Made by a program: the position numbers and the translations under genes
Shown: piece after piece, positions 1-64,000 of the stretch
Numbering within the stretch: position 1 is the stretch's first letter
How the letters are laid out: each line of letters opens with the position of its first letter
Notes under the pieces: model-generated
Database searches by the model: none
What the model saw: only the letters and a program-made list of their open reading frames with translations
What the model was told of the DNA's origin: nothing
Assembly: GCA_947561395.2 (NCBI GenBank)
Contig: OX387193.1
Coordinates: forward strand, 16,120,001 to 16,184,000
Direction: 5' to 3'
Source of the DNA: Buxus sempervirens
Taxonomy: Eukaryota; Streptophyta; Magnoliopsida; Buxales; Buxaceae
DNA length: 64,000 nucleotides

Positions 1-828
1 AAAAAGGGTCTCCAGTTGCTGGTCGAAGCCCACTTCAAAAAATCTTATCAATCTGTTGACCTCCCAACTGAGATGGATCTTCCAGGCTTAATTCCCCACC
101 TGATATCTGATGATGAAGGGATTCATCATATTCCGTCCCCAACTGAAATTTGGGCTACGGTCAAAGGTATGGGCCCCCTCAAATGCCCTGGTCTTGATGG
201 ATTCCAGGGAATTTTCTTCCAATCTTACTGGGATGTGGTTGGCCTTGATGTGGTGGCCACTGTCCAACAATTTTTTCAGTCTGCCGTTATGCCCCCCTGG
301 ACTCAACCATTCCCTCATTGTTTTTATTCCCATGGTCTCCCATCCTCATAAAATTCAGGAGTTCCGTCATATCCCTCTCTGCAACTTTTTCTACAAAATA
401 ATTGCTAAAATTCTTGTTAATCGTGTTAGACCTCTCCTCTGTGAATTAATATCCCCCATGCAAGCTGCTTTTGTCCCTAAGTGATCCATCAGAGACAATA
501 TTCTAATCAATCATGAGATTGCTCCCCTGTTTGGTAAGAAGCGGAAGAGACCTTCGCAGTCCAAATCCAAAAGAAAGCTTGACAAGGGTATGTATAGCTT
601 AAAGCTTGATTTTTCCAAAGCTTATGACAGGATGCAATTGGAGGTTTGTCGAAAAAGTACAAAAAGAGGGATTCGAAGAAAATAAGTAATTTCATGATTG
701 ATTATAATATAATCAATGTTTGGATTCAATACTTCTATTACTAAACTTTTCTTAAGCTGTGTTAACACGGTCCCTTATAGTATTTTGTTCAACGGCTCGT
801 CTGTGGGTAATTTCAAGGCGAGTAGGGG
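1..828 (+). pseudogene. LINE reverse transcriptase fragment (N-terminal half)
   Basis: This is a decayed piece of an L1-type plant LINE ORF2. The fingers region is read at 16-351 (GPLKCPGLDGFQGIFFQSYW). The reading frame then shifts to the one ending near 484, which has FRHIPLCNFFYKIIAKILVNR. After stop codons it continues with LDFSKAYDRM near 606-633, the first catalytic Asp block, and with CVNTVPYSILFNGSSVGNFK near 760-820. Several frameshifts and stops show it is dead. The 5' part lies outside the window. The frame breaks at 820-828, where an opposite-strand RT segment begins. Family assignment is firm from the motif order; no function is expected. Confidence 0.85.
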
Positions 829-1065
829 ATTCAGATGTGTAACCATAGATATTAACGTCATCCGCGTACATGAGATGGGAGAGAGACATACCTCCATGAC
901 GTATTTTCAAACCACAAAACCTACCATCCATTTCTACACGACTGATAGCTAGGGAAAGCACCTGTTGACACATGATAAACAAGTATGGGGACAAGGGGTC
1001 CCCTTGACGGAGACCCCTACTCTGAAATTATGTGGGTAAACCGCTACTATTTGGAGTCGGTGCAA
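829..1065 (-). pseudogene. Inverted LINE RT segment (YADD block)
   Basis: Read on the minus strand, this stretch encodes RGLRQGDPLSPYLF (about 1020-979) followed by LSHLMYADDV, the catalytic YADD block of reverse transcriptase. It is the domain that should follow the plus-strand piece ending at 828, but it lies in the opposite orientation. Both joints carry the 9-mer GAGTAGGGG: 820-828 on plus, 1014-1022 on minus. The minus-strand reading continues past the 9-mer into an NGxPxxxFQSRG-like stretch that overlaps what the plus strand already encodes. A simple inversion therefore does not explain everything, and a template switch or a second LINE copy is equally possible. Confidence 0.75.
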
Positions 1066-1139
1066 GAGATTAAAAATTCAAAATTTGTTTTGCAGTGAAT
1101 TCGCAGAGCTCAAATTCACAGGACTTTTAACGTTGAAAG

Positions 1140-1800
1140 ATCCAGCAAGGCGGGGCATTACCTAAGTGTGCCAATCCTGGGCAGGAAACCCCGAGCCAAG
1201 GACTGTGAGTACATTCTTGACTGGATGAAAGCAAGGCTCACAGGATGGAAGTCGATGTTGTTATCACAAATGGGGAAACTGAGACTCATCCACTATGTCT
1301 TGGGAGCGCAACCAATCCATCTGATGAATTGTTTCAGCCTCCCGGTGGCTGTCTCTGACAACATTGACAAAATGGTTCGGACCTTCTTCTGGAAAAATAA
1401 CCAAAACAGGGGCATGCATCTAGTGTGCTGGGAACAAGTAACTCTCCCTTGGAGGAACGGGGGGTTAAACATTAAACGTGCCAAAGTCATGAACAAGGCT
1501 CTCATCCTCAAGGCTGCCTGGCACCTAGCAAACAATCAATCTGGATTGTGGGTGAGGCTAATGAAAGATGTCTATTTCCACAACTCAGATTTCCTCACGG
1601 CTCAAAGTAGACCTAGTAATTCCTTCGCATGGAAATAGTTGCAACAAATGAAGGCTTAGGTATCACAGGGTAGTGGATGGGTCGTCTACAATGGCCGTGA
1701 TATTAGTATCACCGATGACCACTGGATTAATGCAACAAATGGATGTGCTGATGTTTAGAAGAATCGCCACTCCTTCCATCTCTCCAAGGTCTCCCAATTC
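1140..1800 (+). pseudogene. LINE reverse transcriptase C-terminal fragment
   Basis: The plus-strand open stretch (ORF 1168-1638) has the connection region after the RT palm: PILGRKPRAKDCEYILD, LTGWKSMLLSQMGKLRLIHYV and the FFWKN..CWEQVTLPWRNGGLNI block. These are typical of plant LINEs just before the zf-RVT domain. Beyond the stop at 1636 the frame continues with WVVYNGRDISITDDHWI, the usual start of the zinc-binding RVT tail, and then fades near 1800. No poly(A) end is obvious. It is probably the same dead insertion as 1-828, with 829-1065 lodged between them. Confidence 0.8.
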
Positions 1801-2285
1801 ACCAATTTTAATATTCTAATGTTTTTAATGTTATTTGTTTTAGCATTAATGTTAAAACAATAGTTTAAGTATTTGAAAAGATAGTTTAACATTAAAATTT
1901 AAAAAAAAATAAATTACTGTTTTTAATGCCTTAATGTTTTTTTAACTAATTACTCGTTTTAACGTTTTTGGCCAATGATTTCTTCTTTTAATATTAATAT
2001 TTTTAATGTTATATTAATATCATTAGTTCCTTGATTGCAAATTGCACATGTTTAAAATTTTTTTTTTTGGACCTCATGATTAATTGTTTTAACCTTTCAC
2101 GTTTTTGCTTCATGTTTTAACATTTTTTGGAAAAAAATTAAATTTATCGTTCATCTACGCTTTAACAATTCTGCTTCAAAATTACTTATTTTGTCATATA
2201 GACATTTGCAAAAATCACGATTACTTATTTTGTCATGTACACATAATTGCAAAACTAATTATTGTATTATTATGCTTTAGATTTA
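1801..2285. other. AT-rich stretch, no gene seen
   Basis: The stretch repeats short words such as TTTTAATGTT and AACGTTTTT. It has no open frame with recognisable protein similarity. It may be an AT-rich tail of the LINE or the 5' flank of the transposase relic that follows. Confidence 0.5.
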
Positions 2286-2810
2286 AAATGGATGGAAGCA
2301 ATAGAGTAGCTTCACCACTTGTTATTGAGGTTGAAGATAATGAGCACGATGTTGGACAGTTAATTGCTACTCCACTTAAAAAAAAATATTAAAGTCAATT
2401 GAAGAGAAAAAGGATATCAAGTTGATTTATAGCTTTGGGTGCAAGGCCGAACTTTATACATGTACGAACTCTCGTGTAAGAGCCAACTTAGTTGGATTGT
2501 TACCGGAACAAAAATCACAAGAAATTGCCTAATGTTCAAAAGTGACAAAAGAAATGTGAGAAACGATGAAAAGGGAAGAATAAGAAGCTAAAAAAAACTT
2601 TTGGAGGTGCACATAAGATTTTAATCCAAGCATTCCAAGTATTTCACCGGTGAACAAGGCTACCAAAGGTATGATGCCAATCTATGAGATGTTTAATATG
2701 TCTTGTAGAGATGATGTAGATTTGTTAATTGCAAGATTTTTTTTTATGGGAATGGAATACCTTCTTATGTTGCTAGATCTCCCCTTTTTGTTGATCTATT
2801 AACTATAATA
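2286..2810 (+). pseudogene. hAT-type (BED/DUF659) transposase relic
   Basis: A start at 2288 opens MDGSNRVASPLVIEVEDN. After a frame break, 2393-2540 gives a degenerate BED-like finger ([17 protein letters not shown]). Around 2640-2800 comes a stretch that corrects to ARFFFYGNGIPSYVARSP, which closely resembles the start of the DUF659 region of plant hAT-like proteins (usually xxRFFY.NGIPFNVARSP). Frameshifts, including one at a T-run near 2740, and internal stops show it is dead. Only the N-terminal third survives. The hAT-like assignment rests on these short motifs. Confidence 0.55.
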
Positions 2811-4199
2811 AATCATATATTATAATTAACTAATAAATAATAAATCATATTAATATTAATATCTAAAATAATACTAATCTTAATATTAATTATTAATATA
2901 ATTAATAATATATATTATTAATATTTTAATAATAATATATATTATTATTGTTAATATATATAGTAATAATCATATATTATATATAATATATATATATACA
3001 TATATATATATATATTATTTATGGATTATAATAAATTATAATACTATTAATTAATTTAATAATAATATATATGAATACATTATACTTAATTAATACTAAT
3101 ATATTAACAAATTGTCAAATATCACTAATAATTAATTATAAATTTTTCCGAAAATTTATTTTGTGACTTGTTAATTAATTAATTCTTAATATTAATTATT
3201 AATTATGTTCGATATTATTAATACTTAATTAATTATTTTAATGATTAGATATTAAAATATTGTGCATTATTTTTAAGTTAATAATTAATTATTAGTTAAT
3301 TTATAAATAATTATTAAATTAACTAAGTATAATTTAATGCTAACTGGATTGACATGCAGTTGGGCTGACATAGCAGCCTCAGGTGTCCGAACCTCTAATC
3401 ATCCCTCTTCCTCGCTCTCCATCTCACGAACAAAAATTTTAAAATCTTAGAAATGTTATCTACTAAAAATTCTTAAGGAACCTCTAATCGTTTTTTTTTT
3501 TCTCCGAAAACGATTAGGAAGTCAAATTTTTAGGGATTTTATCTTAAAATGAGAAAGTGGAATGATCAAAATCTTAAAACTAAAATGTTATCTACCGAAA
3601 ATTTTTAAGGAAACTCTAATCGTTTTTTTCTCCAAAGTGATTCATCGGATATATACAGAGCAAATAAGATCTATTCCTAAAACGGAAAGTGGAATCGCCA
3701 AAGATAACACTGCTCCTTCCTATGACACGTCTGATTGAAAGCAAAATCATCGAAGCATTATGATTTCAAAAAACGGAAAGTGCAGAAAACAATCTGTTTT
3801 GAGTCTACTTAAGTGTGGGAAGAATGTTTGAAGTGTACATGAAGAGGCTGGGAATTTATTGCTCTCGATAGACTTCCTTCTGTTCTCTCAGTATCTGTAT
3901 ATGTAAGTAGGTATTTAGCTGGATATGTTGGTCGCTTCTCCAGATTTAGGAATTTCGTTGGGGATATTGCTGTCTTTGGAAAAAACATTTTGATTTCTTG
4001 CCATCATATTATAGAAAATATTAATAGTGAAACATAAAGCTTCCGACACTGAAAACAAAAAAAGAAAGTCAAATGACTTCATTCACGGTGAAGGCATATT
4101 TGGAAAGCTAGAAGAACAAAATCTAAGCTTAAAAAAAAAATTATCAATCATTCATTTAATCACTGATTTACTCGAACGTAGAAAAAGTGTGAACATTCA
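2811..4199. other. AT-rich intergenic DNA with (TA)n tract and a local duplication
   Basis: 2811-3340 is almost pure A/T built from TTAATTAA and TATTAATA words, with an AT dinucleotide run near 2980-3016. At 3437-3502 and 3568-3636 an imperfect direct repeat of about 65 bp occurs: ATGTTATCTAC, then AAATT and TTAAGGAA, then CTCTAATCGTTTTTTT. I see no gene or recognisable transposon protein from 3640 to 4199. Confidence 0.5.
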
Positions 4200-4411
4200 T
4201 TAATCACGATCAGGGATGGATCACGTATCGCACGCAAATGGCCACAATAATGATCGGTGGTTTTAATTTGGCCGATCGTAACCCTGTGCATACAAGGAAA
4301 ACTAATACTTCATCTATTTCTGGTGAATTGGATTGCAAAACTAAGCGATCAATTATCTTGGGTGAGGTTGGCCCCAATATAAGGGTGATGCAAGGTATCG
4401 TACCATCCCTA
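4200..4411 (-). pseudogene. Host-locus fragment left of solo LTR C-, unrecognised
   Basis: A minus-strand open frame (4210-4431) runs through this stretch, but its first codons lie inside the neighbouring LTR. With C- removed, the segment joins to 7354-7519. With D3- removed, that joins to 19092-19471, also on the minus strand. The three pieces therefore form one ancestral locus broken by two LTR insertions. I do not recognise a protein family. The 7381-7519 part (LIGEGAPLRVIQDSVKLLG) and the 19100-19330 part look more protein-like than this one. It could be gene debris or an older transposon. Confidence 0.35.
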
Positions 4412-7353
4412 TGTGAGACAAGAAAAATCACCTAAATGACTTCCTCATCATCACACGAGGTTTAAAAAGGGTTGGAGTTGCCACCATTCAATTTAAGGTG
4501 TGGATGGACACTAAAGTGATCATAAAAAGAGACAAAATAGAGCTGAAGTAGCTCTTATTCATGGTCTTTTCCAGAGATCAGGTAAGGGGATTAGGTTATG
4601 AGTAGGGGAAGGTGTTAGGCACCCCTACTCATCAACACAAGGTGGTTGCCATATGCTGTTCATGCTCAAAAAATTGCTTGCTAACCAAAACATTAAGAAA
4701 AAGTGCTTGAAAGGAGACAAACACATGTGAGATTTTTCCATGTGAGTGATCCAATTGATCCTGGACTCTCTCTATGAATTTATCCCTTCTAGGACTCAGG
4801 ACTTCATGATCAAGTAAGAAATCAAATTAAAACTTGGAGAAAATCAAACTAAAGCAAAATCTGAAAAATCAACTCAATGTTACCGTTTAAGCTTAGGAAA
4901 CTCAAACATCCATAAATCATTCAATTCAAATTCAATTTGAGTTAAATCAAAGCCATTTGAAAGCTTATATGAAGTATAAGATTCAGTAAAAAATTCAATC
5001 CAATCCGATCAAAATCAAAGAAGAAAGGCTTGTTCAAATCTACTGTTCTAAATCAGTAAAAGTGACAAATAGGCAACTTTGAAAACCTATTTGTGGAGAT
5101 TGGCTCCATATAAATCCTTGAAAATTTGTATGAATGAAGTATGAGGTGCCATCTTTGACATGAAATAAGCCCCACACAAAACTTCATCCATTTTTTTTTT
5201 GGTGCCCTTTCGAACATGCCTTGAGGATCATAGATTGACTCTGTTATCTGCTACTGAGCAGTTTAGATTCAATCAAACACACAGAATTCAAATCAAATTA
5301 AAAACTCTTGAAACCAATTGGATTTAAAAATAGACTCACAAAGGAAAACTCAGAGATTTAAATCACTCAAATCGGAGTTAAAACGAGCCTTTGGTGCTCA
5401 ATCAAAGTGATAAGTTCAACAATTTGATCTGAACTGACCTATCAACTTTAATCAAATGGTATCAAAAAATGGCTCCATATAAATTGTTCAAATTTGAAAA
5501 GATTAAATTGTACATATTCACCTATCACATGTCCTTGGAATGACTCAAAAATTCATCCGGATGATGAAGTTATGAACGATCTAAGACAAGGTACAGGTTC
5601 TGTCCAGATTTGAAAACTTTGAGTAAAACCAAGCTGAAACAATGAGTGTGTGCATTTGATCCATATGATCTGAATTAAAATCATTTGAAAAGGGTTGGAA
5701 AACACTCAAAAAGAATTTAGGGCAAGGATTCGGCTCAAAACTCTCATTGATTGAAGAGGATGAGCCAAATATACCTGTATTGAGAGAAAAAGCTCCAAAT
5801 AGAGAGATTAGACCATGGGGGTCTTCTCTTGAAGATGAGATCATTTGAAATTGACTCATGAAGTCCTAAAAGATTGCTCTAAAGCCTTTGATCTCAGATC
5901 TACCATATTGAGCATGGTGGATCCAAGAAAAGTAGAATTTCCTGAAAAGCTGTTCTTTTACTATCGAACCTCATTGTGAGTACACAACCACATGACTTAT
6001 TTAGGGCATTGGCCCATTTTTTAGCATGCCATATGTTGATAGCATGAGTTGTTTATCATTGCTCACTCTAAGGCATGAATTGCATGATAATAAGGGCGTT
6101 GGCCCGTTACTTGTACCATGAGATGAAAGGGTAGTGGACCAGAATCCATTAGAAATGAAAAAGGGCTTGGCCCAAGATTGACTCGGGTAAGGCCATGGGC
6201 TACCCTTGAGCACTTTCCATGCAAGTGTGTATGTTGTATTATTGTGAAATTCATTGATGAATGAACACATCAACATAATGAACCCTTAAGTTATGGATCC
6301 ATAAACTTAAAAAGGATTGTTTGTATATATATGGCATGGCCAAGTGTTGTTGTTACTATTATTGTGCTTTACTGTGATATCATCCCGGCACCAGCAACAT
6401 CGGTAGCTGATGCCCATTTGCTACGGGGAATCGGCAATGGATGCCTGTATGTCAAGAGGAATCGGCATAGATGCCTAGCCACCATGTGGAATCGATGAAG
6501 CTAGATAGGGCCATGTGTAGTATATACTAAACATCCTAAATAACAAGTGATAAGATTGAATATATGATTTGCTATTAAATGGATTACCTGTACACCGAGG
6601 CACATGCATGCACTATTTGTATGACACTAAGATGCCGTGGATTTTGTAGTATTAGAACTACCTGCATGCCATGGTTTTATCAAACGATATTTGTATCAAC
6701 TATGTTTTCACCGATCATGCATGTGTTGCTTACTGAGACACTCGTATCACAGTTGTTTATTATCTTATTTTTCAAATCCATTATCGTCCGGTGTGAAGGA
6801 CCGGGCTGGGAATAGAGGCAAGGAAAAGGCCATTGGGTATAAAAAGGAAGATTACTATAGGCCTTAGGTTTTATTTTTATTTTACATGTATAGTTTCTTT
6901 TGGATTGTAAAACTTATATCTTGAGAGGAGTTATTAGTCACCTACATCTTGTAATTATTTTGGAGTCCTTGGGACTTATTACATTTCAAATATATATATA
7001 TGAACACACTTTTGCTATTCACAAGTATAAATTGTTTATCACTTGCACTTGTTAGGAAAAAGTTTTAAATCCTTCGCATTTTATCAAGTACAATGGCCCA
7101 CCTATCACGGCCTAGGACTGAGGGATGCCTTGGAGAGGCAAACCTGGTTCTGGAGCGTGACATCAAAAGTCAACAAAATTCAACCGGAAAAGTTTGACTT
7201 TGCACAAAAGATTGAATTTAGGCATTTTCCTTTGTGGTTTTGGATTCAAATGGGTTAAGGATCTCAAACCAAATGCTAAGAATTGAAAATTTTAATAAGA
7301 TATTTCTCTTCTTCAAGATTTATCAAAAATCGTGCAATTTTTGGGTGTCTACA
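4412..7353 (-). mobile_element. Solo LTR C- (long-LTR family, PBS-type TGGCGACTC)
   Basis: On the minus strand the LTR starts TGTAGACACCC (7353) and ends TTGTCTCACA (4412). Its flanks are CCCTA (4407-4411) and CCCTG (7354-7358), a 5-bp target duplication with one change. No internal region follows, so it is a solo LTR. It is the same family as C+ at 7573-9373. Shared blocks include the conserved tail with GGTGCCTAACACCTTCCCCT-type sequence (4560-4650 here, 9140-9190 there). Its extra length relative to C+ is explained by a nested D-family piece at about 5.9-7.16 kb. A PBS-like motif on the minus strand lies at 4474-4485, inside the LTR. I find no CCG-N11-CGG dyads in this copy. Confidence 0.8.
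5880..7162 (+). mobile_element. D-family LTR fragment D4+ nested in C-
   Basis: The segment ends GGAGCGTGACA (7162), after which the C- sequence resumes. It contains TTGCTTACTGAGACACTCGTATCACA at 6725-6751, which matches the equivalent block in D1 (36474-36500) and D2 (62457-62483). The left boundary is estimated: a 5-bp duplication of TCAAA (7163-7167) was not found at a convincing TG start, so the element may be truncated. Subtracting about 1.28 kb brings C- close to the length of C+, which supports a nested insertion. Confidence 0.55.
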
Positions 7354-7519
7354 CCCTGCACGTTTGAGTACCATTTGACATCAATATGCAGTAAATGGAT
7401 ACTTTGATAATATGAGGTATCTGAACATGAATGATACATACCCTAACAATTTAACTGAGTCTTGGATCACTCGTAGTGGAGCACCTTCACCAATCAGAAG
7501 ATGTTTCAGCCATGGTATC
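7354..7519 (-). pseudogene. Host-locus fragment between solo LTR C- and D3-, unrecognised
   Basis: On the minus strand this stretch reads LIGEGAPLRVIQDSVKLLG followed by a GT at a plausible splice donor (near 7440). The last five bases, GTATC (7515-7519), are the left copy of the D3- target duplication; the right copy is 19092-19096. It is therefore contiguous with 19097-19471 in the ancestral sequence. The family is not recognised. Stop codons further along suggest an exon end or decay. Confidence 0.4.
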
Positions 7520-7572
7520 TGTAACGCCTCGATTCCGGGTCCATTTCCTAAAACCCGAGGTGTTATGGTAAG

Positions 7573-9373
7573 TGTAGACACCCCAAATTGCACTACAGAA
7601 TGAGAAAATAGTAAAAACATGTAATTAAAGCTTAAAACAGGTCAAAAATGCATAAACTGACAAGGCATGCTTTGCCCGTATTTTATTCACGGGCCAGTCG
7701 CGCCCGAAATCTCTCTACGGTCAGGCGCGCCCGTAGTGGTAATACGGACACCTTTGGACCGTGAATCATTTACGGGCACATTAGACTCGTGCGAGTTCTG
7801 ATCTTCTCTCGATTTCTGAGCCTTATCATTAGTCCAATATCCCTTTAAATGAGCGAATTAGATGTTTTATTCGTGAGAAATATCTTTGTGGATAAAGGAT
7901 GGGCATGATCTTGTGTTTAACTCAAACTGAAACTCTATCTTGCCAAACCTTGGACCAACCATACCCCTAGGTTTGCCTATAAATAGAGGGCCTTTCCTCA
8001 AGCAAAAGGCCACGAAAATTTGAAGTCCAAGGAACTCCAAGAGAAGAAGAGGAACCCCTGCTGCTTTGCCTGCTCAATCCAGGTAAGTCCCTTTTCCCTT
8101 TTTATTTTCTGTCTTCAATTCTAGAGATAATAGGATCTTCTCTATTGCTATAGAATAAGGCCATCTTGTATCTAGTATTCCTAAACTTGCCTCTAAGTAC
8201 CTCAAGAGTCTCTCTAGCCGTAAAACGTGAAGAGAGAGCTAGGGGAAAAGAGAACAGGTGGATCCCTAGAATAGAACCCCATATCTGTTTTTCTCCTTTT
8301 TTTTTCTAGAATAAAGCCTTGGATTGTGTTTGTGTAACCAAACCTATCTCCAAGTACCTCAAGAATCCTCTCTAGCCGTAAAACGTGAAGAGAGAGCTAG
8401 GGGAAAAGAGAACAGGTGAATCCGTAGGGTAGACCCCCATGTGCTCTAATCTGTGAGATGTGGCTGTTTTAAATATCTTGATCATGTTTTAATGCTTTTT
8501 ATGATGAATCTGAATGAATCACATGAATCTATGATGTTTATAGCATGAGATCCCCACTTTTTGATAAAATTTGGATTTTTGCCACTTTTGCACCTACAGC
8601 ACTGTTTTCGTGATTTTTGTGGTTTTAGGCTAAGATCTTGGATTTATCATGATCAATATGATAGATCTGGATTCAGAAGCTTGAAAGTAAATTCTAGGGT
8701 TTCATGATGTGGTTTTTGAGTCCTTTTTCATTATTGAGAGAAGACCCTATGGTCTAAATTCTCCCCTTTTGATGTTCTTCATCAATGTGGGTATTTTTGG
8801 TTTTTATTTCTTGATTTAATATGAAATTTGGGCTATATCTATGTCCTGGACTATTCAAGTTCAATTTTGAAATATTTTATAAAAATCATATTTTTCTAGA
8901 TTTCTAGAATTTAACTTGAAGCCAGATTTTTGGATTTTTCACTTTAAATTGATTTTATCCCAATTTTATTTTAATCATGAAACCCTAGGAATGGTATGAT
9001 CATATTTGAAAGTTCTGGATCAATCAGACTATTCATATGAAAAAACCATACAATTTTGTTTTTTTTATGATTTTTCATGATTTTTATAGCAAGCTTTTTC
9101 TTTTATTTTTAACATGAACAATACCTGGCAACCACCTTGTGTGGATGAATAGGGGTGCCTAACACCTTCCCCTGTTCATAACCTAATCCCCTTACCCATC
9201 TCTGGTTGTTTTTTTAGGAGGGTTATTTTTACCCTAAAAATTGCCTTTTGTGCTTATTTAATATCTTGGTGTCCATTCACACCTAAATTGAATGGTGGCG
9301 ACTCTTTGTTTTATTTAAACCCGTGTGATGATTGAGGAAGTTAACGGAAATTGATTTTTTCCCATGTCTCACA
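7573..9373 (+). mobile_element. Solo LTR C+ with perfect TSD
   Basis: The LTR starts TGTAGACACCCC and ends CCCATGTCTCACA. It is bracketed by GTAAG at 7568-7572 and again at 9374-9378, so its limits are exact (1801 bp) and no internal region remains. A TATA box (CTATAAATA, 7978-7986) marks the promoter, with four CCG-N11-CGG dyads about 200 bp upstream. The conserved segment at 9130-9200 (GGGGTGCCTAACACCTTCCC) is typical of the R/U5 end of Ty3-gypsy Tat/Ogre-type LTRs. GGTGGCGACTCT (9294-9305) looks like the primer-binding site of such elements but lies 68 bp inside the LTR end. Confidence 0.88.
7676..7775 (+). repeat. CCG-N11-CGG dyad cluster in C+ LTR (4 sites)
   Basis: Four sites have CCG and CGG separated by exactly 11 bases: 7676-7692, 7704-7720, 7731-7747 and 7759-7775. 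Two share the CCGTA..CACGG or TACGG dialect and the others are looser, yet the spacing is constant. Spacing between site starts is 27 or 28 bp. The cluster lies in U3, about 200 bp upstream of the LTR TATA box. Confidence 0.85.
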
Positions 9374-10740
9374 GTAAGTAACAAAAGTAACTAAAAATCT
9401 GAATCCATTTAAGCCTTTATTAATTTCATCATCAAAGTTCTATGCGGAAACAAGAAATAATATCCACTAACAACTCATCTTTAACAATTACAATGTTCTA
9501 AATCTCATGAAACTAATTTTACAACTAAATTGACTGCCCCTTTACATACTAGCCCAATGCTGTCGTCGTCTCCAAGAATACCTGAAAAAAATGGGAGAAA
9601 TCGGAATGAGAATAAATCTCAACAAGTAGCAAGGTGCATACATGAAATAAGTCCATGTTTATATAAAATAAGTCATGAGGTGTACGATTAAACCAACATC
9701 AACAAGAAAAACGATAATATAGAGAAATCACGGCAAACAGCATACCACATCTGTGACATCACAGGACTAATGGAATCGTAAATAGAATTCTACAGACATG
9801 TGCCAATATGCTATCTTACTGAATTACAAGTGGACCAGCCGCCCTACAGTCTAGCTATTCAACACCAACGGAAGAACCCACCAACAACCAATAACCAATA
9901 ACCAAGATGGGTTAGCGTGTACGGCCCAACTTATTCAGGAGTAGGAAATGTAGCGACTGACCTATCCAGGAGCGGTACCACCCTCAAGATGATGGAATGC
10001 CTATGACATAGAATAAGAAACTCCAGAAAACAATTTCATTTACTAGCTACTCTTGACACAACTCACAACCAAAAACTCATAATAACTTAATAATACTATA
10101 AGTTCTAAAATCCTCAATAAACAACTCATCTCAAGATACATAAGAGAGGAAAATTAACCAAAATCATATCTTCCCAAGATACATGGGGCATCCCCGAGGT
10201 ACACGAAGGTCTTCAATACTCCATCCCAATTCATTAATGAAACCATATGCAAATGTCCAGAGATATGACATCAAAGGTAAGAAATGGACCACATCTGGAA
10301 ATAAATAGAAGACACAATCCAAGCATTGAAAACACAATATTATAGTTAAACATGCCCAAATCACTCATTAGTTTTCTAAACATTAATTTAATAAAATGAA
10401 CACGCTTAATTTACCCATGTGAAAGTGTTAGATAATTTTCCAAATCAGTATTTTATGATTTACAAAGATTCATCCCCTAGGTGGAGGGAGTGCTTGTTCA
10501 AGTCCTTCAGCAGGATCCATTTGGATTTTTCTTCTTGAACGTAGGAGGTACGGGCTGCGATACGCAATCTTGGTACAATTTGAACAAAAGGACAAAAATT
10601 AGTATAAAGACTTCATATTTCATCAAAATATAATGCATGTTGATGCATGCAAATGACTTTTTGATTTGATTGATTTCTACTTAATTGATTTTTCTTTGCT
10701 TTGAAACTTTTATTCAACAACCAAGGAGGATGATTTGATC

Positions 10741-11355
10741 TCCTTTTAGCCGCCATTTGGAGACAAGGGGAGAGTCCCTGAGAATAATCTTCTTTTCACC
10801 GCCACTTCGGAGGTTGACCGCCACTTCGGAGGTAAGGAAAGAAGATTTTTGAAAATGATTTCCATCAACCGCCACTTCGGAGGTTGACCGCCACTTCGGA
10901 GGTAAGGAAAGAAGATTTCTGAGAATGATTTCCCTCAACCGCCACTTCGGAGGTTGACCGCCACTTCGGAGGTAAGGAAAGAAGATTTCTGAGAATGGTT
11001 TCCCTCAACCGCCACTTCGGAGGTTGACCGCCACTTCGGAGGTAAGGAAAAGGACTGCTACTTCGGAGGTTAGCCTCCACTTCGGAGGTTAGCCTCCACT
11101 TCGGAGGAAAGATCCTTTTTAACCGCCACTTCGGAGGTAAAGGGAGAGAAGATCCTTGGAAATTATTTCCTTCAACCGCCACTTCGGAGGTTGACCGCCA
11201 CTTCGGAGGTAAGGAAATAATCCTTGGAAACAGTTTCCTTCAACCGCCACTCCGGAGGTTGACCGCCACTTCGGAGGTAAGGAAAGAAGATTTTTGAAAA
11301 TGAGTTCCCTCAACTGCCACTTCGGAGGTTGACCGCCACTTTGGAGGTAAGGAAA
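10741..11355. repeat. Minisatellite of CCGCCACTTCGGAGG units
   Basis: About twenty copies of a 15-bp word, CCGCCACTTCGGAGG, are arranged in pairs. They build a higher-order unit of about 70 bp: two words separated by TTGA, then GTAAGGAAAGAAGATTTCTGA and TTTCCCTCA. Paired words start near 10868, 10938 and 11008, which fixes the 70-bp period. The 3' half is less regular. The minus strand stays open across it (PPKWRSTSEVAVEG repeats), but this follows from the repeat length, and frames change between blocks. It probably belongs to the internal region of the A- element, since Tat/Ogre-type elements often carry tandem repeats. Confidence 0.85.
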
Positions 11356-13260
11356 TAATTTCTGGGTTTAGAAAACACAGGAGCCGATTTTGATTTCGGA
11401 AATGCGGAGCGTTGATTTCCAAAGGATCAGTTTGGAGAATTCCAAGGAATGATAAGGGATTTGGGATGGTAGGAACATAAAGTATTGATTTCCATCAGGA
11501 TCTGGGAAACTACAAGAGTTGATTTCCCAATCCAATTAACTTTCTTTGAGATCTTTTTTATCTATTTATTTATTTTTTATTTCATTTCATTTTTTTTTTC
11601 TTTTTCTTCAGTTTGTCCAATGGCCATTGGCAAAAATCTTGACTTTTTCCTTGACTCTTTTTTTTTTTCACTTCTTTATTTTGGGCTGTTTCCCAGTCAA
11701 TTGAAACTTAGTTTAAGCACAGGGGATTGAAACCATTCTTTGCCCTAAGGCAAATTTAATGTACACTTAGAGTTATTTCAAAATTTTGAATATTTTTTTT
11801 TTTGTTTTTGTTTTTTTTGTTTTTGTTTTTGTTTTGAAATGAGTTAATCAGGTATGCTTATGCAGATGATCTTGAAGTGTGTGCACTTGATGCATGAAGA
11901 TGCATACACAAAATTAAAACCAACATTACCATTCTGCATAATTAAAAAGTGTGTGCATAGTCCTAAAAAGGTTGGTGCCCCTCGAGGCACGACTTCTAGA
12001 CATACTTGTGTATGGAAGCACATCTGAGTCCAGACCAGTCTTCTTTCATTTGTTCTTTCATCTGCCTTTGCTTTCAGGTGTCAGACCAAAAGATTTAACA
12101 ATTTGCCAATCAAGGGCGAAAATTACATGATAATCAAAATCTGCAAAATTTCATCTTAAGGGCTTTTGGGAACCCAGAAGAAGGGTACAAATTTACTTCA
12201 AGGCAGGTAGGCTGAATTCCTAGATCTAGGGTTTTGCCCCTGCTCTGATCTGGCCTGTTTCTGTCTGATTTTCTGATCTGGCCGGCTTTCATCTGCTCAA
12301 AAGGTCGACTTGGACTCAGAGTGCTTCCAATGGACTCGATGGGTCAAGGCCCATGGTTCACGGGACTCAATGTATGGATCTGGGGTGGCTCCCCTGATCA
12401 AAATTTGGTTGGTTTCCTAAATTAGGGCTGAGGCAGCCCAAGATCTAGGGTTCACTCAATTTTATGCAAAAGAGTGGGGGCACTGCCCCTGATGGACTCT
12501 TGGATTTTAAATTGATTTTATTTTCCAATATTCACATCCATATCCATGCTACATTCACAAAGCCGTGGTTTATCAGAAACAATAGGTGGGGAAAGGGTAC
12601 CCAGCCCGAGACATTCGTCTACAAGGGTCTGAGCCAAGTACTAGACCCTCGCGTACCACAGCATGAAGCCAGTGGTGCTAAGGAATCCAGAAACCTGGGG
12701 AGATGGGTTTACCCTGCTTTCCCCGGCAAGCCACGGGAGCGTAGAGCTAATACCATCCCAAAAGTAAGTTCATCGTTTGAGAAGGGTGGCTGCTAAAGAG
12801 ATCTAGGTTTTGGTGAAGAAGAGCAGCATTTCATCAAATCATTCAAAGCGGATCATTCATGCAGACCCCCTCGTGCATGTCACCCCATACAGTTAAAAGA
12901 TCATTCACGGTGTAGTGAGGTGCTTGTGTGTGCAGTGGGGCAAGGTGCTGTGTCTATTTGGGTGATTCTCGGATAATGAGCTGATAAAGGGTTCCTTAAT
13001 GTCACTTTTATAGTGAGAGTACAGAACAACATGTAATACGATGTCTGGGTGGATTCCCAGGTAAGTGGGCGGGTCACATTGGTCCCTGTTAAAAACCACT
13101 TACCTTAGGCGATTATCATGTCCGTTTGACAGGATCCCCCAATATCACGTAATTGCAAGAGTTCCATACCTCACTAAGGTTGGACACAAAGTACTTCCTA
13201 AATTTGCTCATATCCCCCTATGTTGACTCATTTCCTAAACAAGGTCCAATTGGGCTGAGA
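11356..13260 (-). mobile_element. Non-coding internal region of element A-
   Basis: This is the sequence immediately 3' of the primer-binding site when read on the minus strand. I find no gag, protease, RT or integrase motif in any frame. It includes T-rich and GTTTTT-repeat stretches (11560-11840) and a short plus-strand open frame at 12464-12796 that resembles nothing I know. A long non-coding leader fits a non-autonomous or heavily truncated Tat/Ogre-like element. The other LTR of this element is not seen. Confidence 0.5.
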
Positions 13261-13280
13261 GGTCCCCAGTGGAGTCGCCA
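13261..13280 (-). other. Primer-binding site of element A-
   Basis: The minus strand reads TGGCGACTCCACTGGGGACC, three bases after the LTR end (..GTGCGCACA). This is the PBS type I associate with Ogre/Tat Ty3-gypsy elements, primed by tRNA-Arg. It is the only LTR in the nest still joined to its PBS, and it confirms where the LTR of this family ends. Confidence 0.8.
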
Positions 13281-14055
13281 AGCTGTGCGCACCCCCTTTT
13301 TCCGGTTTCGAGGTTTCGGGCCGCACGACGAGGTGCATGTAGAAGTGATGCTCGCCTCGGGACTGATTTTGGAATTTGGAGTCGCCACTGCCTGAGAGGT
13401 GCAAGCAGACACAAAGGGGCACCTATCCGGGCCTAATTAATCTGGTCTGCGGCTTATTAGAGTTCTGAGCAAGTTCTCGGTTACGTCTAGGGAAGCCCGA
13501 AGACACCCTAGCCCGCCCCGTCGATTGACAGGTCCCGTGGGTCTCCTTGGTCTGAGTCAACTTAGTTTTCACCCAATTCCTAAGCCATTATGCACACTTA
13601 TTTGGTCTGGTGGGACCCTCTGAAGGTGTGGGTCCCTTTTATTTTATCTTTTTTATTTATCTAAGTGAGGTGGGTCGGACCCGGGTCCCGTTGGAAGGCC
13701 CGCGGGTTGCCATGGTTGGGCCTTGGGCCCAGTTGGGTTATTGGGTAACCCATTTGGTTGTTTTATTATTTTATTTATTTACACTTTAGGTTTGGGCTTA
13801 GTGGGCTCGGAATGGGCCCATTAGCCAAAGTCAAGTGGCCTTGGGCCCGTTTATTGAAAACGGGCCCGGTTTGGGCCGGTCAAAAGTGGGCCCCACAAGT
13901 GGGCCCAAGGGGTCTTGATGGGCCTATCTAGGCCCAAAGTCCAAAATGGGCTTAAGATAGCCCAAGTGGTTTAAGGGAATGGTTCAAGCCGGTTTAGGCC
14001 GGATTAGGTCCAACCGAACCAAGAAATTACACTTTTTACATTATTTCACAAGTGC

Positions 14056-14154
14056 CCGTATTTTCTTTACGGTCCGGCTTGCCCGTGAATGGATTACGGT
14101 CTTCCTCGCCCGTGAAGAAAACACGGTCCAGGCTGGACCGGCCTGAGTTTACGG
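14056..14154 (-). repeat. CCG-N11-CGG dyads in A- LTR, downstream zone (4 sites)
   Basis: Sites lie at 14056-14072, 14083-14099, 14110-14126 and 14138-14154, again with exactly 11 bases between CCG and CGG and with 27 or 28 bp between site starts. Three have the CCGT.. dialect and the last is CCGGC. In LTR orientation they lie downstream of the TATA box, so they would be transcribed. Confidence 0.85.
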
Positions 14155-14925
14155 GCGCAATTCAGTTTGCCCGTTTGCTGCCGATTTCAATCTGGATCTG
14201 TTCCGTGGCCTTCTTGGGATCTTCAATGACTTCTGTGGCGATTCCAGGGCCTTTAGGATTCTTCATTTCCTTCTTTTGGCTTGAAAAGGACATTCTTCTT
14301 CTTTGATTTTTCTTGAAGAAACCGGATCATTTCTTGTTTGTTTACCTCCATATTTAAAAATAGGACCTATGGTATTTACAGGGAATTGAACATCCTTAAA
14401 GAAGTCATATCCCAATCATGGAATAAGAAGGATCATTAGTTGATTCTTAGTGTCCAAAGGACACTTTCTTTTCTTTTCTTTTTTTTTATGATCAACTCCT
14501 TTTAGCTTGCCATGACTTAAGAGGGAACAACAAAAGGGTTAGTAGAAACTGTAGAATGTACAATACTTTGAAAAGAAATTAAAACTTATCACATTGTATT
14601 TAAATGGGTGAGAAAAAATACTTACAATGCTGTTTATGACTAGTTCTAATGGTTCCTCTGGATTTGAGCAAATTCGGCAGCGCTTCCGCGTCCTTCGGAA
14701 TTTTCTGGATTGATTTTGGCAGAGGTTTGGTGGGTTCTTGATGTTCAAAGGATAAAAAAGAAGATTTTAGGCATGGTTTTGATGAGACAGGGGCAATTTG
14801 GGAACAGAAGGGGTTTAGTTTAGGAGTGGTGGTAGTTGGGCAGAGTTTGGACGTGGAAACATCAAGGAAGGAGAGGGGGGACGGCCAAGGAGAAGGCTTG
14901 CTCAAATGAGGGGGGTGGCCTCTCT

Positions 14926-14932
14926 ATTTATA
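14926..14932 (-). promoter_or_regulatory. TATA box of the A- LTR
   Basis: The minus strand reads TTTTGCCTATAAATAGAG. The B+ and B- LTRs have the same TTTGCCTATAAAAG context at 24880-24893 and 29264-29278, so this is the shared LTR core promoter. Confidence 0.7.
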
Positions 14933-14948
14933 GGCAAAATTTTCGTGC

Positions 14949-15149
14949 CCGTATTTGAACTACGGGCATGCCTTGCCCGTACTTCAAGTACGGGCGTGCC
15001 TTGCCCGTAATTCAATTACGGGCGAAAAACGAATATTTGCAATTATCGCAGATTCTTCCGTACGGGACGCGTGTCCCGCCACGCGTCTTCTTCTAGAAGC
15101 TTGCCCGTAGTTTAAGTACGGGCATGCCTCGCCCGTACTTCAAATACGG
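14949..15149 (-). repeat. CCG-N11-CGG dyads in A- LTR, upstream of TATA (5 sites)
   Basis: Core sites are 14949-14965, 14977-14993, 15005-15021, 15105-15121 and 15133-15149. The second and third are perfect palindromes with 10-bp arms around one central C. All are in the CCGTA dialect. Site starts are 28 bp apart within each sub-cluster. In LTR orientation the nearest site is about 17 bp upstream of the TATA box. Confidence 0.9.
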
Positions 15150-16845
15150 TCCCGCACGTTTTTAAAATGTTTGGATTTCAAACCTTTATTCAATTTGGTT
15201 TATTTAAAGATTTTTATCCGATTTTTTGATTATTTTATTATAAAACGAGATTCTCTTATTAAAATAATATTAAAAGATTATTTTTGCTTATTTAATTCAT
15301 CTATTCTGCTTTTTTACTGCTGTTTTGCCACATGGGCAGCTTTCTTTGAAACTTCAACTGCCCATAACTTCTCCGTCTGATGTCTGATTTTAGCAAATTT
15401 GGTGTCCTTGGAATCAGCTCGGAACATATTATCCACTGGGATCAAATTGGGCAGTTGAATTGGGGTCGAGCAAAAAGTCAACTTTCGCTCCCCCAAAAGT
15501 TTGACCGGTTCATAACTTTCTCATTCGGACCCCGATTCTGGCAAACTCAGTTGCGTTAGAACCGTGTTGAAATGCTCTTTTCAATGAAAGGAAGTTTGAT
15601 GGCCAATTCTCTTTGGATTAAAAATTCAATTTTTGGCCCCCCAGGGTTTGACTTTTAATTGAAATTTTCATTTTCTTCATTTTCTGGGGTGCAAAAATCA
15701 GGTGTCTACATAGGTGTCACAACTTTAGAATTTACAGAAAAATCATTAAAAATTAAATCTGGGCACAAATCCCAAAATATGAAATTTCTGACATTGGTGT
15801 CTCAAATAGGCGTCCGAGCGACTGTTCTGGCGGCTAGATTTTTAGGTTCTATTTTAGATACACAGGCAGGTTGCCCGTATCTGTGCTTAAACGGTATTTC
15901 GGGCAACAACTTTCTGGGTTCCGCCAGTTCTTCTATTTTCTGGGTTTTGCTGAATTTTGTGAACTTTCTTCTTCTATTATTATTTTAATTTGGATCTAAA
16001 CATATGTATTTCATCCTAAATTAGATCTGAGACACCCCTAAACTAATTTCATCATCTTTCTATTTAGGGAAATTTACACGTACACCCCCTGAGGTTTGGG
16101 AAAGTGTCACGGACACCCCCTGTGGTTCAAAACGGATCACTTACTACCCCCGTAGTTTCAGAAAGCATCACCTACTACCCCTACCGTTACATTGCACACA
16201 AACACCATTAGTCCTTTTCTTCAAATGGCCGAAATGCCCCTGGCTCCTCTTCATTATCTTCTCCATGTTAACCATGTTAAAGAATACTCTCCGACCTCAC
16301 TGCTCTACCCAATGACATTATAGGACCAAGCTGAGCTTTTAACAAGCTCAGTTGAGCCTCGGCAACCATGGATGCATTGTTTATGGATTGGTCTATAAAA
16401 AACTTCTCAACCTCATCGTCACTGTCATGCATCGTGTCTGAGTTGAGCCCGGGCAAAACTTTAATTCTCAACAAAACTGGGAAAACCAAGTTTAACAACA
16501 AGGCACTGGAGCTGCTAGCAGAGTTCTAAACAAGCAAGATTTCTACCAAAAACACGAAAAGAAACTGAAAAGATGGGGCCTGAAAGTGTTTTCAAAAACC
16601 ATTTTTGTAGAACAAGTGACCTGTCATTACCAAAGAGAAAAGAATAAGCTACCTAGCTTGTTTTGTTGGCAACTTTGGCATTTCTTTCAAATTTAAAACC
16701 CGAAAGCATCCCCTCCTAATAGGAACTTGCAAGGTCATACACTCATAGCTAACAATGCATTCATATTGAGAAAGAAATCAAAGAAAAATCCAAGCAACCA
16801 TCCCATTAACCCTGCAAGTAGAAATCACGCACATCATAGAGACAG

Positions 16846-16966
16846 ATGCAAACTTCACTACCATCCTTACCCACCACCATTACAAAAGAAAATAGATATC
16901 TCTATTGCCTGTTAGCCACCTCTCTGGTCTCCTTATTTTTCATTCTTTCTTCCTCCTCTACCCGCA

Positions 16967-17000
<34 letters not shown>

Positions 17001-17443
17001 TTCTTCGTCTGTAACATACCCGTTTGGCTTCCGAAACGCTCACCAACATCTCCTCCTTGTAAACCCAAATCTAAACAATCCCTCCAATAACCCCCTCCCT
17101 CCAACCCCACCTTCTCTTGCCTACTACATCTCAAGCTCCAATGGAGACGCAGATCGAATCCTTCGCCTCCTCTTCTCCATCTACCACCACAGAAATCAAT
17201 ACCTTCTCCACCTCAACAACACCACGCTTCAATCTCAACGTGACCAACTTGCTCTCTCCGTGCAATCCGTCCCTCTTTCGAGCTGCCCAGAACGTCAATG
17301 TTATTGGCAAGGCCGATTTCGCAACCCCAGAGGCTCATCTTCCATTTCATCCACTCTTCATGGTGCATCGATTCTCCTCAGACTCTCTGCCAATTGGGAT
17401 TGGTTCATTAATCTCTCTGCTGTAGATTACCCACTTGTTACAC
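16846..17443 (+). pseudogene. GT14 (GlcAT14-type) glycosyltransferase fragment
   Basis: From 16846 the frame encodes an N-terminal membrane anchor (YLYCLLATSLVSLFFILSS), a poly-Ser linker from a TCT repeat (16965-17010), then PSLAYYISSSNGDADRILRL, LHLNNTTLQSQRDQLALSVQ and WDWFINLSAVDYPLVTQD. These are landmarks of plant GT14 core-2/I-branching-like proteins such as the AGP glucuronosyltransferases. It has two compensating frameshifts near 17270 and 17325: between them the correct residues (FRAAQNVNVIGKADFA) are in the next frame. It stops after DG at a GT that could be the normal first splice donor. Only exon 1 is present, so it is a captured, non-functional fragment. Confidence 0.8.
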
Positions 17444-17519
17444 AAGACGGTATGCGAAAATCCTGTCGCTATTGTGGGAGATTATTTGGATCTGACGAAA
17501 GTTCTTTGCTTTAGATTTG

Positions 17520-17738
17520 ATTTTCTGATCTGGCGATCGGATGTCCCTTGGAAATGGCTTCATTCTCGTCCAGGAACAACCCATCTGGATTCCTGAAAAC
17601 CCTGTGAAGGGCAGAGATTGTGAGCCCAATCCCAAGGCCGACGATCATTCTCCCAACAGCTCCCATGAACCAAATAGCGAGGATGCAAGCAACAAAACCA
17701 GAGATTAGGGCTTCGTAAAGGGGGGATGCGAGCAACAA
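17520..17738 (-). pseudogene. PRA1-family C-terminal fragment
   Basis: The minus-strand frame has a hydrophobic stretch (FVACILAIWFMGAVGRMIVG) followed by LGIGLTISALHRVFRNPDGLF and LDENEA. The ending (ALH..FR.P..LFLDE) is typical of plant prenylated Rab acceptor (PRA1) proteins after their last membrane segments. The N-terminal half is missing, and the sequence is flanked by short tandem duplications. It is next to a glycosyltransferase fragment on the other strand, which suggests transposon capture rather than a resident gene. Confidence 0.55.
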
Positions 17739-19091
17739 AACCAGAGATTAGGGCTTCCTAAAGGGGATGCGAGCAGAGAGATCGGAGGGATGCGAGCAAA
17801 GAGGTCGGAGAGTATTCATGATCAACACATTTCTTGGTTCTTAAGGAAAGTTTTAAATCACCAAATCAAATCTTTATAAATCATCAAACTTTTCCAATGA
17901 AATCCAACTCGAATAATACCACGAATAAACATCTAAATCTCAAGAAAACATGTATTATCTCCAGTTTCAAGGGTTTGCTACTTGCCTCAATACATGAACT
18001 AAATCTGAAATCTGTCAAGAAATCTGCTCGCCTAGCCATTGTCTGAGCTTGATTGCACCACCTTAAACTCCTCCAACTCAAATCTCCACCGTTCAGATTG
18101 AAGTCCTTCATGAGTAGATAATAACCTCAAAATTTCAGGCCAAACCAACGGTTGGATCTCCGAAGGTCGTCATTCGAAGTTGGCTGGTTGGCCATCTCTG
18201 CAACTCTTCTTTCTTTATAGAATCTCCTCCTTTTCTCTTCTCTCTTCTTTCCCTTATTTTTCTCCAAGCCCAAGCACGAATTTCCCTCTTCTTTCTCTTT
18301 ATTTTTGACTTGTTAAAAACCCTAAACCTTCCCTAGACCTTCCCTTTTATAAGCTCACTTAGTAGAAGTCCTAATAGGTTTAGGAGACCTTCTAAATAGG
18401 ATTCCCAATCTTAATAGGAAACCTTCCTATCTTATCCCTCATTCTAATTCCTCTTCTAAGAATCTCATACAAAAGAAGGACTTAATTTAATTTATTTTAG
18501 TACTAATTTGATTTCTTATTTTAAAATATTACTAAAACATCCCAAAGCTCCTCTTATCCCTAAATTTAAGGCTCCTTATCAACCATAATCACCAATGTAC
18601 CCTTTTTCCCACTTTTAAGCCATAATTTGGTGTTCAAATTCAAACATAACCCAATTTAAGTCTAGTTAAATATTTCAAGTCTAATAATTATTTACTTACT
18701 CAATATATTAATTTGGCTAATTGGAAAATGACTAAAATACCCTTTCGTTGTAATTCCATATTTAACCTTTGGATCTTTTTCCAAAAATTCTCCACTTTAT
18801 TCCTCACATCAATCTTAACCATATAATGTACTTGGATTAATACCTATCTTCTCCAATCCTTTATATTTAATTTACTCTCCCAATTTTTCTAAATCATCCT
18901 CTCTTTTTTTCTAATTAATTTGGAGTTACTATTTAATTTCTTAATTACTCAAAATTATTGTTTATTCATTTAACTACTATTATCTTTTGGATTATATTGT
19001 TATTCCTCCAATACCTAAACTAAATCTTAACTTCTTTATATATTTAGGTTTATTTAATTTATTTTATTTTTGGAAAATCCAGGGTTTTACA

Positions 19092-19471
19092 GTATCACCC
19101 TAAACACAAATCCCATTATCTGGTAGGATATAAAGAGGCATAAATTTGTTAACTTGGCCATGCAGTTTGGAATAGAACAGGAACCTTCTGAAATCCTGTT
19201 TAGGACATGAAGATGAGATGCTTTGAAATCTTACTGCAGCAATGGTCGGTGGTGCCAATGGCTCCTCCACAACCTGGTGAAGAACACCTGTTAATTTATC
19301 CCAGAGTGATGCCTTCCCACTGTCAAATTTCGTGGTAGGTGCTTGTTTTGCAACAATCATCAACATGTAAAAGTATATCACATAATATTCATTGATCTGG
19401 AACATCAAAAAATGGCATTTCTCTATTGGTCTATGCTCTCCATTTCTGCCATACCTCTCAACATCGATCAT
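19092..19471 (-). pseudogene. Host-locus fragment right of D3-, unrecognised
   Basis: An open minus-strand frame of 123 codons includes ASLWDKLTGVLHQVVEEPLA, PPTIAAVRFQSISSSCPKQD and FRRFLFYSKLHGQVNKF. A CAG at the GGTGTTCTTCACC junction could be a splice acceptor. The frame ends in a stop four codons before the D3- target duplication, and sequence continuity resumes at 7519. I do not recognise the family. It lies 3' of the ketol-acid reductoisomerase pseudogene on the same strand, but the residues do not match that enzyme. Confidence 0.4.
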
Positions 19472-19852
19472 CTGTAAATATTATGAACACATAAATAGGC
19501 ATTTGTAAAAGTTGAAGAAATGCATCACTATCCTTGTCCTATCAATTAACCTAGTTGGATACCACTTTTGTTGGAATGAAACATGGAGGATTGATTATCT
19601 AAAAGTTGAGAGAAAAAATATGCTAACTATAGAAATACTAACAAACAATAGTGCTAACATTGTGAAACCATAACAGAAAAAACAAAGATAAAGTATAACT
19701 GACAGCAGCAAAAGTGGTGCATGTCCAACTAGTTTCCACTAAAAGCCAACTTCTCACCAAAAAAGTTTAACAATCCTCATAAAGACAAATTCCCTAATAG
19801 CTCAATATCTCGATCTAATTGCTAGACTGGCGCAACTTTGGGGGTGAACAAA
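19472..19852. other. No gene seen
   Basis: AT-rich sequence lies between the unrecognised fragment and the end of the reductoisomerase pseudogene. Reading past the pseudogene's terminal stop (19850-19852), the minus strand still gives FVHP.. similar to the normal C-terminal tail for about ten codons. Confidence 0.4.
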
Positions 19853-19855
19853 TCA

Positions 19856-20191
<336 letters not shown>

Positions 20192-20338
20192 TTATAATTT
20201 AAACATAATTTCGGTTTGATAAGATGAATTTCCTAATTATAATTACGAAGAAAATAAGATGAGAACTCTCACCTAAGCCATCATAAGTGCGACATAAACA
20301 CCAGCAGTAAAAGGGTACAAAGGACCCAAATCACCTTA

Positions 20339-20446
<108 letters not shown>

Positions 20447-20704
20447 CTACATATATGGTTATTATTTAATATTAGTATACTCCAGACAATATTGTAAACT
20501 AAATTGGGAAATTGTTTCAACAGATGAGAATATATATATATACACCAAAGTTATGGTTAGCAACGACAATTCTATGAATCTCCTCCCCATAAGCGACTTC
20601 TTCATAGCACTCATAAAGGATGTTCAAAAGAGGATAATATGAAGCACTATATGCCATCTGGAATTGTTTCCTCCCATTCTTTGATAAGGCATTATATAGA
20701 CCTA

Positions 20705-21031
<327 letters not shown>

Positions 21032-21077
21032 TCAAGTCAATGAAGTGCAAATACAATATTAATGATGAGACTAGCTA

Positions 21078-21218
<141 letters not shown>

Positions 21219-21283
21219 TTAATTATTGTTAAACAAGTACAGACTTTTTCTGTCTCAGATGAATGTTGTATAGGAAAATATTA

Positions 21284-21613
<330 letters not shown>

Positions 21614-21728
21614 TTAAAACATGTACAAAAAATGAATAGGTATGCTTGAAGAATCCATCGATCAATTAAGCAATAACATAGGTTTTAAAGCATAAAATGA
21701 ATAGATATGTGTTTTAGTCAATTGATTG

Positions 21729-21937
21729 ATGGTATTTTCAATTAAGCCTATTCATCCATCATTTGGATGAAAAGCATTAGTCAATTGAAAATACCATCCA
21801 TCATTTGTGTTTTAGTCAATCGTGAGGAATGACCACAACGCGATTGACTAAAACACAAATGATGGAAAAGAAAAAAAAATTATGTATCTTATGTTGGTTT
21901 TTTTATCATCACGATTGACTAAAACACAAATTATGGT
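21729..21937. repeat. Foldback repeats in a KARI-pseudogene intron
   Basis: Two perfect 25-bp inverted arms, 21798-21822 and 21841-21865 (CGATTGACTAAAACACAAAT with flanks), face each other across 18 bases. A near-copy of the right arm recurs at 21912-21937. A second inverted pair (GATGGTATTTTCAATT near 21729, complement near 21782) overlaps on the left. It is probably a decayed foldback MITE in the intron between exons 4 and 5. Confidence 0.65.
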
Positions 21938-22110
21938 AAAGAAAAAAAAAGTCATAGGTCTTATTCAGCCATTGAATAAGCATTTAATGGTTCTTAGGTT
22001 GGTTAAAGCACATACTGTAGAGAATAAGCATTTAATGGCTAAAGTTTTCAAGTTGGTTAGAGCATGAAAGAATTACATTAAAGCAGAATAATCATCTTAA
22101 ATCCTTATCA

Positions 22111-22242
<132 letters not shown>

Positions 22243-22456
22243 TCAGGCTTCGGCCATTGAAGGGGATCGCTTTCTCAGTCCAACCTGTAGTATGAAGTAA
22301 CAATGGAGAACCTTAATTTCATATAAATCGACTAACTAATTATATGGGAAATATGCTGAAAGGAACAACTTACAATGGTAGATATTTAACCTTGACCACA
22401 ATATCAGACTTTGCTTCTGCAAGAGAATCCCTCAGATTCTGAGCTTGAGCTGGACC

Positions 22457-23855
22457 CTAAATGGATAAAAATGGGGTTAGCATTTGAAATAGGTTGATGA
22501 AAGATACTCTTCTTTAGGGAATATTCACGAACAAACAAAACAAACAGACAAAATGCCCCCAAGAGTGGCTTCCAATGCCTATTTAAAAGCAATACCAAAC
22601 ATGTCCTAAGAGTTATTATCCTGAATATCCTTTAATTGGTATTGTGGCAATGATGGATCAAGAAAACCATGAAGATCATGTTTGTCTATGCTAGGAACAG
22701 TATTGCTAAATGATGAGCAAGAAGTGCTTCTATCAATTAATTGGTTAGAAACCAAGGTTCAAGCCGGCAACATACTACACTCATAAAAATATTACTTTGT
22801 TACTAACTACTATTGGATTCCATTTTCTATGTGATTTGATCATCAGGTATATGTTATTTTCTTAACTAACTTTCATAGGAAATGGTTGATATGCTCTAAT
22901 AGATATTTGTTATGATTTGAAGCATAAAATTTCCCCAAATACCGTAATATCGTTGATCACAAAGTTGCATTGCCAACATTAACTCACATAATTGGGTTGC
23001 TCTTATGAGTTTTCAACTCAAAATAATTTTCTACTCTTTTCATTTTTCTTGCTTCCACTATGTTCTTTTTCTTTGTTCGTATTTTTGCTCACATTTGCTC
23101 TGCAACCTCTCAAATATCATTTTTTGTTCTTCTTTTCTCTCCTCAAAGTTTTCCTTTCTCTTCTCAAGCAAGTTTTAGTTGACCAAAATCAGCAAAACAT
23201 TTTCTTCTCCATTGCTCTCATTTTGCCTTGCTATTTTTTGTTTGTCACGCCCCACAAGCTCATGAATCGTTTCATTTTACACAAAAGAAATATACTATAT
23301 ACTCGAAACAAAATATACAAAGATTATAAGAATCAAGATACCATTAGAAAATAAACTTTTAATTGCAAAAGATACAAAATAATCAGGGAAAAAAATGTTA
23401 ACTAAAGCAAAGCACTTCAAAACAACACTATTCATCAAATGGGAAAAAACCAAAACCAATTTGGAAACTACAAGCACATATATGAATTCAACTATAAATG
23501 TAGGACAAATCAAAAAACCATATTCCCTGGAACAAGATTACTTTGAAGATTCCTGCTTCACTCCATTTGATATAATATATTTAGGAATCGAGTATGAAAG
23601 CAATAGTTTAGTTTGCAACACTTCCTAATTCCGAAGATGTATCACTGAGAGATGCTTTCTTTAATTTTTGAAAATTCGAGATTGCAATAAAAAATTTGTG
23701 CAAATTTAATTGGTACAGAGATCAGTACAAAGTTAATTTTTGAAAATTCTATAATAAAAAAAACATTGGGAAACTCAAAAATATTATCAAAAACCTCTTT
23801 CCTATTGAAACTTCATATTAATCATAGATAGATGCTCATCATTCACCTTGGCTGC
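22457..23855. other. KARI-pseudogene intron, left of the nested LTRs
   Basis: No coding similarity was found. A T-rich stretch at 23020-23230 and an A-rich stretch at 23280-23640 stay open in several frames without recognisable motifs. GCTGC (23851-23855) is the left target duplication of B+. Confidence 0.45.
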
Positions 23856-24633
23856 TGTAAGCACCCAAATTTTGATTAAACCAAAAAATGTGCAAAACAA
23901 AAAACAAAAAACAAAAAAGCAAAACAATTTAAAAACCCTGAGGAAAAAAAATTGGCTTTTTGATCGAATGCAAGTTGGCTACCTTGCCCTATCCCAATGG
24001 ATATGAATTTCCAACACGATTCGAACGCAACTGAGTTTGCCTGAATCAGAGTCCAGATGAAGGATTTATGGACAGAACAAATCTCAGGGAGCAGAAATTG
24101 ACTTTCTGCTCAAACCCCGTTTAACTGCTCTCTTGGTCCTGAAAGAAAGAAAATCCCGACACGATTCCGACGCAATTGAATTTGCCAGAATCGGGGTCCG
24201 GACCAAGGAGATATAAGCATATTAAGATTCCGGACGCTATTTCGGCTTTCTGCTAAAAACTTGAATTTACTGCAAAACCCTGTCCCAATGGATAGAGGAT
24301 CTCAACCCGATTCCAACACAACTGAGTTTGCCAGAATCGAAGCTTGGATGAGAGAGTTATGAGCAGTTCAGGTTCTAGGGCAGAAGTGCCAGAAGCTGCC
24401 CATGTGGCATGTGTGCAGAAACCTGCTACGTGGTGGAAAAAGGACTGAAAGGACAGCCAATGAAAATATCAAGAATATAATAATGTTTTTTCTCAAAATA
24501 TCTTGATTTTATGAATTAAAATAAATGAAATATCAAGATAATTCGGATTCTCTCCAGGAGAGAGAGTCCAGTCACATCGGTCAAATCCAAGGGCAAATCC
24601 GGAAGAAAATCTTTTTTTTTTTATATAAAATAA

Positions 24634-24873
24634 CTGAAATTAATTTTCGGTTATACACAAAATGTGTATAACCGAAATTGAATTTCGGTTCATAAAGTAA
24701 AGGCCAATATTTTCTGACAGATTTCCCGACAAAATCTCTACATTTTCTTGATTGCATGTCGGAAATGGGTGTAACCGAAATTGTATTTCGGTTACACATA
24801 TTTATAGTATAACCGAAATTATATTTCGGTTATACTATATTTTTAGTGTAACCGAAATATAATTTCGGTTACA
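24634..24873 (+). repeat. CCG-N11-CGG dyads in B+ LTR, upstream of TATA (5 sites)
   Basis: Dyad sites are centred near 24642, 24680, 24783, 24821 and 24860, all in the CCGAA dialect. The last three are perfect palindromes with 12, 14 and 16-bp arms and short centres (24769-24797, 24806-24836, 24843-24877). The first has CTG in place of CCG. Spacing within each half-site pair is always 11 bases. The last palindrome ends about 7 bp before the TATA box. Confidence 0.92.
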
Positions 24874-24884
24874 CTAATTTTGCC

Positions 24885-24892
24885 TATAAAAG
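24885..24892 (+). promoter_or_regulatory. TATA box of the B+ LTR
   Basis: The context TTTTGCCTATAAAAGCTGC follows the palindrome cluster directly. The same context occurs in the A- and B- LTRs. Confidence 0.7.
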
Positions 24893-26098
24893 CTGCTCAG
24901 CAGCTCATTTGCAGGGGGTTAGCCATTCTATCCTTTGGAGCTCTCCCCTCTCTCCTCTCCCTGCTTGAAACCCCTTTCCCTACCACCCTATTATCCCTTT
25001 AACCCTTCAAGTCACCCCTAAACCCTCCTAAACCCCTCTCCTTTCTCCTTCTCCTCCACTTTTGAGCCTCAGAGAAGCCTTGAGGAGGCTTTGTGGAGCA
25101 AGAAGGAGGTGTCCTAACTGCTGGTGGAGCTTCCAAGGAGCTCCACACACTTCAAGAGGGACTCTAAACCCAAAGGTAAGGTTTCCCCTTGGATTTTACT
25201 TAATATATATGAAAATGAGCTCATTTGGAGCACTTTTGGTTTTGACATGTCTTTCCCTCCCTTCTATATGCATGCGTTTTGTTGTCTCCTCCTCTTCTCT
25301 CTTTAATGCCTCTACAAGCATGGTTATGCTCCTATGGTAAGAGGGAGCAACCGCACTCAAAAACGGGAGGCGGGATCACCCATGGTCTCTAAAGAGTCAT
25401 TTTAAGTATGCTTTTTTCCTTCATGTTCTTCCAGTTACTGTTTTGATTAAATGGGGGAGCACGTTCCCTCTTTCTCACTTGATCTTATGTACCCCTCTCT
25501 TAATCCCCCAAGTCCTTTCTTTTAATGATTTGTTTTTTAGGACGTAAGCATGCTTGTTTTCTTCATTAATCATTTTGAAGCATGCTTGAGTGAATGGATG
25601 AAACCCAATATGCATGAATGGCATGTTCCCCACCTCTTCGGCCATGCTATGTCTCCCATCGAGTCACTGTTTTATGATTTGCATGCTTTCATCTCATCTT
25701 TGTATACATCAAAAGCATGCACGTATATGTACACGTAGGAAGCATGCTAAGTTCCTTTCCTTTAATCATCTATCTTTGCATGCACATGAGCATGTCCCCA
25801 GAACCCCCTTGCCATTGCCTTGTTACCTACTAGTTTGAGATATCATGCATGCCCCCGTTCCCCCTTCCTTTTACTGTTTTTAACCCTTTGGCATGATCCC
25901 CTTCCCCTTGGTTCCTAAAAGTCCCAAAAAAAAGGGCCTAAAGAGGCCTCTCCCCTTACCCATGAGCCACTGTGGGCCCACACAGCTGCCAGGCAACCCT
26001 GGAAACCTAAGAAACCAAAGCCCCTGAAAAAAAGCGAGAAAACTATTTTTCTATGCTTGCTCGAAAACTCAATTCGAGCAAGCTTCTTTTCCCTTGTA

Positions 26099-26125
26099 AC
26101 CGAAATTGGATTTTGGTTACACCCT
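26099..26125 (+). repeat. Single degraded dyad in B+ LTR, downstream zone
   Basis: GTAACCGAAATTGG then ATTTTGGTTAC has CCG, 11 bases, then TGG, which is one C-to-T step from CGG. It keeps the CCGAA dialect of this copy and lies downstream of the TATA box, like the second zone in A- and B-. Confidence 0.7.
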
Positions 26126-27399
26126 AAAAATGCCAAAGAACCTATTTTCAACCCCTTGCTTATCTCTCAGCATGTTTCAATTTAACCATACCATCCAGTA
26201 GGGTTTCCGAGTCAACCGAAAACCCAATAAGGGCCATGGACTCACCGGGTCCAATTCGATTGATTGTGGGCCTTCCAACGGGGCCCACCCAGTCTAACTC
26301 ACAGGCCTTGTTCCAAAATCAATAATTAAGCTGCTTAAATGGGCCACACCATCTGTGCGCGCGTCGGAAACACCGCACGGGAAAGTTCGGAGTCGCCACC
26401 GCCTGATGGGGTGCAGGCGGACACCTGGGTGCCTAATCTTGTCTATTAAGGCTTTGGGTCTGCGGCTTGAGATTCTAAGTCAGTTCTCGATTGCGGTCTG
26501 GGGAAGTCCGTAGACACCCCAGTCCGCCCCGTCGGATGACAGGTCCCGTGGGTTCCCTGGTTTGAGTCAGCTTACTCTGGTTTCTCACCCGATTCCTAGT
26601 CCGATAGGCAATTTGGTTAAGTCTGGCGGGACCACTTGAGTGGTGTAGGTCCCTTTAATTGATTTTATCTTGCTTAATTTAGGTGATCTGAGTCAGATTG
26701 GGTGGGCCCCGTTGAAAGGCCCATGGTGTCCTTGGCGGGCTTGGCTAAGCCCACATGCCTCTGGTGGGCCTCTATTTAGTCCTAGGAGGCCCTTTGGGCT
26801 TAGGTGTAGTGAATGGATTTTACTTAATTTATTCAAGTTGGAGGCTTAGTGATTTTCATGCAATGGGTTTGCATTGGTTTGCGGGCCCCCGGGTGGGCCC
26901 CTATGATGGTTGCCAAAGGTGTTTTGTATTTATTTTATTTGGCTTTGCCAAGAATGGACGGGTTACTGGGCTTGGGGCCCGTGATCCTGGTTTGGGCTTG
27001 TAAGCCCAGTTCTTTGAAGTCTAGGGCTTGCACCCTAACTGGGTTCGGTTAGCTGGCTTTGGCGGGCCCGATAGGCCCTAGCCCTTGGTCTCGGCCAAAC
27101 CATGCAATTCATATACTCATTACACAAAGACAAGTTCGGGTGGACTGCATTGGGTTTGGCCCATCCGGTTTGATTAGTTAATTCCACTTAATCTTGCTTG
27201 GTTGCATGCTTTTGGGTTTATAGGACTTGGTGGGCCCCGTTGGAAGGCCCATTAGTGTGCCATATTGGACCGGTGTCCAGGTCCCATGTTGGGTTTCCGG
27301 GTGACCTGGAAACCCTGTTGGTTCACTTGGTTTGGTTCAAACCATCACAAAATTCGGCAAGGAACCCCAAAAGCATAAAACCTGTATTTCTGTGTGTAT

Positions 27400-27455
27400 C
27401 CGGCCTTAGTTGCCGGATACACACAGGCCATAGGTGATCCGGCCTGAGTTGCCGG
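27400..27455 (-). repeat. CCG-N11-CGG dyads in B- LTR, downstream zone (2 sites)
   Basis: 27400-27416 and 27439-27455 each read CCGGCCT.AGTTGCCGG and are flanked by complementary bases (GTAT/ATAC and TGAT/ATCA). They use the CCGGC dialect and exact 11-base spacing. Confidence 0.88.
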
Positions 27456-29287
27456 ATCACCCTAAAATGGCATTTTTCGGGGTTTGGCCATTGGGGTGGC
27501 TTCCATGGGTTCCTAGAAGACTTTCTAAGGTTTGGTGGGCCCCTGGGAGGGCCCACACTGGTTCAGGTTTGAGGAAGAAGCCTCATTTGGCCTCCTTTGG
27601 GACTTTTCCAGCAAAGGTAAGTAGATGGGCAATGGTGCATGGAGGTGCTGCCCCCCTTCCACTTTGGATCATGTTCCTTGATATAGTAGGGACCGAGGTG
27701 CCCCTACTTGGTCTCTAGGATCCTACCGGTAGCAAGCATGACTCTTGATGGAGATCAGAAAACAAAGGAGCTGGAAGCATACTCTAGATTATGAAGTCCA
27801 TTAGCATGCTCTCATCCACCATACAGGGGCAGCAAGAGTTAAGCCCCCAATAAAAAAATAGGATGAATGGCTAGGTTGGGAATTACCTATCAGGCCATTA
27901 GGGCGGTGGGAAAGTCCACGGATGCACTCAATGGTCATGGTGGCAAGCATGTTACATCCAAGGGCCACGGAATTGCATTCTGTTGTGGCTCAGGACAGCA
28001 ACCAAAGGGAAGCATTCGAACATGCCATTGAGGCTGAACATGGTCTCGGGTTTCTAAATTTTCTGGGGCAGCACCAGCGGGGAGCTTCACACAAGCTTGA
28101 GGGGTTGAGGTCACCACCAAAAGGGGGAAGGGCTTGATGGGGGGTCTAGGCTACACTAAAGAGTGCAAAAATACAGGTGAGAAGAGGGGGGGAGGGGCTG
28201 CTGCTGTCACCAACAGCAACCCACGTGGGTCACACAAAGGGGGGCCTAGGGGGGAAGGGGAACAAGTTAATACCAAAAGAACAGTAAATGACAAACAGCA
28301 ACAGACCCACCAAAGGATCATTAACGATGGCAATTCATGCATTACATTGGTGGGTGCTTTAGTTGTGCCCAAAGAGATAAGCATGCATGTGAGGTGTGGT
28401 TCCTAGGGACTGATTTTTATGGTTGAAAACAGTGGCTTGCATGCAAGGGAACCTAATCCAACATGCAAGAATAACAAGGAACAAATGTCCATAAGATCCT
28501 AGCATACATGACCCTACCGCGAGAGGACCTTGTACAAAGCAAGACAATAACCAAATGCACGTAAAAGCAACAAGAGCATGATCTAACGCATCACCTATGA
28601 CCTCAAGCCAGGTCTGATCCACAGCCTCATGCTCAGACAATAAAAAAACATCCAACGAAGGGGAAGAGAAGGGGGCTCATAGGGGGTACATTGGATAACC
28701 AAGTACGAGGAGACATGCCTCCTCTCGAAACAACCAGAAAAAAGCCTAAAACAGTTGCTGTAGTGGTCGAAGAGGGGCTGAAAAATCTCATCTCTTCCTC
28801 TTTAAGGCCATCTACATACCTCTCCCTTACTTGGAGGTCCTCATATGGTGAGATGAGAACAAGTGCATGCTTAAAATACTATGGAGATGAGCTCATGCAA
28901 GAGAAGAATACATGCTTGGAAATCATTTTATAAAATTACTATTTTAACATATGTGCAATAAGACATGGTGAGGAACATTACCTGACAGCTCTTGACCTCT
29001 TGTATAGTGTGGAGACACCTCTGGGTGGCTGACCAGTAGCTGGAAGCTCCCCTCCTTGACAGCAGCAGCAATAGTTCCACCTCTCGGTGGGATGCAAGTG
29101 AGGAAGAAGAAGTAAAGGAAGGGTGGTAGGGGCTTGGGGTAGTGTGGATAGGTGGTGGAGGGTAAGGGAGGTTGTGGAAGACTGGATTCGGGTGGAAAAG
29201 GTGGGGGAAGGAAGTTAGGAAACAACCAAAAAAGCCAACCCCCGGAAATGGGCTGCTGCTTGCCTTTTATAGGCAAACTTAATGTAT

Positions 29288-29524
29288 CCGGCAACTCAGG
29301 CCGGATACACTAAGCCCTCTTCATAGCCGGCATATATGGCCGGTTACACAGGTGCTCCTTTGTATCCGGCATTCAATGCCGGATACAAAACATAGTCATC
29401 CAAAATTAAATGCCGCCGCAAATTTGTCGGGCGATCGGCGCGAATCTCGCCGATTGATCTCCTTGTATCCGGCATTTGATGTCGGTTATACACGAACCTA
29501 TGTGTATCCGATATATTTGACCTG
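29288..29524 (-). repeat. CCG-N11-CGG dyads in B- LTR, upstream of TATA (5 sites)
   Basis: Sites lie at 29288-29304, 29327-29343, 29366-29382, 29469-29485 and 29508-29524. The third is a perfect palindrome with 15-bp arms around one C. The last has CTG for CGG. All keep 11 bases between half-sites and the CCGGC or CCGAT dialect. Site starts are 39 bp apart within sub-clusters. In LTR orientation the nearest core is about 17 bp upstream of the TATA box. Confidence 0.92.
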
Positions 29525-30966
29525 ATACAAATCAAAAAATTACGGATTTACCCTTCGACTTGACCAATTCGACCGATTTGACACTTTTGGATATCTACGG
29601 ATTGCCCCCTGCGAATTTTGGTTTAGTCCCTAAGATTTTTGGATATTTAAGATTTAGTCCCCGAGATATTTTGCTGCATTTGCTGCCACGTGGGCAGTTC
29701 CTACGCCACGTGTGCAGTTTCCGGTTTTGCTGTGCGGAAACTTCGACAGCTCATATCTCCTTCATCCGAACTCCGATTTGAGCAAACTCAATTGCGCTAG
29801 ACTCGTATCGGAGCCCTCTATCCAATGATGCAGGGCTAAGCACCTGACACGGGATTCAAGAAAAAGTCAACTTTAGGCTCCCCTTTAAGTTTGACCGCCC
29901 GCAGAACCTTTATCCGGACTCCGATTCCTGCAAACTCAGTTGCGTTGGAACCGTGTCAAGATTCTCTATCCAATGGCATAAAGCGAGGTGGCCAATTTTC
30001 ATTTGATCAAAAAGTCAACTTTTCACCCTTTAGGGTTTGACTTTCTGTCCAGGGTTTGCATTTCTGGTTTTTCTGGAAGCGCAAAAATGAGGTGCTTACA
30101 CCATCCGAGGCCCAACAAAAGCCCAATCTGAAGCATGCTTGCCTACAATAGGTTTGGTTTGGCTGAGACCGCAGGCTTGGGCCTATCGAGCCCTATTTCC
30201 TTCTTTAAGGAAAGCCCACTTGCTTAGATAAGAAAAGGGATCCAAAACCCCATCTTGCAAAGTCTTCAGCTTTCAAGCCCAAGCCTAGAACATGGGCCCC
30301 AAGCCCATTCGTTGCCCACCGTTGGAAAAGCTTAACAAAGATAATCAAGCTTCAAGTCAGCCCTTGTGGGCCCCACCCACTGGGCCCACAGACAATGCAG
30401 GCCCACCAAGCATAAATCTTAACTTAAACTCTTTGGATCAAACCTTAAATAAAATCAATCAAATAAGCCAAACCCTAAAGGGCCTTATAGGGATAGATCA
30501 AGGCCCAGCAAAGGGACATGCGGGCTAAGCCTAGTCCACCAAGGGATCCGTAGGCCTTCCAACGGGCCCACCCAATCAGACCCAGATCACTTAAATAAAG
30601 CAAGATAAAACAAAATAAAAGGGGACCCCACACTACTCAAGTGGTCCCCACCAGACTTAAACAAAAGGTGTGCATGTTTAGCTTGGTAATTGGTTGAGAT
30701 AGACCGAGTTGACTCGAACCAGGAAACCCGTGGGACCCGTCACCCGATGGGGCGGACCGGGGTGTCTACGGACTTCGTTGGACCGTAACCAAGACCTTAC
30801 ACAAAATCTCAAGCCGCAGACCAGCCTAAATAGACAAACCTAGGCACCCAGGTGTCTGCCTGCACCCCATCAGGCAGTGGTGACTCCAAAACCCTGATTT
30901 TCTCGAAAGGAGACATGCACTCTTGTGCACCTCGCATTGCGGCATTCTCGATGCGCGCACAGCTAC

Positions 30967-32077
<1,111 letters not shown>

Positions 32078-32429
32078 TCAATTGAAATAAATCAAATGAA
32101 AGTAAGATTACAAGAAGAACATGTAGCTTAACCTCATCCTGATCGGCGAGTTTGATCCTTTCTTTCTTGAACAACGATGTCTAAAAATCAAGCGTGGATT
32201 TGATGGTAGATATTCCTATGAGAGAGAGGAAGCCATTGCTACATTTTTGGCTTTTAGCATACGAACAGAAAGGTAGTTCATTGCAAGAGAATGATCCGGT
32301 AAGTAGCTTAAGACGAGGAGAAAGAGGGCTAGCTAGGGATAGAACAAAGGACGCCATTGATGAGATGAAGAAGAGTAGAAAAGAAAACAATGACAACAAG
32401 GAGGACGTATTTCTTCTAACAGACAAAAC

Positions 32430-32525
32430 AAAACAAAATTAGCTACAGAACACTGCTCACTTGACTTGGGTGGTCCAAGAAACAAAATTAACTACAGAAC
32501 ACTGCTCATTCGACTCGGGCGGTCC
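32430..32525. repeat. 45-bp tandem duplication
   Basis: AACAAAATTAGCTACAGAAC with its following 25 bases (32430-32476) recurs with a few changes at 32481-32525. It lies just upstream of the KARI-pseudogene start codon and ends in a GC-rich inverted repeat (GGGCGGTCC..GGACCGCCC). Confidence 0.7.
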
Positions 32526-32526
32526 G

Positions 32527-33332
32527 ACTGACTGGACCGCCCGAGCTTATATATATTTAAAATTTAAAAAAGAAGCGTTTGTAGGAGCAAAGTTAGCTTT
32601 CGCTGAGGCCACAACCTGCCATGGAAGCTGAAAAAGTGTCCCAACACTCATGCTAATAAAAGGGTGTACGTCTACCCCGAGCCAAGTTGTGTGCATCATG
32701 ATCCAAGCGGGGCTCTAGGTGACTTGACTGGCATAAAGAAACCTGTTTTTTAAAGTTGCTGCATAAATTTGCTTTTAAAGGCGATTCGGGAGTGACTGGA
32801 AAGCGATTCAGGATTTTGAGTGGCGTCGACCTATTTTTTAACCTGTCAGTCTGCATCGGGCGTGTTTTCGTGAGGACCGAGGTGGTTTGGGTGGCGGTTT
32901 GTGCTTTCTCATTGTGGTTTTTCTCTGGGTTTCCCTAACTCCTAGCGGTTTTCTCCTCTTCATAAAGCCTCCCACCCCTCTCCCTCCTTCTCTGGATCTC
33001 CCCTCTTTCTTGGCCTTTCTTTCTCTGGGAGCTGTTGCCCTCTTCCCGGTCGCCTCTCTCTCCCTTTTGTTTCCCTTTTGCTCTGCTTGGGTCCTGTCGC
33101 CTACCTTCCGGGATTGTTGTCTGTCTTCCCTTCGTCCTTCTCGTGCTAGAGTTTCTTGCTGCTGTGGTTGGCCAGGTCTTCCGCTGGTTCTAGTTTTTCT
33201 CTCCCCTTGTCCTTTTAAGCCGTGGCCTTCCTGCCTTTAGGGCCTTCTCCCCTGTGATGGGCTAACGCTCTTAGCTCCTTGGTAGTTTTTACTCCTTCTC
33301 CTTCCCCGGTTCTGTGTTTCCCTGGGTTTCCG
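32527..33332 (+). other. Probable LINE 5' UTR
   Basis: From about 32880 the DNA is C/T-rich (CTCTCTCCC, CCTTCTC), which is common for plant LINE 5' leaders, and it runs into ORF1 at 33333. The exact start is not marked. The part before 32880 shows nothing recognisable. Confidence 0.4.
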
Positions 33333-34357
33333 ATGGAAGAAATTTCCTTTGAGTTCCAAAAACTTCTACTTCCTTCGCGGCCGGGAAAAGTTTTTGCCCT
33401 ACTCGAGAACGAGAAATCTCGCTTGCGCAACCATTGGCAATTTATTATCATTATAGAAGTGGTGAAGCGTCTCTTTCATTTCTATCAGTCAAAAACTTTG
33501 TGTCGAGGGTCTGGAAACCAGTTAAGATGGTTTCCACCATTGCTGTCTCTTCATCTTGCTTTTTCCAGAGGAATCTGATGAATTTATCTTCGCTGATCTG
33601 ATCCTTTGGACCCAGATTCTTGGGTTGCCTCGCTTTCTATGGGATAGACAAATCCTCCTCCATCTGGGTAATGAGTTTGGGGTTGCGCTTGATGTAGAAC
33701 TGCCAGGGCCTCTGGAGGTTCAACTCCCTGCGATCCATTGGTCTCTCCCCCTTCATAAGCCTATTCCAGCTGGGATCTTTATGGAGGACCTTGCTTCACA
33801 GCAGGTTGGAGTTACCTTCTCCCATGAAGGTTTACCGGACTTCTGTTTTTCATGCGAACTGCTTGGCCATACCCTCAACAACTGCTCCAATATTCTCCCC
33901 GGCCAGTCGCTGAGCTTCCCTCCGACGGATGTTCCTCCTCGGTACTCTAACCAGAACAGAAGAGCCTGTAGACGGCGCCGGAGTCCATCCCCTCTGTCTA
34001 ATGGCGGCGCTAGCAACAGAGGTGAGCCCTCCAGTTCAGACCTCAGGTAGGACCTTAACTCCTTGGTGTACCCGGGTTCTACGACCCCCTCTCTCGGTCT
34101 TCGTGCTACTGTGGGCCGCCCCCTAGACCTCGTTCAAATGGCAGGCCTGGCCTCAGCAGGGTGGTGGGCCGATGGGCCTATCTGAAGATCTCATCTTTGG
34201 CATCTCAATGTCGGACCTAGGATCCAGCTCAGGGGGTGCTATGGACAACTGTTCGTCAGGCTCTGCTTCCTCCTTTACATTCTCGGCCTTTTGTGGAAAT
34301 AAAAGCCCATTAGAAAACAAAGGTTTAAACCTTCTTTTCTCTAATTTCTTCACGAGT
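33333..34357 (+). pseudogene. LINE ORF1 (DUF4283 plus zinc knuckle), 5' part
   Basis: Start codon 33333 opens MEEISFEFQKLLLP. After a frameshift near 33555 the frame 33556-34050 carries the DUF4283-like region (FADLILWTQILGLPRFLWD) and a CCHC knuckle, CFSCELLGHTLNNC (C-x2-C-x4-H-x4-C), followed by an R/S-rich stretch. This is the nucleic-acid-binding ORF1 protein of plant L1-type LINEs. Further stops lead to a third frame (34172-34357). Solo LTR D1 then interrupts it, and ORF1 resumes at 36761. Confidence 0.85.
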
Positions 34358-36755
34358 TGTAAAACCTTGAATTTTTAAGAAATTTTAATTATGGATAAAT
34401 CGATGATTAAAGGATTTAATGAGGTTACTTAAATCCAATTTTAATGAAAAGGCTTAATTTGGTGGGTTTTGCTTTAATTAAACGGGTTAAATTGATTTGG
34501 ATTAAGTATTGTTGGATTGGTTCATTCAAGTGAACCGGTTTAAGTGTTAGAATCCGACTGGTAGGTTTATGTGTAATGGGTTTAAATTGAATTACTTTAC
34601 TGGAAGAAAAGAATTATTTTATTTGGGTTCGGCTTATTTCATGGGTTTAATGGGTTAATAGATTAATTGATTCGAAATTGGTTTGATTTATTGGTTTTAG
34701 TGAACCGCTTTAGTTGGCGTAGGTGTAATTGATTCAATTGAATTATTTTGTTTGGAGGGAGAACAATTTTGGTGGGTTTTGTTTAATTGGTTTAATTAGG
34801 TTTAGTTGAGTTTGATTGGGGGTTTAATGGGTTATGTCTTATGGTTAATTAACGTAGGTTTTCTTGGTTTAGGTCGGTTCATTCTCAGTGAACTGGCTTA
34901 ATGGGTTTATTGGGTATTATAAGTATTAGAACCGAGGGTTCTTATTCTCGTTTCTCTCCTTCGTGAGGGTTAGAAGAAAGCCGCAAGAAGAGGAAAAAGG
35001 GTCGCAGGCGCAAGGAGAAGAAGAAGAGGAAGGGAGGAGAAGAGAAGCAGAGGAGGAGAAGGGAAGAGGAAGAACAAGGGAGGAGGGCTGATCAAATTAA
35101 ATAGTAAGTAGCTTGTTTTTCTCTCTCTATATGGCTGTTTTGACGAATTGGAGTTTGGTGTGAAATTCTAAAAATGATGATTCTAAAATGATGAAATTGT
35201 TAGGTTTGATTTAGGTTAGTATGCTTAAACTATAATAAGTAATTTCAAAGTCATTTGGTAAGCTATATGGAGCATGAAAAATCTTCAAAGAAAAGGATTT
35301 ACGATGAGTTTTGAAAATAATTAAATTCTGGTGCAAAAGATCATAAAGAAATTGAAATTGATGTATTATTTTAGAAAGTAATTAAGTTTTAGTGTAAACT
35401 TATACTGTATTGATAAATTAGTATACAAAACTTAAAGAGTTAAGTTCTAGTTCAGATTTTAGTTAAATTCAGCAAATAAGTTTGAACCCCAAATAAACAA
35501 TTACATTTTAGTCACATTTTGAAAGAAAAATCAATAATTAGGGAAAACCCTAAATTATACCATGAATTATACATTTTCTATATAAAAGAGATCTTTAGTG
35601 AATAATTAGATATAATAACACTTACATTAAGATGTTTGGAAGTGGTTTCTCATGTGTTTGGATAAGTCAAAGTTTGTTTCATTGTTAAATTGTTTAACAT
35701 AAGGCATACTTAAGTAAATTGGTATATAAAAGGCAATTGGCCTATGGTATTTAAATAACAATAATATATTATATATGTGGGTAGTGGACTGCCGTTCACC
35801 CTAGCTCATGAGAGCTGGGGATAGTGAACCTGCATCCACCACAGACATGAGTTCTGGGGGTAGTGAACTCAAGTTCACCACATGCTTTGGGGCATTGTGG
35901 TTAGTGAACAAAATTTACCCCAGAAGCTCAGAATTGTGAGATTGTTTAACCGTGGTTTGTTTTATGGTTTGGTGGGCTTGGTTGTAGAATGGATCCATGT
36001 CTAAGCCAGGTAGTATGTTGGGATAACTTGTGTGAAAAGTTTTTACTCTTGTCCAGCATGTGATACACGGTTCCGGGGGTTGTGAACTTGCATCCACCTC
36101 AGAATGTGCCACAGCAACCCGTAAAGTCAACTCGATGGTCTCATAGAGATGAGATAACTAACTTGATGGTCTATGAGAGATCACTAACCCGCTAACTAGT
36201 TCGACTGGGTTGTACTTGCCAGCTCATGCATGTCTCATGCTTGAGTGATCCGCTTGGGAAGAGCGATCCTAGCTAGATCTTTCCCTGTAAGTCGTGAAGG
36301 GGGGAATTGGACATGAGATTTTACTGAGATCGTGATTTGGATTAATCTAGTTTTAAACTACTGAACGATTTAGCCGTGTTTGACAAGAATGAGTTTAAAT
36401 GAAATATTGTTTATATGAGCATGCTATTTGATTATTTGAAAATTGCATAACCTGTTCTTATCATGCATTGTGCTACTTACTGGGACATTAGTCTCACGCG
36501 TGTTTTGTTTTTACCGGTTTTGTTTTCAGATCCTAGCAAGGACGATACCAACGGGTAGATGCTTGGTTTATGTAAGTTGTGAGTTGTGATACTGCATTTT
36601 TGTATTTAGTTTGGTAATGTAGTTGACTCTGGTTTAGTAGAATATTGTTCATTTCATGTTCTCCTTCACTCCGGTATATCGATCTTGGATGAAAAAGATA
36701 ACCCTTTGGAGATGAGTTACGGTTTCGCTACGTAACTCGGATCCAAGGCGTTACA
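34358..36755 (+). mobile_element. D-family solo LTR D1 inside the LINE
   Basis: It starts TGTAAAACCTTGAATTTTTAAG and ends GGATCCAAGGCGTTACA; length 2398 bp. The flanks are CGAGT (34353-34357) and TGAGT (36756-36760), a 5-bp duplication with one change. CTACTTACTGGGACATTAG then TCTCAC (near 36474-36500) is the block shared with D2 and D4. A purine-rich tract at 34970-35090 corresponds to the GAA-rich tract of D2 (60915-60950). A four-fold GTAGTGAAC / TTCACC repeat occurs at 35770-35910. No internal genes, so a solo LTR. Confidence 0.85.
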
Positions 36756-36760
36756 TGAGT

Positions 36761-37810
36761 AATGTGCAGAGCAGGAGGACCAGCAAAGAGATGCACCTCT
36801 CAGCGTCCCTACACCTTTCCATTTCGGAGATCCCGAAGGATCTGACCTTCAAGATAAAGCACAAAAAGAGGGATTCGAAGAAAAGCTTCGGATCCAGGCA
36901 CAACACTAACAGTGATATAGGAATGGAGCAATCTTCTACCAGGGAAACCCCTCAACCCACTCAAAAGAAAATGAAACTTGAGTCTGTTTCTCCCTCCTTG
37001 TATCCTTCCTCTAAGTCTCTGTTGGAGACTCTGCGGTATGAGAATTTTCTTTTGGAATTGTAATGGAATTGGTCAACCCATGACACAAATGCATTTAAAG
37101 GACCAAATTTTGTTACATAAGCCTGACATTGTCCTCATTTCTAAAACCTTTGCCCACTAGGAAAATGCCAATAGGGTAGTAAAAAACCTTCGTTTTAAGA
37201 ACTTCTTTATTTTGCCTGCGCTTAATCGAAAGGAAGGTTTCATTTTGCTTTGGAATGAAAAAATTGATCTCATAATTTTTTCTTCTAATGAGTGGTCTAT
37301 TCTGGTTCAGGTTTCCTCGTGGGGCCAAACTTGGTTGATGTTTTTGGTCCACGCCAGTTCGAAAGCTGATACTCAATTGCAACACTAGAACTACATCTCC
37401 GAGTCATCTAGAACCTTCTCCGGTCCTTGGTTCCTGTTTGGGGACTTTAACGCCATGAGAACCAATGCTGAAAAACGAGGTGGCCTACCTCTAAACAACC
37501 GCCAGACAGCAAATTTCCAAGATATGATCAGCAATTGCAACCTAAGCGAAATCCTGATGAAGGGTCCACAATTCACTTGGTGTAATGGGCAATAGGGTCT
37601 CTGCAGAATTTCTGAAAAGCTGGATAGAGCCTTCGCATCCACTGATGCATTTAAGTTCTTCCCCCATCCTACTGTTTTTTCTCAACCCATCCTCACCTCG
37701 GATCATTGTCCCCTCCTTCTTGTTTACTATTCCAAAACAAATTTCGAGCTCATCCGTTCCGATTCGAAGCATTCTGGGTTAAAGAACACTCCTGCCATGA
37801 TCTCATCTAA
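36761..37810 (+). pseudogene. LINE ORF1 end and ORF2 endonuclease
   Basis: 36761-37063 continues ORF1 in a lysine/serine-rich tail. ORF2 starts at 37038 in another frame with MRIFFWNCNGIGQP, the first motif of the apurinic-type endonuclease. In-frame pieces after stops give LFGDFNAM (about 37438) and ILTSDHCPLLL (about 37695), the GDFN and SDH catalytic motifs. The sequence ends near 37810, before any reverse transcriptase, where the Helitron begins, so the LINE is 3'-truncated or displaced. Stops at 37158 and elsewhere make it non-functional. Confidence 0.85.
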
Positions 37811-37959
37811 TCCTCTTAGAATCAAAACTATGCCAATGGCCTGACATGGCAACTTCATTTGAAGTTCTCCAGCCTAGCTAGGCTCGAGTTTTTAAGATGA
37901 AATTAAAACAACTGTTGCATGATATTAAAGAAACAAAAATATTTGGAAAAGTGATAGCA

Positions 37960-40735
37960 GGTAAATATTTCCCAACATAAATCATTACTGTCATATCAAA
38001 TACAAATTACTTCATTTAAATCTAAGTAGCAAACAAAATTCTCTTGCAGATCTTTATGTTATTGAATTTCAAAAGCGTGGGCTACCCCATGTTCACATGT
38101 TGTTTACTCTATCAACTGATGATAAGCCTACCTCTATTGAAGACATTGACACAATAGTCAATGCGAAACTTCCTGATATAAACATCAATCCATTAGCATA
38201 TGAAACAACTGTCAAGTGTATGATACATGGACCTTGCGGTGAAATAAATCCTTTTGCGCCATGTATGATTGATAGAAAATGCTCAAAAGGATATCCAAAA
38301 CAATTTTTTAATGAAACAACAATCGCAGCTAATGGATTGCCTATTTATCGGCGTCGGAATAATGACAGAACAGTCATTATCAATGGTATTCAATTAGATA
38401 ATCGCTGGGTCATACCTCACAACATTGGATTGTTGACACGTTACGACAGTCACATAAATGTCAAAATTGTTGGAAGCCCAACAATGACAAAGTACTTATT
38501 TAGGTATATCCACAAAGGTCCTGACAGAGCAACTGTTGTAATTGAAAATAATGATGTCACACAAAATATCACAAAAGGACAACAATCTGCTCACATAGAT
38601 GAAATCAAACAATATTTAGATTGCCGTTATATATCAGCCTCAAAAGCATGTAGGTGAATTTTTGAATTTGATTTACATCAGCGACATCCAGTTGTTGAAA
38701 GGCTAGAATATCATTTGGAAAATCATTAGGTCGTCATCTTTAGTGATACCGATGATATCCATCATGTCGTCTCAAGACCAAACATTGAAAAAACAATGTT
38801 AACTTAATGGTTTCAGGCAAATAGAGTATTTCCGGATGCTCAAAACTTGACATATGTCGAATTTCCAAGATTTTGGGTTTGGAACAACGAAAGTAAAGAA
38901 TGGATAAGACGACAATCTCATGATATGATAGGAAGAATATATTTTGCTCATACTACATCCGGTGAACAATATTATCTGTGCATGCTGCTACACATTGTTC
39001 ATGGACGCACTTCCTATAACGATATACGAACAATTAATGGAATTGAATATCCGACCTTCAAAGCTGCATGCATTGCACTTGGGCTTCTCAGTGATGATAA
39101 TGAATGGAATGAAGCTCTTTTTGAAGCTAACACATGGGCATCTTCATATCAACTTCGTCATATGTTTGCATCGATGCTCATGTTTTGTAAAATCTCTAAT
39201 CCACATGAATTATGGAATACTCATTGGGAAAAATTTATAGATAATTTCCTTTTACAAGCAAGGCAACAAGCATGTAACCCATTGTTAGACTTGTCATCTA
39301 ATGAGTTACAAAATATTGCTTTGCATGAAATTGAAAAAAATGTTAAATCAGAATGGAACATCACTGAAAGAATTTGCTGGTATGTCGTTGCCTATATTTG
39401 AAGCTGATGACCTACTTGAAAATAGGCTTATTCTTGAAGAATTAAATTATGATGTGGTACTATTGAAAGATCAATTTGACCAAATGCATCAACAATTGAA
39501 TCCTGAGCAAAAATTGGTTTTTAACACCATTTTGAATGCATGTACAAACATGTCAGGCGGGTTATATTTCCTGTATGGCAGTGGTGGAACAGGAAAAACA
39601 TTTTTATGGAAGACAATCATTGCTAAACTATGAAGCAAAAGAAAAATTGTACTTGTTGTTGCATCTTCTGGAATTGCTTCACTATTATTACCTGGTGGAA
39701 GAACAGCACATTCTCGTTTCAGAATTCCACTACAATTACATGAAGCATCAACTTGTGCAATCAGTCAACAAACACATTTGGCTGAGCTGATACGAAAAGC
39801 ACATTTAATAATTTGGGACAAAGCACCAATGATGCATCGCCATGCTTTTGAAGATGTAGATCAGACACTTAAGGACTTGATGAAAGTAACAAACCCAAAT
39901 GCAATAAATCTACCTTTTGGTGGGAAGCCAGTCCTTCTTGGAGGAGATTTTAGACAAATCTTACCAGTAATTCAAAGAGGAGGAAGATAAGAAATCGTTT
40001 CTTCTCTTCAATCCAAAGATCAAATATTTGGAAAGAATGCCAATTGTTCCATCTAAATATCAACATGCGTCTATCTTCCACTAATCTTTCTAATGAAAGA
40101 TGCTTAGAAATTGAAAGTTTCAAATTTTGGATACTTGACATTGGAAACGGATCTATGTTCGACCATTCTTTATCAACAAATGGAGAATCTGATTGGATTA
40201 AAATTCCAGATGACTTCCTAATCAGAGACCAAATAGCGAGTGTAGACTCATTGATTGGTCATGTGTATCCTGCCTTGCAGGAAAGATACCATGAATCCTC
40301 ATACTTGCAAGAACGTGCAATCTTGGCACCGAAAAACGAAGACATTGATGCTATAAATGATAAAATTCTTTCAATCCTCCCTGGAAATATTATAAGTTAT
40401 TTCAGTGCTGACAGCAGCAGCCCCACTAAAGGTAATACAAGTCCAGAAGATGACATGTATCCCATAGAGTATCTAAATTCTTTAAATCTCAGCGGTGTGC
40501 CGAAACATGCATCATCTGCAATTAAAAATTGGTGCTCCTATCATCTTATTGCAGAATCTAAATCCTTCAATAGGCCTCTGTAATGGTACACAGCTCATTG
40601 TTCAGAAGCTCCAAAGAAGAGTTATTGAAGCAAAACAAATAACAGGGGCCAACATAGGCGAAACAGTCTTAATCCCAAGGATTGTAACATCTCCATCAGG
40701 TTTACATTTGCCCTTCATCTTCATAGTTTAACTTG
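37960..40735 (+). pseudogene. Helitron Rep-helicase relic
   Basis: Pieces of one rolling-circle transposase appear in order. The HUH nuclease motif is KRGLPHVHMLF (38073-38105). Next comes CMIHGPCG..CMIDRKCSKGYPK, then the tyrosine motif KYLFRYIHKGPDRA (38490-38531), further Rep text to 39400, and a PIF1-like helicase. The helicase has Walker A YGSGGTGKTFLWK (39573-39611), LIIWDKAPM (39807-39833), [10 protein letters not shown] (39940-39969) and the C-terminal LCNGTQLIVQKL (40578-40613). In Walker B the usual DE is DK. Frame changes and stops (38654, 39398, 39988 and others) break it, and it stops before the last helicase motifs. Helitron termini (TC..CTRR hairpin) are not recognised. Confidence 0.88.
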
Positions 40736-40772
40736 ACCCATTTACAATCCATGTTCAAACTGAACTTCCATT

Positions 40773-41251
40773 TAGGGCTGTCAATGGGTTGGATCTTGAT
40801 CCAATTACCATTTGAATCCGATTTAATCAAATCTTTATCCGAATATCAAATATAGATCCATAGATTAGATCCATTTAATAATTGGATTTGAATTCAGAAC
40901 TTACTATATTCGTCCGATAAAAATCGGAATCGGATTAAATTTAAGGCACAATTGAAATTTTTTAAATTTTATAAAGGTGTTTAAGTAAATAGGCTAACAT
41001 ACTATATGTGAAAGTAGTAAGTTAAAAAAAAAGGCTAATTTAATCGTATTTTTAACCGGATTCGAATATTTTATCGGATTCGAATGTTAATCAGATTTCA
41101 GATATGGATACGGATCTATAACCATATTCAGATTCGGATTCAATAAAAAATATAAAGAATCCGTCGGATATTTAATGGATTCGAATATCCTACAATTTAA
41201 TCGGATTCGGATCTTAGTGGATTCGGTTCTAATCCGTCGGTTTACAGCCTA
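40773..41251. mobile_element. Non-autonomous hAT-like element (decayed)
   Basis: The ends are TAGGGCTGTCAATGGGTTGG and, inverted, TAGGCTGTAAACCGACGGAT. The inside is packed with GGATTCGGAT/ATCCGAT words typical of hAT subterminal repeats. It has no coding capacity. I find no matching 8-bp duplication (CTTCCATT versus GAAGTGGC), so it may be rearranged or share a joint with the Helitron relic to its left. Confidence 0.55.
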
Positions 41252-41264
41252 GAAGTGGCATTGC

Positions 41265-44200
41265 TAGGCATGAGCAACGGGCGGCACGGCCCGGCACGCC
41301 ACGGGCCTAGGGCCCTGGGGGCACGACCCGTTTGGGCACGGCCCGCCAGGGCACGCGGCACGCGGGCCCGCGTGCCAGCCCGGGCCCGCGCTGCGCGCGG
41401 GCCCGCTTGGCACGCCCCAACGGCAGGCACGCGCGCCTGCCATTGGGCACGCAGGCCGGCCCGCCCGGCGGCCCGCCAGAGAGCTAGCCGTTGGCTAGCT
41501 CTCTTTTCCCTCCATACAAGTGGCTTTTAGCCAATTTTATGCCTATTTTACCCCCCCAACAGCCATATAACAACTATATTGGGGGGATATAGTTGTAATT
41601 GATGATAAAAAGACCTTTTCTACCCTTCCAACTGCAAAATAACAGTCATATTGAAGGGTAGAGGTAGTAAAAAGCCACTTTTAATTTTCTATAAATAGCC
41701 ACTCCCTTTCCCACTCCAAACCACACCACTTCTACAATCTCCTACTCTCTTCTAATTGATTATCAAATAGTTCTTTGCTCTAATTGTTGTAATTGGAAAT
41801 TGGTGATACTCGATCTCTTCTAATTGTTCAAGCATCAAAAGTGGGAAATTGGACTCTGGAGGTTGAAGGCTTCAATTGCAAAGTTCAAGATTCATTCTAA
41901 AGAGGTATTCTTCTATTTAATTTTCTGATTTTAAAATTAGTATAAATATTATTATTATAAGTAAGTCTCTCCTTCTACCTTTCTTATAAATTAATATCAC
42001 CAAATAGTTATTATAATATTATTTATTAAGAATTTTTTTTTTCAAAAAATTTGATAATGGACCCTAGGTATCCTATGTTTTTTGACACTGAAGAAAGGGA
42101 ATATCTTAGACCCCTTTCTGACCCAGTATTTTCTGATGATATAACCCAACCCCAATATAATGACCCTCCCATCCAAGGTCTTGAAACAGAATTACCTTCA
42201 CAGGATATGGGATCGTCTTCCCTACCACCTAGGAGCACTAAGAGGAGTAGAACCTCTAGTGTTTGGCTTAATTTTACAATTGAAAGTGTAGGGAGTGAAG
42301 AGAAGGCAGTGTGTAACCATTGCAAAAACCAGTTTAGTTGTAAAGGCAAAGGTGGTACAGGCCACTTGAACCGGCATTTGCATAAATGCCTTCCAAAACA
42401 TGGCCAAATTGACCCTAGGCAAACCCAAATTTCTACTAGTAGTGTTGCTATAAGTAATTTTATTTTTAATCAAGAAGAAACTAGGCTTGAAATAGTAAAG
42501 TGGGTAATTCAAGAAGAATTGCCCTTTAGATTAATAGATTCTAAAAGATTTCACCGTTTACTAACTAAATATTTAGCACCACAATTTAAACCTTTTTCAC
42601 GCCACACTTTAAGAAAGGATGCCATAAAATTATATGGAAAAATGAAAACTGCATTAATAGAAACTTTGTCAAACAGTACTTTTAAAATAGCTTTAACTTC
42701 AGATATTTGGACAAGTAGACAACAAATAAGTTATTTAGCTATAACCGCACATTATATTGATGAAAATTGGAATATGGAAAAAAGAATAATAACTTTTGAA
42801 CCACTAGATGCTAGCCATACTGGAATAAATATATCAAATGCTATAAGTAGAAATCTAAGAAATTATAAAATACACAATAAAATAATGGCTCTAGCACTTG
42901 ATAATGCAAGTGCTAATAATGTTGCAGTAGGAATATTAAGACAACAATTAAACTTAAATATAGATGGAAGTTTATTTCATGTTAGGTGTGCTTGTCATAT
43001 TCTTAATTTAGTTGTGCAAGATGGATTAAAAATTGTTCAACATCATTTAATAAATATTAGAGATGCAGTAAGATTTATAAAACAATCTAGCACAACCGCT
43101 AGAGAATTTAAATATTATTGTGAAACTTTAGGAAAACAATATAAAAAAATTACCCTAGATGTTGAACATAGGTGGAATTCAACATATATAATGCTAGAAG
43201 CTGCATTAGGATTAAAACAAGAAATTACAATATTTTATAAAAGTAAAATGCCTGAAAGTGACTTAGAGGATCTTGATTGGCAAATAGCCGAAATTTTAAG
43301 AGATTTTTTAAAAGTTTTTTATGATGCAACAAGATATTTATCAGTAGTTTATTACCCAACATCTTCAAGTATTATAACTTGTTTATATCAAATAAGTATT
43401 TGTTTTAAACAATATAGAGATGTACCCATTGCTAAGGAAATTATCCCTGCAATGGAAATTAAAATTTTAAAATATTGGCAAGAGATGCCTAATTTATATT
43501 GTTTAGCTACTACAATGGACCCTAGGATTAAATTAGGAGTTGAAGACTTAATAGATGGAATAAATGAAAATATGAATTCTACTTTTCAAATAGATATACG
43601 TAAAATAAGAAATCTATTAGAAAGACTTTTTTGTGAATACGATACTAGTAGTAGCATACAAAGTCATACGCGAACCCAACAAACACTACCAAATAATTCC
43701 CCTTGGAATTTTTTAAGTGGGAGAAGAAAGGGAAAACAACCAGCTTCTAGTAGTGGGGGATCATCTGAATTAATGATTTTTTTAGAAAGCCCCCCAATGA
43801 GTTTTAATACTATAGAAGAGCATAATGCTTTTAACATTTTGACATGGTGGAAGCAAAATCAGGTTAATTATCCTGTGCTTTCCGCCATGGCACGTGATCT
43901 ACTAACGGTTCCGGTGTCCACAATTGCATCGGAATCAGCTTTTAGTGCAGGTGGACGAACCGTGAATGATTACAGGAGCAGATTAACGCCGGAGATGGTG
44001 CAAGCATGTGTTAGTCTTACAGATTGGTTAAAGGCAGAACTGAGAGAACAAGAATATGAAGATGATCAACTTGCTGGAGACTTTGATGATTTGAATATTG
44101 ATTTTAGTCAACTAGAGTAGTCTAAGTTTTGTTATAATTTTTGTAATCAAAGTATAGGAATTGTACTTTCTCTTTTTTTTTTGTTTCTTTTAAACTGCAA

Positions 44201-44585
44201 ATGATAGATAGATGAGTGGGTGCCAACCTAGTTGGGATGTGCTTATACTATAGTGATGCAGTATTATTTGTTCAAGTAATTATGTAATTTTTGCAAAGTT
44301 GTAAGTGTACTTATGCTAATTAATGAATTTATATTTTTTTGAGCAAAATTTATCTCAATATGTGTAAAACAATTTTGTGAATAATAAAAGTATTTTACAG
44401 AAATTTTTTGGGATTTTTTGGGATTTTTTTGGGATTTTAAAAAAAAAACGTGCCGTGCCGGGCTTGGGTATTAGCCAAACGGGCCTGGCGTGAGGCCCGC
44501 AGCACGGCAGGCCCGCGGCACGGCCGGCCCGCGGCCCGCCCGAGCACGCCTCAGGCGTGCCGGGCCGGCCCGCCGCCCATCCCTA
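41265..44585 (+). mobile_element. Complete hAT (Ac-like) transposon
   Basis: The ends are TAGGCATGAGCAACGGGCGG and, on the other strand, TAGGGATGGGCGGCGGGCCG: imperfect inverted repeats with GC-rich subterminal GGCACGGCCCGGCACG words at both ends. GGCATTGC is duplicated exactly at 41257-41264 and 44586-44593, the 8-bp target size of hAT elements. Length 3321 bp. It carries one long uninterrupted transposase gene, so it could be autonomous. It inserted in the upstream region of RPL37A, and the right end is about 130 bp from that start codon. Confidence 0.93.
42051..44120 (+). CDS. hAT transposase, intact
   Basis: 689 codons with no break. An N-terminal acidic segment is followed by a BED-type zinc finger around residues 70-113 (VCNHC with C88 and C91, then GHLNRHLHKC with H105 and H109/C113). 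A hAT RNase-H-like core contains TSDIWTS (D218) and LALDNASANN (D284), the first two likely catalytic acids. The CHILNLVVQDGL block and a plant DUF4413-like middle follow. Near the C-terminus come SESAFSAGGRTVNDYRSRL and the dimerisation helix VSLTDWLK. This order is that of Ac/ZBED-RICESLEEPER proteins. As the ORF lies inside a perfect 8-bp duplication, it is most likely an active or recently active transposase rather than a domesticated gene. The start is the first ATG of the frame, and MIMD leaves two possible starts. Confidence 0.93.
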   Translation: MIMDPRYPMFFDTEEREYLRPLSDPVFSDDITQPQYNDPPIQGLETELPSQDMGSSSLPPRSTKRSRTSSVWLNFTIESVGSEEKAVCNHCKNQFSCKGKGGTGHLNRHLHKCLPKHGQIDPRQTQISTSSVAISNFIFNQEETRLEIVKWVIQEELPFRLIDSKRFHRLLTKYLAPQFKPFSRHTLRKDAIKLYGKMKTALIETLSNSTFKIALTSDIWTSRQQISYLAITAHYIDENWNMEKRIITFEPLDASHTGINISNAISRNLRNYKIHNKIMALALDNASANNVAVGILRQQLNLNIDGSLFHVRCACHILNLVVQDGLKIVQHHLINIRDAVRFIKQSSTTAREFKYYCETLGKQYKKITLDVEHRWNSTYIMLEAALGLKQEITIFYKSKMPESDLEDLDWQIAEILRDFLKVFYDATRYLSVVYYPTSSSIITCLYQISICFKQYRDVPIAKEIIPAMEIKILKYWQEMPNLYCLATTMDPRIKLGVEDLIDGINENMNSTFQIDIRKIRNLLERLFCEYDTSSSIQSHTRTQQTLPNNSPWNFLSGRRKGKQPASSSGGSSELMIFLESPPMSFNTIEEHNAFNILTWWKQNQVNYPVLSAMARDLLTVPVSTIASESAFSAGGRTVNDYRSRLTPEMVQACVSLTDWLKAELREQEYEDDQLAGDFDDLNIDFSQLE

Positions 44586-44593
44586 GGCATTGC

Positions 44594-44714
44594 TGTCTCT
44601 TCAAGGGCCCGTTAACTGAAAAACCGAAAGGACGACGATCTAGGGTTTTGTTTAATCTTCTTGTTCTTCGTCCAGCCTCTTCTCGGTGGCGAAAGAAACC
44701 TCACGCGAATTAAA
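44594..44714 (+). promoter_or_regulatory. RPL37A promoter-proximal region and 5' UTR
   Basis: The region contains GGGCCC (44604-44609), close to the site II (TGGGCC) element, and TAGGGTTTT (44641-44649), a telo-box. Both are typical of plant ribosomal protein promoters. A pyrimidine-rich TTCTTGTTCTTCGTCC stretch follows before the ATG, like many translation-machinery transcripts. The hAT element ends immediately upstream, so any more distal promoter elements now lie 3.3 kb further away. Confidence 0.6.
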
Positions 44715-48043
<3,329 letters not shown>

Positions 48044-50444
48044 GACAAGACACTGTATGCATATGCTCTGCTGTTTCTGATGAGTGGGTAGTGGTGTTGG
48101 GCTGAGGGTGGGGATGAGAGCTCTTCAAAACCATTTTTAATCTATTTGGTTCTACAGTTGAGTTGAGTTAATTTAAAAAATTTTTAAAGGTACCTTTTCA
48201 GCAACCAAATTCTATTTCATAGTATTTTTCTTGAAGAGTTTTTTTTAACCTTTGATATGGTAAGAGAGTGCCTTTGAATTCACGAATACCTGATCAAAGT
48301 ATTACATGGAACCAATGAGATTTTCTTGAGTAGCAGTGAGTTATTGAATCATAGGATGTTTATTAGTTATTTTTTCTTAAGATACTGAACATACCAATAA
48401 CATGTCAATGGGGTAGTCAATTAAGTTATTTACTGCCAATGAGATATTTAAAGGGTATTCAATACTTTTTTTTTTTGCGCATATAAATATGAACTTTTAT
48501 TTTCGCTTTATTGTATTAACCAAAAATTTGAGTTGCTCTTCCCTTAGTTACTTAAATCTGTCTAAAACCCATGATGCTCTTGCTTTCAATACGCGAATTT
48601 ATGCCCTTTATCCAAATTCCTTTAAATTTGTGAATTACAACTTGTAAGAACGCGCTCTCAAAATCTAAATAACGATTTAGCTAATCTAAATCATTATTTG
48701 ACTTAATTATCCCTATTTTAACTCTAAAATTATGGAGCTTATAGATATTTAATAATTTAATATCAATTAATTGATAATAGAAATCTAATCAAAGAAAAAT
48801 TAGAAATGTCTTGGTAAAGGTTATAAGAGAAAATAAAGGCTTCTCTTATTTTCTCTTATTAATTTAATATTTATCCTTTCTCAACCCTTATCTTTGCATG
48901 CAACTAATCTTACAACGAGCCACATGAACCTTTGCCTTCATTGCCTTTATTTTTCACCTTATTTAATTTATTTACTTGTTTTTACTTTACCATCAACCTA
49001 ACAATAACCACATTAGACTTACATTAACTCTTCATGATTTTGAAGAGTATAAAAATTATTATAATATGGTAAGCTTAGCATGTAGAAAATCTTGTGATGT
49101 GCCATGAAAACGTTCGAGCTATATATGCATGTGTGTGTAAGCTCTAAAGTTGTTATTGACCATAGGCGATTTTTAAAATTGACGCTCTCACACTCTCGCT
49201 CTCGCTCTACACTCTGGTAACTTAGGCTCTTCCCCTTAAAAAAAGCCAAGAGAGAAAAAAAATGAAAAAGGGTGCTTTTCTCTTTTCTGTTTTTTTTTCT
49301 TCTTTTCTTTTCCCTTTTCTCTCTCTTTTTTTTATTTTTTATTTCTTTTTATTTTTCAATGAAGGTGGTTTACCTCACCTTAAAACGAAAGAAAAAGGGG
49401 AAAAAAAAAAGGAAATGAAGATGGTTTGCCATCAAAGAAGAGCTCTAACATTAAAATGAACGTTTTTGTTTTTTAAATCACTATGGGGCTGCACACGCTA
49501 CGCGCGTAGAAAACATGACCTTTTTAAATAAACAGCCCAAGGTAGTTAGTTTAAAATAGTGGGGGATTGTTTTGTTTGGGGAAGACAATGTTTGGAAAAA
49601 AAAAAGGGGGCCAGAATCTTGAGGGAATATTCCCCCCTCTTCTCTTTAATAATGGTATAGATATAGATGTTAACATGGCTATTGCGCAGATAGATCTCTC
49701 GGCATAAAGAACCCCAACCGCCAGCCATGTGGCTAGTTTTAAATGTGTCATTGCCCACCACTTGAACGATCTTTCATGTTCAAAGCCACTTTGATTGGAG
49801 ACTTTTGGACTGTTTTTTAATTGAAAATAAACCATTAATTTGTTACTTATGACAATTTTCAGAATTCAGATCAAGGCTCGGAGAGGAGTTTTGATTTACG
49901 TTAGGCACTTACAAGGTGGGGGCTGTACCAAAATCCATCTTGTTAGCGACCCTAATTTACAAAGCACAAATCTTATGAAGAATCACAAAATATTTGATCT
50001 CTAGTAAAAGCCAGTAGTTGTACAACAAGAGGTATCTGGGCTGAGGTTTCACCTGTGCACCAGAACTTAAAACTAGCAACCTCTTTACAGAAAGGAATCA
50101 AAGAGCAAAACATTACAACCCTTCCATTTAAACTCATCCTGTGTACATATGCACATTGAAACAAAAAGGGGCACCCAGCCTGCTCCTCTAACAGCCATTT
50201 TTCTCTCCAATTGCTGAAATTGATTCCAAGCAGGTGCCTCAAGATTGCATTCGCTTGTCAAAAATGAAAAACCAAAACCCAAAAACAGAAAGCAACAATA
50301 CAGAACATATTGGGTGGGTTGGGACAAATGAAGGGACATTCCGTTTGGGAGTGTCCGTCCATCCTCCCTTCCCTTTCAGTAAACATGTTAGAAATACCTA
50401 GCCTTCTTGTAATGGGGATGCAGAGGATTATGGTGGTGCTGTGG
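48044..50444. other. Intergenic region between RPL37A and the MORN gene
   Basis: The first 200 bases or so should be the RPL37A 3' UTR. 49280-49360 is a T/C-rich tract. No RNA gene, transposon protein or conserved ORF is evident. The two genes converge here (RPL37A +, MORN -), so both 3' UTRs lie in this interval. Confidence 0.5.
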
Positions 50445-53400
50445 TCATACAATTGACATTGGTATATCATCAGTGTCATTGTTGTGCATCCGCTTTTGGA
50501 CAGCCTTCACTGATGCAACTCTTGCGGCATTTGCTGCCTTGTTTGCCGCAGCTACAGCCTTGTTCACCCTTTCATCCAACCTGGCCACGTTGTATGCTTT
50601 CTCTGCAGCCCGTCTTGCTTCCTGACATAGAATCAATCAGAACACTCTAAAATTCCTCTGAGTCTTAGTTTATTTTTGCAGTTTATGATACTGATACCAT
50701 TTTTTCTCCCCTTTAACCAGTTTGGAGTATGGTTCTCATGTTTAGAGAGCATGAATACCAATAGATGCTTGGCATTTGAATCATGGGTAACCATAATCCA
50801 GAGATAATACCATGGGACTAATGACTGACTAGACAATTGCCTTATTTTCAGCAGTCAATTATGAGGATTTGAATTACAGCATCTGGGATTGCAATATAAT
50901 TGACTACAAAGGACAAAAAAACCTATTAAAAAACAAGAAACAAATTTCTCCAATGAAAAGTTTTTAAAAGTCTGTTACCTGGACTGCATTGAGTACTTTG
51001 GAATGGTTGACGGCAATTGGAGATTCATGATGGGGAATCTGAGTACTTGGGATGTTGAGGATTCCATTCTGCCAGTGACCAAACTGAGTTTCCCCATTCC
51101 TGAAAGTGTACATACCCAACCCCTGCCTTCTTCCTTCATGCCAGGCTCCTTCATAATAATGCCCATTTCCAAATTTATATACCCCAAAGCCGTGCATCTT
51201 GTCCGAAAAATATTCTCCAGCATATGTGTCCCCATTTCTGTACATGACATATGTAGAGTTGGAATCAAGAACTCAAATCAAAAAGCTTTCTTCACATGCA
51301 ATGTGTAACTAAACCATAGTAAGATTATTAATCTAAATCATTCATAATATTGACCAGAAAAAAACAACAACAACTAAGGGCTTGCAATCCCATGTGCAGG
51401 AATGGCTGTTTCCCATTTCGTCTTTTGCTGTGAAATCTGTTATGGACAACATTAATGCTTGTAATTTATTGAGGCATAGAGGCATATTCAATGCAAATTT
51501 CACTTATGTGATTCTCTGCACTTAATCATTATACTTGAATGGGGATAAATAAATATGGCTTTTCTGGGAAATTTTCTATTAATTCCACTCATCAGATACA
51601 AATATATTCAAGCAGGACTGCAACTCACTACTCAAATTCCTTTTGATATTGATATTGGGTCCTAAGCACCAACTGATAAAATATTCGGCACCTAAAATAT
51701 GATAAGGAAGTAAAATTATCAGACTATTAATAAAGCATAATACCAGTTTTAATATCTCCTGACCACGTGGATAAATAGCCAAGAAGTATTTATGTGCCAG
51801 AAAATATGAAAATGGAATAAAGAAGGTATATTACATGAGCCTTTACAACAGACAAATATCTCATGCTCATCCATAAGTTGAAATGTTATAACAGTTCATG
51901 TCCTGAATTTGAAAAATTAACAAAATATAACAGTTCATATGTTGAAATGTTATAACAGTTTATCTGGCGAGAGCATGAGCAGCCTCCAACAAGTTACAGG
52001 TCTTAAAAATTAACATCCAACAGAACTAACCAAATTTAGATACAAAATATTAATACTTCCAAATCAGAGTATTCAACATGCAGTTTGGAGGAACAGTTTC
52101 TAAAGCAAGGGGTTTGTAAATTGATGGAAACAAAATCCCAGAGTCAAAATGCAAAATGAGAAAATGATTATGAAAACCAATGGTTTATGATACGAGTATG
52201 GAACTAAAGAAAGGAAGACTTAAAAGTTAATTGAATTCAGATACAGAAACAAAAGCAAATAACCAAAAAAAAAAAAAACCAACCATAAATGAACTTATAC
52301 TAGAAGCTAGGATGATGTGACAAAATAACAATGAAATAAGAACACATTACCAATTTACCGTAGATAAGTGGAACCTACCACCATGAGAGGTTCCAGAAAG
52401 AAGATCAATCAATAAAAAGCAATCTATAAACAAATGCCTTATCCCAACTAGTTGGGTCAGCACCATGAATCCTGGTCCTTCATCCCAATCTGTCAAAGAC
52501 TGTATCTTCAATCAAACCATGCGTGTCTTGATTTTACCTCAATAATTCTATCAATGTTCATTTTGCTTTTCCTCTTTCTCTCTTAGATATTTGATGTTTC
52601 TCTCTCACCTTCACATAGTTCCCTCCCAAGGTTTTACTTGACATGCCCAAACTATCATAACCAAGCTCAACATTTTGAATCATCAATCATGCATCGTAAC
52701 AAGCTTAATCACCATCTTGTAAAAGTTTCCTTATAGTTTAGGTGGGATATATTGATCACCTAATAGTCTAGAAACTTTTGAATTATTGAATTACTATAAA
52801 TAAGTGGATCATACTACCATGAGAAGTTCCATACAGAACAACTATTTAATCAGTTTTTCAAGATTCTTCACTATGCATTGTTCAAATATTTAGGCAGTCA
52901 TACGGACATATTTCTAGACTTTCAGTCACAAAAGATTCCTAATCTAATACCTATGTTTACAAAATTCACAAGGCACCAAAATACACACCAAAATACCATC
53001 AGAAAACATAGTTGAAATTCCATGAAATTTTCTTCACGTTTTCTTAAACAGACTTAGCTGCAAACAACTTCTGAACTCCCCAATATTAATCTATAAATAC
53101 ACTTTCGACATTGTCCTTTTAATTTGACCCAACTGAGAAGCAGATTGTATTACTCACTGAACAAGCATGAAGATAAAAATTTTAGTTACTTCATCCCTCC
53201 TTGTGCTAACGCAGCAGTCACAACAGAGGTAAGGAAGGTCAAGACATGCTTTTCACTTGCATCTTCATTGAAATTATGGCAAATGGAGCCTTATAAGTTA
53301 TAACCCCTATTATGATACTCCAATACCTGTGGTGATAAATGGGGCCTTCTAATTCCATATCATGATACTTCAACCCCCAAAAAAAATTTTTTGATTAAAA

Positions 53401-56400
53401 TAAAAATGAAATACAATACTTCACCACATGTAGTGGCATTTACATGGATGTCAAAGTAAGGAAGATGATTAAAAGAAAACCCTAAAGAGATAACACATCA
53501 AGATATAGATTCATATACCATATCATGCACATATCTATGGTTGTTTATATTATTACAGAAGGAAATAGGTGTTCCCTGCTGCATGTAAAGGCTATCAACC
53601 AAGCACCTACAATTTTGAGTCATGGATGCCTCTAGCATAATTTCTGGATTATAATCCCTGGCCAAAGATGCCATCTGAGAATTGGACCAAAGTAATGCGC
53701 CATAAGAGGCATATAATAGGCTCAATATTGAACTGTCGGTAATGCATTATTACACATCTATTTTGAGGAAAACTCCCACATGTCAATAAAAATCTAAGTG
53801 TACAGTATTTGGTCTGAGAAGTCTTTCCTGGTGACAAAATATAAGGATCTTCAACAATGATAGACCTAGTATGACCATAGGTGCAATGAAGGCCAAGGTC
53901 TGATCTACACGGCATAAAATATTTCTAGTGATAGATTTTTATAAATTTCTATATTAAAGGGCATCCAATATAAAGAGAAATTGAGTATGCAAACACTCAC
54001 ACATGCCACTCACATTAATACCCAAATTCAGATAAATCTTTAAATGGTATGGCTATTATTTCCATATTTCTAATAGGATTTTCATGTTCATACAATGTCT
54101 GAAATCATATGGACTCGACAAGATCCCCGTTTCATCTACCTTTTTGGATGTATATAGTTGGCAGAAACCTATATTGCTTAAGGTGAGGTTTTTTTTTTTT
54201 TTTTATCAAGACTCAAGACAAAGACAAATAGAGTCACCAATTCTCAACAACAAAAATTGTCTAAGAACTTCATATCTCTTTCCCTTGCCTTATATGGATG
54301 TCCCATACAAAGGTGGGAAATGATTCACAGGATAAAATGGCATTTAGTACTGGTTAAAGAATTGGGGGCCTTGTTCTGGTATGAATATCTAATTGTAGTC
54401 ACAATTATTTCGAGAATTTTTCACAAATTACTCTCACTAAAAAACTTTTTCATTATTCAATTTTTGCAGAGTGGTAAACTTTCCTTATCTTATTCCCAAT
54501 TTAACAGGTAATATTTCAACAAATACGAGGATTTCAATAGAAAATTCAACAAATATCAAAAGGACAGGCAGAGAATTGTAGTATAACTCCAGAAATTATA
54601 GATCAATCTTTTCAATTGTTTGACTTTGAATATCCGGATGACTTAATTGTCTTCAAGGCAGCAAAATAGAGAAAGAATCTTCAAAAGAGGTTGAGGATTG
54701 GCTCCATAGTAATAAAGCATGACAATTATGTGCGATTTCACTGAATTCTTAAGCTAAAAATAGGATGTGGTCCTTCCCATAAGATAAATAGAACATGCTT
54801 ATAGAACTGAAATCTAATCAAATTTAAATGGCATTTTCAAGCACAAGAACAATATGGACATATAGAATAATGACAGAGTTAAACAAATAAACCTTTAATC
54901 TTTAATGCAATAAATCAAGAAGATCATCTAAAGGGTTCAATTTTGGGAGGAATAACGTAAAATGAGGAGGTAAGAGAGGAGAAAGAGAAGAAGGGAAGGC
55001 CAACCCTGCAAGGATCATGTAGCGAGAAACACTAAACAAGGAAAGAAGAAAGAAAGAAAGCAACAAAGTCCTGAAACTGAAATAAGCTTCAAAATTCACA
55101 AGGAAAAAAAAACTGATACCATCCAGACAAAATCAGAACTACTCTATAAAAAGGCTGAAACAAAAACAACAATCAGAAATCAAATTGCAGAAATACAATC
55201 GTATATTTTCAAACACTTGATCCCGCACAACCATTATCGACTTCGATAAATGCACCAGATTCAAGCACCAAAATTTAACCAGACACAATAATCTGAAATC
55301 GAATAAATACACTTAAAATGGAGAAATCAATGAGAGATATCCAGGTTACCTAAAATGATAATGTCCTAAACCATGCTTGACGCCCCATTTGAACTCTCCA
55401 ACGTACCGACTCCCGTCCTCACATGTATGAACTCCACACCCATGACTCTGGCCGTTCGACCACTCTCCGGCATAAACATCTCCAGTGTAAAATCTATACA
55501 CACCATATCCATGTCTCAAGCCATGCCTGTAGTGCCCCCGATAACGACTCCCTCTTGCCCATGTCTCCACCCCATACCCGTCATACTTTTCATCAATCCA
55601 ATCACCTTCATACCTCCCGCTCATGTAATAGTAGTAAACCCCACTACCAGAGCACTTCCCTTTATGAAATTCACCCTCGTACACATCGCCATTGCCATAA
55701 ACCCGAACATCGCATCCCGAATCAATCCGTTTCTCCGGCTTCGGCGTCGACCCAATTGACCAGAGGACCGGAGGTTGAGGTCTCGATGACAAGGGGAACT
55801 TGAGTGGGGACGAGCGACCGAGGAGGAGACGAATTGGGGGAAGCCGAGGAATGGCGAGGTTGTAGAAAAGGAGGAACAGAGCAGAGAAAGCAAGTGCAGC
55901 GAGAAAATCAAGGAGAAAAGAACGACGGGGATTGAATAGGAAGAAGTAAAAGGAGGGGACGGACAGGAGGAAGAGTAAGCGCAAATGAACACGGAGAATT
56001 CGAACTCGCCGGAGATGACGGAGGAGTCGGAAAGCTGCGGCTCTTGTACCGGACGATAATCGAATCGGAGAAAGGGGTGAAGAATTGAAAGAGGAGGGGT
56101 ACTGAGAAGATTTAGTTTGTTTGTAATGGTGAAGAGAAGATAAAGTAGGAGAATGGGAGATGTTTGAAGGGGTTCTGTTCATCATAGGTCGTTTGTGGGG
56201 CGTGGACGGCGTTGTTGTCGATGATGGTGATAAGGGGCTGTTTGAAATAATGTCATTTCGTGGTTGTTTTGTTGCTGATGGAATTTTGGGTGGTGGGGTT
56301 TGGATTTTGGGAAGGTTGGTGTTGTGGGATTGATAAGGAATGAATTGGGATGGGTCCTGTGGAATTGGTTGGAGGTGTTTGTGGTGGATTACAGAGGAAG

Positions 56401-56485
56401 AGATGAGAGGCGGAGTTGGGTTGAAATCGGAAGAGACGCCACTGCTTTCTTTTCCGATCTGATCTTCAGATTTCTTCTGATGCAT
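50445..56485 (-). CDS. MORN-repeat membrane protein, three exons
   Basis: Exons on the minus strand: 56485-55350, 51237-50979 and 50621-50445, with GT..AG introns of 4112 and 357 bp. The coding length of 1572 nt gives 523 residues. Residues 1-165 are Ser/Pro-rich and probably disordered. A basic stretch (RLLRHLRRVRILRVHLR) precedes two hydrophobic segments at about 168-185 and 190-212. From about 269 come seven full MORN repeats and one partial (YEGEFHKGK.SGSGVY; YEGDW..YDGYGV; YRGHYRHGLRHGYGVY; and so on), crossing the first exon joint. The C-terminus is an Ala/Lys-rich helix (EARRAAEKAYNVARLDERV). This architecture matches the plant family often labelled SET7/9-like MORN proteins, but there is no SET domain. 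MORN repeats usually bind membranes or partner proteins. The exact role is unknown to me. Confidence 0.93.
51238..55349 (-). other. Intron 1 of the MORN gene
   Basis: This 4.1-kb intron has donor GTAACC at 55349-55344 and acceptor TGTACAG before 51237. Apart from the RTE remnant I see only AT-rich sequence and many short open frames without protein similarity. Confidence 0.8.
52437..52725 (-). pseudogene. RTE-type LINE 3' remnant in the MORN-gene intron
   Basis: On the minus strand, scattered frames give SLGMSSKTLGGNYV, RERGKAK..LIELLR, GLIEDTVFDRLG and RTRIHGADPTSWDKA. These match in order the end of plant RTE-clade reverse transcriptases (RGRGRPK..W, L..D.A.DR..WR..IHVADP). The CCCAACTAGTTGGG palindrome (52445-52458) is the usual nucleotide context of that end. 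It is heavily decayed and has no effect on the reading of the host gene beyond lengthening intron 1. Confidence 0.6.
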
Positions 56486-56851
56486 TTACATATATAACGA
56501 TCTCCTTTTTTCCTTTTTTTGTAACCAATTCTTTTTCTGAATCTTCTTCTTCAGCTCCTCTCTAAATCTAGAATTGTTGTTTGGCCTCTGGATTCCGAAT
56601 ATGATGCTCGCTCTATCTTCTCTGAGTTAGTTTCCGTTTTTGGTTTGTGACGATGGTTTTCTCAGGCTCAAAAATCAAATGGGGAGGGAGAATTCATGTG
56701 GGACGGAGACGAGAACCGCTGATCTGCAAAATGTCCCTGGATTCTAATTAAACCACTGAAATGCCATCACCTTTTTAAACTTCTTGGGAAATTACAAATT
56801 GCTCTTTATTTCTTATGATTCTCAAATTTATACCCATTTGGTCGCACGGTG
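56486..56851 (-). promoter_or_regulatory. MORN-gene upstream region
   Basis: This is the region upstream of the MORN-gene start codon on the minus strand. It is T/C-rich on the plus strand (AG-rich in the sense strand) near 56505-56570, as expected for a 5' UTR. A TATA box cannot be assigned with confidence. Confidence 0.35.
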
Positions 56852-57110
56852 TAGGGATGGCAATTTTATTGGGGATTCACATCGTCTGCTGGGTGCCCAA
56901 TAGCCAATGGGAATCCGCCACATCAACGGGCACATTAAAAATAATGTGCTTGTGTCAGGGCTGCCGCTGATGTGGCGGATTCCCATTGGCTGCTGGGCAC
57001 CCAGCAGACGATGTGAATCCTTTTACTGGCTGGACGGGCTTAATAAGCACTTTAGGGCTTGCGAAGCCCAACCTAAAATAAGAATAGAAGCCTGAGCCCG
57101 GCCCTAGTAA
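56852..57110. mobile_element. hAT-like remnant carrying a MITE
   Basis: TAGGGATGGCAATTTTATTGG at 56852 is a typical hAT left end. With the 148-bp MITE (56873-57020) and one copy of its duplication removed, it continues as CTGGCTGGACGGGCTTAATAAG, and it ends near CCCGGCCCTAG (57109). No convincing 8-bp duplication is found, so the right end is uncertain. Confidence 0.4.
56873..57020. mobile_element. Mutator-type MITE (148 bp)
   Basis: The ends GGATTCACATCGTCTGCTGG and its exact inverse form a long stem, covering the first and last 26 bp and more. Flanks are TTTTATTGG (56864-56872) and TTTTACTGG (57021-57029): a 9-bp duplication with one change, the size made by Mutator-like transposases. It has no coding capacity. 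Confidence 0.8.
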
Positions 57111-57899
57111 GTTCGGGATTTGAACTTTTTTTAAATTTTATTAGAAAAACACTTGAAATATTCTTACTAATCTATATTTGATGATTTCTTATACTTATAT
57201 ATTCAACAAATTAAGCGAGAAAACTACCATAAAAATTATAAAATGAATTACTAATATGTGAAACTAATCTAAAATATGTATATTAAACTAGTTTTACATA
57301 TGCAATGACATTCAAGACCCATGTATCATTTAAACCCGAATATAACAAAAAAGTAGGCATTCTTACAGGTGGAATCATGTATCTGAGGTTTTACTTCCTT
57401 GAGGAAAAATTTTAAAAGTTAAGGGCACATATGAAGAAGCAAATTTGAAACATATCTTCAATGTCTTGGGTAGAGATAGAAATAGTTAAATCCAAAGTGA
57501 GTCTCTGTAATTATGGCATATTTGGATAAAAATTTTGAAAATTTTTCAAAAATTTTTGTGAGAGGAGGTATTCTCGTAATATTTGAGTAGAGGAAGGATA
57601 TTTACGACGCTTAGCCGCCATATTTACGACCCTCATGTTACCTGCGAGGAACGACAAACGACCCCTTCAAAGCCATCATTGGTTTCCACGCGGCAATTTT
57701 TTTAGCCACGTGGCACAGGCCTACTAATTTCACGAGCCGCAGTAGCCGGCACAAAAGCCCAAGGAAAGCATGAAACGATCCATTTGATGCTTTTTCAGAA
57801 ATAAAATGAAAATGGGGCGAAGTGGCCAAAATTTACGGAAACGCCACTCTTCTCTTTTTTTAACACAAGGCCAAGGCCAAAAGGCATGGGTCACGGGAG
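57111..57899. other. No gene seen
   Basis: AT-rich to about 57600, then more balanced sequence. A minus-strand frame at 57638-57829 shows no recognisable motif. GTTTCCGT ending at 57907 is the target duplication of the next element. Confidence 0.45.
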
Positions 57900-57907
57900 G
57901 TTTCCGT

Positions 57908-58995
57908 TAGAGCTGGCAACGGGTCAGGTTCGGGTGAGTCATAATCGGGTTGAGAGGTAATTGGGTTGGGTCGGGTTGAACCCGATAATTGGCGGGTTGA
58001 GAAAACCCCAAATTGAACCCAACCCGCCACTAATCAGGTTCAACCAGACAACCAGATTATTTTTTTATTTTTTATTTTTTTTTTCAAGCATGATGGCTTG
58101 CAATTACAAACAGCAGTCGATCATTCTGATATTTGAGATTTGGTTAGCGAGGTATTGCTCAGCAACTCCACAAGAATAAAAAATTTCCAGACAAGCCTGG
58201 ATTTCTCATACTCGAGCAATTTAAAAGACCAACCAGTTCTCGGCGAGATTAATAGATTCTGAAGTTTATCACTTATATCCTCCATCAAGGCAAAACAGGG
58301 ATCACACAACCACCACCACGCTCAAAGAAGTCATGAAGGTTAGCCCATATCGGTGACAAGATCCAACAGTGCTACAAAATGTTAACAACTCGCACGAAGT
58401 AAAAGGAGTGATACAAAACCAGAACAAGGTCAAAAAGAAACCAAGGAGCTGATAATCAAATGGAAACAGGAATGCAGAGTTGATGAGCTGGAAGATTGTA
58501 GAGCAAAAATGGATATAGCAGAAGAAAGTGCAAAAAAAGGTGAAGCATGGAGAAGGAGGAGGTGGAAGCCAAAGACAAACCACCGAAACCAGCAACGAAA
58601 CCAGTGGAATCCCAAAGGACGATCTGATCTCCCAGGGATTTGAAACAAACGAGAGGAGCTGAAAGCCTAAATGGAACTATGGAGTATGGAAGAGCCGATT
58701 AGCCCAAGAGAGCGAGAGTCAAGAGACTTACCGCAAGACAGCGAGTGGCTGTGGCGAAGACAAAACGAAAAGTCAAAAACCCTAAATGGCTAATTCCGCT
58801 ATGCTAAATGTAATTTGAAATTTCCGAAAACTTTGTAAACACTTTAATCGGGTAACCCGTCGGGTGGACGGGTTGTAATCGGGTTGACCCGATTTCGGAC
58901 GGGTTGGAAAAACCTCAACCCGTACCCAACCCAATTAATAAACGGGTCAACCCAACCCGTTTATAATCGGGTTGGTTCGCTTTTTGCTGGCTCTA
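57908..58995. mobile_element. Non-autonomous hAT element (1088 bp)
   Basis: The ends are TAGAGCTGGCAACGGGTC and, inverted, TAGAGCCAGCAAAAAGCG. Flanks are GTTTCCGT (57900-57907) and GTTTCCAT (58996-59003), an 8-bp duplication with one change. The subterminal regions (57915-58050 and 58840-58980) are dense in CGGGTTGGGT/ACCCAACCCG words. The interior is occupied by a LINE-derived segment. Confidence 0.8.
58054..58800 (-). pseudogene. LINE 5' end/ORF1-start fragment with A-rich tail
   Basis: On the minus strand it runs from a T/C-rich leader (58790 downwards) to a start at 58281. That start encodes MEDISDKLQNLLISPRTGW and then FKLLEYEKSRLVWKF, which aligns with the ORF1 start of the LINE at 33333 (MEEISFEFQKLLLP, FALLENEKSRLRN). 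It ends after about 50 codons in an A-rich run (58082-58054 on plus as T-rich). A LINE 5' end joined directly to an A-tail suggests an internally deleted retroposed copy, or a captured fragment next to an unrelated A-rich tract. No target duplication was found. Confidence 0.55.
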
Positions 58996-59003
58996 GTTTC
59001 CAT

Positions 59004-59675
59004 GCCTATAACGTAATATTCACGACTAGCTAAATCAATCCAGCCTTCTGCCCTAAGCAGTTAATCAGCTTAATGAGACACAAAAGATAAATATTTAAAA
59101 CCACTAGCATGGGTGCACGTACAGTACTGCACATAGAGAAGAGAACAATTTTGTAACAGCCTGAGTTTTAAACGAAGAGACAGGATTATGACTGTTGAAA
59201 CTTGATGTTAATAAAACCTTAACAACGTATGGTATGGCCTTTTTAGAAACTCGTGGATAGAGCTTGGCATGCTTCCCAAAGGGCCTTCTCACATTAAATA
59301 GAGTATAGATATAGATAAGGACAAAATATTAAAACAAAAATAAATTTTAAAAAATACCAACTTATAAAAAAAAATTTTATTTAAGTTGAAAGATAAACAA
59401 ATCTATATCTATGTGATATTGTAAAGAAAAGTGCAAAGATTTTGCCCTACTATTTGGTTTTATTTGAAATATCCTTAGAAAATTTTAAAGACATTAATGT
59501 CTTATATTAAATATATAGAGGCATATCATGCTTATTCATACTAAATAATTTGAGGACATGTAGTATTGAACATGCCATAATTAGTTATCATAGGAGTCCA
59601 CACGCTATGAGCGTAGCAAATTAGAAAAAAAATGAGGGTGGCATAAAATGTCCGCCAGAAAAGAAGGTCTTGGCT
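59004..59675. other. No gene seen
   Basis: AT-rich intergenic DNA without recognisable coding or repeat structure. Confidence 0.4.
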
Positions 59676-59684
59676 TTATATAAT

Positions 59685-59905
59685 GGATTCAGATTTTTTT
59701 ACTGTTGAGCCCATAAATTGGCTCAATCATGCCCAATTGTTGCTTGCCAAGTAGGCAAGCAACACTTCCCTGAAAAAGTGATTTTCACTTTTTGGCTTTC
59801 CAATACAGGAGAGAAAGGAGAGGTAGTGTTGCTTGCCTACTTGGCAAGCAACAATTGGGTACGGTTGAGCCAATTTACGAACTCAACCGTAGATGATCTG
59901 AATCC
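59685..59905. mobile_element. Mutator-type MITE (221 bp)
   Basis: The ends are GGATTCAGAT and ATCTGAATCC. The inverted arms extend about 90 bp with small gaps, including a perfect inner stem with TTGCTTGCCAAGTAGGCAAG and its complement. TTATATAAT is duplicated exactly at 59676-59684 and 59906-59914 (9 bp). It shares the terminal GGATTCA with the MITE at 56873, so both may be mobilised by one Mutator-like transposase. Confidence 0.88.
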
Positions 59906-59914
59906 TTATATAAT

Positions 59915-60589
59915 AGTAAAGATTATTTAAGACAACACTTTATTTTCGCAAATTTTTTTGGAATATTTTTTAAAGCTTTTGATGTTTCAAGTAATTGCTT
60001 ATGTTTTGTTTTCATAATTAGTGCAATTGAAACTTGCTAGTCCTTTATAATCTTAAAGAAATTATACATTATTGAGAGATATATGTTTATCTTTTGCGTT
60101 ATTTTTTTTTTCTCTGTTAATGAAACACTTTTCAAGGTTAAGAGAATACAGTTATTAGATGAAGTAGGTAATAGTGCTTTTTTCTTCTCTTTGTTACATG
60201 ATCCATATGTCAAAATGTGCTAATATTTGTACGGAAGCACCCCTTTGGGAAGCATGCCAAAAACCATATCCTTTTTTTAATTTTTCATAATGTCCTCATA
60301 AATCATTGTTAAAATTCATTAATATAGGGTTATAGCTGTCTTTTCTCTCTAATTTATATTATACAAAACAAACAGTCCTTTTCTCTTTAATTTATACTAT
60401 ATATAAAACAAACAATCCCTATAGAAAGCATGCCAAATATATCCTTTGTTTTTGTCCCAAAATAACCTTCTAGTGCCTTTTTATCTTATATACTAGGCAG
60501 TGCATGTGAAGTAATGTACATAGGAAGAAAGAGGAAGACGGGGAGGGGACCATTTCGCAATTGAATAAGTTTTAAAGGAATTTAAGGCA
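59915..60589. other. No gene seen
   Basis: T-rich intergenic sequence, including AACAAACAGTCC / AACAAACAATCC partial duplications at 60365-60420. No recognisable coding potential. Confidence 0.4.
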
Positions 60590-60594
60590 GTTAT

Positions 60595-62974
60595 TGTAAA
60601 ACCCCGAATTTTCCTTAAATAATAAATTAAATTAGTAAATAATATTACCGAGAGTTATGATTGATAGAAACATTTTAATATTGTAGGGTGTGATCAACTT
60701 AGCGGAGATCCAGAGTTAGACGCAGATCTGACCGTCCGATCGTGAGATATCGAGGTATGTATTCTAATTGGGCAAGGTGTATAGAAGAGTTGCATGGGAG
60801 ATGCATAGGATCAGGGGGGTATATATATGTATAACGAAATAACCTAAATTGTATACTTGTATTGTCGCTCGTATTGAAGAGCCGCAAGTGACGAAACCTG
60901 TTTGAACGACCAAGAGAAGAAGAAGAAGAAGAAGAAGAAGAAGGAAGGGCTGGGCGTGCGTTCATCGTCCAGGGAGTTCCTCAGTGCAAGAGTTTCGCCA
61001 TTGTTCAGAATAGAGAAGGAGAAATCAGCGTATAGAGGTAGGTGACATCGTTTTGGTTTAAAATTGGATTTACCCTTGTTTAATCGCAAATGCATGTTTC
61101 TATGTTATGTAATGTTGTATTTAGTTAGCTAAGCATGCTATAAATACACTAGAATGAGTTTAGACGAGGAAAATCATGATTTAGAACTGTTTCTGCTCGA
61201 TTTGGTAAGACCGCCGACCACGACTGTACTAGGCGCTCATCGGCGATCCTAGGCGCTGGTTATAAATTTGAGGACGCCGTGGACCGCGGGACGACGGACC
61301 GTGGGCGCTCGAATTTGCACTACCGCCGACTCAAGACCGCCCGGAGCGATCCTGAGCGATCCCAGGTGCTCTAAGCAGAAATTCCAATTTTTCATAATTT
61401 CGAACCTAATTCAACTCTAAACTATTTTTAGACAATTTTAATGATTAATTAAGGTATTTTAAGACCAAAATAAACTATCTAATTCCCTGTTTTACAGAAA
61501 AACAAATTAGGGAGATATTTAGGACATTAGTTGCCAAGTTTTGAAGGAAAATGAGAAATGTGATTTTGGGAAAAGCCTAACTACCATTTGATTATCTAAA
61601 CACTTCTAAATGGCATTATAAATCATAAGACATTATAAAGAGAATTCAGAATCCGAATGACTGAGTAATGAAGTAAATGCACAGATATAACCATTATATG
61701 CCGCTAGGCACCAACCCTTATAGAATTATGATACTTTAGGGAATTTTGGAGTCTAATGGGCATAGCTGGTTATGGATCCATAGTCGTAGCTAGATAGCTG
61801 AGGGATATGTCATTTGGGTTGAGTTACTCCTATATGCGACGCGCTTCCTTTGCAAGTTAGTTTGTCTGGGAAGGTCCTATGTCTGGAGGGACACCCCGGT
61901 GAGCCGCTGGTGATTCCCTGTACATGTGGATAAGCGACCATCTCCATGTATTGATTCTGGTGCTGCATGCTGGTGGTACATGCCAACTCTGATGGGTACG
62001 TGTGCAATAAGTCGGTGACTACGGCTCTTGTCTAAGCTGCGCTGCATGGGGCTTGAGTATCATTAGTAGCATCGCTCCTAAGTCGCACGGTGGTATAGCA
62101 ATTGGTTGAGAATCATCTCAAAAGGTTTATCTAACTTTGTGAGTCCTACAATGACACTGAAAACACAACACTTGATATGATTATTAGTATTATTGTGCAC
62201 GTGCGGGATGCATGTGATTGGGATATTGGTTGGATGTGACTGCTTAGTACATCCTGGCAATGCGTGGATTATGCTACTGATTTGACTATTGAGTTCTTAT
62301 ATTAAAACTTGCTGAAAATCATTTCTAGAACTGTTTATCAAACTGTTTTGTGTTCATGAATGGTATAAATGATTATGCGAGCCTGATTTATCGATGTTGC
62401 TTAATCGTGCATGAAATGTTACTTTGCTTATATTAACTGTTTAGTCATGCATGTGTTACCTACTGAGATATTCGTATCTCACCCTACTTCTATTCCATTT
62501 TTTTCAGCTGATACGCGAGAGGGGGATCTCTTAGACTTCCAGGGAGAGATAGCCGAGTATTCGCCGGAGGATTATTATTATCCAGATCTCATCTGAGGTG
62601 GATTGATGTTATAGATTTAGCATTTTTGATTGGTTTATTATCATTTATACGGATTGATGTATGAGAGAGATAAGAGAGAGAGATAGTAACCAGTTCATTT
62701 TACCAGACTTTGATATTATTGACTGATGGTCAAGCTTTATGCTTAGTTGAGGATTTTGATCTACACTTCCGCACATACTTGTTTCCGCAACTCTGATAGT
62801 TTAATATATGGATTGGATTTTGCTTTCTTTGGTCTGGTATGTTATTGATGTTGTAATTGATATGGGCCAGTAACACCTCGAATTTGGTTGTTGAACTAAA
62901 TTCGGGTTGTTACAGTAGCGAACCGGGTTCGGGTCGGGTGCCGGTTTGCATTGACCCGGGTTCGGGGCGTTACA
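60595..62974 (+). mobile_element. D-family solo LTR D2 with perfect TSD
   Basis: It starts TGTAAAACCCCGAATTTTCC and ends GTTCGGGGCGTTACA; length 2380 bp. GTTAT is duplicated exactly at 60590-60594 and 62975-62979. A GAA repeat (60915-60950) and the TTACCTACTGAGATATTCG then TATCTCACC block (62456-62484) are shared landmarks of the D family. It lacks CCG-N11-CGG clusters and any internal genes. It is the best-preserved copy and a good reference for D1, D3 and D4. Confidence 0.9.
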
Positions 62975-63235
62975 GTTATGGCTATTGTACCCTTTATTAA
63001 TGATTCTGATGATGACATGCAAGGGCTGTTTTGGGAAGTCCCACATTTTAGCTTGCGTTATTCCCAAGGGGATGCTTCAAGTTACATATAGTATAGACAT
63101 GGATAACTTTGATTTTTTTTTTGTCGTTTTCCACTTTCAAAAAGATACCCTTTAACAATTTCTTGTTCTTTACATGTCTTAACTTTTTTGTTTACATCCT
63201 GATCCCATATCGGAAACGGATGAAATCCCGATAGA

Positions 63236-63515
63236 GTATATGAGTCAAGAAGAACAATCAACCTAATGAGACACCTTTTTGGGGACAAAACCATGTGGGC
63301 TTAGGCCCAAAGCAGACGATACCTCGCTAGGTTGGGTCGTTATAAATGGTATCAGAGCTAAATTCGGGTCCAATAGCTCGTGGCTAGTGTGGGTCTAGTA
63401 GGGTATATGAGTCAGGAAGAGCATTCAACCTAACAAAGCGCCTTTTTAGGAACAAAACCATGCGAGCTTAGGCTCAAAGCGAACAATACATCACCGGGTT
63501 GGGTCGTTACACATG
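63236..63515 (+). mobile_element. LTR 3' end repeats with tRNA-Met-type PBS
   Basis: TATGAGTCAAGAAGAACAAT with the following 85 bases, to GGGTTGGGTCGTTATA (63239-63345), recurs in diverged form at 63405-63512. TGGTATCAGAGC at 63347-63358 is the classic primer-binding site complementary to initiator tRNA-Met, and it directly follows the first copy. These are therefore LTR tails of another retrotransposon family, perhaps tandem remnants. No internal genes are seen in the remaining sequence. Confidence 0.65.
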
Positions 63516-63720
63516 TAGTAGTGCATGTGCACCCCGCTAGTAGAATATTATGTGAGGTTAAGTACGAGATACGGATGGTACAAAGAGCTAAATTGCTATA
63601 ATGTAATTATTCTTATGCTAAGAAATGACTAGCAAGTAAAAGTAAACGTATAGACAATTAGACATGCCAAGATATCACCCTTCAAGAACTCTAACTTGGA
63701 AATTAAGAGCTGGCATGCCC

Positions 63721-63744
63721 TTTATATATATATATATATATATC
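63721..63744. repeat. (TA)n microsatellite
   Basis: About twelve TA units within otherwise unremarkable sequence. Confidence 0.9.
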
Positions 63745-63837
63745 AAGATTAACCTAGCCATAACTGCCCCGCCTCACAGGTTTAGTTTGGCACATTGGGT
63801 TAGGGGCAGGTTAAGGTTTACCAAACTAGAGTTGCTT

Positions 63838-64000
63838 ATCGGGCCAGGTCGGCACGGCCCAGCACGCTTTAAGCATGCCCGTGCCTAGCCCGGCCCACTA
63901 GTGGGTTGGCACGGCATGGCCCGTGGCCCCTGCCGGGCCATGCCATGCCCAGGATCTGGGGCCCGTGGCTCATTAAGGCATGGCCCGGCCGGCACGCAGG
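63838..64000. mobile_element. GC-rich hAT-type subterminal region, cut by window end
   Basis: GGTCGGCACGGCCC, AGCACGC and TGCCGGGCCATGCC words match the subterminal repeats of the hAT element at 41265-44585 (GGCACGGCCCGGCACG). The terminal repeat should lie near 63830 or beyond the window. No target duplication can be tested. Confidence 0.5.

Follow-up and report, generated by a model that had tools for sequence, protein, structure and literature searches.

In a window of 64,000 nucleotides of the Buxus sempervirens genome (contig OX387193.1, positions 16,120,001 to 16,184,000), four long LTRs carry clusters of palindromic dyads in which CCG and CGG stand 11 bases apart (CCG-N11-CGG, k=11). 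The locus raises the question of whether this spacing is more than chance and, if so, what reads it.

Dyad arrays in the window

The excess at this spacing, asserted in the first-pass annotation, was borne out. The four delimited LTRs contain 26 exact CCG-N11-CGG sites, the next best spacings (k=37 and 39) giving 6; over 500 dinucleotide shuffles of these LTRs k=11 averaged 0.95 sites, and the highest count for any k in any shuffle was 7. Between 7676 and 29524 the exact motif occurs 24 times and other spacings (k from 0 to 40) 0–7 times, except k=6 with 14, which is attributed to an internal tandem array of ACCGCCACTTCGGAGGT at 10798–11355. The window minus the four LTRs holds one CCG-N11-CGG in 52,666 bp. 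The recount agrees with the annotated numbers for LTR C+ (4), for B+ (6; four clustered exact sites and two one-base variants) and for B- (7; six clustered exact sites and one variant), and differs by one for A-, where ten sites were found instead of nine, the tenth probably being the isolated dyad at 13847. Exact matches at 29721 and 30744 lie outside any cluster and may be chance. Sites are not independent of each other, because of tandem repeats (28-bp and 38–39-bp arrays were detected in A and B+) and because A, B+ and B- are homologous (71–74% at their ends). A repeat search of the window at 200 bp found nothing. Outside the core the symmetry is uneven: in eight of the exact sites within clusters no more than 9 of the 18 positions pair, and in others up to 17 consecutive positions do. 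The reverse order, CGG-N11-CCG, has 10 sites in the LTRs and recurs within the A and C arrays, so that the half-site pair forming the unit there is ambiguous.

Table 1. Positions in the window of the LTRs, their flanks, dyads and TATA boxes
Feature	Position	Strand	Remarks
LTR C	7573..9373	+	solo LTR; TGTAGACACC...CTCACA
TSD of LTR C	7568-7572, 9374-9378		5 bp, GTAAG both sides
Dyad cluster of C	7676-7692, 7704-7720, 7731-7747, 7759-7775 (span 7676..7775)		steps 28, 27, 28; last dyad start to TATA 216 bp
TATA box GCCTATAAA of LTR C	7975..7983	+	
LTR A	13284..15710	-	TGTAGACACC...GTGCGCACA
Putative PBS TGGCGACTCCACTGGGGACC	13261..13280	-	just inside LTR A
Promoter-proximal dyads of A	15133, 15105, then 15005, 14977, 14949 (span 14949..15149)		17 bp each; steps 28, 100, 28, 28; dyad start to TATA 30 bp
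TATA box GCCTATAAA of LTR A	14927..14935	-	
Second dyad cluster of A	14138, 14110, 14083, 14056 (span 14056..14154)		
Isolated further dyad of A	13847-13863		
LTR B+	23856..30961	+	TGTAAGCACC...GCGCGCACA; interrupted by B- (26354-30100)
Flanks of LTR B+			GCTGC / GCTAC, imperfect TSD (4/5)
Promoter-proximal dyads of B+	24634 (CTG variant), 24672, then 24775, 24813, 24852 (span 24634..24868)		steps 38, 103, 38, 39; 30 bp to TATA
TATA box GCCTATAAA of LTR B+	24882..24890	+	
Downstream dyad of B+	26100..26116		one changed base (TGG)
LTR B-	26354..30100	-	solo LTR nested in B+
TSD of LTR B-	26349-26353, 30101-30105		5 bp, CCATC
Promoter-proximal dyads of B-	29508 (variant), 29469, then 29366, 29327, 29288 (span 29288..29524)		steps 39, 103, 39, 39; 30 bp to TATA
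TATA box GCCTATAAA of LTR B-	29266..29274	-	
Downstream dyad pair of B-	27439-27455, 27400-27416 (span 27400..27455)		step 39
LTR D	7353-4412	-	related to C; one CCG-N11-CGG (6788), without GCCTATAAA

The LTRs have TG...CA ends, with identical TSDs around C and B-, a 4/5 match around B+, and a PBS adjoining A. LTR A is interpreted as the 5' LTR of an element on the minus strand; the 20 letters of its putative PBS, presumably complementary to tRNA-Arg, recur after the 5' LTR in a genomic copy of 12 kb. Self-BLAST gave no second copy of LTR C in the window, and LTR D was excluded from the dyad counts. The sequence GCCTATAAA has exactly four matches in the window, one in each of the four LTRs.

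LTRs A, B- and B+ share a common array of two dyads, about 100 bp, three dyads, and then exactly 30 bp to GCCTATAAA; dyads are also found 0.8–1.9 kb downstream of the TATA box. Dyad steps are 27–28 bp in A and C versus 38–39 bp in B, a difference that amounts arithmetically to about one helical turn. The CCG and CGG are kept, agreeing at 29/30 positions in the matched slots of each LTR pair (a figure inflated because slots were picked for CCG..CGG), as the inner bases drift (22/55, 16/55 and 29/55) and the half-site letters vary from LTR to LTR. Taken singly, 19 of the 20 half-sites of LTR A fit GMCCGT; each half therefore conforms by itself.

Distribution in the genome and element type

The dyad array is a genome-wide pattern. 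The check on other genomic copies proposed in the first-pass annotation was run in part, and k=11 peaked in each place: 26 sites in 200 kb at the start of contig C1, a stretch chosen after its match list was known (other k 3–18, mean 9.7), 12 in L032 (3 or fewer at other k), and 31 in nine stretches upstream of PMD genes (14 or fewer at other k). Across the whole 676 Mb the k=11 pattern has 163,369 places per strand versus 126,325 for the backward pattern, a control without CpG. More specific patterns stand out further: TTTGCCTATAAA has 5,936 + 5,946 matches (backward control 35 + 37), and CCGN11CGG-N10-TTTGCCTA has 904 + 888 (backward control 0 + 1), which makes 1,792 dyads standing 30 bp from the TATA box. 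Among the first 100 of these 1,792 the two bases inside the CCG match from one half to the other in 95, and the half-sites fall into five classes (CCGTA, CCGAA, CCGGC, CCGCA and CCGAC). An A-like LTR at C1:48460 repeats the layout of two dyads, three dyads and 30 bp, counting two one-base variants (slots 564, 592 / 703, 731, 759 / TATA 789). The 30-bp distance is not universal: it is 216 bp in C, a second LTR group has four dyads 174–216 bp upstream of the TATA box instead, and the initial 200 kb of C1 contain three GCCTATAAA boxes, all without an exact dyad at 30 bp (the nearest being at 58, 174, and 62 or 128). A scan of IMG/VR with the TATA box plus two dyads, and a comparison of LTR A with phage records, gave no match.

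The element type was read from a 16-kb copy with such LTRs (pair C1:12307964/12324382), which has frames for a PMD protein, gag and RT-RH-aRH-INT. Its 1,002-aa frame (L042:1094-4099, minus) contains RVT_1 (23-183), RT_RNaseH (272-376), RVT_3 (431-549) and rve (716-813), thus placing aRH between RH and INT, and an extra 498-aa reading frame (L031:6499-7992, minus) matches DUF7745 (2e-24) and PMD (1.6e-21), above cut-off. This copy is an Ogre/Tat-type Ty3/gypsy element. The copies in the window are without pol; tblastn showed no PMD frame there, and a Pfam scan of 49 of the 179 window ORF pieces of at least 70 aa gave no LTR-retrotransposon gag or pol above cut-off. In the same scan the sole PF00078 match lies at 755-1027 (minus), and a zf-CCHC_4 match below its cut-off at 33526-34047.

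A second, diverged PMD gene class (559 aa) has a four-dyad array of its own in 10 of 10 copies checked, all one lineage: every stop-free frame has 3–4 exact dyads in fixed slots 320–425 bp upstream of the domain match. The ten upstream stretches are 84–98% identical which, with the homology of A, B+ and B-, means few independent events. The dyads of the adjoining LTR share its letter class. The TSDs of the LTR pair flanking a PMD frame at C1:48460/41290 do not match (GGAAG, ACCGC). By eye, none of five DUF7745 genes among the matches listed (below 34.46 Mb) lies inside one of the listed C1 LTR pairs, which weighs neither way.

Possible readers of the dyads

The dyads probably make up a promoter array of Ogre/Tat-type Ty3/gypsy elements, which would activate the element or counter its silencing and would be read by a symmetric dimer. 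Such a dimer would recognize two NCCGNN half-sites with CCG and CGG 11 bp apart, and several dimers lined up before the TATA box would drive or protect transcription; since the PMD gene carried by one element class is likewise preceded by these dyads, the factor would there serve both the LTR promoter and the PMD-gene promoter. We infer a protein that binds as a dimer, acts on transcription and differs in specificity between families, so that the half-sites of one LTR would change together. The dyads resemble a rapidly changing set of docking sites for a regulatory protein. The annotation had likewise proposed that a dimeric factor, of host or element origin, binds the sites and drives or protects LTR transcription; in favour of this are the shared array, the 30-bp TATA distance, the 1,792 genomic dyads and the dyads before the PMD gene, and against it the outer-arm covariation in B-, which is more than a simple dimer site requires and leaves room for a hairpin role. 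Fungal Zn2Cys6 and plant VOZ/NAC sites were weighed from recall and set aside.

The leading candidate for the factor is the element's PMD protein. A PMD dimer may bind the dyads in its own LTR, activating or un-silencing the element, and in the 559-aa class also bind before its own gene; protein and dyads would co-evolve, giving half-site letters to each family and keeping the 11-bp frame constant. This self-recognition circuit is offered tentatively and is somewhat unlikely; if true, it would explain what the PMD frames of Ogre elements do. That the reader is instead a host protein, such as an activator or a PMD protein akin to MAIN/MAIL1, is quite possible if short of probable: Arabidopsis MAIN and MAIL1 are needed for TE silencing and for expression of promoter-motif genes (excerpts of PMC7156037), but half-site letters vary between families within one genome, which family-specific element proteins explain more easily.

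The main rival, which we consider unlikely, is that the palindromes are RNA hairpins, stem-loops of the LTR transcript serving the element or feeding host small-RNA silencing. Such a role has been proposed for the LTR palindromes of maize Sireviruses, at whose clusters small RNAs are reported to be enriched (excerpts of PMC10760457 and PMC5311732). The RNA folds have greater stability than shuffled sequences (z of -13.7 for B+, -7.7 for B-, -10.5 for A, -3.0 for C and -2.1 for the second cluster of A), and outer-arm pairing exceeds permutation in B- (47/70 vs 37.2, P=0.009; B+ P=0.052). However, pairing is not clearly above the family consensus in A (outer 42/100 vs 41.0, inner 31/50 vs 28.1, P=0.17), nor are the outer arms of C (14/40 vs 15.3); next to the core in A, 5/10 pairs fail, none being G-U, and the third inner pair forms in 16 of the first 100 of the 1,792 genomic sites. 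Hairpins predict neither a fixed TATA distance nor an array before a protein gene. Passive tandem duplication of a palindromic unit from an ancestral LTR, with the fixed spacing due to shared descent only, would agree with the homology and tandem arrays noted above, yet it is very unlikely: CCG and CGG persist where inner bases have diverged, and spacers agree at 98/174 positions between B- and B+ (46% when shuffled) and at 72/176 and 60/173 between A and B, values lowered partly by gaps that unequal lengths force. One half-site class also occurs on different LTR backbones, ATCCGGC being present in B- and in the C-like LTR C1:141892. It is scarcely conceivable that the elements are Sireviruses and the dyads their repeated motif (RM). 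Location and CCG/CGG palindromes are similar, but the RT-RH-aRH-INT order is that of Ty3/gypsy, not Copia, which contradicts this identity for the 16-kb copy, and the RM core spacings CGG-N4, N5 and N6-CCG have 1, 2 and 2 sites in the window LTRs versus 26 for CCG-N11-CGG.

Related systems

The annotation knew of no described family with this signature. Judged on titles and the opening lines of abstracts among the papers listed, this holds for the exact CCG-N11-CGG frame but not for the general kind, since Sirevirus (Ty1/copia) LTRs have RM boxes, palindromic CGG-CCG motifs that cluster ahead of a conserved TATA box (Bousios et al. 2010, PMC2829016, in excerpt). As here, these lie in the upper LTR (30 bp from the TATA box in A, B- and B+, 216 bp in C, with further clusters downstream), have family-specific flanks and are of unproven function; extra RM copies are upstream of ENV, here of the PMD gene, and the Citrus arm AATCCGG resembles the half-site of B-. 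The RM core is CGG-N4..6-CCG in 12 of 13 cases by our reading of Table 3 of that paper, and some RMs read the other way are CCG-N6 or N7-CGG; the maize Copia palindrome CACCGGACNNNGTCCGGTG is CCG-N9-CGG. The Sirevirus motif is thus the nearest described, differing in orientation, spacing and element type (Copia rather than Ty3/gypsy).

Ogre elements (Tat clade of Ty3/gypsy) are long, have aRH between RH and INT and, in 57%, a PMD reading frame; 'palindrom' has no occurrence in the portion of PMC6317226 consulted. In Arabidopsis VANDAL elements the motifs of related families differ by a few bases changed together and are bound by the element protein VANC (PMC5735166, in part). The motifs (YAGTATTAY; AGTTGTCC/AC) are not called palindromic in that portion, and VANDALs are DNA transposons with a bound protein, whereas the present elements are LTR retrotransposons with a candidate protein. 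Here too a short motif stands in tandem repeats and is changed together within a family, and the element-encoded PMD protein is a putative counterpart of VANC. MAIN and MAIL1 also belong to a TE-derived PMD family tied to TE silencing and a promoter motif, but are host proteins, for which the part of PMC7156037 consulted reports no DNA binding to dyads.

If the self-recognition circuit is real, a VANC-like system would exist in Ogre-type LTR retrotransposons. A fixed-frame dyad in thousands of promoters and before the PMD gene of one element class bears on the reason for PMD genes in Ogre-type elements, on the sequences that host PMD proteins recognize, and on the means by which long LTRs remain active despite silencing. 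For each family it supplies a 17-bp probe; it also names a candidate protein, and it allows protein site and RNA hairpin to be cleanly told apart. The CCG-N11-CGG frame is absent from other plant U3 regions in the excerpts of PMC4029996, PMC3601003 and PMC10760457; these describe CpG-rich stretches preceding the TATA box in LTR elements of monocots, as here, and tandem repeats in the Tnt1 U3, a further likeness.

Dyad excess and promoter layout in the window LTRs

The excess of CCG-N11-CGG dyads that the first-pass annotation had claimed for four LTRs was borne out. With LTR limits set from LTR ends and target-site duplications (TSD), these LTRs contain 26 exact dyads at a spacer length (k) of 11 and 6 at the next-best spacings, against a k=11 mean of 0.95 and a maximum of 7 at any k in 500 LTR shuffles. 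The remaining 52,666 bp of the window hold one. Within 7676-29524, 24 exact sites were counted at k=11, the sole other large value being 14 at k=6. B- and B+ belong to the same LTR group.

Features of the window and example PMD/DUF7745 loci
Feature	Position	Strand	Exact dyads	Remarks
LTR C	7573-9373		4
LTR A	13284-15710	minus	10
LTR B-	26354-30100	minus	7	nested in B+; solo LTR, perfect 5-bp TSD
LTR B+	23856-30961		5	interrupted by B-
Splice-donor-like site, C	8080			+105 from TATA box
Splice-donor-like site, A	14626			+309 from TATA box
Splice-donor-like site, B+	25173			+291 from TATA box
Splice-donor-like site, B-	28984			+290 from TATA box
LTR D	4412-7353	minus	1 (6788)	TGTAGACACC...CTCACA; flanks CAGGG/TAGGG
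ACCGCCACTTCGGAGGT tandem array	10798-11355			units of ~68-70 bp
Second A cluster	14056-14154
Helitron-type helicase	37965-40728			degenerate
Helitron_like_N	37965-38654			weak match
PIF1	39634-39987			9.7e-49
Pif1_2B	40486-40728
hAT-transposase-type frame	42030-44117			696 codons
MORN-repeat gene	55349-56485
PMD/DUF7745 locus	L031:6499-7992	minus		498-aa frame of 16-kb pair
PMD/DUF7745 locus	C1:14559809	plus

The TATA box GCCTATAAA occurs four times in the window, once in each LTR. In A, B- and B+ two dyads are followed, after a step of 100-103 bp, by three more, the last starting exactly 30 bp from the box; a TATA + N13 + two dyads pattern matched these three LTRs and nothing in 100 shuffles. 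LTR C has four dyads (steps 28/27/28) with the TATA box 216 bp away. Additional clusters lie downstream (four dyads in A, two in B-, one variant in B+). Splice-donor-like sites at +290 to +309 in three LTRs suggest a possible leader intron within the LTR. The second A cluster, in plus-strand reading, aligns to the C cluster with a score of 65 (same-strand, 57; A proximal cluster versus C, 69), and with a TATTTAAAAATAG box ~200 bp beyond it might constitute an antisense or second promoter.

In matched slots (dyad positions paired between LTRs) CCG/CGG is kept 29/30 in every LTR pair, a figure inflated by how slots were chosen. Agreement in three LTR pairs was 22/55, 16/55 and 29/55 for the inner 11 bases and 98/174, 72/176 and 60/173 for spacers between slots (shuffled B-/B+ spacers, 46%), the A/B spacer values being lowered by unequal lengths. 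The half-sites of A read GMCCGT (19/20), as do most of those in C; B+ has AACCGAA and B- has ATCCGGC.

LTR D, a fifth LTR, resembles C at 70-75% in parts and lacks GCCTATAAA. The quasi-palindromic ACCGCCACTTCGGAGGT, ~2 kb inside the A element, carries CCG-N6-CGG, a CCG/CGG motif other than the N11 dyad.

Genomic occurrence and element lineage

In the 676.5-Mb plant assembly (window, G000:C19:16120001-16184000), TTTGCCTATAAA was counted 5,936 + 5,946 times and its backward control 35 + 37 times; for CCGN11CGG-N10-TTTGCCTA the counts were 904 + 888, with 0 + 1 for the control. The two inner bases of the first 100 listed sites of the latter were TA/TA (86), CA/CA (4), GC/GC (3), AA/AA (1), AC/AC (1) or mixed (5). 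The k=11 peak that the same annotation proposed to seek outside these LTRs is present in C1:1-200000, on another contig: 26, versus 3-18 (mean 9.7) over the other 40 spacings. There all three GCCTATAAA boxes have dyads <=420 bp upstream, with an exact dyad at 30 bp in 0/3; one, in an A-like LTR, shows the 2 + 3 + 30 bp layout, counting two one-base variants. Another of the three, in a C-like LTR, lies 174 bp from the last of four ATCCGG dyads, which follow one another at 39-bp steps. The layouts therefore number two or more, and either LTR backbone can bear a given half-site class (letters common to an LTR's dyads).

The 12-kb LTR pair C1:8110160/8122221 shares with LTR A its putative 20-letter PBS. 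It contains a gag frame (PF03732, 8.1e-12); no pol was found among 10 pieces scanned. The 16-kb pair C1:12307964/12324382 contains, in sense order, a plant mobile domain (PMD) frame (498 aa; DUF7745 2e-24, PMD 1.6e-21), a gag frame (665 aa, 1.8e-14) and a pol frame in which RT and RH are followed by an additional RNase H (aRH) and integrase (INT). According to PMC6317226, an aRH placed between RH and INT is the mark of Ogre and Retand, and 57% of Ogre elements have a PMD. A diverged old copy (C1:41-46 kb) has a 498-aa-type PMD with 87-89% identity over two main matches. Genome-wide, 118 of 5,751 DUF7745 candidates were scored matches. Element-borne PMD/DUF7745 genes form two diverged classes, 498 and 559 aa, with only 27% identity over the stretch compared; many copies are stop-free.

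Candidate binding factors and known relatives

The best reading is that the dyads are probably sites for a dimeric DNA-binding protein. The boldest candidate, the element's own PMD protein, is a tentative one, and a host protein could serve instead; as that alternative overlaps the dimer reading, the odds of the readings do not sum to one. All ten stop-free 559-aa frames among the scored matches have 3-4 exact dyads upstream, of class AACCG(T/C)...CGGTT, at fixed slots ~320-425 bp from the domain match; since their upstream kilobases are 84-98% identical, these copies represent one lineage. In the genomic stretch L032, a C-like LTR on the opposite strand, 1.6 kb from a 559-aa PMD gene, has six AACCG(T/C)-class dyads in the matching place. 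The class is thus common to LTR and gene, which likely belong to one element. An own array was not found for the 498-aa PMD, the first gene behind the LTR (one dyad in L031, none internally in L013). Through MAIN/MAIL1, PMD proteins are connected with the silencing of TEs as well as with a motif in promoters (PMC7156037). That the palindromes act as hairpins is unlikely, though it retains some support: outer arms pair in B- at 47/70 vs 37.2 permuted (P=0.009; B+, P=0.052), and RNA folds of the arrays are stable. A and C lack a clear excess.

The earlier statement that no described family has this signature agrees with the papers listed as far as the exact motif goes, but boxes of a similar kind are described. 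The Sirevirus repeated-motif boxes (PMC2829016), the nearest described system among those papers, likewise occur upstream of an element gene; unlike the CCG-N11-CGG dyads, they belong to Copia elements and read CGG-N4..6-CCG. VANC targets evolve in a like manner to the dyads (PMC5735166).

Elsewhere in the window, the hAT-type frame matches Dimer_Tnp_hAT (2.1e-29) and zf-BED, and the nearest proteins to the MORN-repeat gene, among 120 of 1096 matches listed, are from Tetracentron, Macadamia and Protea.
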